This document shows positions 1 through 64,000 of a stretch of 64,000 nt of DNA, one piece after another. The notes beneath the pieces are model-generated. The model made no database searches. It was not told where the DNA came from and worked only from the letters and a program-made list of their open reading frames with translations. The DNA is taken from assembly GCF_014218335.1 (NCBI RefSeq), contig NZ_AP023367.1, forward strand, positions 5,332,001 to 5,396,000. The letters run 5' to 3'. Source of the stretch: Anaerocolumna cellulosilytica. GTDB taxonomy: Bacteria > Bacillota > Clostridia > Lachnospirales > Lachnospiraceae. Position 1 is the stretch's first letter. Each line of letters starts with the position of its first letter. Position numbers and translations under genes: made by a program.

Positions 1-583
1 AAAAATCTCCCGCACCGTCTATAGCTCCTGATTCATAAAGGGAATCCGGTATGGCCTTCATAAAATTCCTCATAAGAAAGATAGACCAGGGACTCATAAG
101 ACCCGGCAGTATCATCGACCAGATACTGTCCTTTAACCCTAATCCATTCACCATAAGAATGTAACTTGGAATCAATCCCCCGCTAAAAAGTGTTGTAAAA
201 TAGATAAAAAAGGCTATTTGATTCCTGTATTTAAAATCTTTTCTGCACAATACATAACCTGCCATTGACATAAAAAACAAGCCAAGTAAAGTACCCACCA
301 CTGCAATAGTAATTGTCACGCCATAAGAGGAGATAAGATTTTTAGAATTATTAAACAAAAACTTGTATGCACTAAAATTTATCTCTTTCGGAAACAACTT
401 ATATCCTTCGGTGATGATTTCTTTTTCATTCATAAAGGACGATGTTATCATTAATAGAAAGGGAAATAAACAAATCAGGGCGAATGCTGTGATAATAATA
501 TAGAAGAAAGCCTTCATAACTTTTTCTTCTCTTCCCATAATTTTCTTAACTTTTATCCTTGCAACATTTTTTTCTGCTGCCAT
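1..583 (-). CDS. Carbohydrate ABC transporter permease, LplC/YtcP-like (partial, C-terminus outside window)
   Basis: Membrane subunit of a CUT1-type sugar importer. Reading the minus strand from an ATG at 583 gives MAAEKNVARIKVKK followed by several hydrophobic helices and, near the window edge, the EAA-type cytoplasmic loop (ESGAIDGAGD) that docks on the ATPase. A Shine-Dalgarno GAGAGGT lies a few bases upstream of the ATG. About 194 codons are visible and the frame is still open at position 1, so the gene is cut by the window rather than broken. It follows the LplB-like permease at 687-1622 in the same direction, with about 100 bases between them, as expected for the two permeases of one importer. 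The solute-binding protein is probably further left. The substrate may be a beta-glucan oligosaccharide, judged only from the divergent GH94 gene. Confidence 0.85.
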   Translation of the reverse strand, partial: MAAEKNVARIKVKKIMGREEKVMKAFFYIIITAFALICLFPFLLMITSSFMNEKEIITEGYKLFPKEINFSAYKFLFNNSKNLISSYGVTITIAVVGTLLGLFFMSMAGYVLCRKDFKYRNQIAFFIYFTTLFSGGLIPSYILMVNGLGLKDSIWSMILPGLMSPWSIFLMRNFMKAIPDSLYESGAIDGAGDF

Positions 584-599
584 AATTACCTCTCATTCC

Positions 600-614
600 G
601 CCGCCTCAGGCGGC
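600..614. other. Short GC hairpin between two permease genes
   Basis: GCCGCC TCA GGCGGC forms a six-base-pair stem with a three-base loop in the gap between the two permease genes. No T-run follows, so it is not a good terminator. It may tune expression or stability between the two cistrons. Confidence 0.4.
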
Positions 615-686
615 ACAACTGTTTTCTTATTGTTTCTATTTTTCTTCCACACATCATACTTTACTTATTCAAAGCCATGTAACTAC

Positions 687-1622
687 TTAGAACAACGCAC
701 TGTCCGGCTCAATCTTTTTCACAATTGCATTAACCGTTAATACCAGAATCAGTCCGAATATGGATTGATAGAAACCAACTGCTGCACCCTGAGAGAAGTT
801 AAACGACCCCACAAGGCTTCTGAATACAAAGGTATCGATAATATCTGTCTGTTTAAATAAAACAGAATTGTTCCCTATTAAGTTAAAAAACAAATCAAAA
901 GAACCTTTTAATATTCCCCCAAGTCCGAATAAAAATAAAAGAATAATAGTTGGCTTTAACAACGGTATTATAATGCGGCTGATTTTTTGTATTGGCGATG
1001 CTCCGTCCAAAGCTGCGGCTTCGTATATATCGGTACTGATACCTGTAATAGCTGCAAGATATATAATCATTCCATAACCGGTACTTGCCCAAATCTTAAA
1101 AAATACGATAATGTATTTCCATATGCCCTGATCTGAATAAAAATCATGTTTCTCAAAGCCAAGACTTGTTAAGATTGTATTGACAAAACCATGGTCATAA
1201 TTAAAAAAGTTGTAAGCAAAAAACCCGACGATTACCATAGATATAAAATAAGGCAATAATATAACAGACTGAGATATCTTTTTAAACCATTTGCTGCTGA
1301 TTTCCGAAATCATAATAGCAAAGGCTACCTGAAACAGATTTGTAAATGCCAGAAACGCCATATTGTACAACAGGGTGTTCTTTGTGATTCGCCACAGGTC
1401 TCCCGTTCTGGCAAGAAACTCAAAGTTTTTTAGTCCCACAAAGTTACTGCCAAATATCCCTTTTCCAATGTTGTAATCCACAAAAGCAATGTAAGCACCT
1501 GGCATGGGTATGTATGCGAAAATTATAAAATACAGCAATACCGGTGATATCATTAAGAATAAGACCTTTTTACGTTTGCATTCGCGAAAGAAACTTTTAA
1601 GATGGAACCTCACTTTTTCCAT
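687..1622 (-). CDS. Carbohydrate ABC transporter permease, LplB-like
   Basis: 311-residue inner-membrane subunit of a CUT1 sugar importer of the LplB class (polysaccharide or oligosaccharide uptake). It has a basic N-terminus, about six hydrophobic segments and an EAA loop near residue 200 (EAAALDGASPIQKI). The start ATG at 1622 is preceded by a GCAGG-like ribosome site. It is the first gene of a leftward operon with the LplC-like permease at 1-583. A strong promoter and two LacI-type palindromes lie upstream (1695-1801), so sugar-responsive repression is likely. It closely resembles the second LplB-like permease at 18220-19170, which suggests two related importers with different substrates. 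Confidence 0.9.
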   Translation of the reverse strand: MEKVRFHLKSFFRECKRKKVLFLMISPVLLYFIIFAYIPMPGAYIAFVDYNIGKGIFGSNFVGLKNFEFLARTGDLWRITKNTLLYNMAFLAFTNLFQVAFAIMISEISSKWFKKISQSVILLPYFISMVIVGFFAYNFFNYDHGFVNTILTSLGFEKHDFYSDQGIWKYIIVFFKIWASTGYGMIIYLAAITGISTDIYEAAALDGASPIQKISRIIIPLLKPTIILLFLFGLGGILKGSFDLFFNLIGNNSVLFKQTDIIDTFVFRSLVGSFNFSQGAAVGFYQSIFGLILVLTVNAIVKKIEPDSALF

Positions 1623-1694
1623 AGATTTAACCTGCCTTTCCTGTTAATAAAATGGTTTATTTTACGGAAACTCACTTTCTCATCCACATTTTTT

Positions 1695-1743
1695 TGTGGA
1701 AATGTTTTCACTTTATACATTTTTACTATGGAAACATTTCCAT
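1695..1743. promoter_or_regulatory. Two LacI-family operator-like palindromes upstream of the permease operon
   Basis: GTGGAAATGTTTTCAC (about 1695-1711) and ATGGAAACATTTCCAT (1728-1743) are near-perfect inverted repeats of the same type, with the half-site TGGAAA. They lie between the leftward promoter (1773-1801) and the permease gene, in the position of a repressor roadblock. A LacI/GalR-family regulator is the natural binder. It is not encoded in this window. Confidence 0.55.
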
Positions 1744-1772
1744 TCAATTCATTTTTTGTGTCTTATGTGATT

Positions 1773-1801
1773 ATTGTATTCCCTATTTTTACTTTTGTCA
1801 A
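1773..1801 (-). promoter_or_regulatory. Sigma-A promoter of the leftward permease operon
   Basis: On the minus strand TTGACA (1801-1796) and TACAAT (1778-1773) are separated by exactly 17 bases. Transcription would start near 1766 and run through the two operator-like palindromes into the LplB-like permease. Confidence 0.65.
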
Positions 1802-1872
1802 TTAATTTTTGTACTAATTAGCATTTTTATATAATTGTTCTTTTATAAATTGTTAATTATCACTTAGGCTTA

Positions 1873-1901
1873 TTGACAAAATTACTGTTTTCTTTTATAC
1901 T
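1873..1901 (+). promoter_or_regulatory. Sigma-A promoter of the GH94 phosphorylase gene
   Basis: TTGACA (1873-1878) and TATACT (1896-1901) are separated by 17 bases. This divergent promoter is about 70 bases from the leftward one, so the two transcription units can be co-regulated. A cre-like palindrome lies about 40 bases downstream of the predicted start. Confidence 0.65.
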
Positions 1902-1943
1902 TAGCTTAGTTTTAGAAATATTTCCACAATGTTTTCTTTATTT

Positions 1944-1958
1944 ATGAAAACGTTTCCT
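1944..1958. promoter_or_regulatory. cre/LacI-type operator upstream of the GH94 gene
   Basis: ATGAAAACGTTTCCT matches the CcpA cre consensus (TGnAAnCGnwnnCa) at nearly every position, with the central CG. It could equally be the operator of a local LacI-type repressor, because it shares half-sites with the palindromes at 1695-1743. Placement downstream of the promoter predicts repression. Confidence 0.5.
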
Positions 1959-1982
1959 AAACAAAAATAATCCATTAGGTAC

Positions 1983-2026
1983 TTGCGAAACTCTTTGCCA
2001 AAAAGGTAAGTCGTCTTGCTTCGCAA
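1983..2026. repeat. Dispersed TTGCGAAAC palindrome, copy 1
   Basis: TTGCGAAAC (1983-1991) is matched by the near-complement GCTTCGCAA (2018-2026) across a short spacer. It sits in the 5' leader of the GH94 gene. Related elements lie at 5441-5579, 31782-31820 and 41801-41865, all outside genes. Confidence 0.5.
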
Positions 2027-2066
2027 CCTCCTAAAATACATCATTTTAACAGAAAGGATTGCAGAC

Positions 2067-5000
2067 ATGATGAAAAAAATAAGTTGTTTTATGGATATCA
2101 GTCAAGGTAATATGGGGTATCGATTCCTCCCATCGGGGGATGTATTTTCCTTTACTTATACACATTCCCGGGGTGAATATCTCATTAACCAATTCCGCGG
2201 AAATGTAAAGGACGGCTCTGCAAACAATATATATCTTAGGATTTATGATAACGGATACCCTGTGAACATTTATCCACTTCTTGGCATACAATCAGCCAGC
2301 AGGCTATTATTTTCAGAAGAAGCGCTCGTATATGAGGGTATAGTGGAGGACATTTCCTATCAGGTTACCTTCTCTCCCGAAGGCAGCCTCTGGTTCTGGA
2401 ACATCTCCTTATGGGGCAATGATAAAGAAGTGGATGTAATCTACGGTCAGGACATTGGTATTGCAGAAGCAGCCAGTGTTTATACCAATGAACTGTACAT
2501 GTCGGAATACCTAGGACATACCGTTTTTGAAGAAGATACCGGTTATGTAATCTGCTCCAGACAGAATATGCCGGCTCATGATGCTTTCCCATATATCCAA
2601 CAGGGGACGCTCGGAATAAAAGCAGCTCATTATTCTACAGACGGCTTGCAATTCTTTGGCCTAAGCTATAAAGATACAAACACGCCTGAGATATTACATT
2701 CTGATTTATTAGATTATAATCTCCAATACGAATTTGCTTATACCGCACTTCAGACAGAACCAATTTATTTACAAGGAGAGCATACTTTTGCCTTTTACGG
2801 TTTCTTTTTGCCAAACCACAAAGAGGCAGTAAGAACAGCAGAGTACCGGGAACAAATTAAGCAGACCTACGAAAGAATCCGTCATAGAAACTTCAATGCC
2901 CATCCGGTAAAGCCTGTCCGTATAAAAGAATACTTTGGCAGCCCCTATTCCTCCCCTTCCTTTACCAAAGGAGAGATTGACGCCTTGTTCCCGGAACGTA
3001 TATTAGAAGAAGTAGAGAATGATTCTTTGTTTTCTTTTTTTACAAAAGAACATTCCCATGTTGTATCAAAGGAAAAAGAACTTTTAACCGAAAGACCCCA
3101 TGGTACTATTATTATTACACCACCTGACGTTACAGAGGTTTCCAGCCGGTTAATTTCCTCCACCCAATATATGTACGGTATTTTTAACAGTCATATCGTT
3201 ATCGGCAATACCGACCTCCATAAATTTCTTTCTACACCAAGGGGCTTTTTAAATCTGTTAAAAAACAGCGGACAGCGTATCTATATTCGTATTGACGGAC
3301 AGTATCATCTTCTGACACTGCCGGGCTTATTCGAAATGGGAATGAATTATTCCAGATGGTTTTACAAATTACCCGAAGACACTTTGATAATAACCGCTTT
3401 TACTGCTGTTTCCAATACAGATCTCATTCTTTCTGTAGTAAGTGATAAGAACGTAACTTACGACTTCATTATTACTAACCAACTTGTTATGGGTAATAAC
3501 GAATATACAAAGAACTTGGAATATACAGCCATTGAGAAGGGGCTCCGCTTTACCCTTGACAGCACCGTCTACCCAGGTCTTCATTATGACCTGCTTCTGC
3601 CGGATGTTGATTTCACCTTAAGCGATGACCGGATATTTTTTGAAGGTGACACTCCCTTTGATGAGACCTTTTTAACCATACATTTAAGAAAAAATTGCTT
3701 TACTCTTCTGATAAAGGGCTTTCTTACAGAACCTTCGATAGAGAAAACTACTCAATATGACTTTCTGACAGAAAAAGAAAAGGCACTTTTATTTTACCAA
3801 AGGCTAATTAATCACTTTAAGCTGAGCGGCATAACAGGAAATGAAAAAATAGACATCTTAAACGAAACTGCCTGGTGGTATGCACATAATGCTATGGTTC
3901 ACTATTCCATGCCCCACGGTTTAGAGCAGCCCGGTGGAGCTGCCTGGGGTACCAGAGATGTGTGCCAAGGTCCCATGGAATTTTTCCTGGCTACTCAAAA
4001 CCATACTATCCTACGGCAAATATTATTAAATATCTATTCCCACCAAAGCTACGAAACAAAGGAATGGCCTCAGTGGTTTATGTTTGATAAGTATTCCATG
4101 AATGCCGGTGAATGCCACGGAGATGTTATCTTCTGGCCTCTAAAGTGTGTTGCTGACTATATCCTCGCCTCAGGAGATAAGGATATTTTAAAAGAAATCC
4201 TGCCATACGAGGATGCTCCGAAAAAACAGCAAAGTCTGTTAGAACATATCCGTCTTGCTCTGAAAAATCTTAAGGAAACCAGGTTTGTAAAGGATACAGG
4301 TTTGATTACCTATGCAGGCGGTGACTGGGATGATACCCTGCAACCTGCCAGTGAAGAATTAAAAGTTAAGCTTGTAAGTTCCTGGACCGTAGCACTTGCT
4401 TATCAGACTTTTACTGCTTTAAACACTGCTCTAAAAGATACAGAACCTGCGCTTGCGCAAGAATTTTCTATCCTTTCAGGTATGGTAAAGGATGCATTTT
4501 GTAATATCCTAATCAAAGACCATATTATAGCCGGATTTTTGGAATGTGGCGACACTTACCGTCATATGCTCCACCCTGCTGATGACACCACCGGCATCCA
4601 TTACCGGCTGCTGCCTATGACCAGAAGCATCATTGCTGAATTAGCGGACAAAGAACAGTCCAAAAAAAATGTATCTGTCATACAACAGAACTTGAAATGC
4701 CCCGACGGCGTACGTTTAATGGATCAACCGGCTCACTATGACGGCGGAGTCAGCCGATTGTTTAAGCGGGCAGAACAAGCTGCCAATGTTGGACGTGAAA
4801 TTAGTCTTCAATATACCCATGCACATATTCGTTATATTGAAGCTATGGCAAAGCTTGGTGCAGGAAAGGAAGCCTGGGACTCCTTGTTTGTAATTAACCC
4901 CATTCTGATACGTAAAACGGTAGCAAATGCTAACATTAGACAAAGCAATTTGTATTTTAGCAGTTCCGAAGGTGCTTTTAAGGACCGTTATGAATATGAG

Positions 5001-5381
5001 CAACATTTTGAGCTGCTAAAGACAGGCGATATTAAGGTAAAAGGCGGTTGGCGGTTGTATTCCAGCGGACCAGGAATCTATTTCCGGCAGTTGGTCAGCC
5101 ATGTATTGGGCATTCGTTTTACAAAAGACGGAATTATTATTGATCCGGTTCTTCCAAGGGAATTGGATGGTTTACGTTTCACCTATACATGCTTTGGTAA
5201 AACCTTTACTTTCTTGTATCAGATAGGAGAAAGTGACGAAACTAAAATAACCAGTCAGGGGAAAGAGATTTCTGCAAAAGTTTTGAATAACCCTTATAGA
5301 ACGGCAGGCTTACTAATCGCAAAAGAAGATCTTTTGACCTGTGATGAATACCTGACTATACATGTAAAAGCATTTACATGA
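2067..5381 (+). CDS. GH94 phosphorylase, 1,2-beta-oligoglucan phosphorylase-like
   Basis: A 1104-residue GH94 (former GT36) enzyme expected to cleave a beta-linked glucan reversibly with phosphate in the cytoplasm, giving glucose 1-phosphate. The length and overall layout fit the sophorooligosaccharide/1,2-beta-oligoglucan phosphorylases better than the roughly 800-residue cellobiose phosphorylases. The (alpha/alpha)6 barrel carries GGAAWGTRDVCQGPMEF and GGDWDDTL; the first Asp of that DWDD motif (about residue 753) aligns with the GH94 general acid. There is no signal peptide. I chose the ATG at 2067 because AAAGGA lies 8 bases upstream; an in-frame TTG at 2016 would start inside a palindrome. 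It diverges from a sugar importer, so import followed by phosphorolysis is a coherent pathway. The exact linkage is inferred. Confidence 0.85.
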   Translation: MMKKISCFMDISQGNMGYRFLPSGDVFSFTYTHSRGEYLINQFRGNVKDGSANNIYLRIYDNGYPVNIYPLLGIQSASRLLFSEEALVYEGIVEDISYQVTFSPEGSLWFWNISLWGNDKEVDVIYGQDIGIAEAASVYTNELYMSEYLGHTVFEEDTGYVICSRQNMPAHDAFPYIQQGTLGIKAAHYSTDGLQFFGLSYKDTNTPEILHSDLLDYNLQYEFAYTALQTEPIYLQGEHTFAFYGFFLPNHKEAVRTAEYREQIKQTYERIRHRNFNAHPVKPVRIKEYFGSPYSSPSFTKGEIDALFPERILEEVENDSLFSFFTKEHSHVVSKEKELLTERPHGTIIITPPDVTEVSSRLISSTQYMYGIFNSHIVIGNTDLHKFLSTPRGFLNLLKNSGQRIYIRIDGQYHLLTLPGLFEMGMNYSRWFYKLPEDTLIITAFTAVSNTDLILSVVSDKNVTYDFIITNQLVMGNNEYTKNLEYTAIEKGLRFTLDSTVYPGLHYDLLLPDVDFTLSDDRIFFEGDTPFDETFLTIHLRKNCFTLLIKGFLTEPSIEKTTQYDFLTEKEKALLFYQRLINHFKLSGITGNEKIDILNETAWWYAHNAMVHYSMPHGLEQPGGAAWGTRDVCQGPMEFFLATQNHTILRQILLNIYSHQSYETKEWPQWFMFDKYSMNAGECHGDVIFWPLKCVADYILASGDKDILKEILPYEDAPKKQQSLLEHIRLALKNLKETRFVKDTGLITYAGGDWDDTLQPASEELKVKLVSSWTVALAYQTFTALNTALKDTEPALAQEFSILSGMVKDAFCNILIKDHIIAGFLECGDTYRHMLHPADDTTGIHYRLLPMTRSIIAELADKEQSKKNVSVIQQNLKCPDGVRLMDQPAHYDGGVSRLFKRAEQAANVGREISLQYTHAHIRYIEAMAKLGAGKEAWDSLFVINPILIRKTVANANIRQSNLYFSSSEGAFKDRYEYEQHFELLKTGDIKVKGGWRLYSSGPGIYFRQLVSHVLGIRFTKDGIIIDPVLPRELDGLRFTYTCFGKTFTFLYQIGESDETKITSQGKEISAKVLNNPYRTAGLLIAKEDLLTCDEYLTIHVKAFT

Positions 5382-5440
5382 TATTCTAACTAAGAATACG
5401 GTACTTATAATTTGTTCTTTTTTCTAGGATATATTAAATA

Positions 5441-5579
5441 GACAATTGCAAAACTCTTTGTCTTGTGTAAGAAATCGGGAGAAATAACCAAATAAAGAGT
5501 GGATTTCCAATAATCTCTACCCCTTTTGGGTTATTTCAACTGATTCCATCACATAAATGAACTGTTTTGCAAACGTCTA
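5441..5579. repeat. Large nested palindrome, dispersed TTGCGAAAC family copy 2
   Basis: Outer arms AGACAATTGCAAAAC (from 5440) and GTTTTGCAAACGTCT (to about 5578) are inverted repeats. Inside are GAAATAACC and GGTTATTTC, and inside those AGAG/CTCT. The right arm, with its preceding CACATAAATGAACT, matches the copy at 41831-41850. It lies between the GH94 gene and the metallohydrolase and may also act as a weak terminator. Confidence 0.5.
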
Positions 5580-5608
5580 TGATGTATTAAAAAATGAAAG
5601 GAGTTACT

Positions 5609-6442
5609 ATGAAAATTAAATATCTTGGTACTGCTGCCGCTGAAGGCTGGCCGGGTCTTTTCTGTACCTGCGAGAGCTGTAGGAGGGCTCGTCAATTAAA
5701 AGGCAAAAATCTCCGTTCCAGATCACAGGTTTTGGTTAATACTAATTTACTGATTGATTTCGGACCAGATACCTATCACCATGCTCTGGTGCAGAATTTA
5801 AACTTATCTGAGGTGGAAACCGTACTATTAACCCATTCTCATATGGATCACTTTTACCCAAGCGACTTAATTCTTAGAGGTGTCCCCTATGCCTATGGCC
5901 GAGATGACAATAAAATGACCCTATATGGGAATGAAGCCTGTGAGCAGAAATATACAGAGATGCTAAGAAAAGAAGACGACACAGCTAATCTGCCTCAATG
6001 CATTGAATTTAAATCCATCCAGGCACTAAGTCCTTTTTTTGCTTCCGGTTATGGTATTCTGCCATTAAGAGCATCACATGACCCACGGGAAAACTGTCTG
6101 CTCTTTAGCCTTACGGATGAAACTAATAAATCCTTGTTCTATGGCAATGATACCGGCTATATGACGGAGGAAACCTGGGAACAAATGAGGGGATTGCACT
6201 TTGACCTAGTCAGCCTTGACTGTACCATGGGCGGTACTCCAGGCTGTGCCAGCCATATGGGCATGGAAGAAAACGCTAACGTTAGAGAACGAATGTTACA
6301 CCTAGGATGTGCAGATGAAAGTACTCTTTTTGTTATGACACATTTTTCCCATAATGGCAGCCTGATGCATGAAGAATTGGTAAGCAAGGGGAAGGAACTT
6401 GGTTTTTTGATTGCATATGACGGATTAGAACTGGAGATATAA
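5609..6442 (+). CDS. MBL-fold metallo-hydrolase, PhnP-like
   Basis: 277-residue metallo-beta-lactamase-fold hydrolase. The N-terminus has a CTCESC cluster (Cys19, 21, 24) as in PhnP-type phosphodiesterases, where it helps bind a structural zinc. The core motif HSHMDH (residues 76-81) supplies the di-metal ligands, with further His at SHDPRE and MTHFSHNG. No signal peptide is present, so it is cytoplasmic. PhnP acts on cyclic phosphate esters; the substrate here is unknown. AGGAG five bases upstream supports the ATG at 5609 over the in-frame ATG at 5594. It follows the GH94 gene but a large palindrome separates them, so co-transcription is uncertain. Confidence 0.8.
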   Translation: MKIKYLGTAAAEGWPGLFCTCESCRRARQLKGKNLRSRSQVLVNTNLLIDFGPDTYHHALVQNLNLSEVETVLLTHSHMDHFYPSDLILRGVPYAYGRDDNKMTLYGNEACEQKYTEMLRKEDDTANLPQCIEFKSIQALSPFFASGYGILPLRASHDPRENCLLFSLTDETNKSLFYGNDTGYMTEETWEQMRGLHFDLVSLDCTMGGTPGCASHMGMEENANVRERMLHLGCADESTLFVMTHFSHNGSLMHEELVSKGKELGFLIAYDGLELEI

Positions 6443-6460
6443 TTTAGATAACTAATTGTA

Positions 6461-6523
6461 AAAGCCCATGAGCAGCCATTGATTCACAGTACCAAAACTG
6501 TGAAACGGTTACTCATGGGCTTT
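6461..6523. terminator. Nested-hairpin terminator between convergent genes
   Basis: AAAGCCCATGAG (6461-6472) pairs perfectly with CTCATGGGCTTT (6512-6523). The loop contains a second perfect hairpin, TTCACAGT with ACTGTGAA. It lies between two convergent genes and has short A and T flanks, so it can serve both strands. Confidence 0.7.
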
Positions 6524-6615
6524 CTGTAAGGATACAACCACCTTACATTCTCGTATTTTTATTCCTAGCAACTATCCGTTATAATTTGTAAAAGGATAAA
6601 AAATTCGCTTCTATA

Positions 6616-7062
6616 TTAAACAAATAATGCAGCCACAATGTCATTGACTACCTTACCGTCTGCTTTGCCTTTAACTCTTGGCATCAGTTCTTTCATAATC
6701 TTACCCTTGTCTTTTGCAGTCGGTGTATCAATAGAAAGTTCTTTTAACACTTCATTGATTACATTCTTAATTTCATCTTCGGACATAAACTGTGGGGCAA
6801 ATTCGCTTAATACCGAAATTCTAAACTTGCATTCTTCTATAATTTCCGTTCTATCAGAAGGTGCTGATTCTAAGGTTTCTTTTAACTGCTTCATTTCCTT
6901 TAAAACCGCCCCATTTTCTTCCTCTTCCGTCAGATCTGCTCTTTTATCAATTGCTACATTCTTAAGTGTGGTCAACAGTGCTGAAAGTGCATCCTTTCTG
7001 GCCTTATCTCCAGCCTTCATAGCTTTTACCATTTCTGCCCTTACTAATTCAATCTTAGTCAT
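6616..7062 (-). CDS. yqeY: GatB/YqeY domain protein
   Basis: 148-residue YqeY-family protein. The family resembles the C-terminal tRNA-binding tail of GatB, but its role is not settled. The sequence shows the typical helical pattern, including MKAGDKARKDALSALL, a Glu/Lys-rich middle and the closing GKADGKVVNDIVAALF. GGAGGT about 7 bases upstream of the ATG at 7062 supports this start over the ATG at 7077. It is about 35 bases downstream of the ABC-F gene in the same direction and is probably co-transcribed with it. Confidence 0.9.
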   Translation of the reverse strand: MTKIELVRAEMVKAMKAGDKARKDALSALLTTLKNVAIDKRADLTEEEENGAVLKEMKQLKETLESAPSDRTEIIEECKFRISVLSEFAPQFMSEDEIKNVINEVLKELSIDTPTAKDKGKIMKELMPRVKGKADGKVVNDIVAALFV

Positions 7063-7097
7063 ACGATTTACCTCCATTTGTATTATTTTTCTTTTTA

Positions 7098-8894
7098 TTA
7101 TTTTTGATTTTCTATTTGTTCCGCCAAGTCATTAAGATACACCCAGCGATCCATCTTTTCTTCCAACTGCTTTTCCAGGCTTTCTTTTTTTGCCATAAGT
7201 TCATTTAACTTGGAATAATTACTGGCAACCTCACTCATTTCCTGTTCGGTAGCTGCAATTCCATCCTCTAAGGCGGCAATTGTTTCATCGATTGTCTCGA
7301 ATTCCCGTTGTTCATGGTAGGAGAATTTTAATTTAGCTTCCCTTGGCTTTTTAGAGCCTACAACAAGTATATCCTTCTCTTTCTTAATCTCCTTAGTCAG
7401 CGTTTCCTGTTCCTTTACTATTTCCTTGTAATCAGTAAAATTACCTTCATATTGCTTTATCACGCCGATTCCTTCAAAGACAAAGATACGGGATACGATT
7501 CTATCAAGAAAATAGCGGTCATGGGATACTGTTAACACAATTCCGTCGTAACTATCCAGATAGTCCTCCAGTATGGATAGGGTTTTAATATCCAAATCGT
7601 TGGTAGGCTCATCCAGTATCAGAATGTTCGGTGCTTCCATTAGCACCTTTAACAGATAAAGTCTCCTTTTTTCACCACCGGATAACTTAGCAATAAGAGA
7701 ATACTGCATAGCTCCGGTAAATAAAAACCGCTCCAGCATCTGGGACGCACTGGTGCTGCCTTCGCTAGTCTGTATATATTCTGCCACATTGCGGATATAA
7801 TCAATCACCTTAAGGGATTCGTCCATATATTCATTTTCCTGAGAAAAGTATCCGATACGAACGGTCTCCCCCACTTCTACAAAGCCTTCATCGGGTCGCA
7901 GATTTCCGGTTATAATTTTTAACAGAGTCGTTTTTCCGCTGCCATTAGGGCCTACAATTCCAAGTCTGTCGTTTTTTAACATGATGTAGTTAAAATCACG
8001 AATCAACACGTTATCCCCATAGGCTTTGCTGATTCCGTTGATTTCTACGGTTTTTTTACCAAGTCTTGTGGATAACGCATTTATTTCTACATTCTTATCC
8101 TTTTCTATTATCTTTCGATCCCTTAGCTCTTCAAAACGCCGTATATGTGCCTTTTGTTTGGTGGAACGAGCTCTGGCTCCCCGCATCATCCATTCCAAAT
8201 CCATGCGGTACAGGCTCTTGTTCTTTCGTTCCGTTGCCTGCTCCATATCCTCCCGTTCAGCCTTAAGCTTTAAAAATTCCGTGTAATTGGCAATGTAGGT
8301 ATATAGACTACCCTTATCTATTTCTACAATCTTGTTAGTTACCTTGTCCAGAAAATACCGGTCGTGGGTTACCATAATGAAGGCTCCCTGGTATTTAACT
8401 AGGTACTCCTCCAGCCATTCTGCCATGTCATTGTCCAGGTGATTGGTAGGTTCGTCCAAGACTAAAATCTGTGCAGGCGTTAATAAGGCACGAACCAGAG
8501 CAACTCTCTTTCTCTGACCCCCGGACAATACCTGTACCTTACCGTTAACATCGGCTATTCCGAGCTTTTCTAACATGGTTTTGGCTTCACCCTCAAGGTT
8601 CCTGTAATCCTCGTCTGCCTTCTTGCCAATGATTACATTCTCAAGTATTGTAAGTTCTTCCTTAAATACCGGGTTCTGGGCAAGGAATTCCACTTTCACA
8701 TTCTTACCCTTGACTACCTGCCCTTCATCCGGCTCCTCAAGACCCGCAATGATTTTTAATAGTGTAGACTTTCCCGTTCCATTTATACCGATGACACCTA
8801 TTTTGTCACCTTCGTTAATACCCAGCGTAACCTGGTCAAATAATATTTTATCAGTAAAGCTTTTGCTCATTTTTTCTACATTTAGCAGATTCAT
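7098..8894 (-). CDS. ABC-F family ATPase, Uup-like
   Basis: 598-residue soluble protein with two ABC ATPase domains and no membrane segments, as in ribosome-associated ABC-F factors. Domain 1 has GINGTGKST, LSGGQRKR and ILVLDEPTNHLD. Domain 2 has GPNGSGKTT, LSGGEKRR and ILILDEPTNDLD. A charged linker separates them. The C-terminus (about residues 530-598) is a heptad-rich coiled coil typical of Uup, which in other bacteria acts in ribosome or DNA-branch processing. AAAGGAG 8 bases before the ATG at 8894 sets this start; the frame remains open to 8963 but that extension is not family-like. No specific antibiotic-resistance role can be assigned. Confidence 0.9.
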   Translation of the reverse strand: MNLLNVEKMSKSFTDKILFDQVTLGINEGDKIGVIGINGTGKSTLLKIIAGLEEPDEGQVVKGKNVKVEFLAQNPVFKEELTILENVIIGKKADEDYRNLEGEAKTMLEKLGIADVNGKVQVLSGGQRKRVALVRALLTPAQILVLDEPTNHLDNDMAEWLEEYLVKYQGAFIMVTHDRYFLDKVTNKIVEIDKGSLYTYIANYTEFLKLKAEREDMEQATERKNKSLYRMDLEWMMRGARARSTKQKAHIRRFEELRDRKIIEKDKNVEINALSTRLGKKTVEINGISKAYGDNVLIRDFNYIMLKNDRLGIVGPNGSGKTTLLKIITGNLRPDEGFVEVGETVRIGYFSQENEYMDESLKVIDYIRNVAEYIQTSEGSTSASQMLERFLFTGAMQYSLIAKLSGGEKRRLYLLKVLMEAPNILILDEPTNDLDIKTLSILEDYLDSYDGIVLTVSHDRYFLDRIVSRIFVFEGIGVIKQYEGNFTDYKEIVKEQETLTKEIKKEKDILVVGSKKPREAKLKFSYHEQREFETIDETIAALEDGIAATEQEMSEVASNYSKLNELMAKKESLEKQLEEKMDRWVYLNDLAEQIENQK

Positions 8895-9110
8895 TCCCGA
8901 AGCTCCTTTTGTATCTCTGTGTTTCCATTTATTTTTCATTATTTCTGTTTTTAAGAATAACATACCTTTTCCTGTTTTACCAGAAATTCTTATAGATTAT
9001 TCTTTCAAAGCTTTCTTTGGATAATATTGGTACTTTTTTTAAAAAGCTGATAATTGTGACTTTTACCACTTGTCAAGTGAAAAATTTTTTAAAATTTTGC
9101 ATTTAGGACT
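8895..9110. other. Divergent intergenic region between ABC-F gene and nrdD leader
   Basis: An A/T-rich gap between the leftward ABC-F gene and the rightward nrdD unit. It should hold the ABC-F promoter, but I see no convincing -35/-10 pair. No RNA structure or ORF stands out. Confidence 0.4.
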
Positions 9111-9142
9111 ACAATATATAGTACTATTATGGTATAATACCA
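9111..9142 (+). promoter_or_regulatory. nrdDG promoter with two NrdR-box-like palindromes
   Basis: ACAATATATAGTACT (9111-9125) resembles the NrdR box (acaCwAtATaTwGtgt), and TGGTATAATACCA (9130-9142) is a second near-perfect palindrome that contains a consensus -10, TATAAT (9133-9138). A weak -35 (TACAAT) falls 17 bases upstream within the first box. Overlap of both boxes with the promoter fits NrdR repression of ribonucleotide reductase genes, which is well known in bacteria. Binding is inferred. Confidence 0.5.
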
Positions 9143-9194
9143 CTGCATGTTGATTTATTTTCCACTCCCTTCTTGGTACTGTTGGAGGTGATGT

Positions 9195-9272
9195 ATGATG
9201 AAGCACATGCTTTCTTTACAGGCTTTTTTAAAGAAAAAACCTGGTGAAGAAGCGTCTAAACTTCTTAATTAA
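9195..9272 (+). CDS. 25-codon leader ORF upstream of nrdD
   Basis: ATG at 9195 opens a 25-residue ORF (MMKHMLSLQAFLKKKPGEE, ending in SKLLN) with one of the best ribosome sites in the window, GGAGGTG spaced 4 bases (7 bases for the second ATG at 9198). It ends 46 bases before the nrdD ATG. The product is basic and not obviously hydrophobic. It may be a small protein, or a leader peptide that couples translation to nrdD. I do not recognise it. Confidence 0.5.
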   Translation: MMKHMLSLQAFLKKKPGEEASKLLN

Positions 9273-9318
9273 AATAGTAAATAAAACCATAAATGAGAAA
9301 ATGAAAGAAGGCCCTGAA

Positions 9319-11439
9319 ATGATTAAAGTAGTAAAAAAAGATAACACAAAAGAAGATTTTAATGTGCAGAAAGTCATTAAAGCCGTGGATAAATCTGCCC
9401 ATCGCGCCTTAATTGAGTTCACTCCTGCTGAGCATGCGTTTATCTGTCAGTATGTGGAGACAAAGGTCAATGCCATGAATAAAGAAGAAATCTTCATAAG
9501 CGAGATGCACAACGTGGTGGAGAGTGCCTTAGAACAGACTAATTCCTTGGTGGCTAAAAGCTACAGAGACTACAGAAATTACAAACAGGATTTTGTACAT
9601 ATGCTGGATGAAGTATATAAAAAGAGCCAATCCATTATGTATATCGGAGATAAAGAAAACAGCAATACAGATAGTGCTCTGGTGTCCACAAAACGCAGCC
9701 TTATCTTTAATCAGTTAAACAAAGAATTATACCAAAAATTCTTCCTGACCACAGAGGAATTGCAGGCTGCAAGAGACGGATTTATCTATATTCATGACAT
9801 GTCTGCCAGAAGAGATACTATGAACTGCTGTCTCTTTGATGTAAAAAATGTGTTGCAGGGTGGCTTTGAGATGGGAAACCTCTGGTATAATGAACCCAAA
9901 ACTCTAAACGTTGCCTTTGATGTAATCGGCGATATTGTTCTTAGTGCAGCCAGCCAGCAGTACGGTGGCTTTACTGTGCCAAGTGTTGACCTGCTGTTAG
10001 AACCCTATGCTGAGAAATCCTACGAACAATTATATGAAAAATATCTGAATCTAGGCGTAAAACCAGAGGCTGCCAACGAAGAGGCGTTAAAAGATGTAAA
10101 AGAAGATTTTGAAAAAGGCTTTCAGGGCTGGGAATATAAATTTAATACGGTTGCTTCTAGTAGAGGGGACTATCCATTTATAACAGTTACTACGGGTACC
10201 GGCACCGGACGTTTCGCCAAAATGGCTTCCATTGCCTTATTAGATGTGCGCAGACATGGACAAGGTAAAAAAGGATGTAAAAAACCTGTACTCTTTCCGA
10301 AAATTGTATTCCTGTATGATAAGAATCTTCATGGCGAAGGATGCCCTTTAGAAGAGGTTTTTGAAGCTGGAGTCCATTGTTCCAGCAAGACCATGTACCC
10401 TGACTGGCTGAGTTTAACCGGCGAAGGGTATATATCCAGTATGTATAAAAAATACGGAGAAATCATAAGTCCCATGGGCTGTCGTGCCTTTTTATCCCCT
10501 TATTACAGGGAAGGCGGTATTCATCCGGCACACGAACAAGATACCCCGGTATTTATGGGACGCTTTAACATCGGTGCGGTAAGCCTTCATCTCCCTATGA
10601 TTTTGGCAAAAGCCAGACAGGAGAATAAAGACTTTTATGAAGTACTGGATTATTACTTGAATTTAATTCGAAGATTACACATTAGAACCTATGAGTATCT
10701 TGGGGAAATGAGAGCCTCTACCAATCCTCTGGCTTATTGTGAAGGCGGTTTTTATGGAGGCAATTTGGGCATACATGACAAAATTAAGCCTGTCCTAAAG
10801 GCGGCTACAGCTTCCTTTGGTATTACTGCTTTGAATGAATTGCAACAACTATATAACAAAAAATCTATCGTACAGGATGGTAATTTTGCTATCGAGGTGC
10901 TAGAATATATTAATAAGAGAATCAATGAGTTTAGAGAGGTCGATGGGAACCTGTATGCCGTATATGCAACTCCCGCAGAAAGCCTGTGTGGTCTTCAGGT
11001 ACAGCAATTCCGCAAAAAATACGGAATCATTGAAAATGTTTCAGACAGAGAATATGTAAGCAACAGTTTCCATTGCCATGTAACAGAAGATATAACACCT
11101 GTACAAAAACAGGATTTGGAATACCGTTTCTGGGAACTGTCCAATGGAGGTAAAATCCAATATGTGAAGTACCCCATTGATTACAATACCAATGCCATTA
11201 AGACCCTTGTAAGAAGAGCAATGGACATGGGCTTGTATGAAGGTGTAAATCTTTCCTTGGCATATTGCGATGATTGCGGCCATCAGGAACTCGAAATGGA
11301 TACCTGTCCAGAATGCGGAAGTACGAACCTGACTAAAATAGACCGTATGAACGGCTATTTATCTTATTCCAGAGTAAAAGGCGATACCAGACTCAATGAT
11401 GCAAAAATGGCAGAAATCAAGGAAAGGAAAAGTATGTAA
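9319..11439 (+). CDS. nrdD: Anaerobic ribonucleoside-triphosphate reductase
   Basis: 706-residue glycyl-radical enzyme that reduces NTPs to dNTPs without oxygen. An ATP-cone (residues 1-90, beginning MIKVVKKDNTKED) provides allosteric control. The barrel follows. The C-terminus has four zinc cysteines in CDDC and CPEC (residues 650-666) and then RMNGYL, where Gly679 is the radical site. The ATG at 9319 follows GAAGG; an in-frame GTG at 9244 overlaps the leader ORF and adds residues not typical of the family. The stop overlaps the start of nrdG (TAATG), so the two are translationally coupled. Confidence 0.95.
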   Translation: MIKVVKKDNTKEDFNVQKVIKAVDKSAHRALIEFTPAEHAFICQYVETKVNAMNKEEIFISEMHNVVESALEQTNSLVAKSYRDYRNYKQDFVHMLDEVYKKSQSIMYIGDKENSNTDSALVSTKRSLIFNQLNKELYQKFFLTTEELQAARDGFIYIHDMSARRDTMNCCLFDVKNVLQGGFEMGNLWYNEPKTLNVAFDVIGDIVLSAASQQYGGFTVPSVDLLLEPYAEKSYEQLYEKYLNLGVKPEAANEEALKDVKEDFEKGFQGWEYKFNTVASSRGDYPFITVTTGTGTGRFAKMASIALLDVRRHGQGKKGCKKPVLFPKIVFLYDKNLHGEGCPLEEVFEAGVHCSSKTMYPDWLSLTGEGYISSMYKKYGEIISPMGCRAFLSPYYREGGIHPAHEQDTPVFMGRFNIGAVSLHLPMILAKARQENKDFYEVLDYYLNLIRRLHIRTYEYLGEMRASTNPLAYCEGGFYGGNLGIHDKIKPVLKAATASFGITALNELQQLYNKKSIVQDGNFAIEVLEYINKRINEFREVDGNLYAVYATPAESLCGLQVQQFRKKYGIIENVSDREYVSNSFHCHVTEDITPVQKQDLEYRFWELSNGGKIQYVKYPIDYNTNAIKTLVRRAMDMGLYEGVNLSLAYCDDCGHQELEMDTCPECGSTNLTKIDRMNGYLSYSRVKGDTRLNDAKMAEIKERKSM

Positions 11440-11924
11440 TGCATTATCACAACATAACGAAAGATGATATGTTAAACGGAACCGGCCTGCGGGTGGTTCT
11501 GTGGGTTGCAGGTTGTACCCACGGCTGCAAAGGATGTCAAAACCCCGTGACCTGGGATTTGATGGGGGGGCTGCCTTTTGATGAAGCCGCGAAAGATGAG
11601 CTATTTAAAGAGCTCGATAAAACTTATATAGAAGGTATTACCTTTAGCGGAGGAGATCCTCTGCATCCTGCCAACCGGCAAGCGGTAGGAGCACTGATTG
11701 AAGAAATCCGCATCCGCTTCCCTAAAAAAAACATTTGGGTTTATACCGGTTTTGAATGGGAAGAGTTAACAGCACTTTCTTTCCTGCCTCAGATTGATGT
11801 ACTGGTAGACGGTAAGTTTTGCAAGGAACTGCTTAATCCCCAACTTCACTGGAAGGGCAGCAGCAATCAGCGGGTAATCGATGTGAAAAAGACCTTGAAT
11901 AACAATACACTTACTATACTTTAG
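11439..11924 (+). CDS. nrdG: Anaerobic ribonucleotide reductase activating protein
   Basis: 161-residue radical SAM activase that installs the glycyl radical on NrdD. The [4Fe-4S] motif is CTHGCKGC, near residue 26 (CxxxCxxC). TFSGGDPL is the SAM-binding GGE/GGD-like motif. Its length is standard for NrdG. The ATG overlaps the nrdD stop by one base. A strong hairpin terminator follows at 11938-11984, closing a two-gene operon. Confidence 0.95.
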   Translation: MHYHNITKDDMLNGTGLRVVLWVAGCTHGCKGCQNPVTWDLMGGLPFDEAAKDELFKELDKTYIEGITFSGGDPLHPANRQAVGALIEEIRIRFPKKNIWVYTGFEWEELTALSFLPQIDVLVDGKFCKELLNPQLHWKGSSNQRVIDVKKTLNNNTLTIL

Positions 11925-11937
11925 ACATAGTAATTAA

Positions 11938-11984
11938 AAACGGGCTGTGAAAAAGCTTATGATACGCTTTTTCACAGCCCGTTT
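11938..11984. terminator. Rho-independent terminator after nrdG
   Basis: AAACGGGCTGTGAAAAAGC pairs with GCTTTTTCACAGCCCGTTT in a perfect 19-base stem. Flanking A and T runs let it act for nrdDG on the plus strand and for the convergent PFK gene on the minus strand. Confidence 0.85.
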
Positions 11985-12031
11985 ATGTTAATTGACTCAT
12001 TTTACTGCATTGCCCCGTCTATATTACAACT

Positions 12032-13276
12032 TTATATGACATATTCAATATGTCTTGGTAGTCCTTCAACCATAATCGGAGAAAGTTCATCTCCAATTAA
12101 CGGTCTTGCGTAATCAACAAAGTCCTTTGTTACTTTGTTATTGGTTAAATCAATCCACTCTAGTGGAACCTTCTTTTCCATATTGGCAATTTTATGAATA
12201 TCAAAAGTATCTGTTGAACACTCATAGATACTTTTGCAAGCCTTTGAATCACCGGACGTTCTCTTAAGAATAATCATTTCCCCGCTTTTCCCTTCGTCAG
12301 CGGCTCTAACTCCTGCTGCACCTGCTAAAAAGGCTTCCTTGATATCCACTAAAGATGCCATATGAGATGCACATCTTTGAAGGGTGTTCAGCTCAATGGC
12401 TCTAGTTTTACACCCGATTTCTCTTGCTGCCCGCTGTGCTAAGATATTTGCTGCCCCGTTTAACATAGTATGTCCAAAGCCGTCAACATATTTTCTATCC
12501 TCTGTTAATTCACATACATAGCGGCCGTCCTTTAAATGAATACCTTCTGAAATAGCAATAACTAAGGATTTTTTATGAGCTTGAAGCCTTGCTGTTCTTT
12601 CCAGAAAATCTTCCATGGAAAAATCTGTTTCTGGCAGATAAATCAAATCCGGTCCTCCGCAGTCAACACCTTCTGATAATGCCGCCGCACCAGTTAGCCA
12701 TCCGACATTTCTTCCCATGATTTCAATAATGGTAACATTCTTTTGGTCATAAACAAGGCTATCACGAATAATTTCCTTAGTAGTTGCACCGATGAATTTG
12801 GCAGCACTGCCATATCCAGGTGTATGGTCGGTTATCTCAAGGTCGTTATCAATGGTTTTAGGAACGCCGATAAAACGGATTTCACTTTGATGGGCGGTAC
12901 CATAATCGGATAATTTTTTAATTGTATCCATTGAATCATTGCCGCCTATATAGAAAAAATACTGAATATTTAATTTGTTAAATGTATTAAACAATGTTTC
13001 ATAAATTTCCGGTTGGGAATCATAATCCGGCAACTTATAGCGGCAAGAGCCCAAATAGGAAGAGGGTGTCCGCTTTAACAGCTCAATTTCTAATTCACTG
13101 TGTAACTTTTCTCCCAGATCAATGTATTTCTCATCCAACAGTCCTTGTATCCCATAAAGCATTCCGTATACTTTGCCTGCCCCTAAATCCTTCGCTGTTT
13201 TGAATACTCCTGCCAAACTGGAATTAATAACTGCCGTGGGTCCTCCAGATTGGCCTACTAGGACATTACCTGTCAT
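12032..13276 (-). CDS. 6-phosphofructokinase, pyrophosphate-dependent type
   Basis: 414-residue phosphofructokinase that phosphorylates fructose 6-phosphate in glycolysis. Two positions point to pyrophosphate rather than ATP as donor: the phosphate loop reads GGNDS with Asp114, where ATP enzymes have Gly (GGDGS), and GVPKTIDND has Lys140, where ATP enzymes usually have Gly. Both are known markers of PPi-PFK. N-terminal GQSGGPTAVIN is the first nucleotide-binding loop. GGAGGT lies 8 bases before the ATG at 13276. The gene is monocistronic, with a promoter at 13361-13389. PPi-PFKs are common in anaerobic Clostridia and save ATP. Confidence 0.85.
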   Translation of the reverse strand: MTGNVLVGQSGGPTAVINSSLAGVFKTAKDLGAGKVYGMLYGIQGLLDEKYIDLGEKLHSELEIELLKRTPSSYLGSCRYKLPDYDSQPEIYETLFNTFNKLNIQYFFYIGGNDSMDTIKKLSDYGTAHQSEIRFIGVPKTIDNDLEITDHTPGYGSAAKFIGATTKEIIRDSLVYDQKNVTIIEIMGRNVGWLTGAAALSEGVDCGGPDLIYLPETDFSMEDFLERTARLQAHKKSLVIAISEGIHLKDGRYVCELTEDRKYVDGFGHTMLNGAANILAQRAAREIGCKTRAIELNTLQRCASHMASLVDIKEAFLAGAAGVRAADEGKSGEMIILKRTSGDSKACKSIYECSTDTFDIHKIANMEKKVPLEWIDLTNNKVTKDFVDYARPLIGDELSPIMVEGLPRHIEYVI

Positions 13277-13360
13277 GATTTTACCTCCGTATATTCAACT
13301 CTGTATTGTTTTGTTAATTAATTTAGGTTTTTCTAAAGCATCTCAAACCCGCGCTAGTAC

Positions 13361-13389
13361 ACAATATCATTACATTTTCACCCTGTCAA
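13361..13389 (-). promoter_or_regulatory. Sigma-A promoter of the PPi-PFK gene
   Basis: On the minus strand TTGACA (13389-13384) and TATTGT (13366-13361) are 17 bases apart. The predicted transcript has a leader of about 80 bases. Confidence 0.6.
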
Positions 13390-13438
13390 TATGTAATCAA
13401 TTATCCATTATTATTATAGTTACTAAACTAATGCAGAT

Positions 13439-13474
13439 AAGGCATGTCCTGGCTTTTATTCCAGAACATGCCTT
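13439..13474. terminator. Terminator downstream of the ankyrin-GH43 gene
   Basis: AAGGCATGTCCTGG and CCAGAACATGCCTT form a 13-pair stem with one mismatch and an eight-base loop. It separates the GH43 gene from the PFK promoter. Confidence 0.7.
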
Positions 13475-13506
13475 AAACTAAACTCTTATGTGTTTATTTT
13501 ACTTTA

Positions 13507-15429
13507 CTACTCTATAGAAATATATTCAAAATCTGTAAAATAGGAATAAAGCTCCTGTGATCCTCCAAAAGCATACAGACCAACAGTTGCACCCGTAAAA
13601 CGCTTTCCTTTGACAATGCCTTCACTGCAAAGGTAATATACATTGTTAAGCTCACCGGTTACTATCCAATTCTTTTTATCCATGCTAAAGAAAAAGCTTC
13701 TCTTTAGATTTCTAACCTGGGTTTTAAGATAAATTTCTTGTGGATATTCGCCACCGGTTCTTGGCAGCAATTGTGAATAGGCAAATCTCTCCACCGCATC
13801 AATCTTTTCAAATATCCTTAATTCATAAGCGTCCTCCGCATTTTTATAGATTCCATACTTTAAGTAGGTATTCTCATCATAAAAACTGATTACTCCGGCA
13901 TTCTGCTCCTCCTGTAGCTTAGGAAGCTTCATCTTAACAACCATATCAAAGGAGAAATTCTTTTGCCTGCGCAGGCATAAATTTTCCGCTCCGATATCGT
14001 TCATTTCAAAACGGCTTCCTTTCAGGCACAGATAGCCGTTTTGAACACAAATACCTCCTTCTTTCCAGCTCCGAACAGTCATCCATTCCTTGTTAAGCTC
14101 TTCTTTTTCAAAGGAATCCAAATCACTTGTATTAAATATATGTTCTGGGAGAGACGGTTTTTTCATAAGTACACTTGGCCCTTTTAGATTATTGACAATC
14201 GGCCAGCCATCCGCAGTCCAAGTAATCGGATCCATAGCCGTTTCCCTTCCAAGGATACCGTATTTACCGTCTATATAGCGATTACACAGATAAACCATAT
14301 ACCACTCGTTATTTTGAGTCATTACCGGTTTTCCATGTCCGCAACACTGCAGGGTTTTATCCATGTCAGTCTGGGTCATAATTGGATTATAAGGGCAAGT
14401 TTCATAATTACCGAACAAGTTTTTAGACCTTACCACAGATATTCTATGCCCTCTTCCGGTTCCGCCCTCTGCCAGGAATAAATAATACCAGCCGTCTTTC
14501 TTTAGAAGATGGGGCCCTTCCGGTGCTCTTTTTTGATCACCATAATATAGCAATACTGGTTCGGAAAGTTTTTGGGTACCATCCTTGCTTATCTCAAAAA
14601 TTCTGGCACCCCGGTTTAAAAGCATATATCTTCTTCCGTCATCATCGGTAAAGATAGACGGATCAATGCCATCCTCATCTATAAAAGTCGGTTTCGTATA
14701 CGGTCCTTCCGGTTTATCAGAGGACACAACAATCTGCTTTCTTAGAACCTCTCCTCCATCATTTAAACGATAGGTGGCAGTAATGTAGAATCTGCCTTCG
14801 TTATAGGAGATATCCGGCGCCCAGTAGCCTCTTCCGCCCTCTAGTCCTTCCAGATAAGACCATGCCGGATTGGTAATGGCATGACCGATAACCTCCCAGT
14901 GTATTAAATCTTTTGAATGAGATATGGGGATACAGGGGAAGTATACAAAAGAGGAATTTACCATATAATAATCCTCACCAACCCGTACAATGGAAGGGTC
15001 GGGGAACATACCGGTTCTTATAGGGTTCTGATACATATCCTCAAAGTCTGCCTTAAGGTAGGCTCCAAAATACTCTTTTATATCCAAAAACTCTCTGTCC
15101 ATTGCTAAATGATAGGGTGTAACTCCCTGACAATCACCCTCTACCGGGGATAATCCCACCTTTTCCGTAAGATATTGGACTACCTGGAGGTTACCGGATT
15201 CAACGCCATAATGTAGACAACTTCTGCCCTTTTTATCTCTTTCATTAAAACTGGCAACCGAATATTCTACAATATATTTTATAATCTCAAGATTCCCCGT
15301 CTTTGCTGCCAAAGAAGCCATTTCTGTTCCTTCTTCATCCCTTTGCATGATTGCCTTCGGGTCTTTTCCTAAAATCACTTTTATACCTTCTAAATCCTGC
15401 TTAAGCAGGCTGCTAACTAACTCATTCAT
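13507..15429 (-). CDS. Ankyrin-repeat/GH43 fusion glycosidase
   Basis: 640-residue two-part protein. Residues 1-126 hold about three ankyrin repeats (motifs such as GNLEIIKYIVE, GRSCLHYGVESGNLQVV, GVTPYHLAM). From about residue 137 a GH43 five-bladed propeller begins. Catalytic acids can be placed: Asp in MFPDPSIVRVG (base), Asp in DGIDPSIF (pKa modulator) and Glu in RAPEGPHLL (acid). A C-terminal beta-sandwich (about 440-640) resembles those of GH43 beta-xylosidases and arabinofuranosidases. No signal peptide, so it should act on imported oligosaccharides. It is the last gene leftward of the SBP/permease cluster, beyond a terminator, so it may have its own promoter. The ankyrin fusion is unusual for GH43. 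Confidence 0.85.
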   Translation of the reverse strand: MNELVSSLLKQDLEGIKVILGKDPKAIMQRDEEGTEMASLAAKTGNLEIIKYIVEYSVASFNERDKKGRSCLHYGVESGNLQVVQYLTEKVGLSPVEGDCQGVTPYHLAMDREFLDIKEYFGAYLKADFEDMYQNPIRTGMFPDPSIVRVGEDYYMVNSSFVYFPCIPISHSKDLIHWEVIGHAITNPAWSYLEGLEGGRGYWAPDISYNEGRFYITATYRLNDGGEVLRKQIVVSSDKPEGPYTKPTFIDEDGIDPSIFTDDDGRRYMLLNRGARIFEISKDGTQKLSEPVLLYYGDQKRAPEGPHLLKKDGWYYLFLAEGGTGRGHRISVVRSKNLFGNYETCPYNPIMTQTDMDKTLQCCGHGKPVMTQNNEWYMVYLCNRYIDGKYGILGRETAMDPITWTADGWPIVNNLKGPSVLMKKPSLPEHIFNTSDLDSFEKEELNKEWMTVRSWKEGGICVQNGYLCLKGSRFEMNDIGAENLCLRRQKNFSFDMVVKMKLPKLQEEQNAGVISFYDENTYLKYGIYKNAEDAYELRIFEKIDAVERFAYSQLLPRTGGEYPQEIYLKTQVRNLKRSFFFSMDKKNWIVTGELNNVYYLCSEGIVKGKRFTGATVGLYAFGGSQELYSYFTDFEYISIE

Positions 15430-15569
15430 CGCAATAAGTACACCCTTTCAATTTTAGTAATGATTCACTTTATCATATCTTTGGCTAAATGACATGCCAT
15501 TTTGAGATTTTCTACTGCAAGATTTTGCACTACCTTTTAAAAAATACCATAAGCTTACTTAAAGAACTT

Positions 15570-15624
15570 AAGAAGTACCATGACTTTCCTGTTGTTACAG
15601 TATCTGAAAGTCATGGTACTTCTT
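15570..15624. terminator. Terminator after the solute-binding lipoprotein gene
   Basis: AAGAAGTACCATGACTTTC (15570-15588) pairs perfectly with GAAAGTCATGGTACTTCTT (15606-15624), a 19-pair stem. It ends the leftward ABC transporter operon. Confidence 0.8.
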
Positions 15625-15668
15625 ATGCAAGGATGGCTTTATTCCTTCTTAATCTTATTGCTATTCTA

Positions 15669-17198
15669 CTATTGTTTACTAAAAAATTCATCAAGCTGTC
15701 TCTGAATGTCTGCTACATAGTCTTCCCAGCCTGCTTTTTGTAAGGCGTCCTGTAATTCTTTACTGCCTTTATCATAATCTTGTATCCCAGCCAGCATAGG
15801 ATGAGCTAACTCTGTCCACACTGTATCAATCTGAGCTTTCTGAGCTTTTACGTTATCATAATTTAAGGTCAATCCATATGTTACATCTGTAATTGCTTCG
15901 TTATCCCAATTTCTGTAAGTATCAATGAAGTCATCTGGGAAACGTTCATCAAAATGAGATATATTAACATTAAATATCATCCACTGATAGAATAATTCAT
16001 CTGTCTGATTCGGAACAATTTTATCGTTGACAATCTTATAATCTTCACCTTCAATACCGTATATGAACGCATCGGCAAGCTCGGTATTTTTCTGTAAGGT
16101 ATTAATAAATAATGCAACTCTATCCGCCTTTGTTGACGTTACAGGTACTTGGAATGCAGTATTTTCATAGGATTTTTTAAAATAAGGCTTTTCAGGATTT
16201 AAATAGTACTCTTTTGTATAAGCAGTAGGAACTACCTGTTTTAGAGCCGGTTCATTTTCTATAACTGTACTGCCGCTTGTACCTCGGAAGAAGAAAGTCA
16301 TACCTGCCTGAAACGGATGTGTAATTGTATTGGTAAGCATATCACGAGGAAGCAGGTTGTTTTTGTACCAGCCATTGTAAAGAGTCACTGCTGTTTTAAA
16401 TTCTTCACTGTCCGCAATACTTACGACTTCTTTTGTGTCCTGGTCAATCCAAAGACCGGTTGTTAGCGGTGTCAGATTACGTTCACCAGCCCCTCTGACT
16501 ATGTATTCGGAGGAAGCTAAATCATAGGTCGCATACATATCAGGATACAGCGCTTTTGCTTTTGTAACATAATTGTTTAAATCCTCAAGAGATTTTAATT
16601 CCGTAATTCCAAGTTCATCCATGATATCCTGTCTTACACAAACAGTCTCGAATACACCACCGGTTGGCTTACTGCCAATGGGAATCGCATAAATTTTGCC
16701 GTCATACGTATAAGGATTAAATGCAACTTCATCCATAACTTCCTTCCAGTCAGGTAAGTACTTACCAACTACTTCTGTTAAATCCTGAAGATAACCCTTT
16801 CCGATACTAGAAGCCGCCCATTTAGGATCAATGAGAGCCGCATCAAAATCCTGTCCGGAGGCTATCATTAAGTCTATTTTGCCGCCGGCACCGTTTTCTG
16901 TCCATGGCACATATTGTAATTCAACTTTTGTGTTAATTTCATCAATAAATATTTGCTGAAATTCGTTTTCCATTAGTTCTGCCATTCTAGGGGACTGTTC
17001 TCCGAATAACACGACTTTAATGGTATCCAGCGTGTCCGGACGTAATGGATTGTCACTGGTTCCGGAATTACTGCCTGTATTTTGTGTTTCATTTACAGAG
17101 TTATTCTCCGGTGTGTTACCCTTGTTTGCACAACCACTGGCGAGTACAACTGCCAGAAAAAGGGATAAAAATACATTAAATTTTTTAAATTTTTTCAT
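15669..17198 (-). CDS. Extracellular solute-binding lipoprotein of a sugar ABC importer (LplA-like)
   Basis: 509-residue lipoprotein that captures oligosaccharides outside the cell. The N-terminus is basic, then hydrophobic, then the lipobox LASGC (Cys at about residue 23), followed by a Ser/Thr/Asn-rich linker. The rest has the large two-lobed architecture of CUT1 solute-binding proteins of the 500-residue LplA class. It follows the two permease genes in one leftward operon. The ATPase subunit is absent, as usual for CUT1 systems that share an MsmX-type ATPase. Substrate is inferred as a pectin or arabinan fragment from neighbouring enzymes. Confidence 0.9.
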   Translation of the reverse strand: MKKFKKFNVFLSLFLAVVLASGCANKGNTPENNSVNETQNTGSNSGTSDNPLRPDTLDTIKVVLFGEQSPRMAELMENEFQQIFIDEINTKVELQYVPWTENGAGGKIDLMIASGQDFDAALIDPKWAASSIGKGYLQDLTEVVGKYLPDWKEVMDEVAFNPYTYDGKIYAIPIGSKPTGGVFETVCVRQDIMDELGITELKSLEDLNNYVTKAKALYPDMYATYDLASSEYIVRGAGERNLTPLTTGLWIDQDTKEVVSIADSEEFKTAVTLYNGWYKNNLLPRDMLTNTITHPFQAGMTFFFRGTSGSTVIENEPALKQVVPTAYTKEYYLNPEKPYFKKSYENTAFQVPVTSTKADRVALFINTLQKNTELADAFIYGIEGEDYKIVNDKIVPNQTDELFYQWMIFNVNISHFDERFPDDFIDTYRNWDNEAITDVTYGLTLNYDNVKAQKAQIDTVWTELAHPMLAGIQDYDKGSKELQDALQKAGWEDYVADIQRQLDEFFSKQ

Positions 17199-17266
17199 AA
17201 TTTCCTCCTATATTATATAGTTTTATTTACAATCCGTTTGCCGGACAATAAATCATAGCCTGGTGC

Positions 17267-18187
17267 TTACCCTTTTACCGCACCCACAATTACACCCTTG
17301 GTAAAATACTTCTGAGCAAAAGGATACAGTAACAGGATTGGCCCAATGGTAATACATATAGTAGCCATTTTCGTCGTTTCCAAAGGTACATTAATATTAT
17401 AACCTAAGGATTGGTTTGCCTGTGTTGCCATAAACTGCACATTAGCAAGCATGTTGTATAAATAATACTGTAACGGATAAAGCTTCTGTTCTGTTATAAA
17501 CATTAATGCCAGATAATAATCATTCCAGTAGGAGAGGGCATAAAACATACCTACCGTTACTAGTCCCACCTTGCCAAGAGGAAGATAGATAATGGAAAAA
17601 ATTTTAAGATAACCTGCTCCGTCAATCTTTGCCGCCTCAGCCATTTCATCGGGTATGGAGTTAAAAAAGTTACGCAGCAAAAACACATTAAATACATTTA
17701 ACGTAGCTGGTAAAATCAAGGCATAAAAACGATTCGTCAAATGATAGTATTTGGTACACATAATATACCAGGGTAATAAACCCGCTGAGAAAATCATTGG
17801 TATATATAAAAATAAGTTCAAAAAGCCTCTGGGTCTAAATTCCTTAATAGATAATACATAAGCCATAGCCGAAGATACCAGCAGCGAAAATAACGTACCT
17901 AATACCGTAACCATAATCGTAACCGTATATGCATTCAGTATATTTTTCCCAAGAGAGCCTAGCACGATTTTATAAGCTGCTAGTGAGAATTCTCCCGGGA
18001 TAACACGGTAACCGTTTTTTATTACAAAGGTTTCATCGGTTAAGGAAACCCCGATTGCCAAAAGCAGTGGGTATAAGCACATAATGGCAAATGCAATTAC
18101 AATTGCATAAAATGCAAACAGAAGAATCTGACTGCTTCCCACCTTCTTTTTCTTTCGCGCAGATGTTCCTACATTAATCTGATTCAT
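17267..18187 (-). CDS. Carbohydrate ABC transporter permease, LplC/YtcP-like
   Basis: 306-residue membrane subunit with about six hydrophobic segments and the EAA loop EAAKIDGAGYLKIF. The N-terminus is cytoplasmic and strongly basic (ARKKKKVGS). It is the middle gene of a permease-permease-lipoprotein operon: about 32 bases separate it from the LplB-like gene upstream and about 70 from the lipoprotein gene downstream. It partners the LplB-like subunit to form the channel of the importer. Confidence 0.92.
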   Translation of the reverse strand: MNQINVGTSARKKKKVGSSQILLFAFYAIVIAFAIMCLYPLLLAIGVSLTDETFVIKNGYRVIPGEFSLAAYKIVLGSLGKNILNAYTVTIMVTVLGTLFSLLVSSAMAYVLSIKEFRPRGFLNLFLYIPMIFSAGLLPWYIMCTKYYHLTNRFYALILPATLNVFNVFLLRNFFNSIPDEMAEAAKIDGAGYLKIFSIIYLPLGKVGLVTVGMFYALSYWNDYYLALMFITEQKLYPLQYYLYNMLANVQFMATQANQSLGYNINVPLETTKMATICITIGPILLLYPFAQKYFTKGVIVGAVKG

Positions 18188-18219
18188 GACAGCCTCTTTT
18201 CTTTTATCAAAATATGGTT

Positions 18220-19170
18220 TTAGAATAATTGATAGTCTTTATCAAATTTACCGGCAATCCAGTTCGAAAACACTACGAGGATAAAGCCAAATACCGACTG
18301 ATACAGACCAATGGCTGAACCCATTGTGAAATCACCCATACCCATAACAGAACGGTACACAAAGGTGTCGATAATATCCGTTGTCTTCATTAGGGTAGGT
18401 GATAAGTTTGTTAGAGACATTAACATTGTTAAGTCACCGCTTAGCATCTTTCCAACGGATAAAAGAAACAAAATAATTACCGTAGGTTTTAATAAAGGAA
18501 TCGTGATAAACCTTATCTTCTGCCACATGGTTGCTCCGTCCACTTCTGCGGATTCATAATAAGAGGTATCAAACCCTGTAATGGTAGCAAAGTAAATAAT
18601 GGCGCTATAACCTGCGCCCTTCCATATATTGGCGATAGGAAGAATTACTCTCCAATAAGCAGGTTCATTGTAAAAGTCTATCTTCTCCATACCAAAGAAG
18701 GTAAGTACAGAATTGATGGTACCTCCATCATAATCAAGTATGGCTGACAAAATACCGCCCGCTATAACCCATGAAAGGAAATACGGTATAATGGATAGCG
18801 ACTGAGTAACCTTTAAAACCTTTTTATTTTTGATTTCATTAAACATTATGGCAAGTGCCACTGCCGCTGTGGTACCAAAGACTGTGTACAAAACATTTAG
18901 TATGATAGTGTTTTTTGTAGCACGCCAGGCAGTTTCAAAGTTGAAAAAAAAGAATTTAAAGTTTTCCAACCCAACCCAGGGACTTCCAAAAATACCATCC
19001 TTAAAATTGTACTTTTTAAATACGATAACCAATCCTGACATGGGAATATAAGAAAACATAACAATTAAAATAATTGCCGGAAGTGCCAGCAGCCATAGTG
19101 CACCGTACTTTTTTAAATGACTGTACAGGGAATTTTTCTTTGTATTTCTTTTTACTTTTATCGTTTCCAC
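18220..19170 (-). CDS. Carbohydrate ABC transporter permease, LplB-like
   Basis: About 316 residues, first gene of the importer operon. It has a basic N-terminus, six or so hydrophobic segments, and the EAA loop ESAEVDGATMWQKIRF. AGGAGG lies 7 bases before a GTG at 19170 and only 4 before a TTG at 19173, so I prefer the GTG. It closely resembles the permease at 687-1622, which marks both importers as the same LplB class. The upstream region carries a plausible promoter (19303-19332), and the membrane AraC regulator just beyond it is the obvious candidate activator. Confidence 0.92.
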   Translation of the reverse strand: METIKVKRNTKKNSLYSHLKKYGALWLLALPAIILIVMFSYIPMSGLVIVFKKYNFKDGIFGSPWVGLENFKFFFFNFETAWRATKNTIILNVLYTVFGTTAAVALAIMFNEIKNKKVLKVTQSLSIIPYFLSWVIAGGILSAILDYDGGTINSVLTFFGMEKIDFYNEPAYWRVILPIANIWKGAGYSAIIYFATITGFDTSYYESAEVDGATMWQKIRFITIPLLKPTVIILFLLSVGKMLSGDLTMLMSLTNLSPTLMKTTDIIDTFVYRSVMGMGDFTMGSAIGLYQSVFGFILVVFSNWIAGKFDKDYQLF

Positions 19171-19486
19171 CAATTCTCCTCCTAAACTTAAGATGTTAAA
19201 CGCAATAACTCCTTGCCTTGATTATGCAGTCTTACACCCTTTTTGAGCAATCATAAAAAATTGATATACCATTGTTTTTTTGATTTTAAGACTATAAGAA
19301 TTATTCTAAAGTATTGTTTTATTATGTATCAAAACGTCTGAATACAAAGACACCACTGCATTACCGGTAACAGCAAAAGAAGCACCTGCTTTTCTAACAT
19401 ACCAGCTTAATTCTCTCTAAACCGGCAGGGAAAAACATGCACTTCTTCTTATTTCGGAAGTATATACTCTCCTGTTCTATTTTAAT
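19171..19486 (-). promoter_or_regulatory. Intergenic region with promoter of the importer operon
   Basis: A 316-base gap. On the minus strand TTGATA (19332-19327) and TAGAAT (19308-19303), 18 bases apart, are the best promoter candidate and leave a leader of about 130 bases. Near 19375-19450 there is an imperfect A/G-rich hairpin that may end the AraC transcript. No ORF is evident. Confidence 0.45.
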
Positions 19487-21784
19487 TTACTTTAAATGGT
19501 TATTCAGACGATACTTACTTGGAGGAATTCCGTATTTTTTCTTGAACTGAGCCGTAAAGTAAGAAGAGTTTAAATATCCTACTTCTTCACAGATGGCCTG
19601 AATACTGATGGAAGGTTCTTCTATCAGTCTTTTTTTTGCCTGTTCTAAGCGGATATTCGTCAGATAATCGGGGAACGCACAGTTGGTGTAATCGTTAAAA
19701 ATCCGGCTGAAATAAGACGGAGTAATATTAAATTTATCCGCTAAGTACTGGGCACTCAAATTGGTGTCCTTATAGTGCTCCATTATATACTTTACAGCTT
19801 TTTCTACGATTTCACTACTGCCCTTTCTTTGCGCCTCACCAATGGTATCCTGTATCTTCTCAAATAATATCAGAAACCAGGGCAGTGCCTCATCTATATA
19901 CTCAAACGATAATACTTCCTTCTGGGCATTTTCATAATCCAAAAATCCCAGACTGGAACGGTACTGGGTTATTTCATTATGATACAAGAACATCTCACAG
20001 GCTAAGGATATTAATAAATCGTAACCGGTTTGAAGGGAATGTTCCTTTATAAAATCCTTCATTACCTCAAACTCTTTTATAAAGGACTGTTTATCCTGCT
20101 TTTTTACACTGCATATAATATCCCGTAAATCAAAATCCTTGTGGGAGCCGCCAAAGGAACAATTGTGTATCTGTTCCTCCGTAATTATTGCATTTTCACC
20201 AAATAAAAACCGGTACTTAGTAATGGCCTTTGCTGTCTGATACACCTGATAAAGCCCAGAAACCTCTGTATTTTTTCCACTTAACCCGATATTAATATAT
20301 ATTAACTGCTGCTGCCGTATACTATCAATGATTCTTTCTGATTGACTGTAGAATAAAGAATCTGTCATGGAGTCTCCCTGACTAATCAATATTGCTGCAA
20401 TAAATTCACTGTCAATTACATAAAGTAGAACTTTCGCTATGTATTCATAGCTTGCCTTTGCTATTTCAAAGATGTTATTGATATGCTCTAAAATATCAGC
20501 TTCCTTAATCTCATTCATCACCTTATCCAAATTACAGATACGCAAGACAGCGCAGTAATAAGAAGCCTCCTCTATTTCTTTCATCTTCTCCAGAAAGACT
20601 GACGGAACTTTTGAGTTATAATGGCGGCTGCTCAAATAATGAATCATATAATCCGTTTCTTTTTCCTCACTAAAATGATTCAACTGTCTTGCCATAAACC
20701 GCATTTTTTCAGATATAACAGACAGCTCCTTGTATTTTTTTCTGCTGTTTTCCACATTTTGAGTCTCCGCCGTTTCCGACCCATTGATATATTCCATAAC
20801 CTCATCAATAGGGTGATATACCTTAAAAGCTACAAAAGCAGACGTGAGTAAAGATACAAACATCAATAGAATTCCGGCAGCAATAACCAGATTTCTTGAA
20901 TGAGCAATGGAATTTAGCATAGTACTGTAGGGATAAATGTGCAAGATATAGTAATAACCGTCATTGGAACGGATATAGCTGACGGTATATTTTACCTTGT
21001 CCCTTAAGAATTTAAACATACCCCCACTATCATTCTCCGCAAACATGGTGCTTATAAATGCCTCTTTTGCAATGTTCTCTCCAAACATATACTCTCCTGA
21101 GGATTCTGCCAGTACCTTACCATCATTTGACAGGATAATAAAATTCTCACCAGGCACCGTCTCTGAAAACAGCCGCCCTGTAATTGCTCCCATGTCCAAA
21201 TTAACTGCTATACCATTCTCATACACCTTATCCTTACCTGAAAAATCCCCTATGGTAAGACTTACTATTTCATGTTCTTCTCCATATATATCCGTGTAAG
21301 ACCATGGATTCATTCGGGTTAAGTAAGAGTTTACAAACGTCTTTTCAGCTCCCATATCCACCTCTTTTGTGGTAGGATACTGAGGATTACTGCTCTTTAA
21401 CAATATTCCGTCTTTACCAAAAATATATATGGAGTGAAGGTTTGGATTGACAGATACAGTCGTTACAATGCTATTAGCAACGACAGAGGTATTGTCATTC
21501 CAGCTGACCTCATTGTTTATTAACATACGCTTAACATATACATTCTTAAACAAGGTTTCCAGAGACTTTTGTGCAGAATCTAAATTATTGTAAATCACTG
21601 CATGATAATTGGACAGAACTTCCCGGTCATTTTTAATCAGCTCGTCCATCTTTAACTTTTGCACCCAGGAAAAACCAATAAAACAAGCAATGGTTATAAA
21701 AAATGCAGAAATTCCAAAGGTACACAAAAAAATCCGCTTCAGTATGGTACGTTCCCGGTATTTTTGAATTACTTTTTTATACAT
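19487..21784 (-). CDS. Membrane-bound AraC-family regulator with extracellular sensor domain
   Basis: 765-residue one-component regulator. A transmembrane helix (about residues 15-40) and a second (about 290-312) bracket an extracellular Cache-like sensor. A linker and a central cytoplasmic domain follow. The last 100 residues are an AraC double helix-turn-helix, with YLADKFNITPSYFSRIFND and ICEEVGYLNSSYFTAQFKKKYG as the recognition helices. This layout is common in Firmicutes next to LplABC importers and controls them in response to extracellular sugar. It lies directly upstream of the importer operon in the same direction. The start at 21784 follows GGGGTG. Confidence 0.88.
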   Translation of the reverse strand: MYKKVIQKYRERTILKRIFLCTFGISAFFITIACFIGFSWVQKLKMDELIKNDREVLSNYHAVIYNNLDSAQKSLETLFKNVYVKRMLINNEVSWNDNTSVVANSIVTTVSVNPNLHSIYIFGKDGILLKSSNPQYPTTKEVDMGAEKTFVNSYLTRMNPWSYTDIYGEEHEIVSLTIGDFSGKDKVYENGIAVNLDMGAITGRLFSETVPGENFIILSNDGKVLAESSGEYMFGENIAKEAFISTMFAENDSGGMFKFLRDKVKYTVSYIRSNDGYYYILHIYPYSTMLNSIAHSRNLVIAAGILLMFVSLLTSAFVAFKVYHPIDEVMEYINGSETAETQNVENSRKKYKELSVISEKMRFMARQLNHFSEEKETDYMIHYLSSRHYNSKVPSVFLEKMKEIEEASYYCAVLRICNLDKVMNEIKEADILEHINNIFEIAKASYEYIAKVLLYVIDSEFIAAILISQGDSMTDSLFYSQSERIIDSIRQQQLIYINIGLSGKNTEVSGLYQVYQTAKAITKYRFLFGENAIITEEQIHNCSFGGSHKDFDLRDIICSVKKQDKQSFIKEFEVMKDFIKEHSLQTGYDLLISLACEMFLYHNEITQYRSSLGFLDYENAQKEVLSFEYIDEALPWFLILFEKIQDTIGEAQRKGSSEIVEKAVKYIMEHYKDTNLSAQYLADKFNITPSYFSRIFNDYTNCAFPDYLTNIRLEQAKKRLIEEPSISIQAICEEVGYLNSSYFTAQFKKKYGIPPSKYRLNNHLK

Positions 21785-21929
21785 GCTTACACCCCAATCT
21801 ATTGTCTATTAAATAGTAATATAGTTATTTTTACTGGTCAAGATTTTTATAGACATTGTACAATAATTTAATACTATATCAATTAATTGTTATATATATA
21901 TTTACCATTTCATTGTAAAATAAATATGG

Positions 21930-21985
21930 ATTGAATCCCACTGCATATCGCAAACAGCGTGTGATGCTGCATAAATAGAAAGATA
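21930..21985 (-). repeat. Degenerate type-B leader element
   Basis: Read on the minus strand, TATTTATGCAGC...TTTGCGATATGCAGTGGG aligns with the type-B leader elements at 26372-26482 and 52698-52853, including the TATGCAATGGG signature. It lies about 150 bases upstream of the AraC start, in the gap (21785-22050) between that gene and the divergent pectinesterase. The stem is poorly kept, so this is a decayed copy at best. Confidence 0.35.
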
Positions 21986-22050
21986 AAGATACACCTATTT
22001 TCAATCTAATACAAGAAAACAACATAAAACACATAATTCTGGAGGACCAC

Positions 22051-23040
22051 ATGATTATTGTATCCAAAAATAAGAAGGGTGCTTTTTCTACTTTACAGGA
22101 GGCAATTCTATCTATAGATGATGCCCATACTGAGGAAATAACTGTATATATAGAAGCCGGCATCTATGAAGAAAAAGTATTCATTCGCAAAAGGAATATT
22201 CGCTTAGTTGGTGAAAACAGAGACAAAACCATTATTCGTTACGGAGATGGAGCTAGAAAGCCCAGAGGTGACGGCAGCGAATATGGTACCTTTAATACAG
22301 CTGTCATTCTCTTTGCCGGAAGTGATATCCGGGTAGAAAACCTGACCATTGAAAACACTGCCGGAGCAGGTCATATAGCCGGACAAGCCCTGGCTGTATA
22401 TATTGCCTCTGACAGAACCTCTTTTTATAATTGCAGTCTGCTAGGCCATCAGGATACTATTTTTACCGGTGATTTACTTCCTAAGCCTTATAAGAAATTG
22501 ATGCTGCCCGAATTCTTTACAAACTCAACCGTTGCTATTGATTTTTCAGAGTTGCGTAATTACTTTAAGGATTGCTATATTGACGGAACTGTTGACTTTA
22601 TCTTCGGACCCAGCACTGCCTACTTTGACCATTGTCAGATTCACTCAAAATCAGAAGGGCCTGATGGGGAGGGCTCCTTTATTTCGGCTGCAAGTACTCC
22701 AAAGACTCAGGAATATGGTTATGTCTTTTATAACTGCCATCTGACCAGTGAATGTAGAGAAAATAGCACTTATCTTGGACGTCCCTGGAGAGATTATGCA
22801 AAAACTGCCTTTTTATGCTGTACCATGGATAGTCACATCAGAAAAGAAGGCTGGCATAATTGGGATAAAGCCAATGCCGAGGTAACCATTGCCTATGTGG
22901 AATACGGGAATAAAGGTCCCGGTGCTGACACCGCCGGACGTGTTCCCTACTCAAAACCCCTGGTGAATGAAAAGGTTCTCGCGTATATGTCCTTTGAAAA
23001 GGTACTTGCCGGCGGAGATAACTGGAATCCGAATGCCTAA
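22051..23040 (+). CDS. Pectinesterase (CE8), without signal peptide
   Basis: 329-residue right-handed beta-helix enzyme that removes methyl esters from homogalacturonan. CE8 signatures are in order: GQALAVY near residue 110, LGHQDTIFTG with the catalytic Asp, YIDGTVDFIFG with the second catalytic Asp, and YLGRPWRDY with the substrate-binding Arg and Trp. An insert of about 30 residues sits between the second and third motifs. The N-terminus starts at the first helix coil with no signal peptide, so it acts on oligomers inside the cell. GGAGG lies 5 bases before the ATG. It diverges from the AraC regulator and ends at a strong terminator. Confidence 0.92.
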   Translation: MIIVSKNKKGAFSTLQEAILSIDDAHTEEITVYIEAGIYEEKVFIRKRNIRLVGENRDKTIIRYGDGARKPRGDGSEYGTFNTAVILFAGSDIRVENLTIENTAGAGHIAGQALAVYIASDRTSFYNCSLLGHQDTIFTGDLLPKPYKKLMLPEFFTNSTVAIDFSELRNYFKDCYIDGTVDFIFGPSTAYFDHCQIHSKSEGPDGEGSFISAASTPKTQEYGYVFYNCHLTSECRENSTYLGRPWRDYAKTAFLCCTMDSHIRKEGWHNWDKANAEVTIAYVEYGNKGPGADTAGRVPYSKPLVNEKVLAYMSFEKVLAGGDNWNPNA

Positions 23041-23064
23041 CAAGTCGTTTGTAATCGTTCACAA

Positions 23065-23112
23065 AAGAGCCAGGCTATAAGAAATATCATATCTTCTTAT
23101 AGCCTGGCTCTT
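23065..23112. terminator. Terminator after the pectinesterase gene
   Basis: AAGAGCCAGGCTATAAGAA and TTCTTATAGCCTGGCTCTT form a perfect 19-pair stem with a ten-base loop. About 180 further bases without features separate it from the end of the convergent hydrolase gene. Confidence 0.85.
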
Positions 23113-23291
23113 ACTATATTAAATTATCGCTTTTCCATTTATGCTCTACATTCTCCAGACTATAGACTTCCCCGTCGTATCTGAAACAGACCAAACCTTG
23201 ACTAAACTATGTCTGTAAAACACACACATTCACTGCTAATCAAAACACACCGCGCGCCCTCCCTTTATATATAAAGCAAGACTGTTGCATT

Positions 23292-24746
23292 TTAAATTAT
23301 CCATTCACCAGAAGCATGACCTTCGTATTTTTCCAAGAAAGGTTCTGCCGTCTTCTTCATTGCAAGAGTTATAGTATTTTCCTGAAAGGTCATAGTTATA
23401 TTAACACTTCCATAACATTCATCAATAATATACGTTCTAAGATGGAGTGTATTCTCTGTAACCCAGGCTGCCGAGGAGACACAGGTGTATTCCGTACCCG
23501 GAAACTTTTGCTCAGCCATAGATGACAATCCGAACTTTAGTGTATGACTACCGCTTTCATTGATATAAGAAAACACACACACTTCCTCTGAAAAAGTAAG
23601 ACTGCACTGGGTTATTCCCATAGGATTATCTGCTACATGATAACCTTTACCGTCTATTAAAGATACCTGTTCTGTTTTTCTCTCTCCCTTTTCCACCGGA
23701 AGTTTCAGATTACTTAATGTAACTCTAAGCTCATTTAAGAGAGAACTATTTTCCGGTATTGCTGTTACCTCTTGCTTCATCAAGTAAGGATATATATGGT
23801 GCCACAAGGCATCATATATTCCTTGAACCCCATTAGGATTTGTCAAATTATCCGCCATAGTTACCATCATAAAGTCCTGTTTCGGAAGACATACAGCAAG
23901 CTGTCCCCCTAAGCCATAAAGAGTAAATCCTCCGTCCCTAGTTTGCCAGAACTGATAACCATAGCCCTGTTGTTCCTCTGTACAAGGCTGAAGGCAGGTA
24001 CTAATCTGGAAGGAGGTAGCTTCCTTTATATAAGCTTCCGGTATTAGCTGTTTGCCGTCATACCTTCCCCCCTTCATACAAGTATAAGCAAACTTAGCAA
24101 CGTCTCGTAAGGTACAGATTAAGCCCGAACCACCCTGACAGATTCCCATAGGGCAGGTAAGCCATCTAATCTGGTCAGAGAATTCCAATTCATTAAGCAC
24201 CTTAACTTTTAGATAATCAAACAATGACATCCCGCTTAAACGTTCCACTAAAGCAGACAAAACATGCGTTGCCGAGGTATCATATGCAAAAGCGGTACCA
24301 GGATACCTTGTAGGCTTTACGGTAAAGAAACTTTTTACCCAATCTCTATCATTTACCTGTTTATATGTGGTATAGCTATGTGGTGATGCCATACAGAGCA
24401 AATCACGAATAGTAGTTCTTTCAATATAAGGATGTAATCCCTTTTTCGGAAGCTTATCTGGAAAGTAACTGCTTATTTTATCAGTAAGGGACAGCTTCCC
24501 CTCCTCCTGTAATAATCCGATTGCTACTGAGGTAAAGCTTTTACCTACAGAATACATTCTATGGGGAGAATCCTTGTGAAAAGGTGCATAATATCCCTCT
24601 GCAATTACCTGGCCGTTCTTTATCAACATTGCGCCATGCATACAAAAGCCGTCTTTCTTAAGTTCCTTATAAAAATTTATAACTGCCTGAGAGGGTATAC
24701 CAACTGACTCCGGCGATGCCTCGTCAAACAGCAATTTATTATACAT
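23292..24746 (-). CDS. Serine hydrolase, class C beta-lactamase-like fold
   Basis: 484-residue hydrolase of the beta-lactamase/DD-peptidase/family VIII esterase superfamily. SVGK (Ser66 to Lys69) is the nucleophile motif SxxK, and AYDTSATH holds the Tyr of the YxN/YxS motif. There is no signal peptide, which argues against a penicillin-resistance or cell-wall role and for a cytoplasmic esterase. A C-terminal beta-rich part (about residues 330-480) is extra to the catalytic fold. GGAG 6 bases upstream supports the ATG at 24746; another ATG is at 24758. It lies just downstream of the GH43 gene in the same direction, so deacylation of imported pectin fragments is a reasonable guess. Confidence 0.75.
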   Translation of the reverse strand: MYNKLLFDEASPESVGIPSQAVINFYKELKKDGFCMHGAMLIKNGQVIAEGYYAPFHKDSPHRMYSVGKSFTSVAIGLLQEEGKLSLTDKISSYFPDKLPKKGLHPYIERTTIRDLLCMASPHSYTTYKQVNDRDWVKSFFTVKPTRYPGTAFAYDTSATHVLSALVERLSGMSLFDYLKVKVLNELEFSDQIRWLTCPMGICQGGSGLICTLRDVAKFAYTCMKGGRYDGKQLIPEAYIKEATSFQISTCLQPCTEEQQGYGYQFWQTRDGGFTLYGLGGQLAVCLPKQDFMMVTMADNLTNPNGVQGIYDALWHHIYPYLMKQEVTAIPENSSLLNELRVTLSNLKLPVEKGERKTEQVSLIDGKGYHVADNPMGITQCSLTFSEEVCVFSYINESGSHTLKFGLSSMAEQKFPGTEYTCVSSAAWVTENTLHLRTYIIDECYGSVNITMTFQENTITLAMKKTAEPFLEKYEGHASGEWII

Positions 24747-24790
24747 AGTTTTCTCCATTTAAAACCTTGCCTTTCCACGCCTAGTTAACA

Positions 24791-26371
24791 TTAGTTAATC
24801 TCTGCTTTCATATCAAAGTAGTCAAAAAACACCTTGCTTCCTTCTAAATAGTCCTTATCTGATACTGCGAAAATTCCTATCTTCGCTCCAACCCAGGTTG
24901 CTCCTTCCGGATTGAATCTTTTTGTAGGTTCACTCCACGTTTCTCCATCCGTACTAAATAAGAATTCACTGGTTTGATCTTCGTAGAATCTTGTTTTTAA
25001 ATACAGAATCTTTTCTGCCTTTAAATCATATTCTTTTATAACTTCTTCCTTCAAGTCTTTGCCCTCACCTTGTGCCTCTACATATACCGCCTTAAGGGCT
25101 TCTTCCGTCTTTTCCACATACAGGGCACTGTATCTGGCACCTATCATAATCATACCGCTTCTGGCACCAACCGGCAGGACAGTAATATCCATACGAGTTA
25201 CTGCTGTAAATGCAGGACACACAATTTTCTGAGTCAGTACATTGGCACAATTCCAAAGAAGTGCTTTGGAATCACCGGTAGTATTTAATGGATACAAACA
25301 CAATCTTCCCTTTTCTTCTGTCAGAGAATAAAAACTATCAGAGTAATTGGCAAGCCACTGCCATTGGAGTCCAAGCTGACTTGACTCAAAATTATCACTG
25401 GTTGCAGGTTCACATATTTTGGTACTGGTTGCTCCCTCAGGCTTTTTATATTCTAAAACAGGCTCTCCGATACCATCACCATTGGTATCAATCCCAATCA
25501 TTGGCCATCCATTCTTCCAAGCTACAGGCTGTAAGTGTGCAATTCTTCCATAAGCCCCCTTTTGTTGGAAATGTAAAAACCATTCTTCACCGTTTGGAGT
25601 ATCTACAAGTCCGCCCTGATGAGGTCCGTTAATAATGGAATCTCCCTGGTGCATAACAATCTTTTCTTCATAAGGCCCGTAGATAGAGGTGCTGCGAAGT
25701 ACTGTCTGCCAGCCCGGTTTCACTCCTCCGGCAGGTGCAAATATATAGTAGTATCCGTCTCTTTTATATACCTTGGGTCCTTCAATCGTAGGTTGTGTTG
25801 CCGTTCCGTCAAATATAACCTGATCTTCGCTGATACATTTGGTGCCTTCCGGATTCATTTCAAAAATAGCCAGTTTACTTTTAATACCGATACGGCTGTT
25901 GGCATATGCATGAACTACATAGGCCCTGCCGTCTTCATCCCAGTAAGGGCAGGGATCAATAAAGCCTTTTCCTTCCCAGACACATACCATAGGTTCCCAT
26001 TCCTTTAGAGGGTCTTTTGCACAAGTCATAAAGATGCCTTCATCCGGCATTCCTACAAATATCCAGAACTTATTATCATGAAATCTGATACTTGGTGCCC
26101 AAATACCTTTTGCATGTGCCGGCTTCTTATAAACTTCATAGGGAAGCTCTTTTACTGCATAATTGACTAACTCCCAGTTTACTAAATCCTTGGAGGTTAA
26201 AATAGGTAACCCGGGCATGTAATTAAAACTGGAAGCTGTCATATAGTAAGTATCCCCAACACGGATAACATCCGGATCAGAATAATCTGCATGAAGTATA
26301 GGGTTTCGATAAGAACCGTTTTCTAAATCTGACTGCCATAATAATCTGTTATTTTTAATTTCTTTACTCAT
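24791..26371 (-). CDS. GH43 glycosidase, beta-xylosidase/arabinofuranosidase-like
   Basis: About 526 residues. The N-terminal five-bladed propeller carries the GH43 triad: Asp32 in DYSDPDVIRVG, Asp in GFIDPCPYW (about residue 150) and Glu in TIEGPKVYKRDG (about 205). A C-terminal beta-sandwich follows from about residue 335. No signal peptide. An ATG at 26371 follows a type-B leader element whose ATGGGTG may act as ribosome site; the in-frame ATG at 26383 in that element is an alternative start. It shares only the catalytic core with the ankyrin-GH43 at 13507-15429, so the two probably cleave different linkages. It forms an operon with the serine hydrolase. Confidence 0.87.
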   Translation of the reverse strand: MSKEIKNNRLLWQSDLENGSYRNPILHADYSDPDVIRVGDTYYMTASSFNYMPGLPILTSKDLVNWELVNYAVKELPYEVYKKPAHAKGIWAPSIRFHDNKFWIFVGMPDEGIFMTCAKDPLKEWEPMVCVWEGKGFIDPCPYWDEDGRAYVVHAYANSRIGIKSKLAIFEMNPEGTKCISEDQVIFDGTATQPTIEGPKVYKRDGYYYIFAPAGGVKPGWQTVLRSTSIYGPYEEKIVMHQGDSIINGPHQGGLVDTPNGEEWFLHFQQKGAYGRIAHLQPVAWKNGWPMIGIDTNGDGIGEPVLEYKKPEGATSTKICEPATSDNFESSQLGLQWQWLANYSDSFYSLTEEKGRLCLYPLNTTGDSKALLWNCANVLTQKIVCPAFTAVTRMDITVLPVGARSGMIMIGARYSALYVEKTEEALKAVYVEAQGEGKDLKEEVIKEYDLKAEKILYLKTRFYEDQTSEFLFSTDGETWSEPTKRFNPEGATWVGAKIGIFAVSDKDYLEGSKVFFDYFDMKAEIN

Positions 26372-26481
26372 TTTTACACCCATTGCATACCGCAAGCTGT
26401 CTTGCGGTACTGCCACAAATAAATAGGTTGAAAGAATCTTTGTGTGGCATCCTTCCAATATTTTATATTTTCTTTCAACCT
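26372..26481 (-). repeat. Type-B structured leader element upstream of GH43
   Basis: On the minus strand, hairpin 1 is AGGTTGAAAGAA (26481-26470) with TTCTTTCAACCT (26436-26425), 12 perfect pairs. After a linker, hairpin 2 is ACCGCAAG (from 26408) with CTTGCGGT (to 26389). Then TATGCAATGGGTGTAAAA leads into the ATG. The same layout, with conserved inner blocks, recurs at 52698-52853 before an unrelated gene. Confidence 0.65.
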
Positions 26482-26546
26482 TAGCTCCTATCTGCGACCA
26501 CGAATCACATACGAATCAAGACAGTTGAATCTCTTTTATCCAACCT

Positions 26547-26591
26547 TACACCTATTTGATATTGCAGGTCTGCCTGCAATTCTGTCACAAA
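26547..26591 (-). repeat. Second, upstream type-B element copy
   Basis: On the minus strand TTTGTGACAGAATTGCAGG...CCTGCAATATCAAATAGGTGTAA aligns base for base with the hairpin-2 part of the element at 26372-26420 (TTTGTGGCAGTACCGCAAG...CTTGCGGTATGCAATGGGTGTAA). The stem is kept while its bases differ, so pairing is conserved by compensating changes. It makes a tandem pair in this leader. Confidence 0.55.
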
Positions 26592-26708
26592 TTAAACTGG
26601 GCTCTTTAAAACCATCTTTTAACTTGCCCAAACGTGAGGAACGTGATACTATAATTTTCATAAATCGTTATACTTATAAAGTTATCAGCTTATGTTAAGG
26701 AGACCTTT

Positions 26709-27506
26709 ATGCACACCTTTTATCAAAACCGGGATCATTCCTTTGTATGTTCTATCTCCACCAATTTGACTTACCCGGCACATCTCCATAAACACTTTGA
26801 ACTGATGTATGTACTGTCCGGTACCATGAACGTTAAGATTAATGAGGAATCCAGAGATCTGCTTCCCGGAGACATTGCCATATCGTTCCCCAATACCATA
26901 CACAGTTTAAAGACCATAGATAACAGTAAAATTATATTGCTGATATTTGATTCCTATTTGACGGAACCAAGCTTTGTCAATCTAAACACCAGAAAGCCTG
27001 TGAGTCCTTTTGTAACCAGGGATAACCTCCATAAGGATGTGCCATATTGTATGCATGCTCTTTTAGATATTTCAAAGCCATATGAGGTCAATCTGGAATC
27101 TGCGCTGACTAAAGGATATCTTACCGTACTTCTCTGTCGGTTGCTGGAAAGTCTGACCTTACGGGAATCCCATTCTGATGATTTAAACCTTGTACATCAG
27201 GTGTTGGTATATATTGACAACCATTTTACCGAAGCCCTTTCCTTAGAGCAGATTGCATCAAAATTAAAAACCAGTAAATTTTACTTGTCCCGTATATTTA
27301 ACCATCAATTAAATACTTCCTTTAACCTGTATTTAAACAATCAGAGAATTCAACTGGCTCAAAATCTATTGGTCAGCACAGATTTATCCATAACGGAAAT
27401 CTCTTTTCGATCCGGTTTTGAAAGTATGCGCACCTTCTACCGAGCTTTTAAAAGTATCTGCCACCTAACACCTACAAGATACAGGGAGCTTCATCAGAAA
27501 AAATAA
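26709..27506 (+). CDS. AraC-family transcriptional regulator, cupin type
   Basis: 265-residue cytoplasmic regulator. Residues 1-90 form a cupin-like sugar-sensing barrel (PAHLHKHFELMYVLSG, LLPGDIAISFPNTIHS). Residues 165-263 form the AraC double helix-turn-helix (LEQIASKLKTSKFYLSRIF and ITEISFRSGFESMRTFYRAF). AAGGAG precedes the ATG. It diverges from the GH43/serine-hydrolase operon and converges on the acetylesterase gene, with only one base between the two stops. The likely targets are the flanking pectin genes. Confidence 0.9.
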   Translation: MHTFYQNRDHSFVCSISTNLTYPAHLHKHFELMYVLSGTMNVKINEESRDLLPGDIAISFPNTIHSLKTIDNSKIILLIFDSYLTEPSFVNLNTRKPVSPFVTRDNLHKDVPYCMHALLDISKPYEVNLESALTKGYLTVLLCRLLESLTLRESHSDDLNLVHQVLVYIDNHFTEALSLEQIASKLKTSKFYLSRIFNHQLNTSFNLYLNNQRIQLAQNLLVSTDLSITEISFRSGFESMRTFYRAFKSICHLTPTRYRELHQKK

Positions 27507-27507
27507 A

Positions 27508-29520
27508 CTATCTGTCATTTTCATCTCTGATATTCTGGGGCAGCACCCACATAAAAAAGAGTGCCTTCGCTGCTTTTTCTTTTGTTACGAATTTTTTAGG
27601 TTCTAACTCTTTACCATTTATCATTTTTCCTCTTTGAATTCCCTTTTCACACCGAATCAGTCCCAGCTTGTAGCTTTCTGAAACCTTAAAGTAAAGGGTC
27701 TTATTAATTTCTTTAGTATCTGCTACTTTATTCCAGGGTGTTAGCGGATAATACATGGCAGATTCTCCTGCTAAATTCGGATCATATAACGGGTCATGGG
27801 GCGAAAGATTCGTTTCATTGTAATCTGTCATATATTTTGGCTTTCTATATTTGCCATTTCTGTCTTTTCCGAATTTTATTACATATGCATCGTAAAGGAT
27901 TCCACCCATAACCTCTCTTGTAAGGGGTTCTATACCATCCTCTAACGGCAGATTAATCTTCCACATTTTATTAAGTGCTTCTGTAAATGCTTTGGTTGTA
28001 ATAACTTCCTTGGGATGAAACAGCCCCTCATCGTCCTTACTTAAGACATCAAGTTTTATCAGCTTTTCAATCTGATTTCTATAATAAGCATTTTCTCCGG
28101 TTCTTATATCTTTCGCTATTTCAGGATATACCCCCTCCCAATCACCGCTTTCAATTGCTTCTTTTACCACCGGTTTTAAATATGAAGCAATGGGAATCTG
28201 CTGCTTTGTGATATCCGTTACCAGAATTCGTGCCCACTGCTTTGATAAAGCTTCCTTGTAATGAGTACCGTCACTGCTGCCGGATGGATTCCCGTTCGCA
28301 TAACTGCCAGAATTAGTCTTACTTGGCACTTCTCCTGCTTCGATGGATAAAAACATGGCTGAAGCAGCACCTCCGCCAATTTTTTCTATAAAACGAATAC
28401 TTTCTTCATAAAGATCTAGCACATCAATCCCATATTCACTTACTACAGTCTTCATAATCCTCGGAAAATCAATACCCGGACAATTAGAATTCTTAAATCC
28501 GTTTAGAACTATATTTCCCTCTGTGGTTTTATTTCCATCAATTCTTGTCATAGGTGTGACGAATATGGGTATAATACCTCTAGAACGAATAGCAGGAATA
28601 TAAACTTCGCGTATCCATGCCTCATAAGTCTCAGCTGTGGCACCTCTGCCAAACCTCGCCGATGGACCTGCTTCCGGTCCTGTTGATTCATCATTATGTC
28701 CTGACTGCACCAGAAGATAATCCCCTTCTCTGCCTTTCATAAGAATTTCGTTAAACCTGCCTTCACAATACATGGACTTAAAAGATCGGCCTCCCATAGA
28801 ATAATTGATAACCTCTGCCTGATTTAAATCGAATAAGTCATCAAATACCTGTCCCCAACCCGACATCCCAGCTTCTTCAAAAATATAGGTTTTAACCGTA
28901 GAATCACCAAGGGTAAAAATCACTGGCCTTTGCTTATTATCTCGTTTTATGGTTTCAAGTTCTGTTATAGTGATTTCTGCAATACCTACTTCCGGTATAA
29001 TACCTTCCGGTTTCTTATCCTTTGTAAGAAATGGTTCTACTTCAATTTCGATATAGCTGCTGCCTGTCACAAAATCAAAGCACCAGGTATTGTCCTTCCA
29101 AACAGCTATGTTACTCTTTGTTACAAGACCCGCAGCATCCCAGGGACTGACATCTGTCATCCTGTCCGCCATCATACCAGATACTGCCACCGAGGTTTGC
29201 TCCGGGACAGACGACGTTTTAACTTCCACCCTGTAAGCTCCCGGTTTTTCAACATTGACACGAAATATTAAGCCTCCATAGTTATAATGATTCAGATTTT
29301 CCCAAGTGATAGTCTCCTCAGTCTCTTGTACTACACAGCCTTTTTCTGTAATTGCAATACGCTCCGTTGAAACCTGTCTTTTCCAGATACCAGAAGTTAT
29401 GTTTACAAAGCCATACCCTCTCTTATCAGAATACAAGGGAACCTTGCCATCCTTTAAGGCTTCCAGTCTAGTATCCTCCTTTTTCATACCAGCAGAAAAA
29501 TTGAAATTTATTTTTTTCAT
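27508..29520 (-). CDS. Rhamnogalacturonan-acetylesterase-like SGNH hydrolase with SLH-like C-terminus
   Basis: 670-residue three-part protein. Residues 1-190 look like a beta-rich, galactose-binding-type domain. Residues 205-450 are an SGNH/GDSL esterase close to rhamnogalacturonan acetylesterases: FTLGDSTVKT (Ser nucleophile), SMGGRS, QSGHND and DGTHY with the catalytic His. Residues 465-665 contain segments like SLH repeats (GLFHPKEVITTKAFTEAL; PKKFVTKEKAAKALFFMW). No signal peptide is visible, so a surface role for the SLH-like part would be hard to explain. It may be a structural add-on domain. It removes acetyl groups from pectin fragments by inference from fold and context. Confidence 0.8.
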   Translation of the reverse strand: MKKINFNFSAGMKKEDTRLEALKDGKVPLYSDKRGYGFVNITSGIWKRQVSTERIAITEKGCVVQETEETITWENLNHYNYGGLIFRVNVEKPGAYRVEVKTSSVPEQTSVAVSGMMADRMTDVSPWDAAGLVTKSNIAVWKDNTWCFDFVTGSSYIEIEVEPFLTKDKKPEGIIPEVGIAEITITELETIKRDNKQRPVIFTLGDSTVKTYIFEEAGMSGWGQVFDDLFDLNQAEVINYSMGGRSFKSMYCEGRFNEILMKGREGDYLLVQSGHNDESTGPEAGPSARFGRGATAETYEAWIREVYIPAIRSRGIIPIFVTPMTRIDGNKTTEGNIVLNGFKNSNCPGIDFPRIMKTVVSEYGIDVLDLYEESIRFIEKIGGGAASAMFLSIEAGEVPSKTNSGSYANGNPSGSSDGTHYKEALSKQWARILVTDITKQQIPIASYLKPVVKEAIESGDWEGVYPEIAKDIRTGENAYYRNQIEKLIKLDVLSKDDEGLFHPKEVITTKAFTEALNKMWKINLPLEDGIEPLTREVMGGILYDAYVIKFGKDRNGKYRKPKYMTDYNETNLSPHDPLYDPNLAGESAMYYPLTPWNKVADTKEINKTLYFKVSESYKLGLIRCEKGIQRGKMINGKELEPKKFVTKEKAAKALFFMWVLPQNIRDENDR

Positions 29521-29664
29521 GTACTATATGCTCCTTTAATTTACCATTACTTAACGGCTGCTTCTATATACAATTTATGTTCTAATTTTAGCATTTTCAT
29601 ACCATACATACTTGTCATATCTAGGTTTTTCTGTGACAATTATTGCAGTAATTAATAAACAACA

Positions 29665-29699
29665 AAACCAGAGTAACCCATATAGGATGCTCCGGTCTT
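29665..29699 (-). terminator. Terminator after ksgA
   Basis: On the minus strand AAGACCGGAGCATCC and GGGTTACTCTGGTTTTGTT form an imperfect stem followed by a T-rich run. It closes the tatD-ksgA unit. Confidence 0.6.
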
Positions 29700-29722
29700 G
29701 CTTTAGATTTCTATTTTTTTAA

Positions 29723-30592
29723 TCAGTGAATTTTATCATACAAAATATCAGAAAGTCTTGCAAATTGCTCTAAAGTTAATGCTTCTCCACGGATAGTCGG
29801 GGATACTCCAAGCGCTTTAATAGCCTCTGCAATCACCTCTTTTGTTAAGTTGATTTCTGTTCCATTATATAACCCGTTTTGTAATGTCTTACGGCGTTGG
29901 TTAAAGGAAGCACGGATTAGCTTAAATAATAACTTTTCATCCTTAATAACCACAGGCTTATTCTCATGAAGCGTAAGGCGGATAACTGCTGAACCGACAT
30001 TGGGTCTTGGCATAAAGCAGTTAGGCGGAACATTCGCTGCAATATAAGGCTTGGCATAATACTGCACCGCAAGAGATAAAGCCCCATAATCTTTACTGCC
30101 GGGTCCTGACTGCATACGTTCTGCCACTTCCTTTTGCACCATAACAGTTATATTATCAACAGGTACTAAAGCTTCAAATAATCCCATAATAATTGGAGTT
30201 GTTATATAATAAGGAAGATTTGCTACTATCTTTACCGGTCTGCCCTGATTTTTTTCCTGTACCAGTGCATTTAAGTCCACTTTTAGGATATCTTCATTTA
30301 TTACACTTACATTAGAATACTCTGACAGGGTATCTTCTAATATAGGTATTAGTTTTTTATCGATTTCGACGGCTACTACTTCTCTGGCAGCCTCACATAA
30401 ATACTGGGTCAGGGTTCCAATACCCGGTCCGATTTCCAGTACAAGATCATCTTTTGTTATCTCTGCTGCCTTAATAATCTTTTCCAGTACATGGGTATCA
30501 ATTAAAAAGTTTTGGCCAAACTTCTTCTGGAATACAAAACGGTATTTATTTAATATTTCTATGGTTTCCTTGGGATTACCTAATGTAGCCAT
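29723..30592 (-). CDS. ksgA: 16S rRNA dimethyladenosine transferase
   Basis: 289-residue rRNA methyltransferase that dimethylates two adjacent adenosines near the 3' end of 16S rRNA. KsgA motifs are clear: KKFGQNFLID (residues 23-32), VLEIGPGIGTLTQYL (SAM-binding motif I) and the catalytic NLPYYITTPI. The C-terminal helical domain is complete. It follows tatD by about 88 bases in the same direction. In Bacillus the order is metS-tatD-yabE-rnmV-ksgA; here no RNase M5 gene stands between tatD and ksgA. Confidence 0.97.
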   Translation of the reverse strand: MATLGNPKETIEILNKYRFVFQKKFGQNFLIDTHVLEKIIKAAEITKDDLVLEIGPGIGTLTQYLCEAAREVVAVEIDKKLIPILEDTLSEYSNVSVINEDILKVDLNALVQEKNQGRPVKIVANLPYYITTPIIMGLFEALVPVDNITVMVQKEVAERMQSGPGSKDYGALSLAVQYYAKPYIAANVPPNCFMPRPNVGSAVIRLTLHENKPVVIKDEKLLFKLIRASFNQRRKTLQNGLYNGTEINLTKEVIAEAIKALGVSPTIRGEALTLEQFARLSDILYDKIH

Positions 30593-30680
30593 TCCTTACC
30601 TCACTTTTAATTTCATATATAATAGTATCCATTCTCAGCTATTCTTTAAGCCTTCTAAAAGAAGCACTTTATACATGTCC

Positions 30681-31445
30681 TTAGATAAAACCATACAATC
30701 TCTTGGCATTCTCTTCTGTTATACGGACAACCTCATCATATGCAACGCCTTTTAGTTCTGCAATTTTTTCTGCTACCTGTTTTAGATACAGGGAGCAATT
30801 TCTCTTTCCTCTGTTCGGTTCTGGTGTTAAATAAGGGCTGTCGGTTTCTAAAACCAGCGCATCAAGGGGTGCATATTCTACCACTTCCTTTAACTTTTTT
30901 CCGTTTTTAAAGGTTATCACACCACCGATTCCGAGGTAAAAGCCCATATTCAGATATTCTCTAGCCATTTCCACTCCATAGGAAAAGCAGTGAATAACTC
31001 CCCCTGTTTCCTTTAGATTTGCTCCTTTTATCATATCAAGTGTATCCGCCGCCGCATCTCTGCTATGAATTACTGCGGGTAATTTTACTTCTTTCGCAAG
31101 TTCCATCTGTCGTTCAAACCAAATTTTTTGAACCTCCGGTTCTGTCTTCCAATAATAGTCAAGCCCTATTTCACCTACAGCTACTACTTTAGGTTCTTTT
31201 GCTGCCTTTTTAAGCCAGTCAAAATTTTCTTCATTTAGTTCGGCTGCTTCCTCAGGATGAACACCTATTGCTCCATATACAAAAGGAAATCGTTTTGTTA
31301 ATTCCAAAGTCTTTTTTGAGGTTTCAATACTCGCACCTATATTTACTATATAGCCAATTCCTTCTGCTTCAAAACTTTTCAGCAATTCTTCCCTATCTTT
31401 ATCAAAAGCCTCATCATCATAATGGGCATGTGTTTCAAATATCAT
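30681..31445 (-). CDS. tatD: TatD-family metal-dependent hydrolase
   Basis: 254-residue TIM-barrel hydrolase. The N-terminal ETHAHYD gives the HxH metal pair; GEIGLDYYW, VIHSRDA, GVIHCFS and ETDSPYL give the remaining ligands in order. TatD proteins are metal-dependent DNases, including 3'-5' exonucleases. GGAGG precedes the ATG at 31445; the ORF remains open to 31484 but without a ribosome site. It is upstream of ksgA in the conserved metG-tatD-ksgA neighbourhood, although here the cotJ operon has come between metG and tatD. Confidence 0.95.
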   Translation of the reverse strand: MIFETHAHYDDEAFDKDREELLKSFEAEGIGYIVNIGASIETSKKTLELTKRFPFVYGAIGVHPEEAAELNEENFDWLKKAAKEPKVVAVGEIGLDYYWKTEPEVQKIWFERQMELAKEVKLPAVIHSRDAAADTLDMIKGANLKETGGVIHCFSYGVEMAREYLNMGFYLGIGGVITFKNGKKLKEVVEYAPLDALVLETDSPYLTPEPNRGKRNCSLYLKQVAEKIAELKGVAYDEVVRITEENAKRLYGFI

Positions 31446-31843
31446 ATAGCCTCCACATTTTCCGTATAAAACAACCCGTTTCAATTAAACTTACTGCATA
31501 TCTATAGTTAATCAGGTCGTGATAACCTGACACTAAAATTCAATACATTTTTTTAACAAAATTTTTAACATTATATAGTGTAACCGCAAAATGCGTATTC
31601 TTTCCACTTTAATTCCTTAGTATTATAAGTGAAAATAAGACAGATGTCCATGTTTTTTCAAATTCACGTATAAATTATGGGTAAAATGCTTTTAATTCCT
31701 AGTATTTTCTCTCTTTATACATGATAAACTAATTGTGAGGATGTATGTCCTTTTATTTGTTAAATAAAACCTTTACCTAGGTAATTGCGAAACTGTTATT
31801 TTATGTGTCAATTGTCTATCATTAAAAGGAAGGAGTCCAAAGT
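31446..31843. other. Divergent intergenic region tatD/cotJ, with dispersed palindrome copy 3
   Basis: A 398-base A/T-rich gap that must hold the tatD and cotJ promoters. I could not pick a convincing sigma-E site for cotJ. At 31782-31820, TAATTGCGAAACTGTTATTTTATGTG is the reverse complement of the CACATAAATGACTGTTTCGCAA block of the copy at 41831-41850, so this is a third member of the TTGCGAAAC family, in inverse orientation. No ORF is evident. Confidence 0.5.
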
Positions 31844-32083
31844 ATGGATATATATCAGGCAGATTTAACCATAGTCCCAAAAGATTGTGAAATCCAAGGC
31901 ATTCCCAAATTGCCATGTGATGAGCCGGATACCAGTGCATTATCTATGCCTGCACTTGGTATGGCCTATGTACCGGTGCAACGATTTCGTGAACTTTACG
32001 ATTTAAGTACCGGCTTACAGACAGGTACTATTTTTAAAGAGTTAGATTTACCTTTTTATGGGATAGGAGGTACTTTACTATGA
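31844..32083 (+). CDS. cotJA: Spore coat associated protein CotJA
   Basis: 79-residue small protein of the CotJA family, with a Pro-rich middle and the characteristic ALGMAYVPVQRFRELYD. In Bacillus cotJABC is a mother-cell operon whose products enter the spore coat. AAGGAAGGAG precedes the ATG. It overlaps cotJB by four bases (ATGA). It marks the organism as a spore former. Confidence 0.9.
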   Translation: MDIYQADLTIVPKDCEIQGIPKLPCDEPDTSALSMPALGMAYVPVQRFRELYDLSTGLQTGTIFKELDLPFYGIGGTLL

Positions 32084-32334
32084 GTGATAACAAGTGCAAT
32101 ACCATGAAAAACTTGTTGGAAGTAAGTTTTGCTCTGGATGACCTCCGATTATTTCTAGATACCCACCCATATGAAAAGGAAGCCATTAGCTGCTATCAAA
32201 TCTATAAAGACCAAAGGAATAAAGTTCTGGAGGACTATGAACAGAACTTTGGCCCTATACTTTCTTACAATGTCAATGATGAAAATCAGTGGATTTGGAT
32301 TGAAACCCCATGGCCCTGGGAAGGAGAGGTGTAA
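32080..32334 (+). CDS. cotJB: Spore coat protein CotJB
   Basis: 84-residue protein matching the CotJB family: EVSFALDDLRLFLDTHP near the N-terminus and a Trp-rich tail (ENQWIWIETPWPWEGEV). Its start overlaps the cotJA stop, and the cotJC start follows its stop by two bases. Its exact role in the coat is not known; it depends on CotJC in Bacillus. Confidence 0.92.
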   Translation: MSDNKCNTMKNLLEVSFALDDLRLFLDTHPYEKEAISCYQIYKDQRNKVLEDYEQNFGPILSYNVNDENQWIWIETPWPWEGEV

Positions 32335-32336
32335 TT

Positions 32337-32948
32337 ATGTGGTCCTATGAAAGAAGACTGCAATATCCGGTTAAGATAACAAAACCCAATCCAAAAATGG
32401 CACAGCTTATTATGAGCCAGTTTGGTGGTCCTGACGGCGAATTGGCGGCATCCATGCGGTATCTCTCCCAGCGTTATTCCATGCCTTATAAAGAAGTAGC
32501 CGGACTCCTTACGGATATCGGAACGGAAGAACTTGCTCATATGGAGATTATTAGTGCCATTGTATTTCAATTAACAAAAAATTTATCACTGGAAGAAATT
32601 AAAACAGGGGGCTTTGATGCCTATTACATTGACCATACAACCGCCCTATGGCCCCAAGCAGCCGGCGGTATTCCCTTTAATACGTGTTTCTTTCAGTCCA
32701 AAGGCGATGTATTGACAGACCTTCATGAAGATCTGGCTGCGGAACAGAAGGCCCGCACCACTTATGATAATATTCTCCGTCTAATAACAGACCCTGAAAT
32801 TGTAGACCCCATAAAGTTCTTACGAGAACGTGAAGTCGTTCACTATCAACGTTTCGGTGAAGCTATGGTAAGAGTACAGGAACGATTAGATTCTAAGAAT
32901 TTTTATGCCATGAATCTGGAAATCGATAAGCTTATGGCAAATAAATAG
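32337..32948 (+). CDS. cotJC: Spore coat protein CotJC, manganese catalase family
   Basis: 203-residue four-helix-bundle protein of the manganese catalase family, beginning MWSYERRLQYPVKI. Metal-ligand type residues are seen in DIGTEELAHMEI, HEDLAAEQKA and EREVVHYQRFGEA. GAGGTG before the ATG at 32337 supports this start. It is the third gene of cotJABC and ends at a hairpin terminator. It would protect the spore coat from peroxide, by family analogy. Confidence 0.95.
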   Translation: MWSYERRLQYPVKITKPNPKMAQLIMSQFGGPDGELAASMRYLSQRYSMPYKEVAGLLTDIGTEELAHMEIISAIVFQLTKNLSLEEIKTGGFDAYYIDHTTALWPQAAGGIPFNTCFFQSKGDVLTDLHEDLAAEQKARTTYDNILRLITDPEIVDPIKFLREREVVHYQRFGEAMVRVQERLDSKNFYAMNLEIDKLMANK

Positions 32949-32993
32949 AAATCCCCTAGGACAAAAATTATTGTATTATAAACTTCTATAGAA

Positions 32994-33046
32994 AAAATCC
33001 ATGGTACCTTCTGTTACACACGGCTTACAGAACGTTCATGGATTTC
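32994..33046. terminator. Nested-hairpin terminator between cotJC and metG
   Basis: AAATCCATG (32995-33003) pairs with CATGGATTT (33037-33045). The loop contains TTCTGT with ACAGAA. A-rich and T-rich flanks suit both convergent genes. Confidence 0.7.
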
Positions 33047-33081
33047 TTCTTTGTTAATTTATACCAGACAATTTTATTTTA

Positions 33082-35058
33082 TTAGCAGATTTCCGCTCCG
33101 GAAGGCATACTCTTTTCAGGTGCCAATAATGCCAGCACACCATTTTCGTCTTCTGCACAAAGCAACATACCCTCTGATACTACTCCTGCTAATTTAGCTG
33201 GTTTTAAGTTTACTAGTACCATTACTTTTTTACCCACCATCTCCTCTGGTGTATAGTGTGCTTTAATACCTGATACGATTTGTTTTACCTGATTTCCGAT
33301 TTTAACCTGGGAACATAGTAACTTTTTAGATTTTGGTACTGCTTCACAGGCTATAATTTCACCTACCTGGAATTGCAGTTTCATAAAATCTTCATAAGAT
33401 ATCTCTTCCTTTGCAGGAATATCAATAATAATCTCTTCCCTTGCCTCGCTTGAAGCAGCCTCTGTATCTCCTTCTGAAGGATCAGATGCCTTACGTGCTT
33501 TAACCTTTTCTAGTATTTCTTTAACATCCAGTCTTGCGAATAAGATTTCAGGTGTTTTTGTTACTGTGTTTCCTGAGGTATATAAGCCAAAGGTTTGTAA
33601 TTCCTCCATATTTCTAAGGCTTGTATTCAGCTGGCTTACTATCTTATCAGCCGTTTCTGGCATAAAAGCCTTCAATAAGCTTGCACCAATACAAATACTC
33701 TCAACCAGATTATATAAAACTTCTTCCAGCCTCTTATGACTGCTTTCTTCTTTTGCCAAAATCCAAGGCATGGTTTCATCGATATATTTATTACATCTTT
33801 TAAATAAGGTAAATATTTCAGAAATGGCATCCGCCACCCTAAGCTGTTCCATCTTAGCTTCTACTTTTTTAGGAGTTTCAAGAGCAAGTTTTTTCAACTC
33901 TTCATCAATCGGTTCTGTTACTCCGGAACAATTTACCACGCCATTAAAATATTTATTAGACATGGATATCGTACGATTCACAAGGTTGCCAAGGGTATTA
34001 GCGAGGTCGGAATTCATCCTCTCCACCATAAGCTCCCAGGTGATTACACCATCATTATCAAAGGGCATTTCATGAAGTACAAAGTAGCGTACTGCATCTA
34101 CGCCAAAAAAATCAACCAGTTCATCGGCGTATAATACATTTCCTTTGGATTTGCTCATTTTCCCTTCACCCTGTAATAACCAGGGATGACCAAATACTTG
34201 TTTTGGAAGAGGTACTTCAAGAGCCATTAGCATAATCGGCCAATAGATTGTATGAAAACGCAAAATATCTTTTCCAATCAGATGCAAATCTGCCGGCCAG
34301 AACTTTTTGTACAACTCTTCATGATTTCCGTCCGTATCATAACCAATTCCTGTAATATAATTGCTTAAAGCATCAAGCCATACATAGACAACATGCTTAT
34401 CATCAAAATCTACCGGTATTCCCCATTTAAAGGAAGTTCTTGATACACACAAATCTTGTAACCCCGGAAGAAGAAAATTATTCATCATTTCATTCTTTCT
34501 AGATTCAGGCTGAATAAATTCAGGATGAGTATTGATGTGCTCAATTAGTCTGTCTGTATATTTGCTAAGCTTTAAAAAGTAGGCTTCTTCCTTTGCCGGC
34601 TGTACTTCTCTGCCGCAATCCGGACATTTGCCGTCTGCTAGCTGCGATGAGGTAAAAAAGGATTCACAAGGAGTACAATACATTCCTTCATAAAATCCTT
34701 TATAAATATCACCTTTCTCATAAAGCTTTTTAAAAATCTTCTGAACCTGTTTTTCATGGTATTCATCCGTTGTACGGATGAAGTTATCATAAGAAGTATT
34801 CATTAAATCCCAGATTCCCCTAATCTGTCCGGCAATCTCATCTACAAACGCTTTAGGAGTTATACTTGCAGCAGAGGCTTTATCTTCAATCTTCTGACCG
34901 TGCTCATCTGTTCCTGTCTGGAAAAACACTTCATAACCCTGCTGTCTCTTAAATCTGGCTATGCTGTCGGCAAGGACAATTTCATAGCTGTTTCCGATAT
35001 GAGGCTTTCCGGAAGTATATGCAATAGCAGTTGTAATATAATAGGGTTTTTTACTCAT
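33082..35058 (-). CDS. metG: Methionyl-tRNA synthetase
   Basis: 658-residue class I synthetase that charges tRNA-Met. KPHIGNSYE is the HIGH-type motif, KMSKSKGNV the KMSKS loop, and CTPC with CPDC forms the zinc knuckle. The C-terminal 110 residues, after an acidic linker, form a dimerising tRNA-binding domain (FMKLQFQVGEIIACEAV). AAGGAGG precedes the ATG at 35058. Expression is controlled by a T-box leader directly upstream. Confidence 0.97.
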   Translation of the reverse strand: MSKKPYYITTAIAYTSGKPHIGNSYEIVLADSIARFKRQQGYEVFFQTGTDEHGQKIEDKASAASITPKAFVDEIAGQIRGIWDLMNTSYDNFIRTTDEYHEKQVQKIFKKLYEKGDIYKGFYEGMYCTPCESFFTSSQLADGKCPDCGREVQPAKEEAYFLKLSKYTDRLIEHINTHPEFIQPESRKNEMMNNFLLPGLQDLCVSRTSFKWGIPVDFDDKHVVYVWLDALSNYITGIGYDTDGNHEELYKKFWPADLHLIGKDILRFHTIYWPIMLMALEVPLPKQVFGHPWLLQGEGKMSKSKGNVLYADELVDFFGVDAVRYFVLHEMPFDNDGVITWELMVERMNSDLANTLGNLVNRTISMSNKYFNGVVNCSGVTEPIDEELKKLALETPKKVEAKMEQLRVADAISEIFTLFKRCNKYIDETMPWILAKEESSHKRLEEVLYNLVESICIGASLLKAFMPETADKIVSQLNTSLRNMEELQTFGLYTSGNTVTKTPEILFARLDVKEILEKVKARKASDPSEGDTEAASSEAREEIIIDIPAKEEISYEDFMKLQFQVGEIIACEAVPKSKKLLCSQVKIGNQVKQIVSGIKAHYTPEEMVGKKVMVLVNLKPAKLAGVVSEGMLLCAEDENGVLALLAPEKSMPSGAEIC

Positions 35059-35078
35059 TTAATTTCCTCCTTAATATA

Positions 35079-35335
35079 AAAAAGCTCTCGTCTTCTTTTA
35101 AAGACGAGAGCTATATCCCGTGGTACCACTTTAATTCAGTCCGGCAAACCGAACCCTTTATAACTGTCTAATAACAGTATGTCACATAACGGGTGCATCC
35201 GTCGCAGCCTAAAAAAATTCCCTTCTCGGTGCGCAGCTCCAAGGCCATCTTCAGCAAATATTCCATGACTCCTTTTCAACTACCGGAGCTCTCTGTACAT
35301 TTCGTCTTTGCTTACTCTTCTTTTCACAGCTTTTA
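35079..35335 (-). ncRNA. T-box leader of metG
   Basis: On the minus strand, AAAGTGGTACCACGGG (35132-35117) is the T-box core that pairs with the uncharged tRNA acceptor end. A complex stem I precedes it, with an ATG at about 35266-35264 (GGAGTCATGGA) as likely Met specifier. The terminator AGCTCTCGTCTT/AAGACGAGAGCT followed by a T-run lies at 35112-35079. Uncharged tRNA-Met should stabilise the antiterminator and turn on metG. Confidence 0.93.
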
Positions 35336-35505
35336 TCCAGATATAATTATTTTAATATAGTTATATAGTTATCTCTAACTTGATATAGTCTATAGTATAT
35401 TCTATAAAACTGAAACTTAATCATTCACTAGAAGTTAGCATAGCATGCGGAGAAAATTTTGTCAACTGCCTCCGACTAAAACCTTTATAAAGGTGCAGTT
35501 CTTCT

Positions 35506-35946
35506 CTACTTTTTGCCTTCTTTAAATGCCTGAAAGATTTTATCTGCTATTTCTGGATTCACAGACTTAATATCATTTAAGTATACCAATGTGCTTCCCT
35601 TATACTCCTGAGCTTCTCCTAAAAGAATAATTTCAAAGGTAGAACGCAGAATATTTATTATACACTCTTCGCTATGATATGTATTACAGTTACGACATTC
35701 GTGGAGCATATATGCTAATGCATTAATTATTGTTTCATCATCATATAGCCTCATATCGCCAAAAGGTATATGTTCCATTCCTCCATCAACCATCGCACCA
35801 TTTTGTTTGATACAGGTTAAGAGCACTTGCCTGCAATAGCCGATAAGACATGCTTCCTTTTGACATTTGCCACAAGTATTCTCTGTCAGACAGCAGTGCT
35901 GTACCTGTGATATTAAACTGTCATAATTAAATGATAATACCGCCAT
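35506..35946 (-). CDS. Uncharacterised cysteine-rich protein
   Basis: 146 residues with no recognised domain. The N-terminal third has clustered cysteines (CCLTENTCGKCQKEAC and CRQVLLTC), and a second cluster follows near residue 85 (CRNC, then EEC). The spacing suggests a metal or iron-sulfur site or redox-active thiols. The C-terminal half looks helical. AAGGAA precedes the ATG. It is the third gene of an operon with a CcdA-TlpA fusion and an HxlR-type regulator, so a thiol-redox or metal-stress role is plausible. I do not know the family. Confidence 0.7.
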   Translation of the reverse strand: MAVLSFNYDSLISQVQHCCLTENTCGKCQKEACLIGYCRQVLLTCIKQNGAMVDGGMEHIPFGDMRLYDDETIINALAYMLHECRNCNTYHSEECIINILRSTFEIILLGEAQEYKGSTLVYLNDIKSVNPEIADKIFQAFKEGKK

Positions 35947-35990
35947 TTCTTATTCCTTCTTTCTTTTGTAAAAAACCTGTATTTAATACT

Positions 35991-36422
35991 TTAGTCCATG
36001 TCCTTTATTTCCATGTCCTCTTTTGTAACCACTTTGTTACAAACGGGACAATAATAGGAATGCTTAATGCTGTGCCCACACTCTTTATGAGTCAGCTTTT
36101 TATAACACTTTTTCAGATGCCTCTCTCCCCAAAGCAGCAAACCGGTAAATATATCTTCTAACTCCCGTCCGCTCTCCGTCAGATAATAGCGGTATCTGGG
36201 TGGGTGGGTCTGGTATAATTCGGTTCCGATTAATCCGTCACTCTCCAGAGTCTTAAGCCTTTCCGATAATAAGTTGGTAGGTATACCCTCCAGGCCATTT
36301 TGTATCTCCTTATAAGTATCCTTTCCCCTCATAATCTGATGTATTATTAAGAGAGTCCATTTGTCTCCAATAATATTTAATGTTTGTGCTATATTGCAGG
36401 GTATATTGTATTGATTTTTCAT
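35991..36422 (-). CDS. HxlR-family regulator with C-terminal zinc-ribbon-like tail
   Basis: 143-residue winged-helix repressor of the HxlR class, members of which sense aldehydes, thiol stress or disulfide stress. CNIAQTLNIIGDKWTLLI (with a Cys at about residue 8, where HxlR proteins often carry their sensor Cys) and GIPTNLLSERLKTLESDGLI identify the family. The last 30 residues add CGHSIKHSYYCPVCNKVV, which looks like a zinc ribbon and is not typical. GGAGAG before the ATG at 36422 supports this start. It is about 36 bases downstream of the CcdA-TlpA gene. Confidence 0.85.
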   Translation of the reverse strand: MKNQYNIPCNIAQTLNIIGDKWTLLIIHQIMRGKDTYKEIQNGLEGIPTNLLSERLKTLESDGLIGTELYQTHPPRYRYYLTESGRELEDIFTGLLLWGERHLKKCYKKLTHKECGHSIKHSYYCPVCNKVVTKEDMEIKDMD

Positions 36423-36458
36423 ATGCTCTCTCCATGGGACATTATTGAATATCACCGG

Positions 36459-37811
36459 TTATTCCGTAGATTTTAAGGTTTGGTCTATGACATTTTGCAT
36501 TACGTCTTTTGTCATCATCCCCGGCACATAGCCTAGCACATTGCCGTCTTTGGTAATCAAAAAGGTAGTTGGAAAGGCACTTATATAATAACTTGAAAAT
36601 ACTTCACCGGTTTCATCAAAAACGGTTGGAAAGGTGTATTCATTTTCCTCTAAGAATGCAATAATATCCTCTTTGGTTTCATCTGAATTATTAGGATATT
36701 CTTCACTCTTTGGATTAGCAACCCCCAGAATAACGACTTCCTCCTCATTTAGATTAAACTCCTGATATAATTCTTCTATATGTGGCATTTCTTTTTTACA
36801 CGGCGGGCACCAAGTTGCCCAAAAGTTTAAAAATACCACCTTCCCCTTATAGTCCGATAAGGTATGAACATTTCCATACTGGTCGGTTAGGGTAAAGTCT
36901 ATGGCGGGTATTTCTTCTAATTCTCTGCCAGCCTGTTCTTCTTCCTCTTGGGTTGCAGCATCTGCACTACCCTTAGAATCTTCTCTGTCAACTATGGATT
37001 CCTTCTCATCCTCTAAGGCCGTATCTTTTGCACCATTGATAGCTTTACTCTCCTCCTTGTTGGTTATGGGAAAATTGGTGCCTATGGAATTTAAGTAACT
37101 GGATATACCATTCATCCAGCCTGTAAAGGTCATAATACCAAGAAGTATTAATAAGATACCACCTGCTTTAATCGTATATTGAATAAACTTCTGCTTCGCC
37201 TTTAAAAAAGCAAGAACCCGGGCAGTAAAGAGTCCAAGAAGTAAAAAAGGTATAACAAATCCGAGCGCATAGACAAGTACCAGCAGATTGCCTAATGCTG
37301 CATTCTTCGCTCCGGATGCCAGTATTAATACCGAAGACAAGGCAGGACCTATACAAGGCGTCCAGGCAAAACTAAAGGTAAATCCCATAATTAGGGCAAG
37401 AAACGGCGTTATGCTCTTATCCGTCAGATTTAAATGAACCTTTCTCTCCCTTTGCAAGAATTTAAAGTCTAGAATTCCAAGCTGAAATAATCCAAATAGG
37501 ATTATAAGTATGCCACCAATTCTAGTAAAAAGATATTTATGACTATTAAAAAATTGTCCTAAAGCAGAGAATGTCATTCCCAGTATAAAAAAAGCAAAAG
37601 AGATTCCTAAAACAAAAAAGAACGTATGTAAAAATACCTTCTTCCTTCCGTAGGTTATTACTCCGTTTTCATCAACCTTTTTGGCATTTCCCGCTAAATA
37701 ACTCATATAGACAGGAATAAGAGGTATGACACAGGGCGAAAAAAAAGAAATTACTCCTTCTAAAAATACCAGTATGAAACTGATATGTCCTGTATTGAGT
37801 CCTTCAAACAT
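36459..37811 (-). CDS. CcdA-like membrane thiol transporter fused to TlpA/ResA-like thioredoxin
   Basis: 450-residue fusion. Residues 1-235 are a six-helix CcdA/DsbD-type membrane domain with conserved FFSPCVIPLIP and SFAWTPCIGP, each carrying one of the redox cysteines. A charged linker (about 250-295) leads to a thioredoxin-like domain with WATWCPPCKKE. Electrons from cytoplasmic thioredoxin would pass through the membrane to reduce extracytoplasmic disulfides. AAGGAG precedes the ATG at 37811. It heads an operon with the HxlR regulator and the Cys-rich protein. Confidence 0.92.
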   Translation of the reverse strand: MFEGLNTGHISFILVFLEGVISFFSPCVIPLIPVYMSYLAGNAKKVDENGVITYGRKKVFLHTFFFVLGISFAFFILGMTFSALGQFFNSHKYLFTRIGGILIILFGLFQLGILDFKFLQRERKVHLNLTDKSITPFLALIMGFTFSFAWTPCIGPALSSVLILASGAKNAALGNLLVLVYALGFVIPFLLLGLFTARVLAFLKAKQKFIQYTIKAGGILLILLGIMTFTGWMNGISSYLNSIGTNFPITNKEESKAINGAKDTALEDEKESIVDREDSKGSADAATQEEEEQAGRELEEIPAIDFTLTDQYGNVHTLSDYKGKVVFLNFWATWCPPCKKEMPHIEELYQEFNLNEEEVVILGVANPKSEEYPNNSDETKEDIIAFLEENEYTFPTVFDETGEVFSSYYISAFPTTFLITKDGNVLGYVPGMMTKDVMQNVIDQTLKSTE

Positions 37812-38225
37812 AAACTTCTCCTTGTTATTTTAATGATAACCCCAGCTTTAAGACTACATTATTAATTATATTACATATTATTCCAACATCTTATAAAGCT
37901 TAACACAGTAACTTTAAAAAGTCAACTCACTTGTTAAATTAAAGTATCAGATAAAAAAATAATTCTTTTTTACTATACTTAAAATACATGAATGGTTATA
38001 GGATATATATCATAACTTAGTAAGTGTAGGTTAATACTTTTACTATTTATTCTTAAAGATTACATTTTCATTAAGATGGAGATTTTTGATTGACAAAACT
38101 CCAAAAACACTATATGTTTGCTTATGAGTATTTAATAATGGGAAATAGCTTGTGCCCGTCCCCCAACGTTTATGTATGGACAATGGCATGGTTATTATAT
38201 ACCCCTTTAGAAAGGTTAGGTTTCT
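37812..38225 (+). promoter_or_regulatory. Intergenic region with promoter of the DUF885 gene
   Basis: A 414-base A/T-rich divergent gap. TTGACA (38090-38095) with TATGTT (38113-38118) at 17 bases is the best promoter and gives a leader of about 100 bases. That leader contains GTGCCCGTCCCCCAAC, which is C-rich compared with its surroundings, but I cannot fold it into a known RNA. No ORF is evident. Confidence 0.4.
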
Positions 38226-39977
38226 ATGAAAAGATTTTATAAAGTTTATCTGTGGCTCTTTCTGTCTGTTCTTTTATCTTTTAGTTTTGCCGGCTGTGCC
38301 AGACAGTCCATAGACAAAACCCCTAATACAGAAGATTTTGATTCCTTTACCAACCGTATATTTACAACAGAAGTGCAGAAAAGCACCATTACTTTAAATT
38401 TTTCACTGGCAAATCCAAAAGAATATGGCATCCTTGATACAAACGCAACACTTGGACATTATACCTTAGAAGAAATGCAAAAGTCCCTGCTAGATGCAGA
38501 AAATTATCTGGCTGCCTTAAAATCTTATGATTATAAGTCTCTATCCGATGAACAGAAGTTAACCTACGATATCTTAAAAGAAGTTTGGGAATTAGAGACG
38601 ACCACGGGTGATTTACTGCTGTATCATGAAGTACTTGGTCCTACCACCGGTTTACAGGCACAACTTCCGGTGTTGCTGGCAGAATATAATTTTTATACCA
38701 AAGATGATATTAATACATATCTGGATCTTTTACCCCTGCTATACGACTACTTTGGCGAAATCTGCGCGTTTGAAAAGGAAAAATCTGACGCCGGTTTGTT
38801 TATGAGCGATAAAGTTGTCGATAATATTTTAGACCAATGTAAAACCTTTATAGAAAACAAGGATAATAACTATTTAATTGAAATATTTAATGATAAAATA
38901 GATGCCTTTCAGGGCTTATCTGCTTTGGAAGTACGAACTTACAAAGCAGCAAATAAAGACGCTGTTTTTACTTCTATTATACCGGCTTATGAGTTATTAA
39001 TAACTACTTTAACAGATTTAAAAGGAACCGGCACCAACAATGGGGGTTTAAGCCATTTTGAGAAGGGCAAAGAGTATTATGAATATCTTTTAACAGCCAA
39101 TACCGGTTCTTCCCGCTCTGTTAAGGAATTAAAAGAATTGTTAGATACCTCCATTACCACCAACCTTATGAAACTTAATTCCATCATGGGAAAAGACCCG
39201 GATGTATATGATGCAGTTATGAATATAACCTATTCGCTAACTGACCCAACTGAAATCCTTGAATATTTAAAGACCGCTATAAAAAAAGATTTTCCGGCCT
39301 GCCCGGAAGTAAACTATTCTGTAAAGTATGTACATGAATCCTTGCAGGAGCATTTGAGCCCGGCTATGTACTTAATACCGGCAATTGATAATTACAAAGA
39401 AAATATTATCTATATTAATAATAACCCTGATTATGATTTACAGCAGATATTTAATACTCTGGCTCATGAAGGCTATCCGGGTCACTTATACCAAGCTGTC
39501 TATTTCAGAGATAAAAATCCTGCTCCTATACGAAGCCTCCTTGACTTTGGGGGCTATGCAGAAGGCTGGGCTACTTATGTGGAATATTACTCTTACCACC
39601 TTACTGATTTTTCTCCTGATGTGGCTGATTTTCTAGAAGCAAATATGGCCGCAAATATGGCCTTATACTGCAAGCTGGATATTGGTATTAACTATGACGG
39701 CTGGACCCTTTCCGAAACCGCCGATTATCTAAATAGTTTTGGTATAACCGATAAATCAACCATTGAGGTTTTATACACAACCATGATTGAAGAGCCGGCG
39801 CTTTATCCACAATACGGTATTGGTTATCTGGAATTTATGAACTTAAAAGAAACTGCTAAGGATGCCTTGAGAGATAAATTTGAGATAAAGTCTTTCCACC
39901 AGTTCTTATTAGATATCGGTCCTGCACCTTTTGATATTATTGCTCAAAGAATGGACACTTGGATGAAAAAACAATAG
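38226..39977 (+). CDS. DUF885-family lipoprotein, putative metallopeptidase
   Basis: 583 residues. The N-terminus is a lipoprotein signal (hydrophobic segment then FAGC, Cys at about residue 24), so the protein is anchored outside the membrane. The DUF885 signature HEGYPGH (about residue 420) resembles a zinc-peptidase HExxxxH site, and GGYAEGWATYVEYYS follows with a second likely Glu ligand. The family is only assumed to be peptidase-like; the substrate is unknown. It is a single gene with a terminator at 40012-40055. Confidence 0.85.
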   Translation: MKRFYKVYLWLFLSVLLSFSFAGCARQSIDKTPNTEDFDSFTNRIFTTEVQKSTITLNFSLANPKEYGILDTNATLGHYTLEEMQKSLLDAENYLAALKSYDYKSLSDEQKLTYDILKEVWELETTTGDLLLYHEVLGPTTGLQAQLPVLLAEYNFYTKDDINTYLDLLPLLYDYFGEICAFEKEKSDAGLFMSDKVVDNILDQCKTFIENKDNNYLIEIFNDKIDAFQGLSALEVRTYKAANKDAVFTSIIPAYELLITTLTDLKGTGTNNGGLSHFEKGKEYYEYLLTANTGSSRSVKELKELLDTSITTNLMKLNSIMGKDPDVYDAVMNITYSLTDPTEILEYLKTAIKKDFPACPEVNYSVKYVHESLQEHLSPAMYLIPAIDNYKENIIYINNNPDYDLQQIFNTLAHEGYPGHLYQAVYFRDKNPAPIRSLLDFGGYAEGWATYVEYYSYHLTDFSPDVADFLEANMAANMALYCKLDIGINYDGWTLSETADYLNSFGITDKSTIEVLYTTMIEEPALYPQYGIGYLEFMNLKETAKDALRDKFEIKSFHQFLLDIGPAPFDIIAQRMDTWMKKQ

Positions 39978-40011
39978 TATCAATACGGATACAAACGTAT
40001 TATTAATAAAG

Positions 40012-40055
40012 AGAAGCTCTATGACCTCCTTCTAACGGAAAGCCATAGGGCTTCT
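40012..40055 (+). terminator. Terminator after the DUF885 gene
   Basis: AGAAGCTCTATG and CATAGGGCTTCT pair with one mismatch; TTTTAATCTTTTT follows. Confidence 0.75.
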
Positions 40056-40156
40056 TTTAATCTTTTTACCAATTCATTTGGAATTCTAATAAAATGCTTT
40101 AACCTGTTTTTACATATCATCTTTAGGTTATTTGTATTAGAACGCAAATTTCTATC

Positions 40157-40933
40157 TTAAGAACCGGTTGATTTATAATGACTGATACCTAATCTCCAGA
40201 ACAAGTAACATGGTATTAAAAATAAGCAGGCCGCTAACGGCAAGAACCGGTACCAGCTATTCGTACTCTTTCCCAGTATATATAATAAAGGATAGTACTG
40301 AACCAGAGCAAAGGGCACAATAAAGGTACAAAACTGTAGTACTCTTTTACCATAAATGCTGATTGGGTATTTTCCGTACTCCTTTGCACCGTCGGTAAGT
40401 ACATTCATAAATTCAAGACCTTCTGTTGTAAAGAAGCAAAGTGTTGCATATACCAAAAATATAGATGAAAACAACACAAATCCTCCAACTATCATTAGGA
40501 TAAGGGCTAATACCTTATTAAAACTCCAGTCTATCCTGCTTTTATGAACTCCATAGCTAAACATAAGTACGGCCTGCAAAAAACGCCCTACACGGGTTAG
40601 CTCTATCTTGCTTCCCAGAACCTGAAATATCTCATTTCTGGGTCTTACCATAATGCGGTCAAATTCTCCGTTACTTATGGTGGCGGAGAACATATCAAAA
40701 CCTCTGACAAAGCATTCTGCCAGGGAAAACTGTATTAACACAATAGAAAAACAAAGCAGTACTTCTTCAAACGTATAACCCTTCACATTGGGGAACAAAA
40801 GAAACATAAAATATACCCCTAAGAATACATTAAAAGCTAAAAGAAACTGTCCTATGGTCATAAAAATGAAAGAGGTCTTATACTGCATTGCACTTTTTAA
40901 TTGTATAGAAAAATACTTCATATATAATTTCAT
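40157..40933 (-). CDS. ABC-2 type permease (COG3694-like)
   Basis: 258-residue membrane protein with about six hydrophobic helices, ABC-2 export class. The segment GEFDRIMVRPRNEIFQVLG is typical of the COG3694 half-permease found with COG4586/COG4587 partners. It is the third gene of a leftward operon: ATPase (41885-42889), permease (40964-41767), permease. Such three-part exporters are often called multidrug or daunorubicin exporters, but the substrate is rarely known. Confidence 0.85.
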   Translation of the reverse strand: MKLYMKYFSIQLKSAMQYKTSFIFMTIGQFLLAFNVFLGVYFMFLLFPNVKGYTFEEVLLCFSIVLIQFSLAECFVRGFDMFSATISNGEFDRIMVRPRNEIFQVLGSKIELTRVGRFLQAVLMFSYGVHKSRIDWSFNKVLALILMIVGGFVLFSSIFLVYATLCFFTTEGLEFMNVLTDGAKEYGKYPISIYGKRVLQFCTFIVPFALVQYYPLLYILGKSTNSWYRFLPLAACLFLIPCYLFWRLGISHYKSTGS

Positions 40934-40963
40934 CTTCTCTTAACTTTCATCCTTTCTGCATAA

Positions 40964-41767
40964 TCAACCACCCTGTACCACTACCCGCTTTAGAGCTTTG
41001 TTCATCAATAGCTTTCCTCCGCAGGTCAGTACAACACACCAAAACACCTGTAACACAATTGCACGAAGCAAATGCGCCCCCTGTAAGTTTCCGGAATAAA
41101 CCCGAAGTGGTACATTCTGCATGGAGCCAAAAGGCAGCAATTCAAATACCCACCGTATGCTGTCAGGGAAAAACGGCAAAGGTATAACTGCACCGGAGAA
41201 AAACTCAACCATAGCAACTGCCAGTAAGCGGATGCCGGCAGCAGACACTGTATAAAAGCTTGAAATATATATCAGCATACAAAAAGCTACAACAACTATC
41301 AATGCCAATATTAAGGTGACTAAAAAAAAGAAAAAAGTAGTCATATCCTTTGGTACGGTAAACCCATAGGGTTTGGGAAGCAGAATACCTATAAAAAGGA
41401 TGGGAAAGCATCTGAGAATTGCTTTTGATAAGCGGTTTGCTATACTTCTTACAAACCACATATTATAAAGGTTTACTGGTCTGCATAGTTCATATGCAAT
41501 ATCCCCTTTTTGAATTGCATGAAAAATCTCGTTTTCTAACAGCCAGGTCATATAAAGGGCTAAAAATGCCTGCTGCATCCATATATAAGAGGATAGATCC
41601 TGAAATTTCATAGGAAATGCCAATGGGTCTGCCTCATAAAAAGCTGTGAACATAAGTATCTCTAAAGCTCCCCAGGCAAACTGCGTTACAATGCCCGCCA
41701 GAGCTGCCGCCCGGTATTGAAGTCCATACAGAAACCTAAGCCGAAAAAAGGATACATATTTTTGCAT
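40964..41767 (-). CDS. ABC-2 type permease (COG4587-like)
   Basis: 267-residue integral membrane subunit with about six helices. QKYVSFFRLRFLYGLQYRAA and the Trp/Tyr-rich second segment fit the COG4587 half-permease. AAAGGAA lies upstream of the ATG at 41767; an ATG at 41785 is an alternative. It forms a heterodimeric channel with the product of the next gene, 30 bases downstream. Confidence 0.85.
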   Translation of the reverse strand: MQKYVSFFRLRFLYGLQYRAAALAGIVTQFAWGALEILMFTAFYEADPLAFPMKFQDLSSYIWMQQAFLALYMTWLLENEIFHAIQKGDIAYELCRPVNLYNMWFVRSIANRLSKAILRCFPILFIGILLPKPYGFTVPKDMTTFFFFLVTLILALIVVVAFCMLIYISSFYTVSAAGIRLLAVAMVEFFSGAVIPLPFFPDSIRWVFELLPFGSMQNVPLRVYSGNLQGAHLLRAIVLQVFWCVVLTCGGKLLMNKALKRVVVQGG

Positions 41768-41800
41768 CTGTTCTATTCCTTTCATTACTTAAAATATGTT

Positions 41801-41865
41801 AGACAATTGCAAAACATATTATCTAGATCACATAAATGACTGTTTCGCAACTACTTACTTATATT
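41801..41865. repeat. Dispersed TTGCGAAAC palindrome, copy 4
   Basis: TTGCAAAAC (41807-41815) and GTTTCGCAA (41842-41850) face each other across a 26-base loop that includes CACATAAATGACT. The flanking AGACAATTG matches the copy at 5440. It sits inside an operon, between the ATPase stop and the permease start, so it may set the ratio of the two products. Confidence 0.55.
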
Positions 41866-41884
41866 GTGTTTCAGATAATTTAAT

Positions 41885-42889
41885 CTATATCTCATATTGT
41901 TTATAAAGCTGAACCACAAGCTCATCCACAGAAGTACCAGTTACTGAAATGTCTGTAATATCCACCTGTAGGCTTAGATAGCTTATAACCTCTGAAACTG
42001 AAAGGATATCCGTATCAATTCCGATGATTGCCCTTCCTTTCCTGGCACCCTTTTCTTCATCAAGAGAATAGTCATCTGCCAGCATACTTAAGCCTTCACA
42101 TAAAGTAAGTTCGTTCCCGGAATATTCGACAACTGCCTTCTTTGCTCCACGAAACGTATGCCTTAAATCCTCCAGCTTACCGTCTAAAAGAATTCTTCCT
42201 TTTCCTATCAGTATAATTCTTTTGGTTAATGCTTCAATATCCTGCATATCATGGGTAGTCAGTATGACTGTTGTCTTATGCCTTTTGTTAATGTCAAGAA
42301 TAAAATTACGTACTGCAATTTTCGATACGGCATCTAAACCAATGGTCGGCTCATCCAGAAAAAGTATTTTAGGATTATGAAGTAGAGATGCTGCGATTTC
42401 GCACCGCATTCTCTGCCCTAAAGACAGTTGTCTTGCAGGTGTCCTTATAACTTCTTTTAAATCCAGTAGTTGGACTAATTCCTCCAGCTTGTCCTTGTAT
42501 GCTCTCTGGGGGATTTTATATATATCCCGAAGCAGTTCAAAGGAATCAATAACCGGTACATCCCACCAGAGCTGGGAGCGTTGTCCAAATACAACACCTA
42601 TGTCCCCTACATGGCTAATCCGGTCTTTCCAGGGTATCCTGCCATTAATCAGACAGGTTCCTGAATCCGGTGTCAATACACCGCTAAGTACTTTTATGGT
42701 ACTGCTCTTACCAGCACCATTTGGTCCGATATAACCAACCATCTCACCCTCTTTAATAGCAAAGGATATATCCTCTAGAGCATGAACATACTCATACTCT
42801 TTATGAAACAAGGCTTTCACAGCCTCTTTCATACCCGCATTGCGGCGTGCGACCTTAAAGGTCTTGTTAATGTGTTCCACTTGAATCAT
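41885..42889 (-). CDS. ABC-2 exporter ATP-binding protein (COG4586-like)
   Basis: 334-residue ATPase driving the two permeases encoded downstream. GPNGAGKSST (Walker A), LSLGQRMRCE (signature) and ILFLDEPTIGLD (Walker B) are intact. FGQRSQLWWDVPVIDSFELL after the Q-loop is typical of COG4586. GGAGGG precedes the ATG at 42889; an in-frame TTG at 42925 lies inside a type-B leader element. All key residues are present, so the transporter should be active. Confidence 0.92.
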   Translation of the reverse strand: MIQVEHINKTFKVARRNAGMKEAVKALFHKEYEYVHALEDISFAIKEGEMVGYIGPNGAGKSSTIKVLSGVLTPDSGTCLINGRIPWKDRISHVGDIGVVFGQRSQLWWDVPVIDSFELLRDIYKIPQRAYKDKLEELVQLLDLKEVIRTPARQLSLGQRMRCEIAASLLHNPKILFLDEPTIGLDAVSKIAVRNFILDINKRHKTTVILTTHDMQDIEALTKRIILIGKGRILLDGKLEDLRHTFRGAKKAVVEYSGNELTLCEGLSMLADDYSLDEEKGARKGRAIIGIDTDILSVSEVISYLSLQVDITDISVTGTSVDELVVQLYKQYEI

Positions 42890-42920
42890 TTTTCCCTCCT
42901 GGTAGTAATATTCTTTCATC

Positions 42921-43108
42921 TTCAATCCATTGCATACCGTAGGACTCCCTGCGGCTCTGTCACAGATATGAAGGGCTAAAAACGGTGATTATCAACCATT
43001 TTAACCTTCATCATCAGAGGGCAGTACTTTATGAGTAATTGCCATTCATGAATCAAATTAGGAAATATCTTGCCAAGCGTATGTTTCCTTGGATTTTGCC
43101 AAGGAAAC
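42921..43108 (-). repeat. Leader with type-B element and a long hairpin upstream of the ABC exporter
   Basis: On the minus strand GTTTCCTTGG and CCAAGGAAAC (about 43108-43083) form a ten-pair hairpin. Further on, TCTGTGACAGAGCCGCAGG...CCTACGGTATGCAATGG (42966-42927) matches the hairpin-2 part of the type-B elements. Unlike other copies, an independent Shine-Dalgarno lies between the element and the ATG. This 310-base gap (42890-43198) otherwise shows nothing. Confidence 0.5.
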
Positions 43109-43198
43109 CGTGGTAAACATCCAAATTTTTGCGAAAGGATATTCATTATATACCCTTTGGTGATATATGTCAAATAAAACCTTGCTTATTTTATTTCC

Positions 43199-44050
43199 TT
43201 ATTCAATATCTAAAGGTACCTTTCGTTTTGGTGGAGGAAATTCCATATTCAGCCTCTTTATATCCTGCTCATCCAGTATAATCTTCACCGCCTCGTAATT
43301 GTCTTTGACATGGCTTGCTTTTGAAGCTTTAGGTATTGCTACAACATTTTCATTTGCCAATACGAAACTTAATAGAACCTGGTAAATGGTTGCACCATGC
43401 TTTTGGGCAATCTCCTCTAGTCCGGTACTGTTTTTAAGTGCGCATTTTAAATTACCTGCCTGCGCTAATGGACAATATGCCATAACCGGAATTCCTTTTT
43501 CCTGCTGCCAGGGAAGCAAATCATATTCAATTCCTCTTGACCCCAGATGGTATAGTACCTGATTTATTGCACAGTTCTCTCCATTCTGTACGGTTAATAG
43601 CTCTTCCATATCCGATAAATCAAAGTTTGAGACACCCCATCTGCGTATCTTGCCCCTTTTAACCAATTCCTCCAGACATGCAACCGTTTCTGAAAGAGGT
43701 ATGTTCCCTCTCCAATGAAGCAGATACATATCAAGATAATCCGTCCCCAGCCTCTTCAAAGAAGCATCGCAGCTATCAAATATCTTTCCTTTTCCTGCAT
43801 GAAACGGATATACCTTCGAAACTAGATACAACTTTTGTCTGGGATATTCCGTTATTGCTTCCCCAATCAGACTTTCCGTTCTTCCGTCGCCATACATTTC
43901 AGCCGTATCAATCAATGTCATTCCCAGCTCCAAACCTTTTTTTAATGCTTTTATCTCTGACTCCCTGCTATTTGGATTTTCACCCATCTTCCAGGTGCCT
44001 TGTCCAATTTTGGCAATTGATGAACCATCCTTTAATTTTAACATACTCAT
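43199..44050 (-). CDS. Aldo/keto reductase
   Basis: 283-residue TIM-barrel NADPH-dependent oxidoreductase. The catalytic tetrad is visible: Asp in LIDTAEMYG, Tyr in the same motif, Lys in LYLVSKVYP and His in YLLHWRG. WGVSNFD and the C-terminal VAIPKASKASHVKDN, which binds the NADPH phosphate, complete the family pattern. Length is normal. GGGGG precedes the ATG. Substrate unknown. Confidence 0.93.
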   Translation of the reverse strand: MSMLKLKDGSSIAKIGQGTWKMGENPNSRESEIKALKKGLELGMTLIDTAEMYGDGRTESLIGEAITEYPRQKLYLVSKVYPFHAGKGKIFDSCDASLKRLGTDYLDMYLLHWRGNIPLSETVACLEELVKRGKIRRWGVSNFDLSDMEELLTVQNGENCAINQVLYHLGSRGIEYDLLPWQQEKGIPVMAYCPLAQAGNLKCALKNSTGLEEIAQKHGATIYQVLLSFVLANENVVAIPKASKASHVKDNYEAVKIILDEQDIKRLNMEFPPPKRKVPLDIE

Positions 44051-44082
44051 GTCCCCCTTTATAAATATTGTTTATTATCACC

Positions 44083-44119
44083 CCCAGACAATACCTTCCC
44101 TAAAGGCATTCTGGGGTAA
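44083..44119 (-). other. Unclassified hairpin in the aldo/keto reductase leader
   Basis: On the minus strand CCCCAGAATGCC and GGTATTGTCTGGGG form a stem of about 12 pairs with small defects, some 35 bases before the gene start. No T-run follows, so it is not an obvious terminator of spmB. It does not match a riboswitch I know. Confidence 0.35.
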
Positions 44120-44246
44120 TAACACAGAAGAAGACCTGTAATAGGCAAAACTTTGTCGCTTCTTCCACAATTATGATAATCCATCTGTCAAATATCGTCA
44201 AGGAAGACAATTAGCATTTGTAATGACATACGAATTAAGAAAGTTC

Positions 44247-44777
44247 CTAACCAAACACAAGATTTGTAAGCACAAGACTGGCTATTACACCCACTAAAGT
44301 TGAAAACAAAGCACCTGCAAGCGTATATCTGGACTTTTTAACCCCCGCTGTCATAAAATAAACAGACATGGTATAAAAGACCGTCTCCGTGCAGCTCATA
44401 ATAATTGATGTGAGTCTTCCAAGAAAAGAATCCGGTCCATATTCCTTAAAAATATCCAATACCAGGCTGGTTGCCGCCGAAGAAGAAAACAGCTTTACGG
44501 TAACCAAAGGTACTAATTCAGAAGGAAAGTGGAGGATATCCGTTAATGGTTTGATTATATTTGCTAACAAATTAAGAGTTCCCGATGCCCTTAAGATTCC
44601 AATAGCAATCATAAGTCCAATCAAAGTCGGCATAATATTTAATACAACTTTAAAACCATCCTCTGCTCCCTTTGTAAACTCCTGAAAGACCGGTACTCTC
44701 ATAAGCAATCCAAACCCTACGATGTAAAAAATAATAAATGGAATTATGTAATCTGAGATATATAAAAGAAATTTCAT
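44247..44777 (-). CDS. spmB: Spore maturation protein B
   Basis: 176-residue membrane protein of the nucleoside-recognition (Gate) family, with SpmB hallmarks such as GAEDGFKVVLNIMPTLIGLMIAIG and SCTETVFYTMSVYF. With SpmA it is needed for core dehydration and heat resistance of Bacillus spores. The ATG at 44777 is preceded by GGGAG at 6 bases, supplied by a type-A leader element. It follows spmA in the same direction, but a 228-base gap filled by three tandem leader repeats separates them. Confidence 0.95.
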   Translation of the reverse strand: MKFLLYISDYIIPFIIFYIVGFGLLMRVPVFQEFTKGAEDGFKVVLNIMPTLIGLMIAIGILRASGTLNLLANIIKPLTDILHFPSELVPLVTVKLFSSSAATSLVLDIFKEYGPDSFLGRLTSIIMSCTETVFYTMSVYFMTAGVKKSRYTLAGALFSTLVGVIASLVLTNLVFG

Positions 44778-44778
44778 G

Positions 44779-45000
44779 TTAAACTCCCATCTGTGTGCTT
44801 TAGCACACATTTAAATCATGATGTTGAAATTTATTGACTTTTCAACTTAAACTCCCGTCTGTGTGCTTTAGCACACATTTAAATCATGATGTTGAAATTT
44901 ATTGATTTTTTCAACTTAAACTCCCATCTGCATCCGTACTGCTGCACTTGAACACGTATTAATCAAGATCTTGAAAAACTTCTTGTTATTCAATTTAAAC
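44779..45000 (-). repeat. Three tandem type-A leader elements upstream of spmB
   Basis: Units 44779-44846, 44847-44915 and 44916 to about 45000 lie head to tail. Units 1 and 2 are nearly identical over 68 bases; unit 3 has diverged. On the minus strand each starts with GTTGAAA...TTTCAAC (hairpin 1), continues through an A/T-rich linker, then TGTGTGCTAAAGCACACA (hairpin 2), then GATGGGAGTTTAA. Only the last unit places its Shine-Dalgarno before a gene (spmB). Confidence 0.75.
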
Positions 45001-45005
45001 AAAAC

Positions 45006-45590
45006 CTATGTATTACGGCTTAGTTTTCTGGCTACTGTTGAAAATAAAACCCCTGCTATAGTTGAAATAGCAGTAGCCACTAGTGCCGCTCCCAAAATCT
45101 CTGTTGGACTGACAGAACCGTACTGGCTCCGATAGGCTATAATGTTAACCGGAATCAACTGCAAAGATGAGATATTAATAATTAAAAAGGTGCACATGTC
45201 ACAGCTTGCCGTGTCCTTCCCCTGATTGAGCTTTCGAAGTTCTCCCATAGCCTTTAATCCCATTGGTGTTGCCGCCCAGCCAAGTCCCAAGATATTGGCA
45301 ATCATGTTAGAAGCTATGTATTCATTTACTATATGCTCTTTTGGTATGTCAGGAAAGAGCAATCTTAATATAGGATTTAATGCCTTAGTAAAAGCGTCAG
45401 TTATACCTGCTGCCTTTGCAACCTGCATAATTCCCGTCCAAAGAGACATTACGCCGAGCATGGTAATACAAAGAGTAATTGCTTCTTTTGCAGAATTTAG
45501 TGATACGGTGCTAACTTCATCTATTCTTCCGTTTAACACACCTACGATTATTCCTATTACTATCATGAAACCCCACAAATAATTTAACAT
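45006..45590 (-). CDS. spmA: Spore maturation protein A
   Basis: 194-residue membrane protein of the same Gate fold as SpmB. MLNYLWGFMIVIGIIVGVLNG at the N-terminus and NILGLGWAATPMGLKAM are typical of SpmA. GGGAG, 5 bases before the ATG at 45590, comes from a type-A leader element. In Bacillus spmAB act in spore core dehydration. It is divergent from the AbrB-type gene. Confidence 0.95.
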   Translation of the reverse strand: MLNYLWGFMIVIGIIVGVLNGRIDEVSTVSLNSAKEAITLCITMLGVMSLWTGIMQVAKAAGITDAFTKALNPILRLLFPDIPKEHIVNEYIASNMIANILGLGWAATPMGLKAMGELRKLNQGKDTASCDMCTFLIINISSLQLIPVNIIAYRSQYGSVSPTEILGAALVATAISTIAGVLFSTVARKLSRNT

Positions 45591-45650
45591 GTACACTCCC
45601 ATCTGTGTGGTTTGGCAAAACACCAATGCACACTTTTAATTGTATGTTGA
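45591..45650 (-). repeat. Type-A leader element upstream of spmA
   Basis: On the minus strand GGTGTTTTGCCAAACCACACAGATGGGAGTGTAC runs into the ATG. The CACACAGATGGGAG signature is identical to other copies; hairpin 2 is replaced by a different stem (GGTGTTT with AAACC), and hairpin 1 keeps only its TTTCAAC arm. Confidence 0.55.
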
Positions 45651-45816
45651 AAGCACCTATAGCCCTTCTTTATAAATACTATATTCCCCTACTTGGAAAT
45701 CCATTACAGGAAAGTTTATCAGAGAAAACGACTACATTTTTTTTACCTTTTAATACCCTTTTTACAATATTTCCTATAAAATACTAAAATATTGCTAAAA
45801 TATAATAATTAATTTA

Positions 45817-45845
45817 TTGACTTTAGATTTATGTTATGCTATTTT
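45817..45845 (+). promoter_or_regulatory. Promoter of the AbrB-type gene
   Basis: TTGACT (45817-45822) and TATTTT (45840-45845) are 17 bases apart and leave a short leader of about 20 bases with AGGAGGT. Confidence 0.45.
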
Positions 45846-45871
45846 ATTAAGGTATTGTAGGAGGTACATAT

Positions 45872-46129
45872 ATGAAAAGCACAGGAATTGTAAGAAAATT
45901 GGATGAATTGGGAAGAATCACACTTCCTATTGAACTAAGAAGGACTTTAGGCGTAAGCGAAAGAGATCCTCTTGAAATTTTTGTTGATGAGGATAGAATC
46001 ATATTGAAAAAATATGAGCCTACCGATATTTTCAACGGTTCAAAAGATAATCTATATGATTATTGCGGTAAGAAGATTTCGAAAGAATCTATCTTAGAGC
46101 TTGCTAAATTAGCTGGAATTATTGAATAA
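45872..46129 (+). CDS. AbrB-family transition-state regulator
   Basis: 85-residue DNA-binding protein. The first 50 residues form the swapped-hairpin AbrB fold (STGIVRKLDELGRITLPIELRRTLG, shown here only in name; core GRITLPIELRR). The C-terminal half is a short dimerisation region. AbrB in Bacillus represses stationary-phase and sporulation genes, and abrB sits next to rsmI there as here. AGGAGGT precedes the ATG. It is a monocistronic gene with a strong terminator. Confidence 0.92.
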   Translation: MKSTGIVRKLDELGRITLPIELRRTLGVSERDPLEIFVDEDRIILKKYEPTDIFNGSKDNLYDYCGKKISKESILELAKLAGIIE

Positions 46130-46142
46130 GTAAAGCTCAAAG

Positions 46143-46203
46143 AAAGAGCCTGTCAAACATAGTTTATTGAAACAATAAACCATACAGTTTGAACAGGCTC
46201 TTT
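46143..46203. terminator. Nested-hairpin terminator between abrB-type gene and rsmI
   Basis: AAAGAGCCTGT (46143-46153) pairs with ACAGGCTCTTT (46193-46203), extended by CAAAC with GTTTG. The loop holds GTTTATTG with CAATAAAC. A long T-run follows on the plus strand. Confidence 0.85.
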
Positions 46204-46205
46204 TT

Positions 46206-47048
46206 TTATTCATTTAACAAATATTGATAAATATCTCTCTTTGACACACCCCGGTCTGTGGAAACTGCTTTCATAGCCGCCTTCTTATCCATTCCCTGTC
46301 TTATATACAGCTCCATATGCTCTTCTATAGACAAGCTTTCCCAGTTCTTTTGTTCTTCCTCTAAAAGCTCTAATATGTCTTTTCCTTCAATGGTAAGCAC
46401 ACACTCTCCCTTGACTTCATTGGCCTCATAATAGGCAATTGCTTCTGTAAAAGTTGTTGTAAATACCGTTTCGTGTTTCTTGGTAAGTTCCCGTATTACT
46501 GTAAGCTTTCTATTGCCTAACGCCTCATAAAGTTCCTTTAAAGTTTTTAACAAACGATGGGGTGCTTCATAAATAAGGATTGTCCTGGATTCTTTTTGAA
46601 GTTCCTTTAAGATGAGCCCTTTTTCTTTTTTATCTGTTGGTAAAAAGGCTTCAAAAGCGAATCTCCTGGTGGATAACCCAGATAGTGTCAAAGCAGTTAT
46701 ACAAGCCACAGGACCAGGCAAAGAGGTGACTTCAATACCTGCCTCATACGCCATTTTTACCAGTTCTTCCCCAGGATCTGAAATACCTGGTGTTCCTGCA
46801 TCTGTGATTAAAGCTATGGTAACCCCTTGCTTTAACTGCTCCACCAAATACCGGCCTTTTTCTATCTTATTAAACTCATGATAACTGGTCATAGGTGTTG
46901 TAATTTCAAAGTGATTTAGCAGCTTGATACTATGTCTAGTGTCCTCTGCCGCAATTAAGTCAACTTCCTTTAAGGTTCTTAGTACCCGAAAGGTAATATC
47001 CTCTAAGTTTCCAATGGGAGTGGCACATAAATACAATTTCCCTTCCAT
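46206..47048 (-). CDS. rsmI: 16S rRNA (cytidine-1402 2'-O)-methyltransferase
   Basis: 280-residue tetrapyrrole-methylase-fold enzyme that methylates the ribose of C1402 in 16S rRNA. LYLCATPIGNLEDITFRVL and ALITDAGTPGISDPGEE are RsmI signatures. The C-terminal helical extension (SIEEHMELYIRQGMDKKAAMK) is present. It is the last gene of the conserved leftward cluster that starts with the decarboxylase at 52536, and its Bacillus counterpart (yabC/yraL-like) is also beside abrB. Confidence 0.95.
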   Translation of the reverse strand: MEGKLYLCATPIGNLEDITFRVLRTLKEVDLIAAEDTRHSIKLLNHFEITTPMTSYHEFNKIEKGRYLVEQLKQGVTIALITDAGTPGISDPGEELVKMAYEAGIEVTSLPGPVACITALTLSGLSTRRFAFEAFLPTDKKEKGLILKELQKESRTILIYEAPHRLLKTLKELYEALGNRKLTVIRELTKKHETVFTTTFTEAIAYYEANEVKGECVLTIEGKDILELLEEEQKNWESLSIEEHMELYIRQGMDKKAAMKAVSTDRGVSKRDIYQYLLNE

Positions 47049-47083
47049 CTATAATCTCCAATCTTTTAAAAATCAACTGCTAA

Positions 47084-47827
47084 TTAATATCCATATATAT
47101 CATAGATCTCATCGGTATAAACATTGGGTTCTTTATATACCACCAGCGGTGCTTCCACTTTTATCATGGAACCTCCTCCTTTGACTGCTTCTATTAGAAC
47201 CATATTCGGTTCTTTATCAAAAAAGGGATGAACCATTTTCATCCTCTTTGGTTCCATGCGATACTTTGTAAGGACAGTAATAATCTCTACTAACCGAAAA
47301 GGACGGTGTACCAGATAAAACCTCCCGCCAGGCTTAAGTACTCTTGCTGCTTCTCGTACTACATCTTCTAGCGTACAATGAATCTCATGTCTGGCAATGG
47401 CTTTTGGAAGTTCTTTATTCGTAAGTCCATGGTTATTATTCATGTACGGTGGATTACTAGTAACTACATGGAAGGAGGCTGCACCAAATAAATTGGAAGC
47501 CTCCTTAATATCTCCAGTCACTATATTTATTTTTTCGTCCAGACCGTTAATCGCAACACTTCGTCTTGCCATATCCGCACTTTCTGCCTGGATTTCAAGG
47601 CCGGTAAAATGTTTCCCTTCTGTCTTTGCTTCTAACAGTAAAGGTATTATACCCGTTCCTGTGCCTAAATCCAGTACCTCTTCACCTTCTTTTACTTTAG
47701 CAAAACCGGAGAGTAGTACGGCATCCATACCAAAACAGAACTTTTTGCTGTTTTGTATTATCTTATATTGATTACGCTGGAGATCGTCAATGCGTTCTCC
47801 AGCTTTTAAATAGTCTTCTATCTTCAC
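47084..47827 (-). CDS. SAM-dependent methyltransferase, TrmN6/YabB-like
   Basis: 247-residue class I methyltransferase. DLGTGTGIIPLLLEAK is SAM motif I, and TSNPPYMNN is the NPPY catalytic motif of N6-adenine methyltransferases. The family includes E. coli TrmN6 (YfiC), which modifies A37 of tRNA-Val, and B. subtilis YabB in the same cluster. GGAG lies 5 bases before a GTG start at 47827. It is preceded by ricT and followed by rsmI. Confidence 0.88.
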   Translation of the reverse strand: MKIEDYLKAGERIDDLQRNQYKIIQNSKKFCFGMDAVLLSGFAKVKEGEEVLDLGTGTGIIPLLLEAKTEGKHFTGLEIQAESADMARRSVAINGLDEKINIVTGDIKEASNLFGAASFHVVTSNPPYMNNNHGLTNKELPKAIARHEIHCTLEDVVREAARVLKPGGRFYLVHRPFRLVEIITVLTKYRMEPKRMKMVHPFFDKEPNMVLIEAVKGGGSMIKVEAPLVVYKEPNVYTDEIYDIYGY

Positions 47828-47869
47828 ATTCGCTCCAATTGCAAATCAGGGTGCTCCCAATTATTCTGT

Positions 47870-48781
47870 TTATTCATCATCTAAGTGAGAGGACTTTCCC
47901 TCTTTCATTTCAAGCATTTCTAAGGCTCTTAATTCATCATCTATTGCAAGTTTTTCTTTTTTCTTCCTTGCTTTGAATTTTAAAGTAGATGCTTTATATT
48001 CTCTAACTTCTTTTTCATCATTTTCCAGTGTCACTATCACCTTAACTATCTGTTTTAAAACAATCACGCTTTGTACTTCACCTTTTAAGCCATCCGCAGT
48101 AGTAACCGTATCACCTACATTCGGAAGTTTGCTGTTCAGTTCTTCATATGCCTCTTCCTCATTTTTAAGGCAGCACATCAACCTTCCGCAAACTCCGGAT
48201 ATTTTGGTAGGATTTAAGGATAAGTTCTGTTCCTTTGCCATTTTGATAGATACAGGTGCAAACTCAGATAAATGAGTATGGCAGCATAGCGGCCTGCCAC
48301 AGATACCAATACCGCCAACTACCTTCGTTTCATCTCGGACACCGATTTGACGAAGTTCAATTCTGGTTTTAAATACAGATGCCAAATCCTTTACCAGTTC
48401 ACGAAAGTCAATTCTGCCATCAGCGGTGAAGTAAAACAATACTTTGTTATTATCAAAGGTATATTCTGAATCAATCAGCTTCATTTCAAGACCATGTTTT
48501 TTAATTTTTTCTAAACATATCTGAAAGGCTTCTTTTTCTTTTACTTTGTTTCTCGCTTCAACGTCATTATCCTCCGGCGTAGCAGACCTTATCACAGGCT
48601 TTAAAGGCTGAATAATTTTACTTTCTTCCACATCTCTAGGGCCGATTACCACCTTTCCGTACTCCACTCCCCTTGCAGTTTCCACGATAACATTGTCCCC
48701 CTGATTTATCTCAAAACCGGCAGGGTCAAAAAAATATATTTTTCCGGCGCTTCGGAATCTTACACCGATTACATTAATCAT
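47870..48781 (-). CDS. ricT: PSP1-domain protein RicT (YaaT)
   Basis: 303-residue protein with a PSP1 domain. Two cysteine clusters, GICGRPLCC and GVCGRLMCC, are those that bind iron-sulfur in the RicAFT (Y-complex), which in Bacillus affects RNase Y maturation of mRNAs and entry into sporulation and competence. The acidic/basic tail after residue 270 is variable. It begins one base after the holB stop and shares its ribosome site with the end of that gene. Confidence 0.94.
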   Translation of the reverse strand: MINVIGVRFRSAGKIYFFDPAGFEINQGDNVIVETARGVEYGKVVIGPRDVEESKIIQPLKPVIRSATPEDNDVEARNKVKEKEAFQICLEKIKKHGLEMKLIDSEYTFDNNKVLFYFTADGRIDFRELVKDLASVFKTRIELRQIGVRDETKVVGGIGICGRPLCCHTHLSEFAPVSIKMAKEQNLSLNPTKISGVCGRLMCCLKNEEEAYEELNSKLPNVGDTVTTADGLKGEVQSVIVLKQIVKVIVTLENDEKEVREYKASTLKFKARKKKEKLAIDDELRALEMLEMKEGKSSHLDDE

Positions 48782-48782
48782 A

Positions 48783-49775
48783 TCAGTTCTCCTTTATGGT
48801 AAGTAACATTAATTCAATTGCAATATCAAAATTAACGTTAGCATTTAATCGAATTTTGGCTTTTTCAACAGCCGCTATAATCTGTTCTATACCCTCATAG
48901 CTTTTAATGCTGGCTTGTTTTGATATGTCCATAGATTCACTTTTATATGTCAATAGATTAATATCCTTTGTTACCTTATACATCAGTATGTCCCGATACC
49001 AAAGAATAATTAAATCCAAATAATCGTCTATCCGTTCCTTCTGTTCTGAAATTCGCTTTAAACCGTCTATAATTTCATACAGCTCCATGTCATCAATATA
49101 TTTCAACAAATGAAGTACTTCTGTCTTCAACTCACCAAACTCCTCTGATGATGCATATTTAATAGCTTTTCCTACATTACCCTGAGAAAAAACTGCACTT
49201 AGCTCTGCCTGGTAATCAGGAATTTTATAATTTAACATTAGAAATTGTCTGATAGCCTCCTTATCCACTGCCTTTAATTTTAAGGTCACACACCGGGATA
49301 ATATGGTTGGCAAAAGAGCACTCAGATTATTCGTTAATAAAAGTATAATTCCATAAGAGGGCGGGGATTCGATTGTCTTTAATAAAGCATTTTGTGCCTG
49401 CTCTGTCAACCGTTCCGCCTCATCTATAATATAAATTTTATAAAGACTGCTATAGGGCTTTATTAAAATATCATTGTTTATCTGAATTCTAACATCATCA
49501 ACACCTATACTTGCCTTTTCGTGAGTAACCCTTTTAATATCCGGGTGATTTCCCGATTCCGCCTGTAAACAGGAACGGCATACACCGCAGTCCTCCCTGT
49601 TATCTAACCGGGATTCACATTGAAGCGCTTTTGTAAAGGCATCCGCCAGCATATTCTTTCCTGAACCGTCTTCTCCGGCTAAAATATATGCATGGGAAAC
49701 CTTATCCATTGCAATTGCAGTTTTTAAATGTTGTATGATTTGTTCATGCCCTACTACCTGATTAAATTTTTGCAA
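48783..49775 (-). CDS. holB: DNA polymerase III delta-prime subunit
   Basis: 330-residue clamp-loader subunit. AGEDGSGKNML is a P-loop, and four cysteines (in CESRLDNREDCGVCRSC) form the zinc module. YIIDEAERLTEQAQNALLK is the DEAD-like/Walker B region with the sensor around SRCVTLKLK. I prefer a TTG start at 49775 (LQKFNQVVGHEQ) with GAGGTG upstream, because the frame open to 49832 overlaps the previous gene and lacks a ribosome site. It overlaps no other gene; yaaR lies 20 bases upstream. Confidence 0.93.
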   Translation of the reverse strand: MQKFNQVVGHEQIIQHLKTAIAMDKVSHAYILAGEDGSGKNMLADAFTKALQCESRLDNREDCGVCRSCLQAESGNHPDIKRVTHEKASIGVDDVRIQINNDILIKPYSSLYKIYIIDEAERLTEQAQNALLKTIESPPSYGIILLLTNNLSALLPTILSRCVTLKLKAVDKEAIRQFLMLNYKIPDYQAELSAVFSQGNVGKAIKYASSEEFGELKTEVLHLLKYIDDMELYEIIDGLKRISEQKERIDDYLDLIILWYRDILMYKVTKDINLLTYKSESMDISKQASIKSYEGIEQIIAAVEKAKIRLNANVNFDIAIELMLLTIKEN

Positions 49776-49794
49776 ACACAGCACCTCGCTTCCA

Positions 49795-50235
49795 TTATGC
49801 AAAGATATCAAGCAGAATTCCTCTGATTTCATCTATCTTATTCAGTATTGCTATGGTATCCTTTTCTTCCTTTATCAACTCCATGGCTAATTCATCCAGA
49901 TTCTTATCGAGAAGTTTTATCATACCGTATACACGATGGCGTCCCCTTCGGTCAAGAAAGTTCTCACGGCTGAATTTGTGGGATCTGTTTACAATCTCAT
50001 TCATAAAATCTTTAATGAGCTGGCGGTACCTTCTCATATCCCGTACATCCATGTGTTTCCCTAGACGTTTTCCCTGTTGAACAATATCTTCCATTAAAAC
50101 GGTTAGTCTTGCTTGCAGCTCTTGCTCTTGTATATTGCTGATAAGGGTAAACTTAAAAGAGCCGTCCGCTTCCGGCAGAGGAGCTTTTTGTTCTACTTGA
50201 TTTACGGGTTGTAGTTGATTTACTTTAATGTCCAT
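49795..50235 (-). CDS. yaaR: YaaR-family protein (DUF327)
   Basis: 146-residue largely helical protein. It matches YaaR in size, in motifs such as [18 protein letters not shown] and [18 protein letters not shown], and in position before holB. Its function is unknown. A type-A leader element supplies GGGAG 6 bases before the ATG at 50235; the frame extends upstream to 50352 only through that element. Confidence 0.92.
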
Positions 50236-50312
50236 ACTAAACTCCCATCTGTGTGCTTTACACACGCATTGACTAGGATATGAGAATATATTACTCATCT
50301 TCTCACTGCCTG
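50236..50312 (-). repeat. Type-A leader element upstream of yaaR
   Basis: On the minus strand GAGAAGATGAG...TTCTCAT forms a hairpin-1 equivalent. GCGTGTGTAAAGCACACAGATGGGAGTTTAGT leads into the ATG. The ATGGGAGTTTAG inside is a four-codon start-stop unit (Met-Gly-Val-stop). Confidence 0.65.
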
Positions 50313-50465
50313 TAACTTCGCGTACGTATTCCCTTTTGTATTTCACTGGCAACCTTTAAAATCCCCCTTAAAAAATCTCACAAAAGCAGGCTGTCAGTAC
50401 TTTTTAAATCTTACAATACTGATACTTTATTATAACATAAAGGTCGTTTAATTTATAGGAAAATT

Positions 50466-51074
50466 TTAATGTATGTCAATATCTTCCTTAATTGTTTTTT
50501 GTATAACTGCTGCTACTTCACTTAGACATATTCTTATATCTTCATTATCATAGCCTTTCATGATTTTAAGGTGTTTTAACTTATCTTCGCTAAAGTCCTC
50601 TTCATCTGCTAAGTACCTTCTGCATAGCTCAGAATATTTGGGATTTACCTGGCTTTTCTCTCGAGCTAATGCCCGCTCAAGACGCAACCCGTCATTCACC
50701 TTAAGATAAATAGGTACAACCTTATCCGCCCCATAATAGTTCCTAATCTGCTCATAAGTAATGAGTGTACCTATCATAAGATAGCTGCCTGCTGACAAAT
50801 CAATCTGTCCATCATCCGCTGTAAAGTAATCCCAGATTCCATGCATGGTATGGTATGCCCTGTGTTCAATAATCTTATTATTTTCCTGAAACCAATGAAG
50901 CTTAGCCTTATCAACAAAATAATACGCTTCACCTTCTCTTTCTCCATCACGTATTGGGCGGGTTGTATACCCCACTACAGACTTTAAAGATAGACCGTGA
51001 TACTCTTTTAGTTTTTTGAAAAGAGTATCCTTCCCGGTGGCACTTTTCCCCATAATAACAAACAACTTGGACAT
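50466..51074 (-). CDS. Guanylate kinase-like protein
   Basis: 202-residue P-loop kinase. GKSATGKDT is the P-loop and GYTTRPIRDGEREGEAYYF the GMP-binding region of guanylate kinases. The lid and C-terminal parts are less typical, so it may be a divergent paralogue. It occupies the place of tmk in the Bacillus yaaO-tmk-yaaQ-yaaR-holB cluster. No substrate other than GMP can be named. Confidence 0.8.
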   Translation of the reverse strand: MSKLFVIMGKSATGKDTLFKKLKEYHGLSLKSVVGYTTRPIRDGEREGEAYYFVDKAKLHWFQENNKIIEHRAYHTMHGIWDYFTADDGQIDLSAGSYLMIGTLITYEQIRNYYGADKVVPIYLKVNDGLRLERALAREKSQVNPKYSELCRRYLADEEDFSEDKLKHLKIMKGYDNEDIRICLSEVAAVIQKTIKEDIDIH

Positions 51075-51108
51075 TTTGTATTTCCTTTCACGGCATTTTC
51101 TTGTATTC

Positions 51109-52536
51109 TCAAACCAAAACCTTTATCTGTTCACATTTCATATCCTCCGTTCCTTGGAGGGACAGACCGGACTTTTTATATTCCAGTATGTTAGACAACA
51201 TCTCTGTTGTAATTCTCTCCCCCGGTACTAAGAGAGGAATCCCCGGAGGATAAAGGTATAAATACTCAGCGGAGATAGAACCGACGCTGTCAGTCAGAGC
51301 CAGGACTTTGTTCTTATATTCATAAGCCTGATAGCAGGTCATAACAATCTCAGGAAGCCCAAAGGTTAGATTGGGCTGATTTTTTGAACCTTCTGTCTCC
51401 TTTGGCTCTTTAAGCTCTCTGTCAATCTCAAGAACAGCTTTTGTAAATCTTGTAAAACCTTCTTTGGTATCTGCAATGCTTGTCATGCCAAGTACATAAT
51501 CCTTTGAAACCAGTTCCATCTGTATTTTATAACGGTTTAACAGAACCTGATACAATTCCGTACCGCTTATGGCAGTATTTTTTACGGATAAAGTAAGTTT
51601 AGAAGGATCAAAGCCAAAAAAGCCTTCTTGCTTAATTATTGTATCGGTTAAAATCTGAATATTCTTACACTTACTAAGCGTCTCATATAATAGCTTTAAT
51701 TCGTCACGATATCCTGAAAACAACTCCTCTCTTCTGGTTTCAAGCAACTTCACACACTGCTCAATGCCTGACATTAATATATATGACGGACTACTGGTCT
51801 GGTAAATGGCCAGCAATCTCTTAATCTCACTATAATTAACCCGTTCGCCGTTGATATGAAGCAATGCCGTCTGCGTAAATGCCGGAAGAGTCTTATGGAT
51901 ACTGTGAATGACAACATCCGCTCCCTGCTGTATGGAAGAAGGTGGAAATCCCTCCGTAAATCCCAAATGAGCACCATGCGCTTCATCAACCAACAAAGGA
52001 ACACCAAACTTATGGGCTATTTCTGCGATAGCCTTTACATCTGAAACAATTCCTTCATAAGTGGGCGAAGTAATAACTACGCATGTTATGTCCGGCTCTT
52101 TTATCAACATTTCTTCTATTTTTTCAGGTGAAATTCCACCGTTTACACCAAAGGAAGGTATTACTGGTGGATAAATATACACCGGATACAATTCTTTAAG
52201 ATACATCGCATGGTACACAGACTTATGGCAGTTTCTTGCTACCAATATTTTATCCCCTTTTTTTGTACAGGCGGATATTCCCGCCAAAATACCCGCAGTA
52301 CTCCCTCCAATTAGATAATGACAAGCCTTTGAGCCATAGAGCTTCCCACATCTTTCCATGCTTTCTTTTAGCATTCCCTCTGCATGATGAAGATTATCAA
52401 AGCCATCTATTTCTGTTATATCAATCGAGTAAGGATTCACCATCTTTAATAAAGCTTGGTTTCTTTTATGCCCGGGCATATGCATTGGATAATAGCCCTC
52501 TTCTTTATATTCTAACAAACTATCGTATAAATTCAT
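51109..52536 (-). CDS. Orn/Lys/Arg decarboxylase, short form (YaaO-like)
   Basis: 475-residue fold-type I PLP enzyme. LIGGSTAGILAGI contacts the PLP phosphate, LVDEAHGAHLGF holds the Asp that binds the pyridine nitrogen, and HSIHKTLPAFTQ has the Schiff-base Lys. It lacks the N-terminal wing domain of inducible E. coli decarboxylases, as in the Bacillus SpeA/YaaO class, which make agmatine or cadaverine. Exact substrate unknown. Start at 52536 is 14 bases from the type-A GGGAG; the ATG at 52557 inside the element is an in-frame alternative. First gene of the conserved cluster. Confidence 0.9.
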   Translation of the reverse strand: MNLYDSLLEYKEEGYYPMHMPGHKRNQALLKMVNPYSIDITEIDGFDNLHHAEGMLKESMERCGKLYGSKACHYLIGGSTAGILAGISACTKKGDKILVARNCHKSVYHAMYLKELYPVYIYPPVIPSFGVNGGISPEKIEEMLIKEPDITCVVITSPTYEGIVSDVKAIAEIAHKFGVPLLVDEAHGAHLGFTEGFPPSSIQQGADVVIHSIHKTLPAFTQTALLHINGERVNYSEIKRLLAIYQTSSPSYILMSGIEQCVKLLETRREELFSGYRDELKLLYETLSKCKNIQILTDTIIKQEGFFGFDPSKLTLSVKNTAISGTELYQVLLNRYKIQMELVSKDYVLGMTSIADTKEGFTRFTKAVLEIDRELKEPKETEGSKNQPNLTFGLPEIVMTCYQAYEYKNKVLALTDSVGSISAEYLYLYPPGIPLLVPGERITTEMLSNILEYKKSGLSLQGTEDMKCEQIKVLV

Positions 52537-52575
52537 TTTGACAACATAAACTCCCATCTGTGTGCCTTAAGCACT
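52537..52575 (-). repeat. Type-A leader element upstream of the decarboxylase gene
   Basis: On the minus strand GAGTGCTTAAGGCACACAGATGGGAGTTTATG lies directly before the gene. Hairpin 2 is GTGC/GCAC; hairpin 1 is not evident. Here the ATG of ATGGGAG is in frame with the gene (MGVYVVKM), so the element may supply the N-terminus. Confidence 0.55.
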
Positions 52576-52697
52576 CCTTTATTGTACTCAAAACCCATAG
52601 TATATTCAATCTTTTTGTGTAAAATCACGCGATAATCCAACTTATAGAAATCTTTTATTTTTTTCTAAAAAGAGTTATACTGTATTTGAATTATTCA

Positions 52698-52853
52698 GTT
52701 GAAAGAAAATACAATAAGAAAGGGTAGCCACAGAAATTCTTTCAACTTTTAGGGTATATCTGAAGACGGTTCTTAAAAGAACATTTCATTGAATATTCAG
52801 ACACACCTTAGTGGCGGTATCGCAGAAAACTGCGGTATGAAATGGGTAAAAAA
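52698..52853 (+). repeat. Type-B structured leader element upstream of the flavoprotein gene
   Basis: Hairpin 1 is GTTGAAAGAA (52698-52707) with TTCTTTCAAC (52737-52746); its loop holds AAGGGTAGCCACA, similar to GAAGGATGCCACACA in the copy at 26425-26481. Hairpin 2 is CGCAG with CTGCG (52821-52834), inside GTGGCGGTATCGCAG...CTGCGGTATGAAATGGGT. The ATG of the gene follows 6 bases after GGGT. Everything from 52537 to 52853 is otherwise non-coding. Confidence 0.65.
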
Positions 52854-53477
52854 ATGAAAGTTTTACTTATTAACGGAAGTCCCAAAGTTCACGGTTGTAC
52901 ATATACTGCTTTGGAAGAAATAGCCGGAGAACTGCAAAAACAGGGAATTGACACAGAAATATTCCATGTAGGAAACAAACCCATCAGAGGCTGTATCGGC
53001 TGTGGCGTCTGTCGCAGTCTATCAGGCAAATGTACTTTTGATGATGATACAGTAAACGTTGCTTTACTTAAAGCAAAGGAAGCAGATGGCTTTATCTTTG
53101 GCTCCCCGGTGCATTATGCTGCTGCCTCAGGACAGATAACTTCCTTCTTAGACCGCTTTTTCTTTGCTGGAAGCGGATATCAGTATAAACCCGGAGCGGT
53201 CATTTTAAGCTGTCGAAGAGGAGGCTCCACCGCTGCCTTTGACCAGCTAAATAAATACCTTACAATATCCTCCATGCCGGTAGTCTCTTCTCAGTATTGG
53301 AACATGGTACATGGCAATACCCCCGAAGAAGTTAAGCAGGATTTAGAAGGCATGCAAACCATGCGTACTTTAGGTAAAAATATGGCGTGGCTATTAAAAT
53401 CCATTCAGGCTGGAAAAGAAGCCGGAATCAGCTTGCCGGAAGAAGAAGAAAGGCTGCGTACTAATTTTATACGTTAG
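52854..53477 (+). CDS. Flavodoxin-family NAD(P)H-dependent FMN reductase
   Basis: 207-residue flavoprotein. MKVLLINGSPKVHGCTYTAL gives the FMN-phosphate loop. GCIGCGVCRSLSGKC adds a cysteine cluster as in iron-sulfur flavoproteins of anaerobes; SPVHYAAASGQ is the second flavin contact. It probably reduces a quinone or other small acceptor. The start at 52854 is preferred over an ATG at 52842 inside the leader element. A palindromic terminator follows. Confidence 0.9.
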   Translation: MKVLLINGSPKVHGCTYTALEEIAGELQKQGIDTEIFHVGNKPIRGCIGCGVCRSLSGKCTFDDDTVNVALLKAKEADGFIFGSPVHYAAASGQITSFLDRFFFAGSGYQYKPGAVILSCRRGGSTAAFDQLNKYLTISSMPVVSSQYWNMVHGNTPEEVKQDLEGMQTMRTLGKNMAWLLKSIQAGKEAGISLPEEEERLRTNFIR

Positions 53478-53520
53478 GATTTATTTGAGAGACTCTATAT
53501 TAACTTATAAAGTTTGTTTT

Positions 53521-53560
53521 ACTATAAGAAAACCACCTTGATAGGTGGTTTTCTTATAGT
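53521..53560. terminator. Perfect palindromic terminator after the flavoprotein gene
   Basis: ACTATAAGAAAACCACCT and AGGTGGTTTTCTTATAGT are perfect inverted repeats of 18 bases around a TGAT loop. Confidence 0.85.
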
Positions 53561-53643
53561 GAAATTATTTGTATTTGAAACTATATTTTTAACCAAACTT
53601 CAAACTATCTTTGGCTAGAGCGTAACATAGACATAAAAAAGTA

Positions 53644-53684
53644 CAATACATAGGGCTCATCCTGAGATTAAATCCTATGTATCG
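53644..53684 (-). terminator. Terminator after the ABC-2 permease gene
   Basis: On the minus strand ATACATAGG and CCTATGTAT form the stem and TACTTTTTT follows. Confidence 0.75.
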
Positions 53685-53691
53685 TCGTTAT

Positions 53692-54423
53692 CTATTTATC
53701 TAAACCAACTTTATTATAAGTAATAAAAAATACGGCACCGGATAATACAATCCATATAAAGATTACCAAAAACGGCATTATCCCACCATCTGATAGACTT
53801 CCGGTTTCAAATAGCTGCTTAAATAGCAGATTCATATTATAGTTGGGTGTAAATTTAGCTATATTTTTCATTCCTTCATTCAGGTCTGCAAAGGCAGGAA
53901 TGAGTAACAGCAGCATCAGAACAGGCATGCCTATAACTCCTGTTGCCATCTGATTGGGTGATAGTATGCCGATAACTGCTCCAATTTCAATCATACAGAT
54001 AACCACCAGGAAGGATATTACCAAAAACCCGACTAGGAATCGCACATCAAATTCCATAATAAAAAATATGAGTACGTTGGTTATTTGAGATATGATAAAT
54101 GTTACCAATACTTTCCCTGCTAAAAATTCAGGTGCAGATACTCCTGACAATAATATGGTACGTAATGTATTCTTTTCTTTTTCTTCTGCGATTAGCATAG
54201 CTATAACAAAACTGCATACCATAATCAGATTCATATTAAAACACATGTTAAAAATCATCATTTTAGATGAAATGTCATTACCATACAAACCAGAAAATAT
54301 ATTATTATATATTACACTAAATAAAATCGGAAGCAAGCACATTACTAGTACATTGGAGTTTTTCAGAAAACTCTTCATTTCTTTTTTTGTTAATGCCTTT
54401 ACTCTTTTGATTGAAAAATTCAT
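53692..54423 (-). CDS. ABC-2 type permease of the LytTR-associated exporter
   Basis: 243-residue membrane protein with six hydrophobic segments, ABC-2 class. LIAEEKEKNTLRTILLSGVSAPEFLAGK is the conserved cytoplasmic loop after helix 2. GGGAGGG lies 7 bases before the ATG at 54423, which overlaps the stop of the ATPase gene (TAATG). It forms the channel of an exporter whose upstream regulator is the LytTR fusion at 55487-56503. The cargo is unknown. Confidence 0.88.
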   Translation of the reverse strand: MNFSIKRVKALTKKEMKSFLKNSNVLVMCLLPILFSVIYNNIFSGLYGNDISSKMMIFNMCFNMNLIMVCSFVIAMLIAEEKEKNTLRTILLSGVSAPEFLAGKVLVTFIISQITNVLIFFIMEFDVRFLVGFLVISFLVVICMIEIGAVIGILSPNQMATGVIGMPVLMLLLLIPAFADLNEGMKNIAKFTPNYNMNLLFKQLFETGSLSDGGIMPFLVIFIWIVLSGAVFFITYNKVGLDK

Positions 54424-55268
54424 TATAATTCCCTCCCGGTTAACATAAGAAATATTTTTTCTAAAGTAGGTTCCTCTGAATGAACGGAACGCAATTTCTT
54501 TTCTTTCATCCACTGCATTATTTTTTCACCGGTTTTTGGACAATTTTTTAAATGTAGTTTCTCTGTGTTGTCGTTAAGAATCACTGTGATATCATCTGTA
54601 ATATATTTTAATTTTAAATCAGACGGTTTACCGCATTCAACGATTTCACCGTTGTTTAAGAAAGCAACCCTATGACAAAGCTTATCTGCTTCGACCATAT
54701 TATGTGTAGTTAAAAATATTGTAGTTCCCTCTGCATTTAAAGATTTTAAAAGTTTATGGATTTCAAGAGTAGTACCAGGATCTAAGGCTGCCGTTGGTTC
54801 ATCTAAGAATAAAAGCTTTGGTTTATGAAGCACTGCTCTTGCAAGCATAAGTCGCTGCTTCATACCTTTTGACAGTTTCCTTCCTTCTGTTTTCTTAGCC
54901 TCATGTAACCCAACTTTCTCTAACACTTCTGCTATTCTCTCTTTGGATATATCATAGAGCTCTGCAAATAACACCATATTATCCCATACAGATAACCGAT
55001 CATAGATACCACTGTTATCACTAAGTATACCTATATTATCAAATATGAACTTTTTATTAGCATATACTTCTTTTCCTAATACATTTACTTTACCGGAGGA
55101 AGGTAAGAGCTGACCTGTGAGTAATTTAATAGTAGTCGTTTTACCTGCACCGCTAGGTCCTAAGAAACCAAATATCTCACCTTCTTCTATTTTTACGTTT
55201 ACATCTCTTAGTGCTTCCTTTTCATCGAAATTCTTTCTTACCTTTTCCATATCAACTATGTGGTTCAT
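54423..55268 (-). CDS. ABC transporter ATP-binding protein
   Basis: 281-residue active ATPase: GPSGAGKTTT (Walker A), LSKGMKQRL (signature), LLFLDEPTAALD (Walker B) and TTHNM (H-loop) are all intact. The C-terminal 70 residues form a variable regulatory region typical of NatA/YhaQ-type exporters. It is the first gene of a coupled ATPase-permease pair. AAAGGAG precedes the ATG at 55268. About 220 bases separate it from the LytTR fusion gene, enough for its own promoter. Confidence 0.93.
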   Translation of the reverse strand: MNHIVDMEKVRKNFDEKEALRDVNVKIEEGEIFGFLGPSGAGKTTTIKLLTGQLLPSSGKVNVLGKEVYANKKFIFDNIGILSDNSGIYDRLSVWDNMVLFAELYDISKERIAEVLEKVGLHEAKKTEGRKLSKGMKQRLMLARAVLHKPKLLFLDEPTAALDPGTTLEIHKLLKSLNAEGTTIFLTTHNMVEADKLCHRVAFLNNGEIVECGKPSDLKLKYITDDITVILNDNTEKLHLKNCPKTGEKIMQWMKEKKLRSVHSEEPTLEKIFLMLTGREL

Positions 55269-55486
55269 GTTTTTAACTCCTTTCGGTTCTCATGAACACA
55301 TTATGCTTCCGGAAAGAAGCTTTTGCATTATATTCTCCTTCAATAGAGCAATCTATAGTCTTACGGGAGAAATTTTGACCTGAAAACTGCATTTTTTACG
55401 CTGAATGGAGCAAAAAACAAGCTGAAACTTTCTCAACGCACTCAGCTCAATCCCTTTATATAGATGAAATCAACTTCTACTCTCAA

Positions 55487-56503
55487 TTACAACTTTAGAA
55501 TAGTTTTTAATTCCTCTAATCTCCCTTTCGATAAAGGAATGGAGCTTTTCACTTTATCTTCCAGATTAAGACTGTAGCTATTCCTTGTCCAGGTTACTAC
55601 TTCCCTCACCCGTTGAAGATTGACAAGGTAAGAACGATGGCTTCTAAAGAAACCAAAACAGACTAACCTCTCTTCCAGTTCTGTTAAGGACAAATTACAG
55701 GGAAACCTTTCACCACGGATAAATAAGTAACTGCTGCCCTCTTCACTCTCGATATAATCGATTTCTTTTGGATCAAACAGAAGAATTTTATCTTCAATTT
55801 TTGCTGATATCTTTTCAAGAGTATAGGTACTCTTATTATCAACGGTTAATGACTTCTCCTCTTTCGCTTTCTCTTCCTTATTATCTATCTCTCTGCAACC
55901 GTCTTCATCCAGCCGATATGCTTTGTCGCCTACTAATATAGCATCTTTTAAGTACACAGAGGTTATTAAAAGAGCCGTTCCTCCATTACTTAACTCCTGT
56001 ATGCCTTCCATAACCAGCTTCGCTCCTCCTCTATCCATGTTAAGAATTGGCTCCTGAAGCAGTAATAAAGTCGGTTTTTTTAGCATTTCCCTGGCTAAGC
56101 TTACCCTCCTTTTCTCAGAATAATTAAGCTTATGTATTTTCGTATTACCAATATCTAATAGTCCGAACTTTAACATAGTAGCTTTATAGTCTACACCCTT
56201 AGAGAATAGTTCGTGAAAGAATCTTAAATATCCTTCAATGGACATGTTTTCATAAAGCGGGTCTTCTTTTAATATTACTCCTATGGAACCGTTCTTCTCT
56301 TTCATAAATTTCTGGGGAGGAATACCCTCAATTAAAATTTCACCCCGTGTGGGTAATTCCTTACCAAGAATCAACTCAAAAATCAGTTTCCCTATTTCAT
56401 TGCTGCACTCTATACTAAGAGAGCTGCCTTTTTCTACACATATATCCAGTCCATTAATACTCTGATTTTTCATATCCTTAAACAGATTCTTAATCGCTAA
56501 CAT
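55487..56503 (-). CDS. Degenerate ABC ATPase fused to LytTR DNA-binding domain
   Basis: 338-residue fusion. Residues 1-205 have the ABC ATPase fold but the catalytic motifs are worn: Walker A reads ECSNEIGKLIF, the signature NYSEKRRV, Walker B LLLLQEP (Gln for Asp), and the H-loop His is replaced (LLITSVYL). Residues 235-338 are a LytTR domain (FDPKEIDYIESEEGSSYLF, FFRSHRSYLVNLQRV). It is likely a transcription regulator that senses through the pseudo-ATPase, perhaps by contact with the exporter or with nucleotide. It sits directly upstream of an intact ATPase-permease pair, the natural target. AAGGAA precedes the ATG at 56503. Confidence 0.85.
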   Translation of the reverse strand: MLAIKNLFKDMKNQSINGLDICVEKGSSLSIECSNEIGKLIFELILGKELPTRGEILIEGIPPQKFMKEKNGSIGVILKEDPLYENMSIEGYLRFFHELFSKGVDYKATMLKFGLLDIGNTKIHKLNYSEKRRVSLAREMLKKPTLLLLQEPILNMDRGGAKLVMEGIQELSNGGTALLITSVYLKDAILVGDKAYRLDEDGCREIDNKEEKAKEEKSLTVDNKSTYTLEKISAKIEDKILLFDPKEIDYIESEEGSSYLFIRGERFPCNLSLTELEERLVCFGFFRSHRSYLVNLQRVREVVTWTRNSYSLNLEDKVKSSIPLSKGRLEELKTILKL

Positions 56504-56652
56504 CGTAATTCCTTCCACTTTACTGGTATACCATCACCATAAATTTTTATGCTCTTTATAATACCAATTTATAAGTTCATTCCCTATAATACAAATTGAT
56601 ATTATAAATTAATAGCATAATTTTATACTAGAAACAAGTCCTACGGAATACA

Positions 56653-57648
56653 TTAACTAAAATAAAGTATTTTTTCTTTTCCAAACCGTTTATCTATTTC
56701 ATGTAACAGCCATGCTTCCCCCTCTGACCTTAGATCTGCTCTGTAACAATATTTACCCATTCCTCTTCCCTTCATTAAGTCTTTATCATACAGCTCAATC
56801 GCTTCGGGAAAAGCTTCATTATTAATCTTACGGTGTACAAAACTGTAAGTCATAAAAATAATCTCAAGAAACATCTGCTTTTTCACCTTTTCAGAAAGTT
56901 GCTCTTGTAACAAATCTAAAAGACCAGTGTACAGCTCCTTCCAATTATCCAGTAATATTACGGGTGCAATTAGTATCCCTACTGTATAATCTGCTTCTGC
57001 CATCTTATTAATTGCTTCTATTCTTTTCATCAAAGAAGCGGTTCCTACTTCAATACTTTGAATAATATATTGAGGATTGACAGACATACGAAAGATAACC
57101 CTTCCTTTATGATCAAGAGGAAGAAGGGAGTCTATCATATTAAATTTAGTTGGAAAAGTAATTTTCCCTTTTTTACTCTTGAGAAAATTCTCTACAATCC
57201 ATGGCATATTGCCGGTTATGGTATTCTCAAGTACCAGGTCACTGTTACTGCCGATTTCAAAGGTCAAATCCCTGTCGCTTTTTTCTGAATATCGTATTAA
57301 TCGATCCATCATTTGTTCCCGGTTAACAAATATTCTTAAATATGAACATTTATTATAATTACATACTAGATAACAATAAAGACACATAGCCGTACAGCCG
57401 GAGGAGGTAAAGGGAACCAAATAGTCTGATACCTTATGATTTTCAGAATATTTATGGGTTTTTCTTGTACCTATAATTAATAATGATTTCATACCTGCGA
57501 ATTCTGAGTTCTCTTTTGTTCGTAATTCTTCTATATTATTATGACTTTCAATAGGGACCCAGGCTATATCACCGTACTTTTCTTTTAACTCTCTGCCAAG
57601 CTGATAATTTAAGGACTCGGGTTCATAATATATTTTTGAAGGTCGCAT
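56653..57648 (-). CDS. Spore-photoproduct-lyase-like radical SAM protein
   Basis: 331-residue radical SAM protein. SSGCTAMCLYCYL is the CxxxCxxC cluster motif and the whole length follows SplB (KIYYEPESLNYQLG at the start, GKYCYRADLRSE near the end). SplB repairs spore photoproduct, a UV thymine dimer in spores. But in SplB the hydrogen-donor Cys141 (B. subtilis numbering) lies in FEAACTSD; here the aligned segment reads FEIGSNSD, with Ser. It may be a divergent SPL or a paralogue with another substrate. AGGAAAGAGG precedes the ATG at 57648; the frame is open to 57747. Confidence 0.85.
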   Translation of the reverse strand: MRPSKIYYEPESLNYQLGRELKEKYGDIAWVPIESHNNIEELRTKENSEFAGMKSLLIIGTRKTHKYSENHKVSDYLVPFTSSGCTAMCLYCYLVCNYNKCSYLRIFVNREQMMDRLIRYSEKSDRDLTFEIGSNSDLVLENTITGNMPWIVENFLKSKKGKITFPTKFNMIDSLLPLDHKGRVIFRMSVNPQYIIQSIEVGTASLMKRIEAINKMAEADYTVGILIAPVILLDNWKELYTGLLDLLQEQLSEKVKKQMFLEIIFMTYSFVHRKINNEAFPEAIELYDKDLMKGRGMGKYCYRADLRSEGEAWLLHEIDKRFGKEKILYFS

Positions 57649-57748
57649 CCTCTTTCCTGCCTTTCTTAAAACATTTAATTTAAGAAATAGTATCTGCACA
57701 AACCTTCGTATTAGACATACAGTATATGGAACCTTGATAAAAGACATT

Positions 57749-58912
57749 CTATAATAGCTTTTTATAGGTCATGTCAATGAAAAATGCACCTAAAGGTGCT
57801 GTTAGTAAAATAGCCAAAACAGCAACCGTTAGTACAATTTTTCCGCAATTTAGTCCCATTGCTAATGGTATTGTTCCAATGGCTGCCTGCACTGTTGCCT
57901 TTGGAATATACGAAATCATACAAAACATTTTTTCCTTACGTTTTAGTTCCGTTTTAATAAAGCATACATATACTCCCACACTACGAAATACCAAGGCAAT
58001 TAGTATCATTGCAATGGCGCTAAAGCCTGCCTTCATGGCATAATTAATATCGATTGCCGTTCCCACCAAAATAAAAAGTAAAATCTCAGCTCCCGCCCAA
58101 AGACTTGAGAATTTAATAGAGAGCCTGCCTGCAATTTCTTTATTGTTTTGAAAAAGAGTTCCTCCCACAGTCATAATAGCAAGCAACGCTGAAAAAGGAA
58201 GAATACTCTTTTGTTCTGCCCATAATAAAATAAAAGACACACTCAGCATAGCAATAACCTTTAACGAATCCCTTAAGTGCATTATATAGAATACTTTATT
58301 TAATAAAATACCCGTAATAATTCCTATAAAAACCCCACTGATAACAGCTATTGGAATTCCTGCAAAGGATAGCAGGGACACTTGCTCTCCGGTCGCCAGT
58401 GAAGTGAAGGATGTAAAAAGAACAATAACAAATATATCATCAACCGAAGCTCCCGCCATTATAAGTTGAGGAACTCCTTTTTTAGTACCGTATCCCTCTT
58501 CTGTTAACTTTAACATCCTTGGCACAATAACAGCTGGGGAAACAGCAGCCATTACTGCACCCATTATGGCTGCTTCCAATACTGTAATATGCAGTAATTT
58601 GGGTGCCATAAGAATATAACCTGTAATTTCAAAACAAGCCGGTAAAAAACACATAAGCAAGGCCGGTCTGCCAACCTTTTTTAAGTCCTTAAGATTCATA
58701 GCCAATCCGGCTCTGGTTAGAATGATTACTAAAGCAATCTGCCTTAATTCCCCAGAGATAGACAATACGGTTTTATCAATTATATTTAAGACATGAGGAC
58801 CTAAAAGAACACCTGCAAATAGCATTCCCACTAACGCAGGAATCCTCAGTCTTTTTGCAGCCTCCGAAAAAATAAGCCCGAATAATAACATAATTCCTAA
58901 ACTAGTTAACAT
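57749..58912 (-). CDS. Cation/proton antiporter (CPA family), fluoride-riboswitch controlled
   Basis: 387-residue membrane protein with about 12 hydrophobic segments and the Na+/H+ exchanger fold. GMLFAGVLLGPHVL and IMAGASVDDIF, with the paired Asp of the ion site, identify the CPA antiporter superfamily. A fluoride riboswitch with an overlapping terminator lies just upstream. Antiporters of this superfamily recur downstream of fluoride riboswitches, alongside CrcB/Fluc and CLC-F, so a role in surviving fluoride is likely. Whether it moves fluoride itself or restores ion balance is unknown. The start at 58912 is chosen over a GTG at 58948. Confidence 0.88.
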   Translation of the reverse strand: MLTSLGIMLLFGLIFSEAAKRLRIPALVGMLFAGVLLGPHVLNIIDKTVLSISGELRQIALVIILTRAGLAMNLKDLKKVGRPALLMCFLPACFEITGYILMAPKLLHITVLEAAIMGAVMAAVSPAVIVPRMLKLTEEGYGTKKGVPQLIMAGASVDDIFVIVLFTSFTSLATGEQVSLLSFAGIPIAVISGVFIGIITGILLNKVFYIMHLRDSLKVIAMLSVSFILLWAEQKSILPFSALLAIMTVGGTLFQNNKEIAGRLSIKFSSLWAGAEILLFILVGTAIDINYAMKAGFSAIAMILIALVFRSVGVYVCFIKTELKRKEKMFCMISYIPKATVQAAIGTIPLAMGLNCGKIVLTVAVLAILLTAPLGAFFIDMTYKKLL

Positions 58913-58980
58913 AAAATAGTCATACCCTTTCCGATAGAATCTATCCACCTAAATTTTTATTTCTTACCAGGAATAAAAAC

Positions 58981-59025
58981 AAAAAAGCTGATACCTCCTG
59001 TGAATTATCACAGAAGTCATCAGCT
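58981..59025 (-). terminator. Riboswitch-controlled terminator
   Basis: On the minus strand AGCTGATGACTTCTGTGA (59025-59008) pairs with TCACAGGAGGTATCAGCT (59003-58986), and T-runs follow. The left arm overlaps the 3' part of the aptamer, so aptamer folding and terminator formation exclude each other. Confidence 0.85.
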
Positions 59026-59068
59026 AAAGAGCGGTTTTGGTTTCCCACGGGAGAACTTCATTCCCTAT
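59011..59068 (-). ncRNA. Fluoride riboswitch (crcB motif)
   Basis: On the minus strand GGGAATGAAGTTCTCCC forms the first stem-loop. After a short insert, AAACCGCTCTTTAGCTGATGACTTCTG follows. The AAACCGC and GCTGATGA blocks and the pseudoknot GAAGT/ACTTC match the crcB motif, seen for example in Thermotoga and Bacillus sequences. Fluoride binding should block the terminator at 58981-59025 and permit expression of the antiporter. Confidence 0.92.
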
Positions 59069-59077
59069 ATAATCTTT

Positions 59078-59106
59078 ACTATAACACAACTATGTGGAAA
59101 ATTCAA
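59078..59106 (-). promoter_or_regulatory. Promoter of the fluoride-riboswitch/antiporter unit
   Basis: On the minus strand TTGAAT (59106-59101) and TATAGT (59083-59078) are 17 bases apart. The predicted start lies just before the aptamer. Confidence 0.65.
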
Positions 59107-59236
59107 TCTCTAGAACCTTAAAGATTAATCGTAATTGAAGAAAAATACAAAAATAGGACCTATAGAATCTTTACATTGTAAAATATTCTGTGCTATTATA
59201 ATAATGTATGCTTAAAACACAAAGGAGAGTAGGAAG

Positions 59237-59869
59237 ATGAAACAAAAGAAAATATTACTAGCCATACTTGTTCTGGTAATGTTAACAGCTCTATCCGGTT
59301 GTAAAAAAAATGAATCCGCTTTTACCATCGGTACCTGGAACGAAAATGTATTTGAAAACACTTGGCTTAACATGAAATTTGAGATTCCAAAAGACTGGAG
59401 TCTCGCAACGGACGAAGAGATTGCACAATTAATGGATTTAGGAGCAGAAGCCATTGATTTAGAGGGTTCCGGCAGCGATTTATTAAAAAAAGTCGCAGAA
59501 ATTAAAAACGTCTATGGCTTTTTAGCATATTCACCAGATTCAACCTCTAATATTCAGTTAGTTTATGAAAATCTGGCATTAACTCTTGGCGGTACGAAAT
59601 ACACAGAAAATGATTATATTGAATCCGTAACTAATCTTATGCTGAACAATTCTGCTATTGAATATACGGTTGAGGATCAAAGTACTGTTCAAATTGCAGG
59701 CAGAGATTTTGAACTCCTTAGATTATCTATCTATGAAGGAGCATATTATCAAGATTTCTACTGTCATAAAGTTGATAATTACATGGTAAATATCGTTGCA
59801 AGCTATTTGGCAGATAATCAAGAAGATATGAAGGATATTCTATCCAAAATTACTGTTTTTGATAAATAG
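59237..59869 (+). CDS. Hypothetical lipoprotein
   Basis: 210 residues. The N-terminus is a lipoprotein signal with lipobox LSGC (Cys at about residue 22). After a short linker comes FENTWLNMKFEIPKDWSLATDEE, a pattern found in small secreted lipoproteins of Clostridia, and an alpha/beta region that recalls PsbP/Mog1-type folds. I cannot assign a function. A TATAAT sequence near 59200 suggests a short-leader promoter. A terminator follows. Confidence 0.75.
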   Translation: MKQKKILLAILVLVMLTALSGCKKNESAFTIGTWNENVFENTWLNMKFEIPKDWSLATDEEIAQLMDLGAEAIDLEGSGSDLLKKVAEIKNVYGFLAYSPDSTSNIQLVYENLALTLGGTKYTENDYIESVTNLMLNNSAIEYTVEDQSTVQIAGRDFELLRLSIYEGAYYQDFYCHKVDNYMVNIVASYLADNQEDMKDILSKITVFDK

Positions 59870-59896
59870 AAGGGGTTTTTGGTCTTTCCATAAAGT

Positions 59897-59932
59897 AAAG
59901 GGTTGCAGCAAGACAACTTGTGGCAACCCTTT
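59897..59932. terminator. Terminator between convergent lipoprotein and glutaredoxin-like genes
   Basis: AAAGGGTTGC (59897-59906) and GCAACCCTTT (59923-59932) form a ten-pair stem; T-run follows on the plus strand and A-run precedes it. Confidence 0.8.
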
Positions 59933-59935
59933 TTA

Positions 59936-60286
59936 TTAACATTTCCCTTTTCCATCCAGAGAGCAGGCATTCACTTCTAAGTTTGTTTCTGTTTGTTCCG
60001 GAGCACTTATTTCTTTACTTTTTCCACTTTCTGAATCCAGGAAATCGGATACCTGAAAGGTTTTTGTTCCATCCTCTAGAATAAAGAACGGAATCCCAAT
60101 TCTGCCTTCTTTTATTACCTCAGCAAACATGGCTTCATGGTCACGATATGCTAAAAACTCTTTTAATCGTGCTGTACTTTCTGTAATATTTCTATAATCT
60201 AATTCAATGTCTGGACGTTTGCTTAACTGTTCTTTCGCTTTCACACATCCCGGACAAATTTCAGCTCCATACATTAAAACTTTCAT
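59936..60286 (-). CDS. Glutaredoxin-related protein
   Basis: 116-residue thioredoxin-fold protein. CPGC near residue 11 is the redox site and GRIGIPFFILEDG holds the cis-Pro. The last 40 residues form a low-complexity Ser/Glu/Thr-rich tail with two more cysteines (NACSLDGKGKC), which might bind metal or form a second dithiol. It is a single gene between convergent terminator and tRNA-Lys. Confidence 0.85.
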   Translation of the reverse strand: MKVLMYGAEICPGCVKAKEQLSKRPDIELDYRNITESTARLKEFLAYRDHEAMFAEVIKEGRIGIPFFILEDGTKTFQVSDFLDSESGKSKEISAPEQTETNLEVNACSLDGKGKC

Positions 60287-60396
60287 TATGCAACCTCCTT
60301 TGTTGTTAATACTTATAACTTAACAGAAATTCTTAATTAATTCAAGAAGAGGATTTTAAAAGATATCTTTTCTACTAAATATATGACTAACAAAAA

Positions 60397-60438
60397 AGCC
60401 CTAACCCAACAGCTCATACGTCTGTCAAACTAGGACTT
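60397..60438 (-). terminator. Terminator after tRNA-Lys
   Basis: On the minus strand AAGTCCTAGTTTGACAG and CTGTTGGGTTAGGGCTT form a stem with a few G-T pairs, followed by TTTTTTG. Confidence 0.75.
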
Positions 60439-60443
60439 TACAA

Positions 60444-60516
60444 TGCGCCTCCAGGGGCTCGAACCCTGGACACCCTGATTAAGAGTCAGGTGCTCTACCA
60501 ACTGAGCTAGAAGCGC
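60444..60516 (-). tRNA. tRNA-Lys (anticodon CTT)
   Basis: A 73-base cloverleaf: acceptor GCGCTTC/GAGGCGC with discriminator A, D-arm with AGTTGGTA, anticodon stem CCTGA/TCAGG with loop CTCTTAA (anticodon CTT), and T-arm CAGGGTTCGAGCCCCTG. The CCA end is not encoded. A terminator follows. Confidence 0.97.
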
Positions 60517-60723
60517 TTAAATTTCGAACGCAAAATTGATTATATAGTATCATGAAACAAATTGCAAGTATTTTTTCATATTTTTTTTATTTTTCTTTAA
60601 AGATTTTATAATATTTGTTTAAAAAATGTAAAAAAGAATATAAAACCGTCATTAAAAGCTCGAAACACAAACAAATGTTCGAATTAATCATTTTGAACAC
60701 TCTTTTGCTTCCATTGTATATAC

Positions 60724-60785
60724 AACAGGTGTACTTTCAATCATCTTTTAAAAAATAACAAAATATCATGAAAGTAACACCTGCT
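60724..60785 (-). terminator. Probable terminator after trxA
   Basis: On the minus strand CAGCAGGTGTTACTTTCA and TGAAAGTACACCTGTTG pair with one bulge across a long A/T-rich loop. There is no clear T-run after the stem, so efficiency is uncertain. Confidence 0.5.
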
Positions 60786-60791
60786 GCCAAA

Positions 60792-61109
60792 TTATTTTAT
60801 TTGATTCAACTTATCAACAACCTGATTTTTGGAAATAGCACCAACAACCGTATCCACTACTTCCCCATTCTTAACAAACAAAAGCGTAGGAATAGACATT
60901 ACTCTATACTGGCTGCTAATTCCAGGTGCTTCATCAACATTTAATTTACCGATTTTTACAGTTCCTTCATATTCTCCTGCAAGTTCTTCAATAACAGGAG
61001 CCATCATTTTGCATGGTCCGCACCAATCTGCATAAAAATCAATTAAAACGGGGATATCTGATTTAAGTACCTCTGTTTCAAAATTCTCGTCTGTAAATTT
61101 AAAAGCCAT
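60792..61109 (-). CDS. trxA: Thioredoxin
   Basis: 105-residue thioredoxin. WCGPCK near residue 30 is the active dithiol; SIPTLLFVKNG has the cis-Pro. AAGGAGG precedes the ATG. It reduces cytoplasmic disulfides and could feed electrons to the CcdA-TlpA system encoded at 36459-37811. Monocistronic, or co-transcribed with the 49-codon ORF upstream. Confidence 0.96.
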   Translation of the reverse strand: MAFKFTDENFETEVLKSDIPVLIDFYADWCGPCKMMAPVIEELAGEYEGTVKIGKLNVDEAPGISSQYRVMSIPTLLFVKNGEVVDTVVGAISKNQVVDKLNQIK

Positions 61110-61201
61110 TCAAATTCCTCCTTAATTTATCACTTAGTATTTTTTATTAATCTATTCGTATATAGAATGCCTATTACCCAAAGGTTTATACCCCTAAAAA
61201 T

Positions 61202-61351
61202 TCAACTGTTATTTTTAGGTTTTTGATTTTTTCCTTTACCAACTATGGATTGTACTTCATCCCAGGAATTTTTTAATTGCAGAGCCTTTTTATTAAGTTC
61301 CATATTTCCGCCTAATGCCTTTGAAAGTTGATATTTTATTGACTTTTTCAT
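61202..61351 (-). CDS. Small basic protein of 49 residues (hypothetical)
   Basis: ATG at 61351 opens a 49-residue frame that ends at a TGA at 61202. It begins MKKSIKYQLSKALGGNMELN and ends in a Lys/Asn-rich tail. It is amphipathic in the middle (ALQLKNSWDEVQSIV) and strongly basic. The ribosome site is weak (GGG about 10 bases upstream). It lies between trmB and trxA in the same direction and fills most of a 354-base gap. Real by coding-like composition only; family unknown. Confidence 0.4.
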   Translation of the reverse strand: MKKSIKYQLSKALGGNMELNKKALQLKNSWDEVQSIVGKGKNQKPKNNS

Positions 61352-61463
61352 AGATTGATACCCAAAGATTATTATTACTATAGCTTATTAATATAAACCC
61401 TATATTATCCCATGGAACTTGCATCAAATATCAAAAATACTTTTCCTTGATTGCGCTATATTT

Positions 61464-62099
61464 TTATCTGAAGGCAACCAGACGATGTATCGGATTTCCC
61501 ATGGAAGAAAACTTTTCTTCATACTCTGTCATAACATTCCCTAAAGCGTATTCACTGTGATGCAAGTCATAAGTATGGTTCTTAAGTTTCCACCCCGCGA
61601 TTGCTACTTCTTCTAATGAAAAATCAAATAACAAACGATTATCGGTCTTAAATACAACTTCACCGTCTCTCCTTAACATCCTGTTATATCTTTCAAAAAA
61701 TTCTTTCGAGGTCAGTCTCCTTTTGGCATGACGATCCTTTGGCCAGGGATCCGAAAAGTTAAGATAAATTCTAGCTATTTCTTCTTCTGCGAAGATATCA
61801 TTGATATATTCTGCATCAAACCGTATAAAACACAAATTATCTATTTCTAATTCTTTCCTTTTATCTATGGCGCGGATTAGAACACTAGAATATTTTTCAA
61901 TTCCAATATAATTTATATTGGGATTTTCCTGTGCCAGCTGACAGATAAACTTTCCTTTTCCCATACCTATTTCTATATGAATGGGATTATTATTTCCAAA
62001 GAATAAATTCCACTTTCCTTTGTGGCTTTCAGGTTCCTGTACTACAAATTCATTTGCAGCAATTGCTTCTCTTGAACCTCTTACATTTCTTAACCTCAT
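61464..62099 (-). CDS. trmB: tRNA (guanine-N7-)-methyltransferase
   Basis: 211-residue methyltransferase that makes m7G46 in tRNA. EIGMGKGKFICQLA is SAM motif I, and YLNFSDPWPKDRHAKRRLT is the family signature with the catalytic Asp. Length and order match TrmB of Firmicutes. It is divergent from the V-ATPase operon. Confidence 0.96.
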   Translation of the reverse strand: MRLRNVRGSREAIAANEFVVQEPESHKGKWNLFFGNNNPIHIEIGMGKGKFICQLAQENPNINYIGIEKYSSVLIRAIDKRKELEIDNLCFIRFDAEYINDIFAEEEIARIYLNFSDPWPKDRHAKRRLTSKEFFERYNRMLRRDGEVVFKTDNRLLFDFSLEEVAIAGWKLKNHTYDLHHSEYALGNVMTEYEEKFSSMGNPIHRLVAFR

Positions 62100-62528
62100 A
62101 CTGTATGTCTCCTACTGTCACCCATGCCTTAGAACGTTTTTCCTAATTGGTTGACACTATATTTTATTGTTTTATTATAACACAGAAGCTTTTAAAGACA
62201 AGTGATTTTTCCTCTGTTAAAACAAGCTCTTGAAACCCTCTATTCCTCAACAAAAATAAATACCTAAGAAAATATTTATAGTTTCTTAATAATTATTAGG
62301 CTAAACACCTTAAATATTTTCAAAAAACCATCGAAATTTGTATATTTTCACGATGGAAATTTTAAAAGTTTGTAGTATGATATAGTCTGTGCAAGCGACC
62401 AATAAACTTACTTTTTATTCCCACTAAAAAAAAGGTCTAATGGAACTGCTTGTAATGTATCAGGTTATTTCTTTTACTTTTACATATAATAAAAGAATAA
62501 ACCAAGAAAAATACCAGGAGGATATAGG
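62100..62528 (+). promoter_or_regulatory. Regulatory region upstream of the V-ATPase operon
   Basis: A 429-base A/T-rich divergent gap. CCATCG and CGATGG (about 62333-62356) form an inverted repeat, and TATAGT at about 62380 could be a -10 box. The leader from there to 62528 is about 140 bases, with no known RNA motif. No ORF is evident. Confidence 0.35.
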
Positions 62529-62840
62529 ATGGAAAATGTGATTGACCTTTTACATGACATAGAGGAAAAAGCAAATCAGATTATCAAGCGTGCTAATGAA
62601 GAAAAAGTTAAGCTGCAAGAAACTTTAAAAAATGACCTAGAAAAGCTTGATAAAGAAATCACTGATGACACAAATGCTAAACTGCTTGTCCTAAAGACTC
62701 AGATGGATAAAGATTTATCTACCGAAAAGCAAGCTCTAATTGATGATTGCAACAAACAGCTGTCCGATATGGAGAAAAGATTCATACAGAACCATAATTC
62801 TCTTGTCAATGGTATAATTCAGCAAATAGTGAGTGAATAA
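62529..62840 (+). CDS. V-type ATPase subunit G/H-like stalk protein
   Basis: 103-residue, almost entirely helical, charged coiled-coil protein (KANQIIKRANEEKVKLQETL; EKLDKEITDDTNAKL). Such short proteins are the peripheral-stalk G/H (AhaH/NtpF-type) subunits at the head of archaeal-type ATPase operons. AGGAGG precedes the ATG. Subunit C follows. The complex pumps Na+ or H+ at the expense of ATP, or makes ATP. Confidence 0.8.
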   Translation: MENVIDLLHDIEEKANQIIKRANEEKVKLQETLKNDLEKLDKEITDDTNAKLLVLKTQMDKDLSTEKQALIDDCNKQLSDMEKRFIQNHNSLVNGIIQQIVSE

Positions 62841-62858
62841 CTACTTTCAGGAGGTTAT

Positions 62859-62943
62859 GTTGAAAAACAAAGCTTATTTTCAACATCCTGACTTGTACAT
62901 GCACAAGTACAAATAGTGCTAAAGCACCAGATGGGAGTTTCTT
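62859..62943 (+). repeat. Type-A leader element upstream of V-ATPase subunit C
   Basis: Hairpin 1 is GTTGAAAA (62859-62866) with TTTTCAAC (62877-62884). A second stem, ACTTGTAC with GCACAAGT, is extra. Hairpin 2 is GTGCTAAAGCAC, followed by CAGATGGGAGTTTCTT and the ATG. An AGGAGG at 62850 with an ATG/TTG opens a 19-codon frame (62857-62916) through the element. It fills the gap between two operon genes. Confidence 0.65.
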
Positions 62944-63975
62944 ATGAACAATTTATTATCCTATAGTGGAATTATAACAAAGGCAAAGGCTATGGAAGCC
63001 AAGATTATCAGTGTAAAAGATTATCAGGCGATTTCAAATCTGGAATCAACGGGAGATTTTATCTCGTATCTAAAAATTCATGCAGGTTATCGTGATGTGT
63101 TTAATGGGATTGATGAGCAAGGCACCCATAGAAGCCAGGCAGAGGGTATATTTATTCATGGTTTATATCAAGAATTTTCAAAATTATACCAGTTCGCTAA
63201 TTTGGAACAGCGTAAAGTACTAGATTTATTCTTCTTTCGCTATGAAATCAACATATTAAAAGCTTGCATGCACATGGTCTATAATCAGGCTGCCAATTAC
63301 GATTTAAGTTTGTTCAGTGATTTTTTTCATAAACACTCTAAACTTAACGTAAAAGCTTTAGCTGCTGCAAAGAACATGGAAGAATTTATTAATCTTCTAA
63401 AAGGTACTGAGTATCATGCGTTACTTACCAATATTCAAAAAACAGAAATTACATCATTTGACTATGAAATGAAACTGGATGTTCACTACTTCATGAAATC
63501 CTGGAAGTTAAAGGATAAATTACTTAAGGGAGACAATCTGAAGGCTCTTACCAGTTCCTTGGGAACTGAAATAGACTTATTAAATATTATATGGCTGTTC
63601 CGTTCAAAGAAGTTTTATGCCCTGCATACTTCTGACAGTTACTCCTATATCATACCAGTGACTTATAAGTTAACGAAGGATAAATTAGTTAAAATGATGG
63701 AAACTTCTACAATGGAAGAATTCATTGCAGTATTGAATACTACCCATTACGCAACCTTAAGTCCTTCCCTGTTGGATGGTTCCATAGAAATCTTTTACCA
63801 GAAGGTGATTTCTAAAATATACGAAACTAATAAAATGCAGTACCCTACTTCTATGGCACCTATCGGATATTACTTATTAAAAAAAGAAAATGAAGTACGG
63901 AAACTAACTACTGCCCTAGAGTGTATTCGATATAAATTGGATCCTCAGGATACGCTAAAATATGTTTTACAATAA
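62944..63975 (+). CDS. V-type ATP synthase subunit C
   Basis: 343-residue helical subunit (AC39/NtpC family) that links the rotor shaft to the membrane ring. NNLLSYSGIITKAKAMEAKII at the start and the Arg/Tyr-rich helical repeats are typical, as is the length. GGGAG, 6 bases before the ATG, comes from a type-A leader element. The next gene starts about 20 bases downstream, so this is an operon. Confidence 0.88.
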   Translation: MNNLLSYSGIITKAKAMEAKIISVKDYQAISNLESTGDFISYLKIHAGYRDVFNGIDEQGTHRSQAEGIFIHGLYQEFSKLYQFANLEQRKVLDLFFFRYEINILKACMHMVYNQAANYDLSLFSDFFHKHSKLNVKALAAAKNMEEFINLLKGTEYHALLTNIQKTEITSFDYEMKLDVHYFMKSWKLKDKLLKGDNLKALTSSLGTEIDLLNIIWLFRSKKFYALHTSDSYSYIIPVTYKLTKDKLVKMMETSTMEEFIAVLNTTHYATLSPSLLDGSIEIFYQKVISKIYETNKMQYPTSMAPIGYYLLKKENEVRKLTTALECIRYKLDPQDTLKYVLQ

Positions 63976-63996
63976 TAAGAATCGGAGGTGCAAAAA

Positions 63997-64000
63997 GTGA
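63997..64000 (+). CDS. Start of the next V-ATPase operon gene (partial)
   Basis: GGAGGTG followed 6 bases later by GTG at 63997 marks the likely start of another gene; only four bases are inside the window. By operon order it would be another V-ATPase subunit. Confidence 0.4.

Follow-up and report, generated by a model that had tools for sequence, protein, structure and literature searches.

Type A, a short structured element found directly before start codons of unrelated genes in Anaerocolumna cellulosilytica, is probably best read as a dispersed, tandem-amplifying leader element that is kept for its Shine-Dalgarno (SD) sequence. The window analysed is a stretch of 64,000 nucleotides of this genome (NZ_AP023367.1, positions 5,332,001 to 5,396,000).

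Structure and abundance of the type-A unit

The unit consists, in this order, of hairpin 1, a linker YTGATTTGTA, hairpin 2 and AGATGGGAG, with a total length of about 60-100 nt. The 5.43 Mb Anaerocolumna genome was searched with R1, a first covariance model without base pairs that served as a sequence model, and 133 places were obtained at E<=0.01, with 150 listed; these include the 18 own-genome copies of the training set, which match by construction. All the places named in the initial annotation carry the described sequence, and the family is larger than was noted there. Within the window, CAGATGGGAG with at most one mismatch occurs 11 times against 2.67 expected, a number reached in none of 100 shuffles, and CANATGGGAGTNT is found 34 times genome-wide, compared with 2 for its reversed control.

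The unit is delimited on both sides. Pairs of copies at least 80% identical drop to about 30% identity outside the modelled unit, from some 12 nt on its upstream side and some 9 nt on its downstream side, in a comparison that took in 62 of the 106 copies, and type A would have spread by the copying of a discrete unit. Partial matches among the 150 are restricted to the 3' part in 29 cases and to the 5' part in 3. Head-to-tail tandem arrays are present, and a better upkeep of the SD in terminal than in internal copies is not shown, as GGAG is retained in 97/110 of the former and 27/34 of the latter.

The compensating stem changes anticipated in the initial annotation were found in all 16 stem pairs among 103 distinct own-genome copies, and in 14 of the 16 among 48 distinct copies from elsewhere; the covariation score was matched in 0 of 500 shuffles. 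Among the 30 strongest column pairs, those outside the stems look like a subfamily contrast. A pairing between linker and tail (CATC with GATG) was discarded, being lost, by reading, in subfamily B and in copies with ACGGGAG. The idea of a promoter inside type A was dropped, by reading only, because the spacing varies with hairpin length.

Type-A and type-D copies in the window

Window matches to the structured model, R2, were listed to E 1. The start of the spmB-like gene (44247-44777) is preceded, by reading, by three copies in tandem on the minus strand: a proximal one at 44778..44850 (R2 83.1 bits, E 5.6e-16), a middle one at 44847..44915, placed from the sequence (R1 62.2 bits; genome positions 5376847-5376915), and a distal one at 44915..44998 with a longer hairpin 2 (R2 69.2 bits). 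Also on the minus strand, a degenerate copy with a decayed hairpin 1 lies at 45590..45675 before the spmA-like gene (45006-45590), where the R2 match is weak (17.2 bits, E 0.15; R1 E 0.007), and another at 50236..50303 before the DUF327 (yaaR-like) gene, with TGAG..CTCA as hairpin 1 (R2 39.1 bits). The copy before the Orn/Lys/Arg decarboxylase gene (52545..52614, minus strand; R2 23.6 bits, E 0.006) corresponds to the 3' part; hairpin 1 is not evident by reading, and GGGAG lies 14 nt from the ATG used in relatives. The arrangement initially described, a hairpin pair followed by GGGAG at 5-6 nt from the start, is thus departed from at the decarboxylase, and at spmA as regards hairpin 1. On the plus strand, a copy at 62855..62943, also placed from the sequence (R2 56.1 bits), precedes the gene of V-ATPase subunit C (62944-63975), with an older SD, CAGGAGG, directly 5' of it.

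The copies listed in the initial annotation are present, although the triple array at spmB and one further copy, at 26479..26548 (minus strand; R2 33 bits, E 5e-5), had gone unrecognised. A match at 57025-57136 (E 0.91) is probably due to chance. The additional copy lies just upstream of a leader of a second family, type D, which is placed like type A and is similarly abundant. This type-D leader (26369..26449, minus strand) ends at an ATG and scores 90.6 bits with model R3 (E 7.5e-16), in whose training set it is included; another, at 52726..52856 (plus strand; R3 39.5 bits), precedes an ORF of about 207 aa. Type D likely contains a pseudoknot, and type A two hairpins.

Placement at start codons and ribosome sites

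Most matches lie, as had been expected, just upstream of starts. An ATG ORF of at least 60 aa begins within 25 nt of 88 of the 113 terminal copies, as against 8.4% of random positions; a further 5 precede TTG or GTG starts, and 20 have no start under the rule of the script. In other genomes, where the author selected one copy at each locus, 37 of the 41 are followed by an ATG ORF. The spacing from GGAG to ATG is 5-6 nt in 72/83 copies. An ATG is found within the tail of 57/113 terminal copies, and the Met-Gly-Val-stop unit, initially pointed out at two genes, is complete in just 15/113, so that it was rejected as a conserved feature and looks incidental.

The older site at the V-ATPase gene has counterparts elsewhere. 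Of 113 first copies, 63 have a well-defined 5' end; 25 of these have an SD-like 4-mer at a distance of 2-16 nt on the 5' side and 38 lack one, while 13 control windows further upstream give 3-16, with a mean of 6.8 of 63. Together with the absence of the unit from orthologous starts (see below), this suggests that type A lies between the old SD and the start codon and has replaced the former as ribosome site. The initial proposal that the element replaces the normal ribosome site holds insofar as a site has been added where relatives have an ordinary one; the type-A SD would presumably be the one in use.

Orthologous starts and related genomes

At the starts of the five window genes, type A is present before 0/43 orthologues (gene-genome pairs in related genomes), and R1 gave no match at E<=10 before 60 more orthologous starts, which were taken from genomes G303, G305 and G307 and correspond to 21 genes that carry the element in the own genome. 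Of these 60, 17 were flagged by a loose pattern, but were considered A+T-rich false alarms in view of the lack of R1 matches. The spmA-like gene has no insert in 9 relatives, nor the yaaR-like gene in 12, and a remnant of the old SD persists upstream of the own copy of the latter; by eye, the old SD or upstream sequence remains 5' of the insert at the yaaR-like, ntpC and spmA-like genes. The starts in relatives, whose proteins are 57-88% identical to those of the own genome, differ from the own starts, so that the points of insertion are defined only approximately. Type D was found at 5 of the 60 orthologous starts, perhaps 2-3 times its overall frequency, a figure that the author estimated from the 16 matches seen in 0.6 Mb and that is not a test.

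Among the close genomes G308, G309 and G311, visual inspection places type A before the same gene start in every genome for 10 of 12 genes, with a copy number that varies at common starts and a hairpin 1 that has decayed in several orthologues. Since most sites are common to this trio, turnover must be slow. R2 copies amount to 66 in G307, 64 in G308 and 19 in G306, and to 3, 1 and 4 in genomes of the genus with few copies (G301, G302 and G303, respectively). Some other Lachnospiraceae have one copy or two ahead of start codons. Outside the genus, G323 gave one marginal R1 match (E 0.0044) that was not repeated by R2.

Proposed origin and alternative explanations

According to the reading that we favour, type A would consist of short dispersed elements ending in their own SD, a copy of which would come between the native SD of a gene and its start codon. 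The ribosome would switch to the type-A SD because GGGAG is then 5-6 nt from the ATG, and the old SD would be left at least some 60 nt upstream. From then on the gene would depend on the element, and therefore the SD-bearing 3' end would be kept by selection, with hairpin 1 freer to shrink or decay; retention of type A would presumably be due to this dependence. Further copies at one place would give rise to the head-to-tail arrays. Several observations speak against this explanation. The linker TGATTT and the SD are equally well conserved, and free decay of inserted copies would not lead one to expect this. Internal tandem copies retain GGAG almost as often as terminal ones, 38 of the 63 first copies lack an SD-like 4-mer directly upstream, 20 terminal copies have no start under the script's rule, and the sites in the close trio are mostly common to its members. 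A more specific version, in which at least two families of one genus, A and D, are genomic parasites that hold the SD of a gene hostage, inserting silently so that a later loss would silence the gene, and spreading through RNA or recombination with no known transposase, is put forward tentatively.

Neither an autonomous partner nor a terminal inverted repeat or a duplication of the target was found, and therefore the term 'mobile' used in the initial annotation rests on pattern: it fits dispersed discrete units, but not transposase ends. By reading, GGTTGAA at one end does not recur in inverted form in GGGAGTTTA at the other, and the longest word shared by the flanks averages 3.55, versus 3.57 in shuffled pairings (n=53), so that neither the terminal inverted repeats nor the target-site duplication of a DDE-type MITE is seen. 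Viral contigs gave no match to an exact pattern, and neither did phages and plasmids in a blastn search with one 228-nt array.

It is rather less likely that type A is a true regulatory leader, through which a protein, a small RNA or a ligand sets the translation of many genes and which spread as useful. Such a leader would agree with the strong covariation and the conserved unpaired TGATTT, with the single and double copies before starts in other Lachnospiraceae, with its persistence at the orthologous starts in close genomes and with the type-D leaders at orthologous starts of type-A genes. However, no common function emerged among the 40 of 102 downstream proteins considered (36 with a Pfam match) together with the five window proteins, in line with the initial view of one amplified family before unrelated genes; host genes include those for dihydrofolate reductase, a GroES-type Cpn10, porphobilinogen deaminase, a class-I tRNA synthetase and V-ATPase subunits. 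Moreover, the SD is not more occluded than in shuffled leaders (accessibility 0.373 vs 0.408; above shuffled in 25/60), and sequestration is not seen. Own-genome stem cells reveal no wobble preference (G-U 52 vs A-C 57), with a mild G-U excess in other genomes (28 vs 19), and hairpin 1 decays in several orthologues. The suggested common switch for a regulon thus finds no support.

That type A is a non-autonomous element of the IS200/IS605 or REP kind, whose hairpins would be recognised in single-stranded form and mobilised by a Y1 (HUH) transposase, is improbable. The two hairpins, the single orientation towards the gene and the lack of terminal inverted repeats (by reading) and target duplication would suit it, in view of the end anatomy described for that family (PMC6006769). 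Nevertheless, no PF01797 (Y1 transposase) match exists in G306, G307 or G308, two of them rich in copies, and the ends of the four Y1 genes present in the own genome are unlike those of type A; Y1 was rejected as the mover, and is unlikely to be the copying machinery. A chance meeting of ordinary strong ribosome-binding sites with A+T-rich stems, each common in itself, is refuted by the CANATGGGAGTNT and shuffle counts and by unit-length repeats at unrelated loci, and has a negligible probability.

Significance and relation to known systems

If the dispersed-leader reading is true, about 100 genes of one genome start from a repeat-borne ribosome site, repeats can become essential although they encode nothing, and type-A copies offer many natural replicates for studying the effect of structured leaders on initiation. 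Type D, similarly abundant, raises the same question again.

No named family was found that fits, as initially suspected. Rfam returned no type-A match for the window at gathering scores and nothing relevant for seven type-A loci at E<=5, and no description of such an element was found in the open-licence PubMed Central literature. Type A resembles translational riboswitches and cis-regulatory leaders in being a structured leader beside an SD, with covarying stems; unlike Rfam cis-regulatory leaders, it has no Rfam match, precedes more than 100 unrelated genes and gives no sign of SD sequestration. BOX is a small repeat with many copies and a narrow host range. These traits of type A are shared with the small MITE-like repeats RUP and ERIC, as described in PMC10969869. 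In contrast to RUP, ERIC and BOX, type A has no target duplication or inverted ends (by reading), and keeps a fixed 5-6 nt to the start.

REP/BIME and IS200/IS605-type palindromic elements are also short dispersed hairpins, occurring in clusters and without classical terminal repeats, and REP elements lie largely between genes (PMC6006769). Type A differs from REP in its one orientation directly before start codons, and PF01797 is missing in two high-copy genomes. Rickettsia palindromic elements (RPE) lie inside reading frames, many being inserted in frame, and are tolerated as the host gene keeps working (PMC10969869). Type A would likewise be a palindromic element tolerated by a gene that still works; unlike RPE, it lies outside the reading frame, with most copies ending just before the start and adding a ribosome site.

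A leader family bringing its own ribosome-binding site

The sequences named in the initial annotation are all found in the window. In gene sense, a full copy of the element, here called type A, begins with hairpin 1, [TTAG]GGTTGAAAA..TTTTCAAC, followed by the linker ATCYTGATTTGTAY and by hairpin 2, GTGTGC..GCACAC, whose loop is short or holds at least one inner hairpin; AGATGGGAG comes next, and 5-6 nt then lead to the ATG. R1, a sequence model trained on 18 copies picked by hand, places it at 150 positions (the best 150 of 153 at E≤1; at least 133 at E≤0.01) in the single 5.43-Mb contig of Anaerocolumna cellulosilytica, 67 on the plus and 83 on the minus strand, a count that may be a lower bound, since, out of 4262 first-look candidates, R1 scored 150. 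In this genome, 34 exact matches to 13-mers of the tail compare with two for the reversed control.

Placement was read for the 147 of these 150 places whose stretches were fetched. Among 113 terminal copies, i.e., those without a further copy within 40 nt, 88 are followed within 25 nt by an ATG opening a frame of at least 60 aa, the control value for random positions in the same stretches being 8.4%; five have a TTG or GTG start and 20 no start. The distance from GGAG to ATG is 5 or 6 nt in 72 of 83 cases, and 37 of 41 copies from other genomes (one per locus, chosen by the author) precede such an ATG. Because of this placement and spacing, in this genome and in others, GGGAG is positioned as a Shine-Dalgarno (SD) sequence. 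The proposal of a leader family bringing its own ribosome site was right, and the phenomenon is bigger than first stated.

The stems covary. In alignments fitted to the structured model R2, which biases the counts towards the model, both sides change at 16/16 pairs among 103 distinct copies of this genome and at 14/16 among 48 from other genomes. The covariation scores are 0.258 (0.112 shuffled; slid controls ≤0.060) and 0.294 (0.110 shuffled), respectively, with 0/500 shuffles reaching either. When the arms of hairpin 2 were anchored by their flanks only (104 distinct of 122 rows, misanchored rows kept), pairing was 72.1% versus 63.6% in whole-arm shuffles (maximum 68.4% in 1000). Its variants include GTGTGC/GCACAC, GTGTAC/GTACAC, GTGACC/GGTCAC and, in subfamily B, GCGACC/GGTCGC; hairpin 1 of a Clostridium MAG copy is CCGAAGCG/CGCTTCGG. 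With gathering thresholds, Rfam gave no type-A match in the window, and at seven type-A loci it gave nothing relevant at E≤5; in the window it identifies a T-box leader (35097-35336, minus strand) and a fluoride riboswitch (59004-59074, minus strand).

Probable copying of discrete units

Type-A copies from different loci are up to 92% identical. Comparison of 62 of the 106 available copies yielded 136 pairs with at least 80% identity, involving 46 of them, and this identity drops to background beyond about 12 nt on the upstream side and about 9 nt on the downstream side of the modelled unit. Since similarity ends just outside the unit, the copies appear, from sequence comparison, to have arisen by copying of discrete units. 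In tandem arrays the junction reads ..GGGAGTTTA-GGTTGAA.., the next element lying directly 3' of the preceding SD. In one array (L121, 3296890-3297538), nine units repeat every 70 nt and six are identical; it is possibly a leader of variable copy number.

An SD-like 4-mer lies 2-16 nt 5' of the element in 25 of 63 first copies whose 5' end is clear, compared with 3-16 (mean 6.8) in 13 windows further upstream; the stricter AGGAG or GGAGG is present in nine, versus 0-3. Same-genus orthologues lack type A at the start for spmB (8 genomes), spmA (9), yaaR (12), the Orn/Lys/Arg decarboxylase (13) and ntpC (1); R1 finds four matches at E≤10 in those stretches, each more than 800 nt away from the orthologous starts or not upstream of them. 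At the yaaR start the sequence is gtgaggcagtgattctt-ATG in a relative and ttacaggcagtgag..[element]..ATG in this genome, and for ntpC the corresponding sequences are taggaggctttc-ATG and ttcaggaggtta[element]ATG. Three other genomes (G303, G305, G307) supplied 64 orthologous starts for another 24 element-bearing genes, and R1 gave no match on the first 60 of these starts (21 genes, the same three genomes).

With the stricter filters of the genome survey, R2 detects 97 copies in this genome, 0-66 in 14 other Anaerocolumna genomes (one has 0) and no copy in 26 genomes from other genera. Among 299 family genomes, three contain the exact 15-mer tail: this one 23 times and the two others once each. 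A named scan returned 35 stretches, 23 in Anaerocolumna or KNHs205 and 12 outside; by eye, several of the 12 appear to be one or two copies placed ahead of an ATG in other Lachnospiraceae, e.g., Eisenbergiella porci, and others, e.g., in Nocardia, look like chance matches. Twelve genes were compared by eye in three close genomes (G308, G309, G311). For 10 of them, every genome has the unit at the same start; for one gene the unit is degenerate in one genome, and for one it is clear in a single genome only. Copy number varies in this trio (one unit as opposed to at least two before a response-regulator gene; two, two and one before an apgM-like gene), and the tail is retained, hairpin 1 often being broken. 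Therefore, from this distribution and comparison, type A is passed down within a clade and is not common to different clades in the genomes examined.

Type D and related leaders

A second family, type D, has the form AGGTTGAAAGAAAATAT..AAGAAAGGATGCCACA..ATTCTTTCAACC..TTTATTTGTGGCAGTA-hairpin-TATGCAATGGG-ATG. Two such pseudoknot-like leaders, whose last bases ahead of the start codon are ATGCAATGGG, lie in the window at 26369-26449 (minus strand) and 52726-52856 (plus strand). Matches number 85 in this genome, from 0 to at least 105 in 14 other Anaerocolumna genomes (the scoring covered up to 105 candidates in each) and 0 in 26 genomes of other genera; the Rfam scan of the window gave no type-D match. 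A start codon follows in 31 of 33 rows (32 distinct loci; L311 is the window copy), a placement partly built in by training the type-D model (R3) on eight copies ending at ATG. In 28 of the 33, a 7-mer of the unit has its complement within 70 nt upstream, which is compatible with a pseudoknot. The helices covary (score 0.279 versus 0.103), with both-side changes at 5/16 pairs, a count reached by 99/500 shuffles.

Type D is found at 5/60 orthologous starts of type-A genes, and also before spmB in G305, perhaps above chance. At L237, L238, L246, L279, L288 and L191, relatives carry type D where this genome has type A; the genes concerned encode YgbB (ispF-like), an epimerase (galE-like), a histidine phosphatase, pantothenate kinase and an spmB-like protein. 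Hybrids recognised by eye (L099 at 1155, L016 at 1415, L160 at 2093) join a type-A-like hairpin 1 and linker (CACACCCTGATTTA) to a type-D-like tail, GGCAGT-hairpin-ATGCAATGGGAG. Type-C units, located at 2206356 (L099), 2033780 (L097), 5010291 (L161), 1049414 (L085) and 1854535 (L094), have hairpin 1 as in type A, then TTTCTATTTAGGCCTGTTCAA..TTGAATAGGTCGTCAAAAATTGAAAGGCACGGGTGTTA and the ATG; their 3' part sometimes precedes type A.

Regulation and dispersal

Pfam was applied to the five window proteins and to 40 of the 102 downstream proteins, with matches for 36 of these 40. Matches include FliS, Ada/AlkA, LacI, Cpn10, DHFR, HemN-type, porphobilinogen deaminase, class-I tRNA synthetase, YgbB, type III pantothenate kinase, SpoIIIAA, CheB, CheW, MraY-type, RelA/SpoT, V-ATPase C and D subunits and DUF327, among others; spmA, spmB and yaaR are names from the initial annotation, for which Pfam gives 'Gate' and DUF327. 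No common functional theme was found among these proteins, and the suggested regulon switch is unsupported.

The leaders fold at -16.0 kcal/mol versus -10.3 for shuffles (60 copies), and their SD and that of the shuffles are equally open (0.373 versus 0.408). Strong upkeep of the pairs at the RNA level should give more G-U; stem cells with G-U and with A-C are similarly frequent in this genome (52 and 57), with a mild G-U excess in others (28 and 19). Matches to the 3' part only number 29, versus 3 for the 5' part only. Because of these observations, we think that the SD end is retained because translation needs it, the rest of type A being loosely kept. Two findings do not fit this explanation: the linker, which perhaps marks what the copying machinery reads, is conserved as strongly as the SD, and GGAG is kept in internal tandem copies (27/34) almost as well as in terminal ones (97/110).

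Regarding known mobile systems, a Y1 transposase is an unlikely mover, the four Y1 genes of this genome having other ends and the copy-rich G307 and G308 giving no match. In stretches L031-L034, two families of IS200-type Y1 transposase are each represented twice; their ends are hairpins resembling CCACC..GGTGG. At type-A copies no target duplication was found, nor inverted ends by reading, and the queries used had no match in viral contigs, phages or plasmids.
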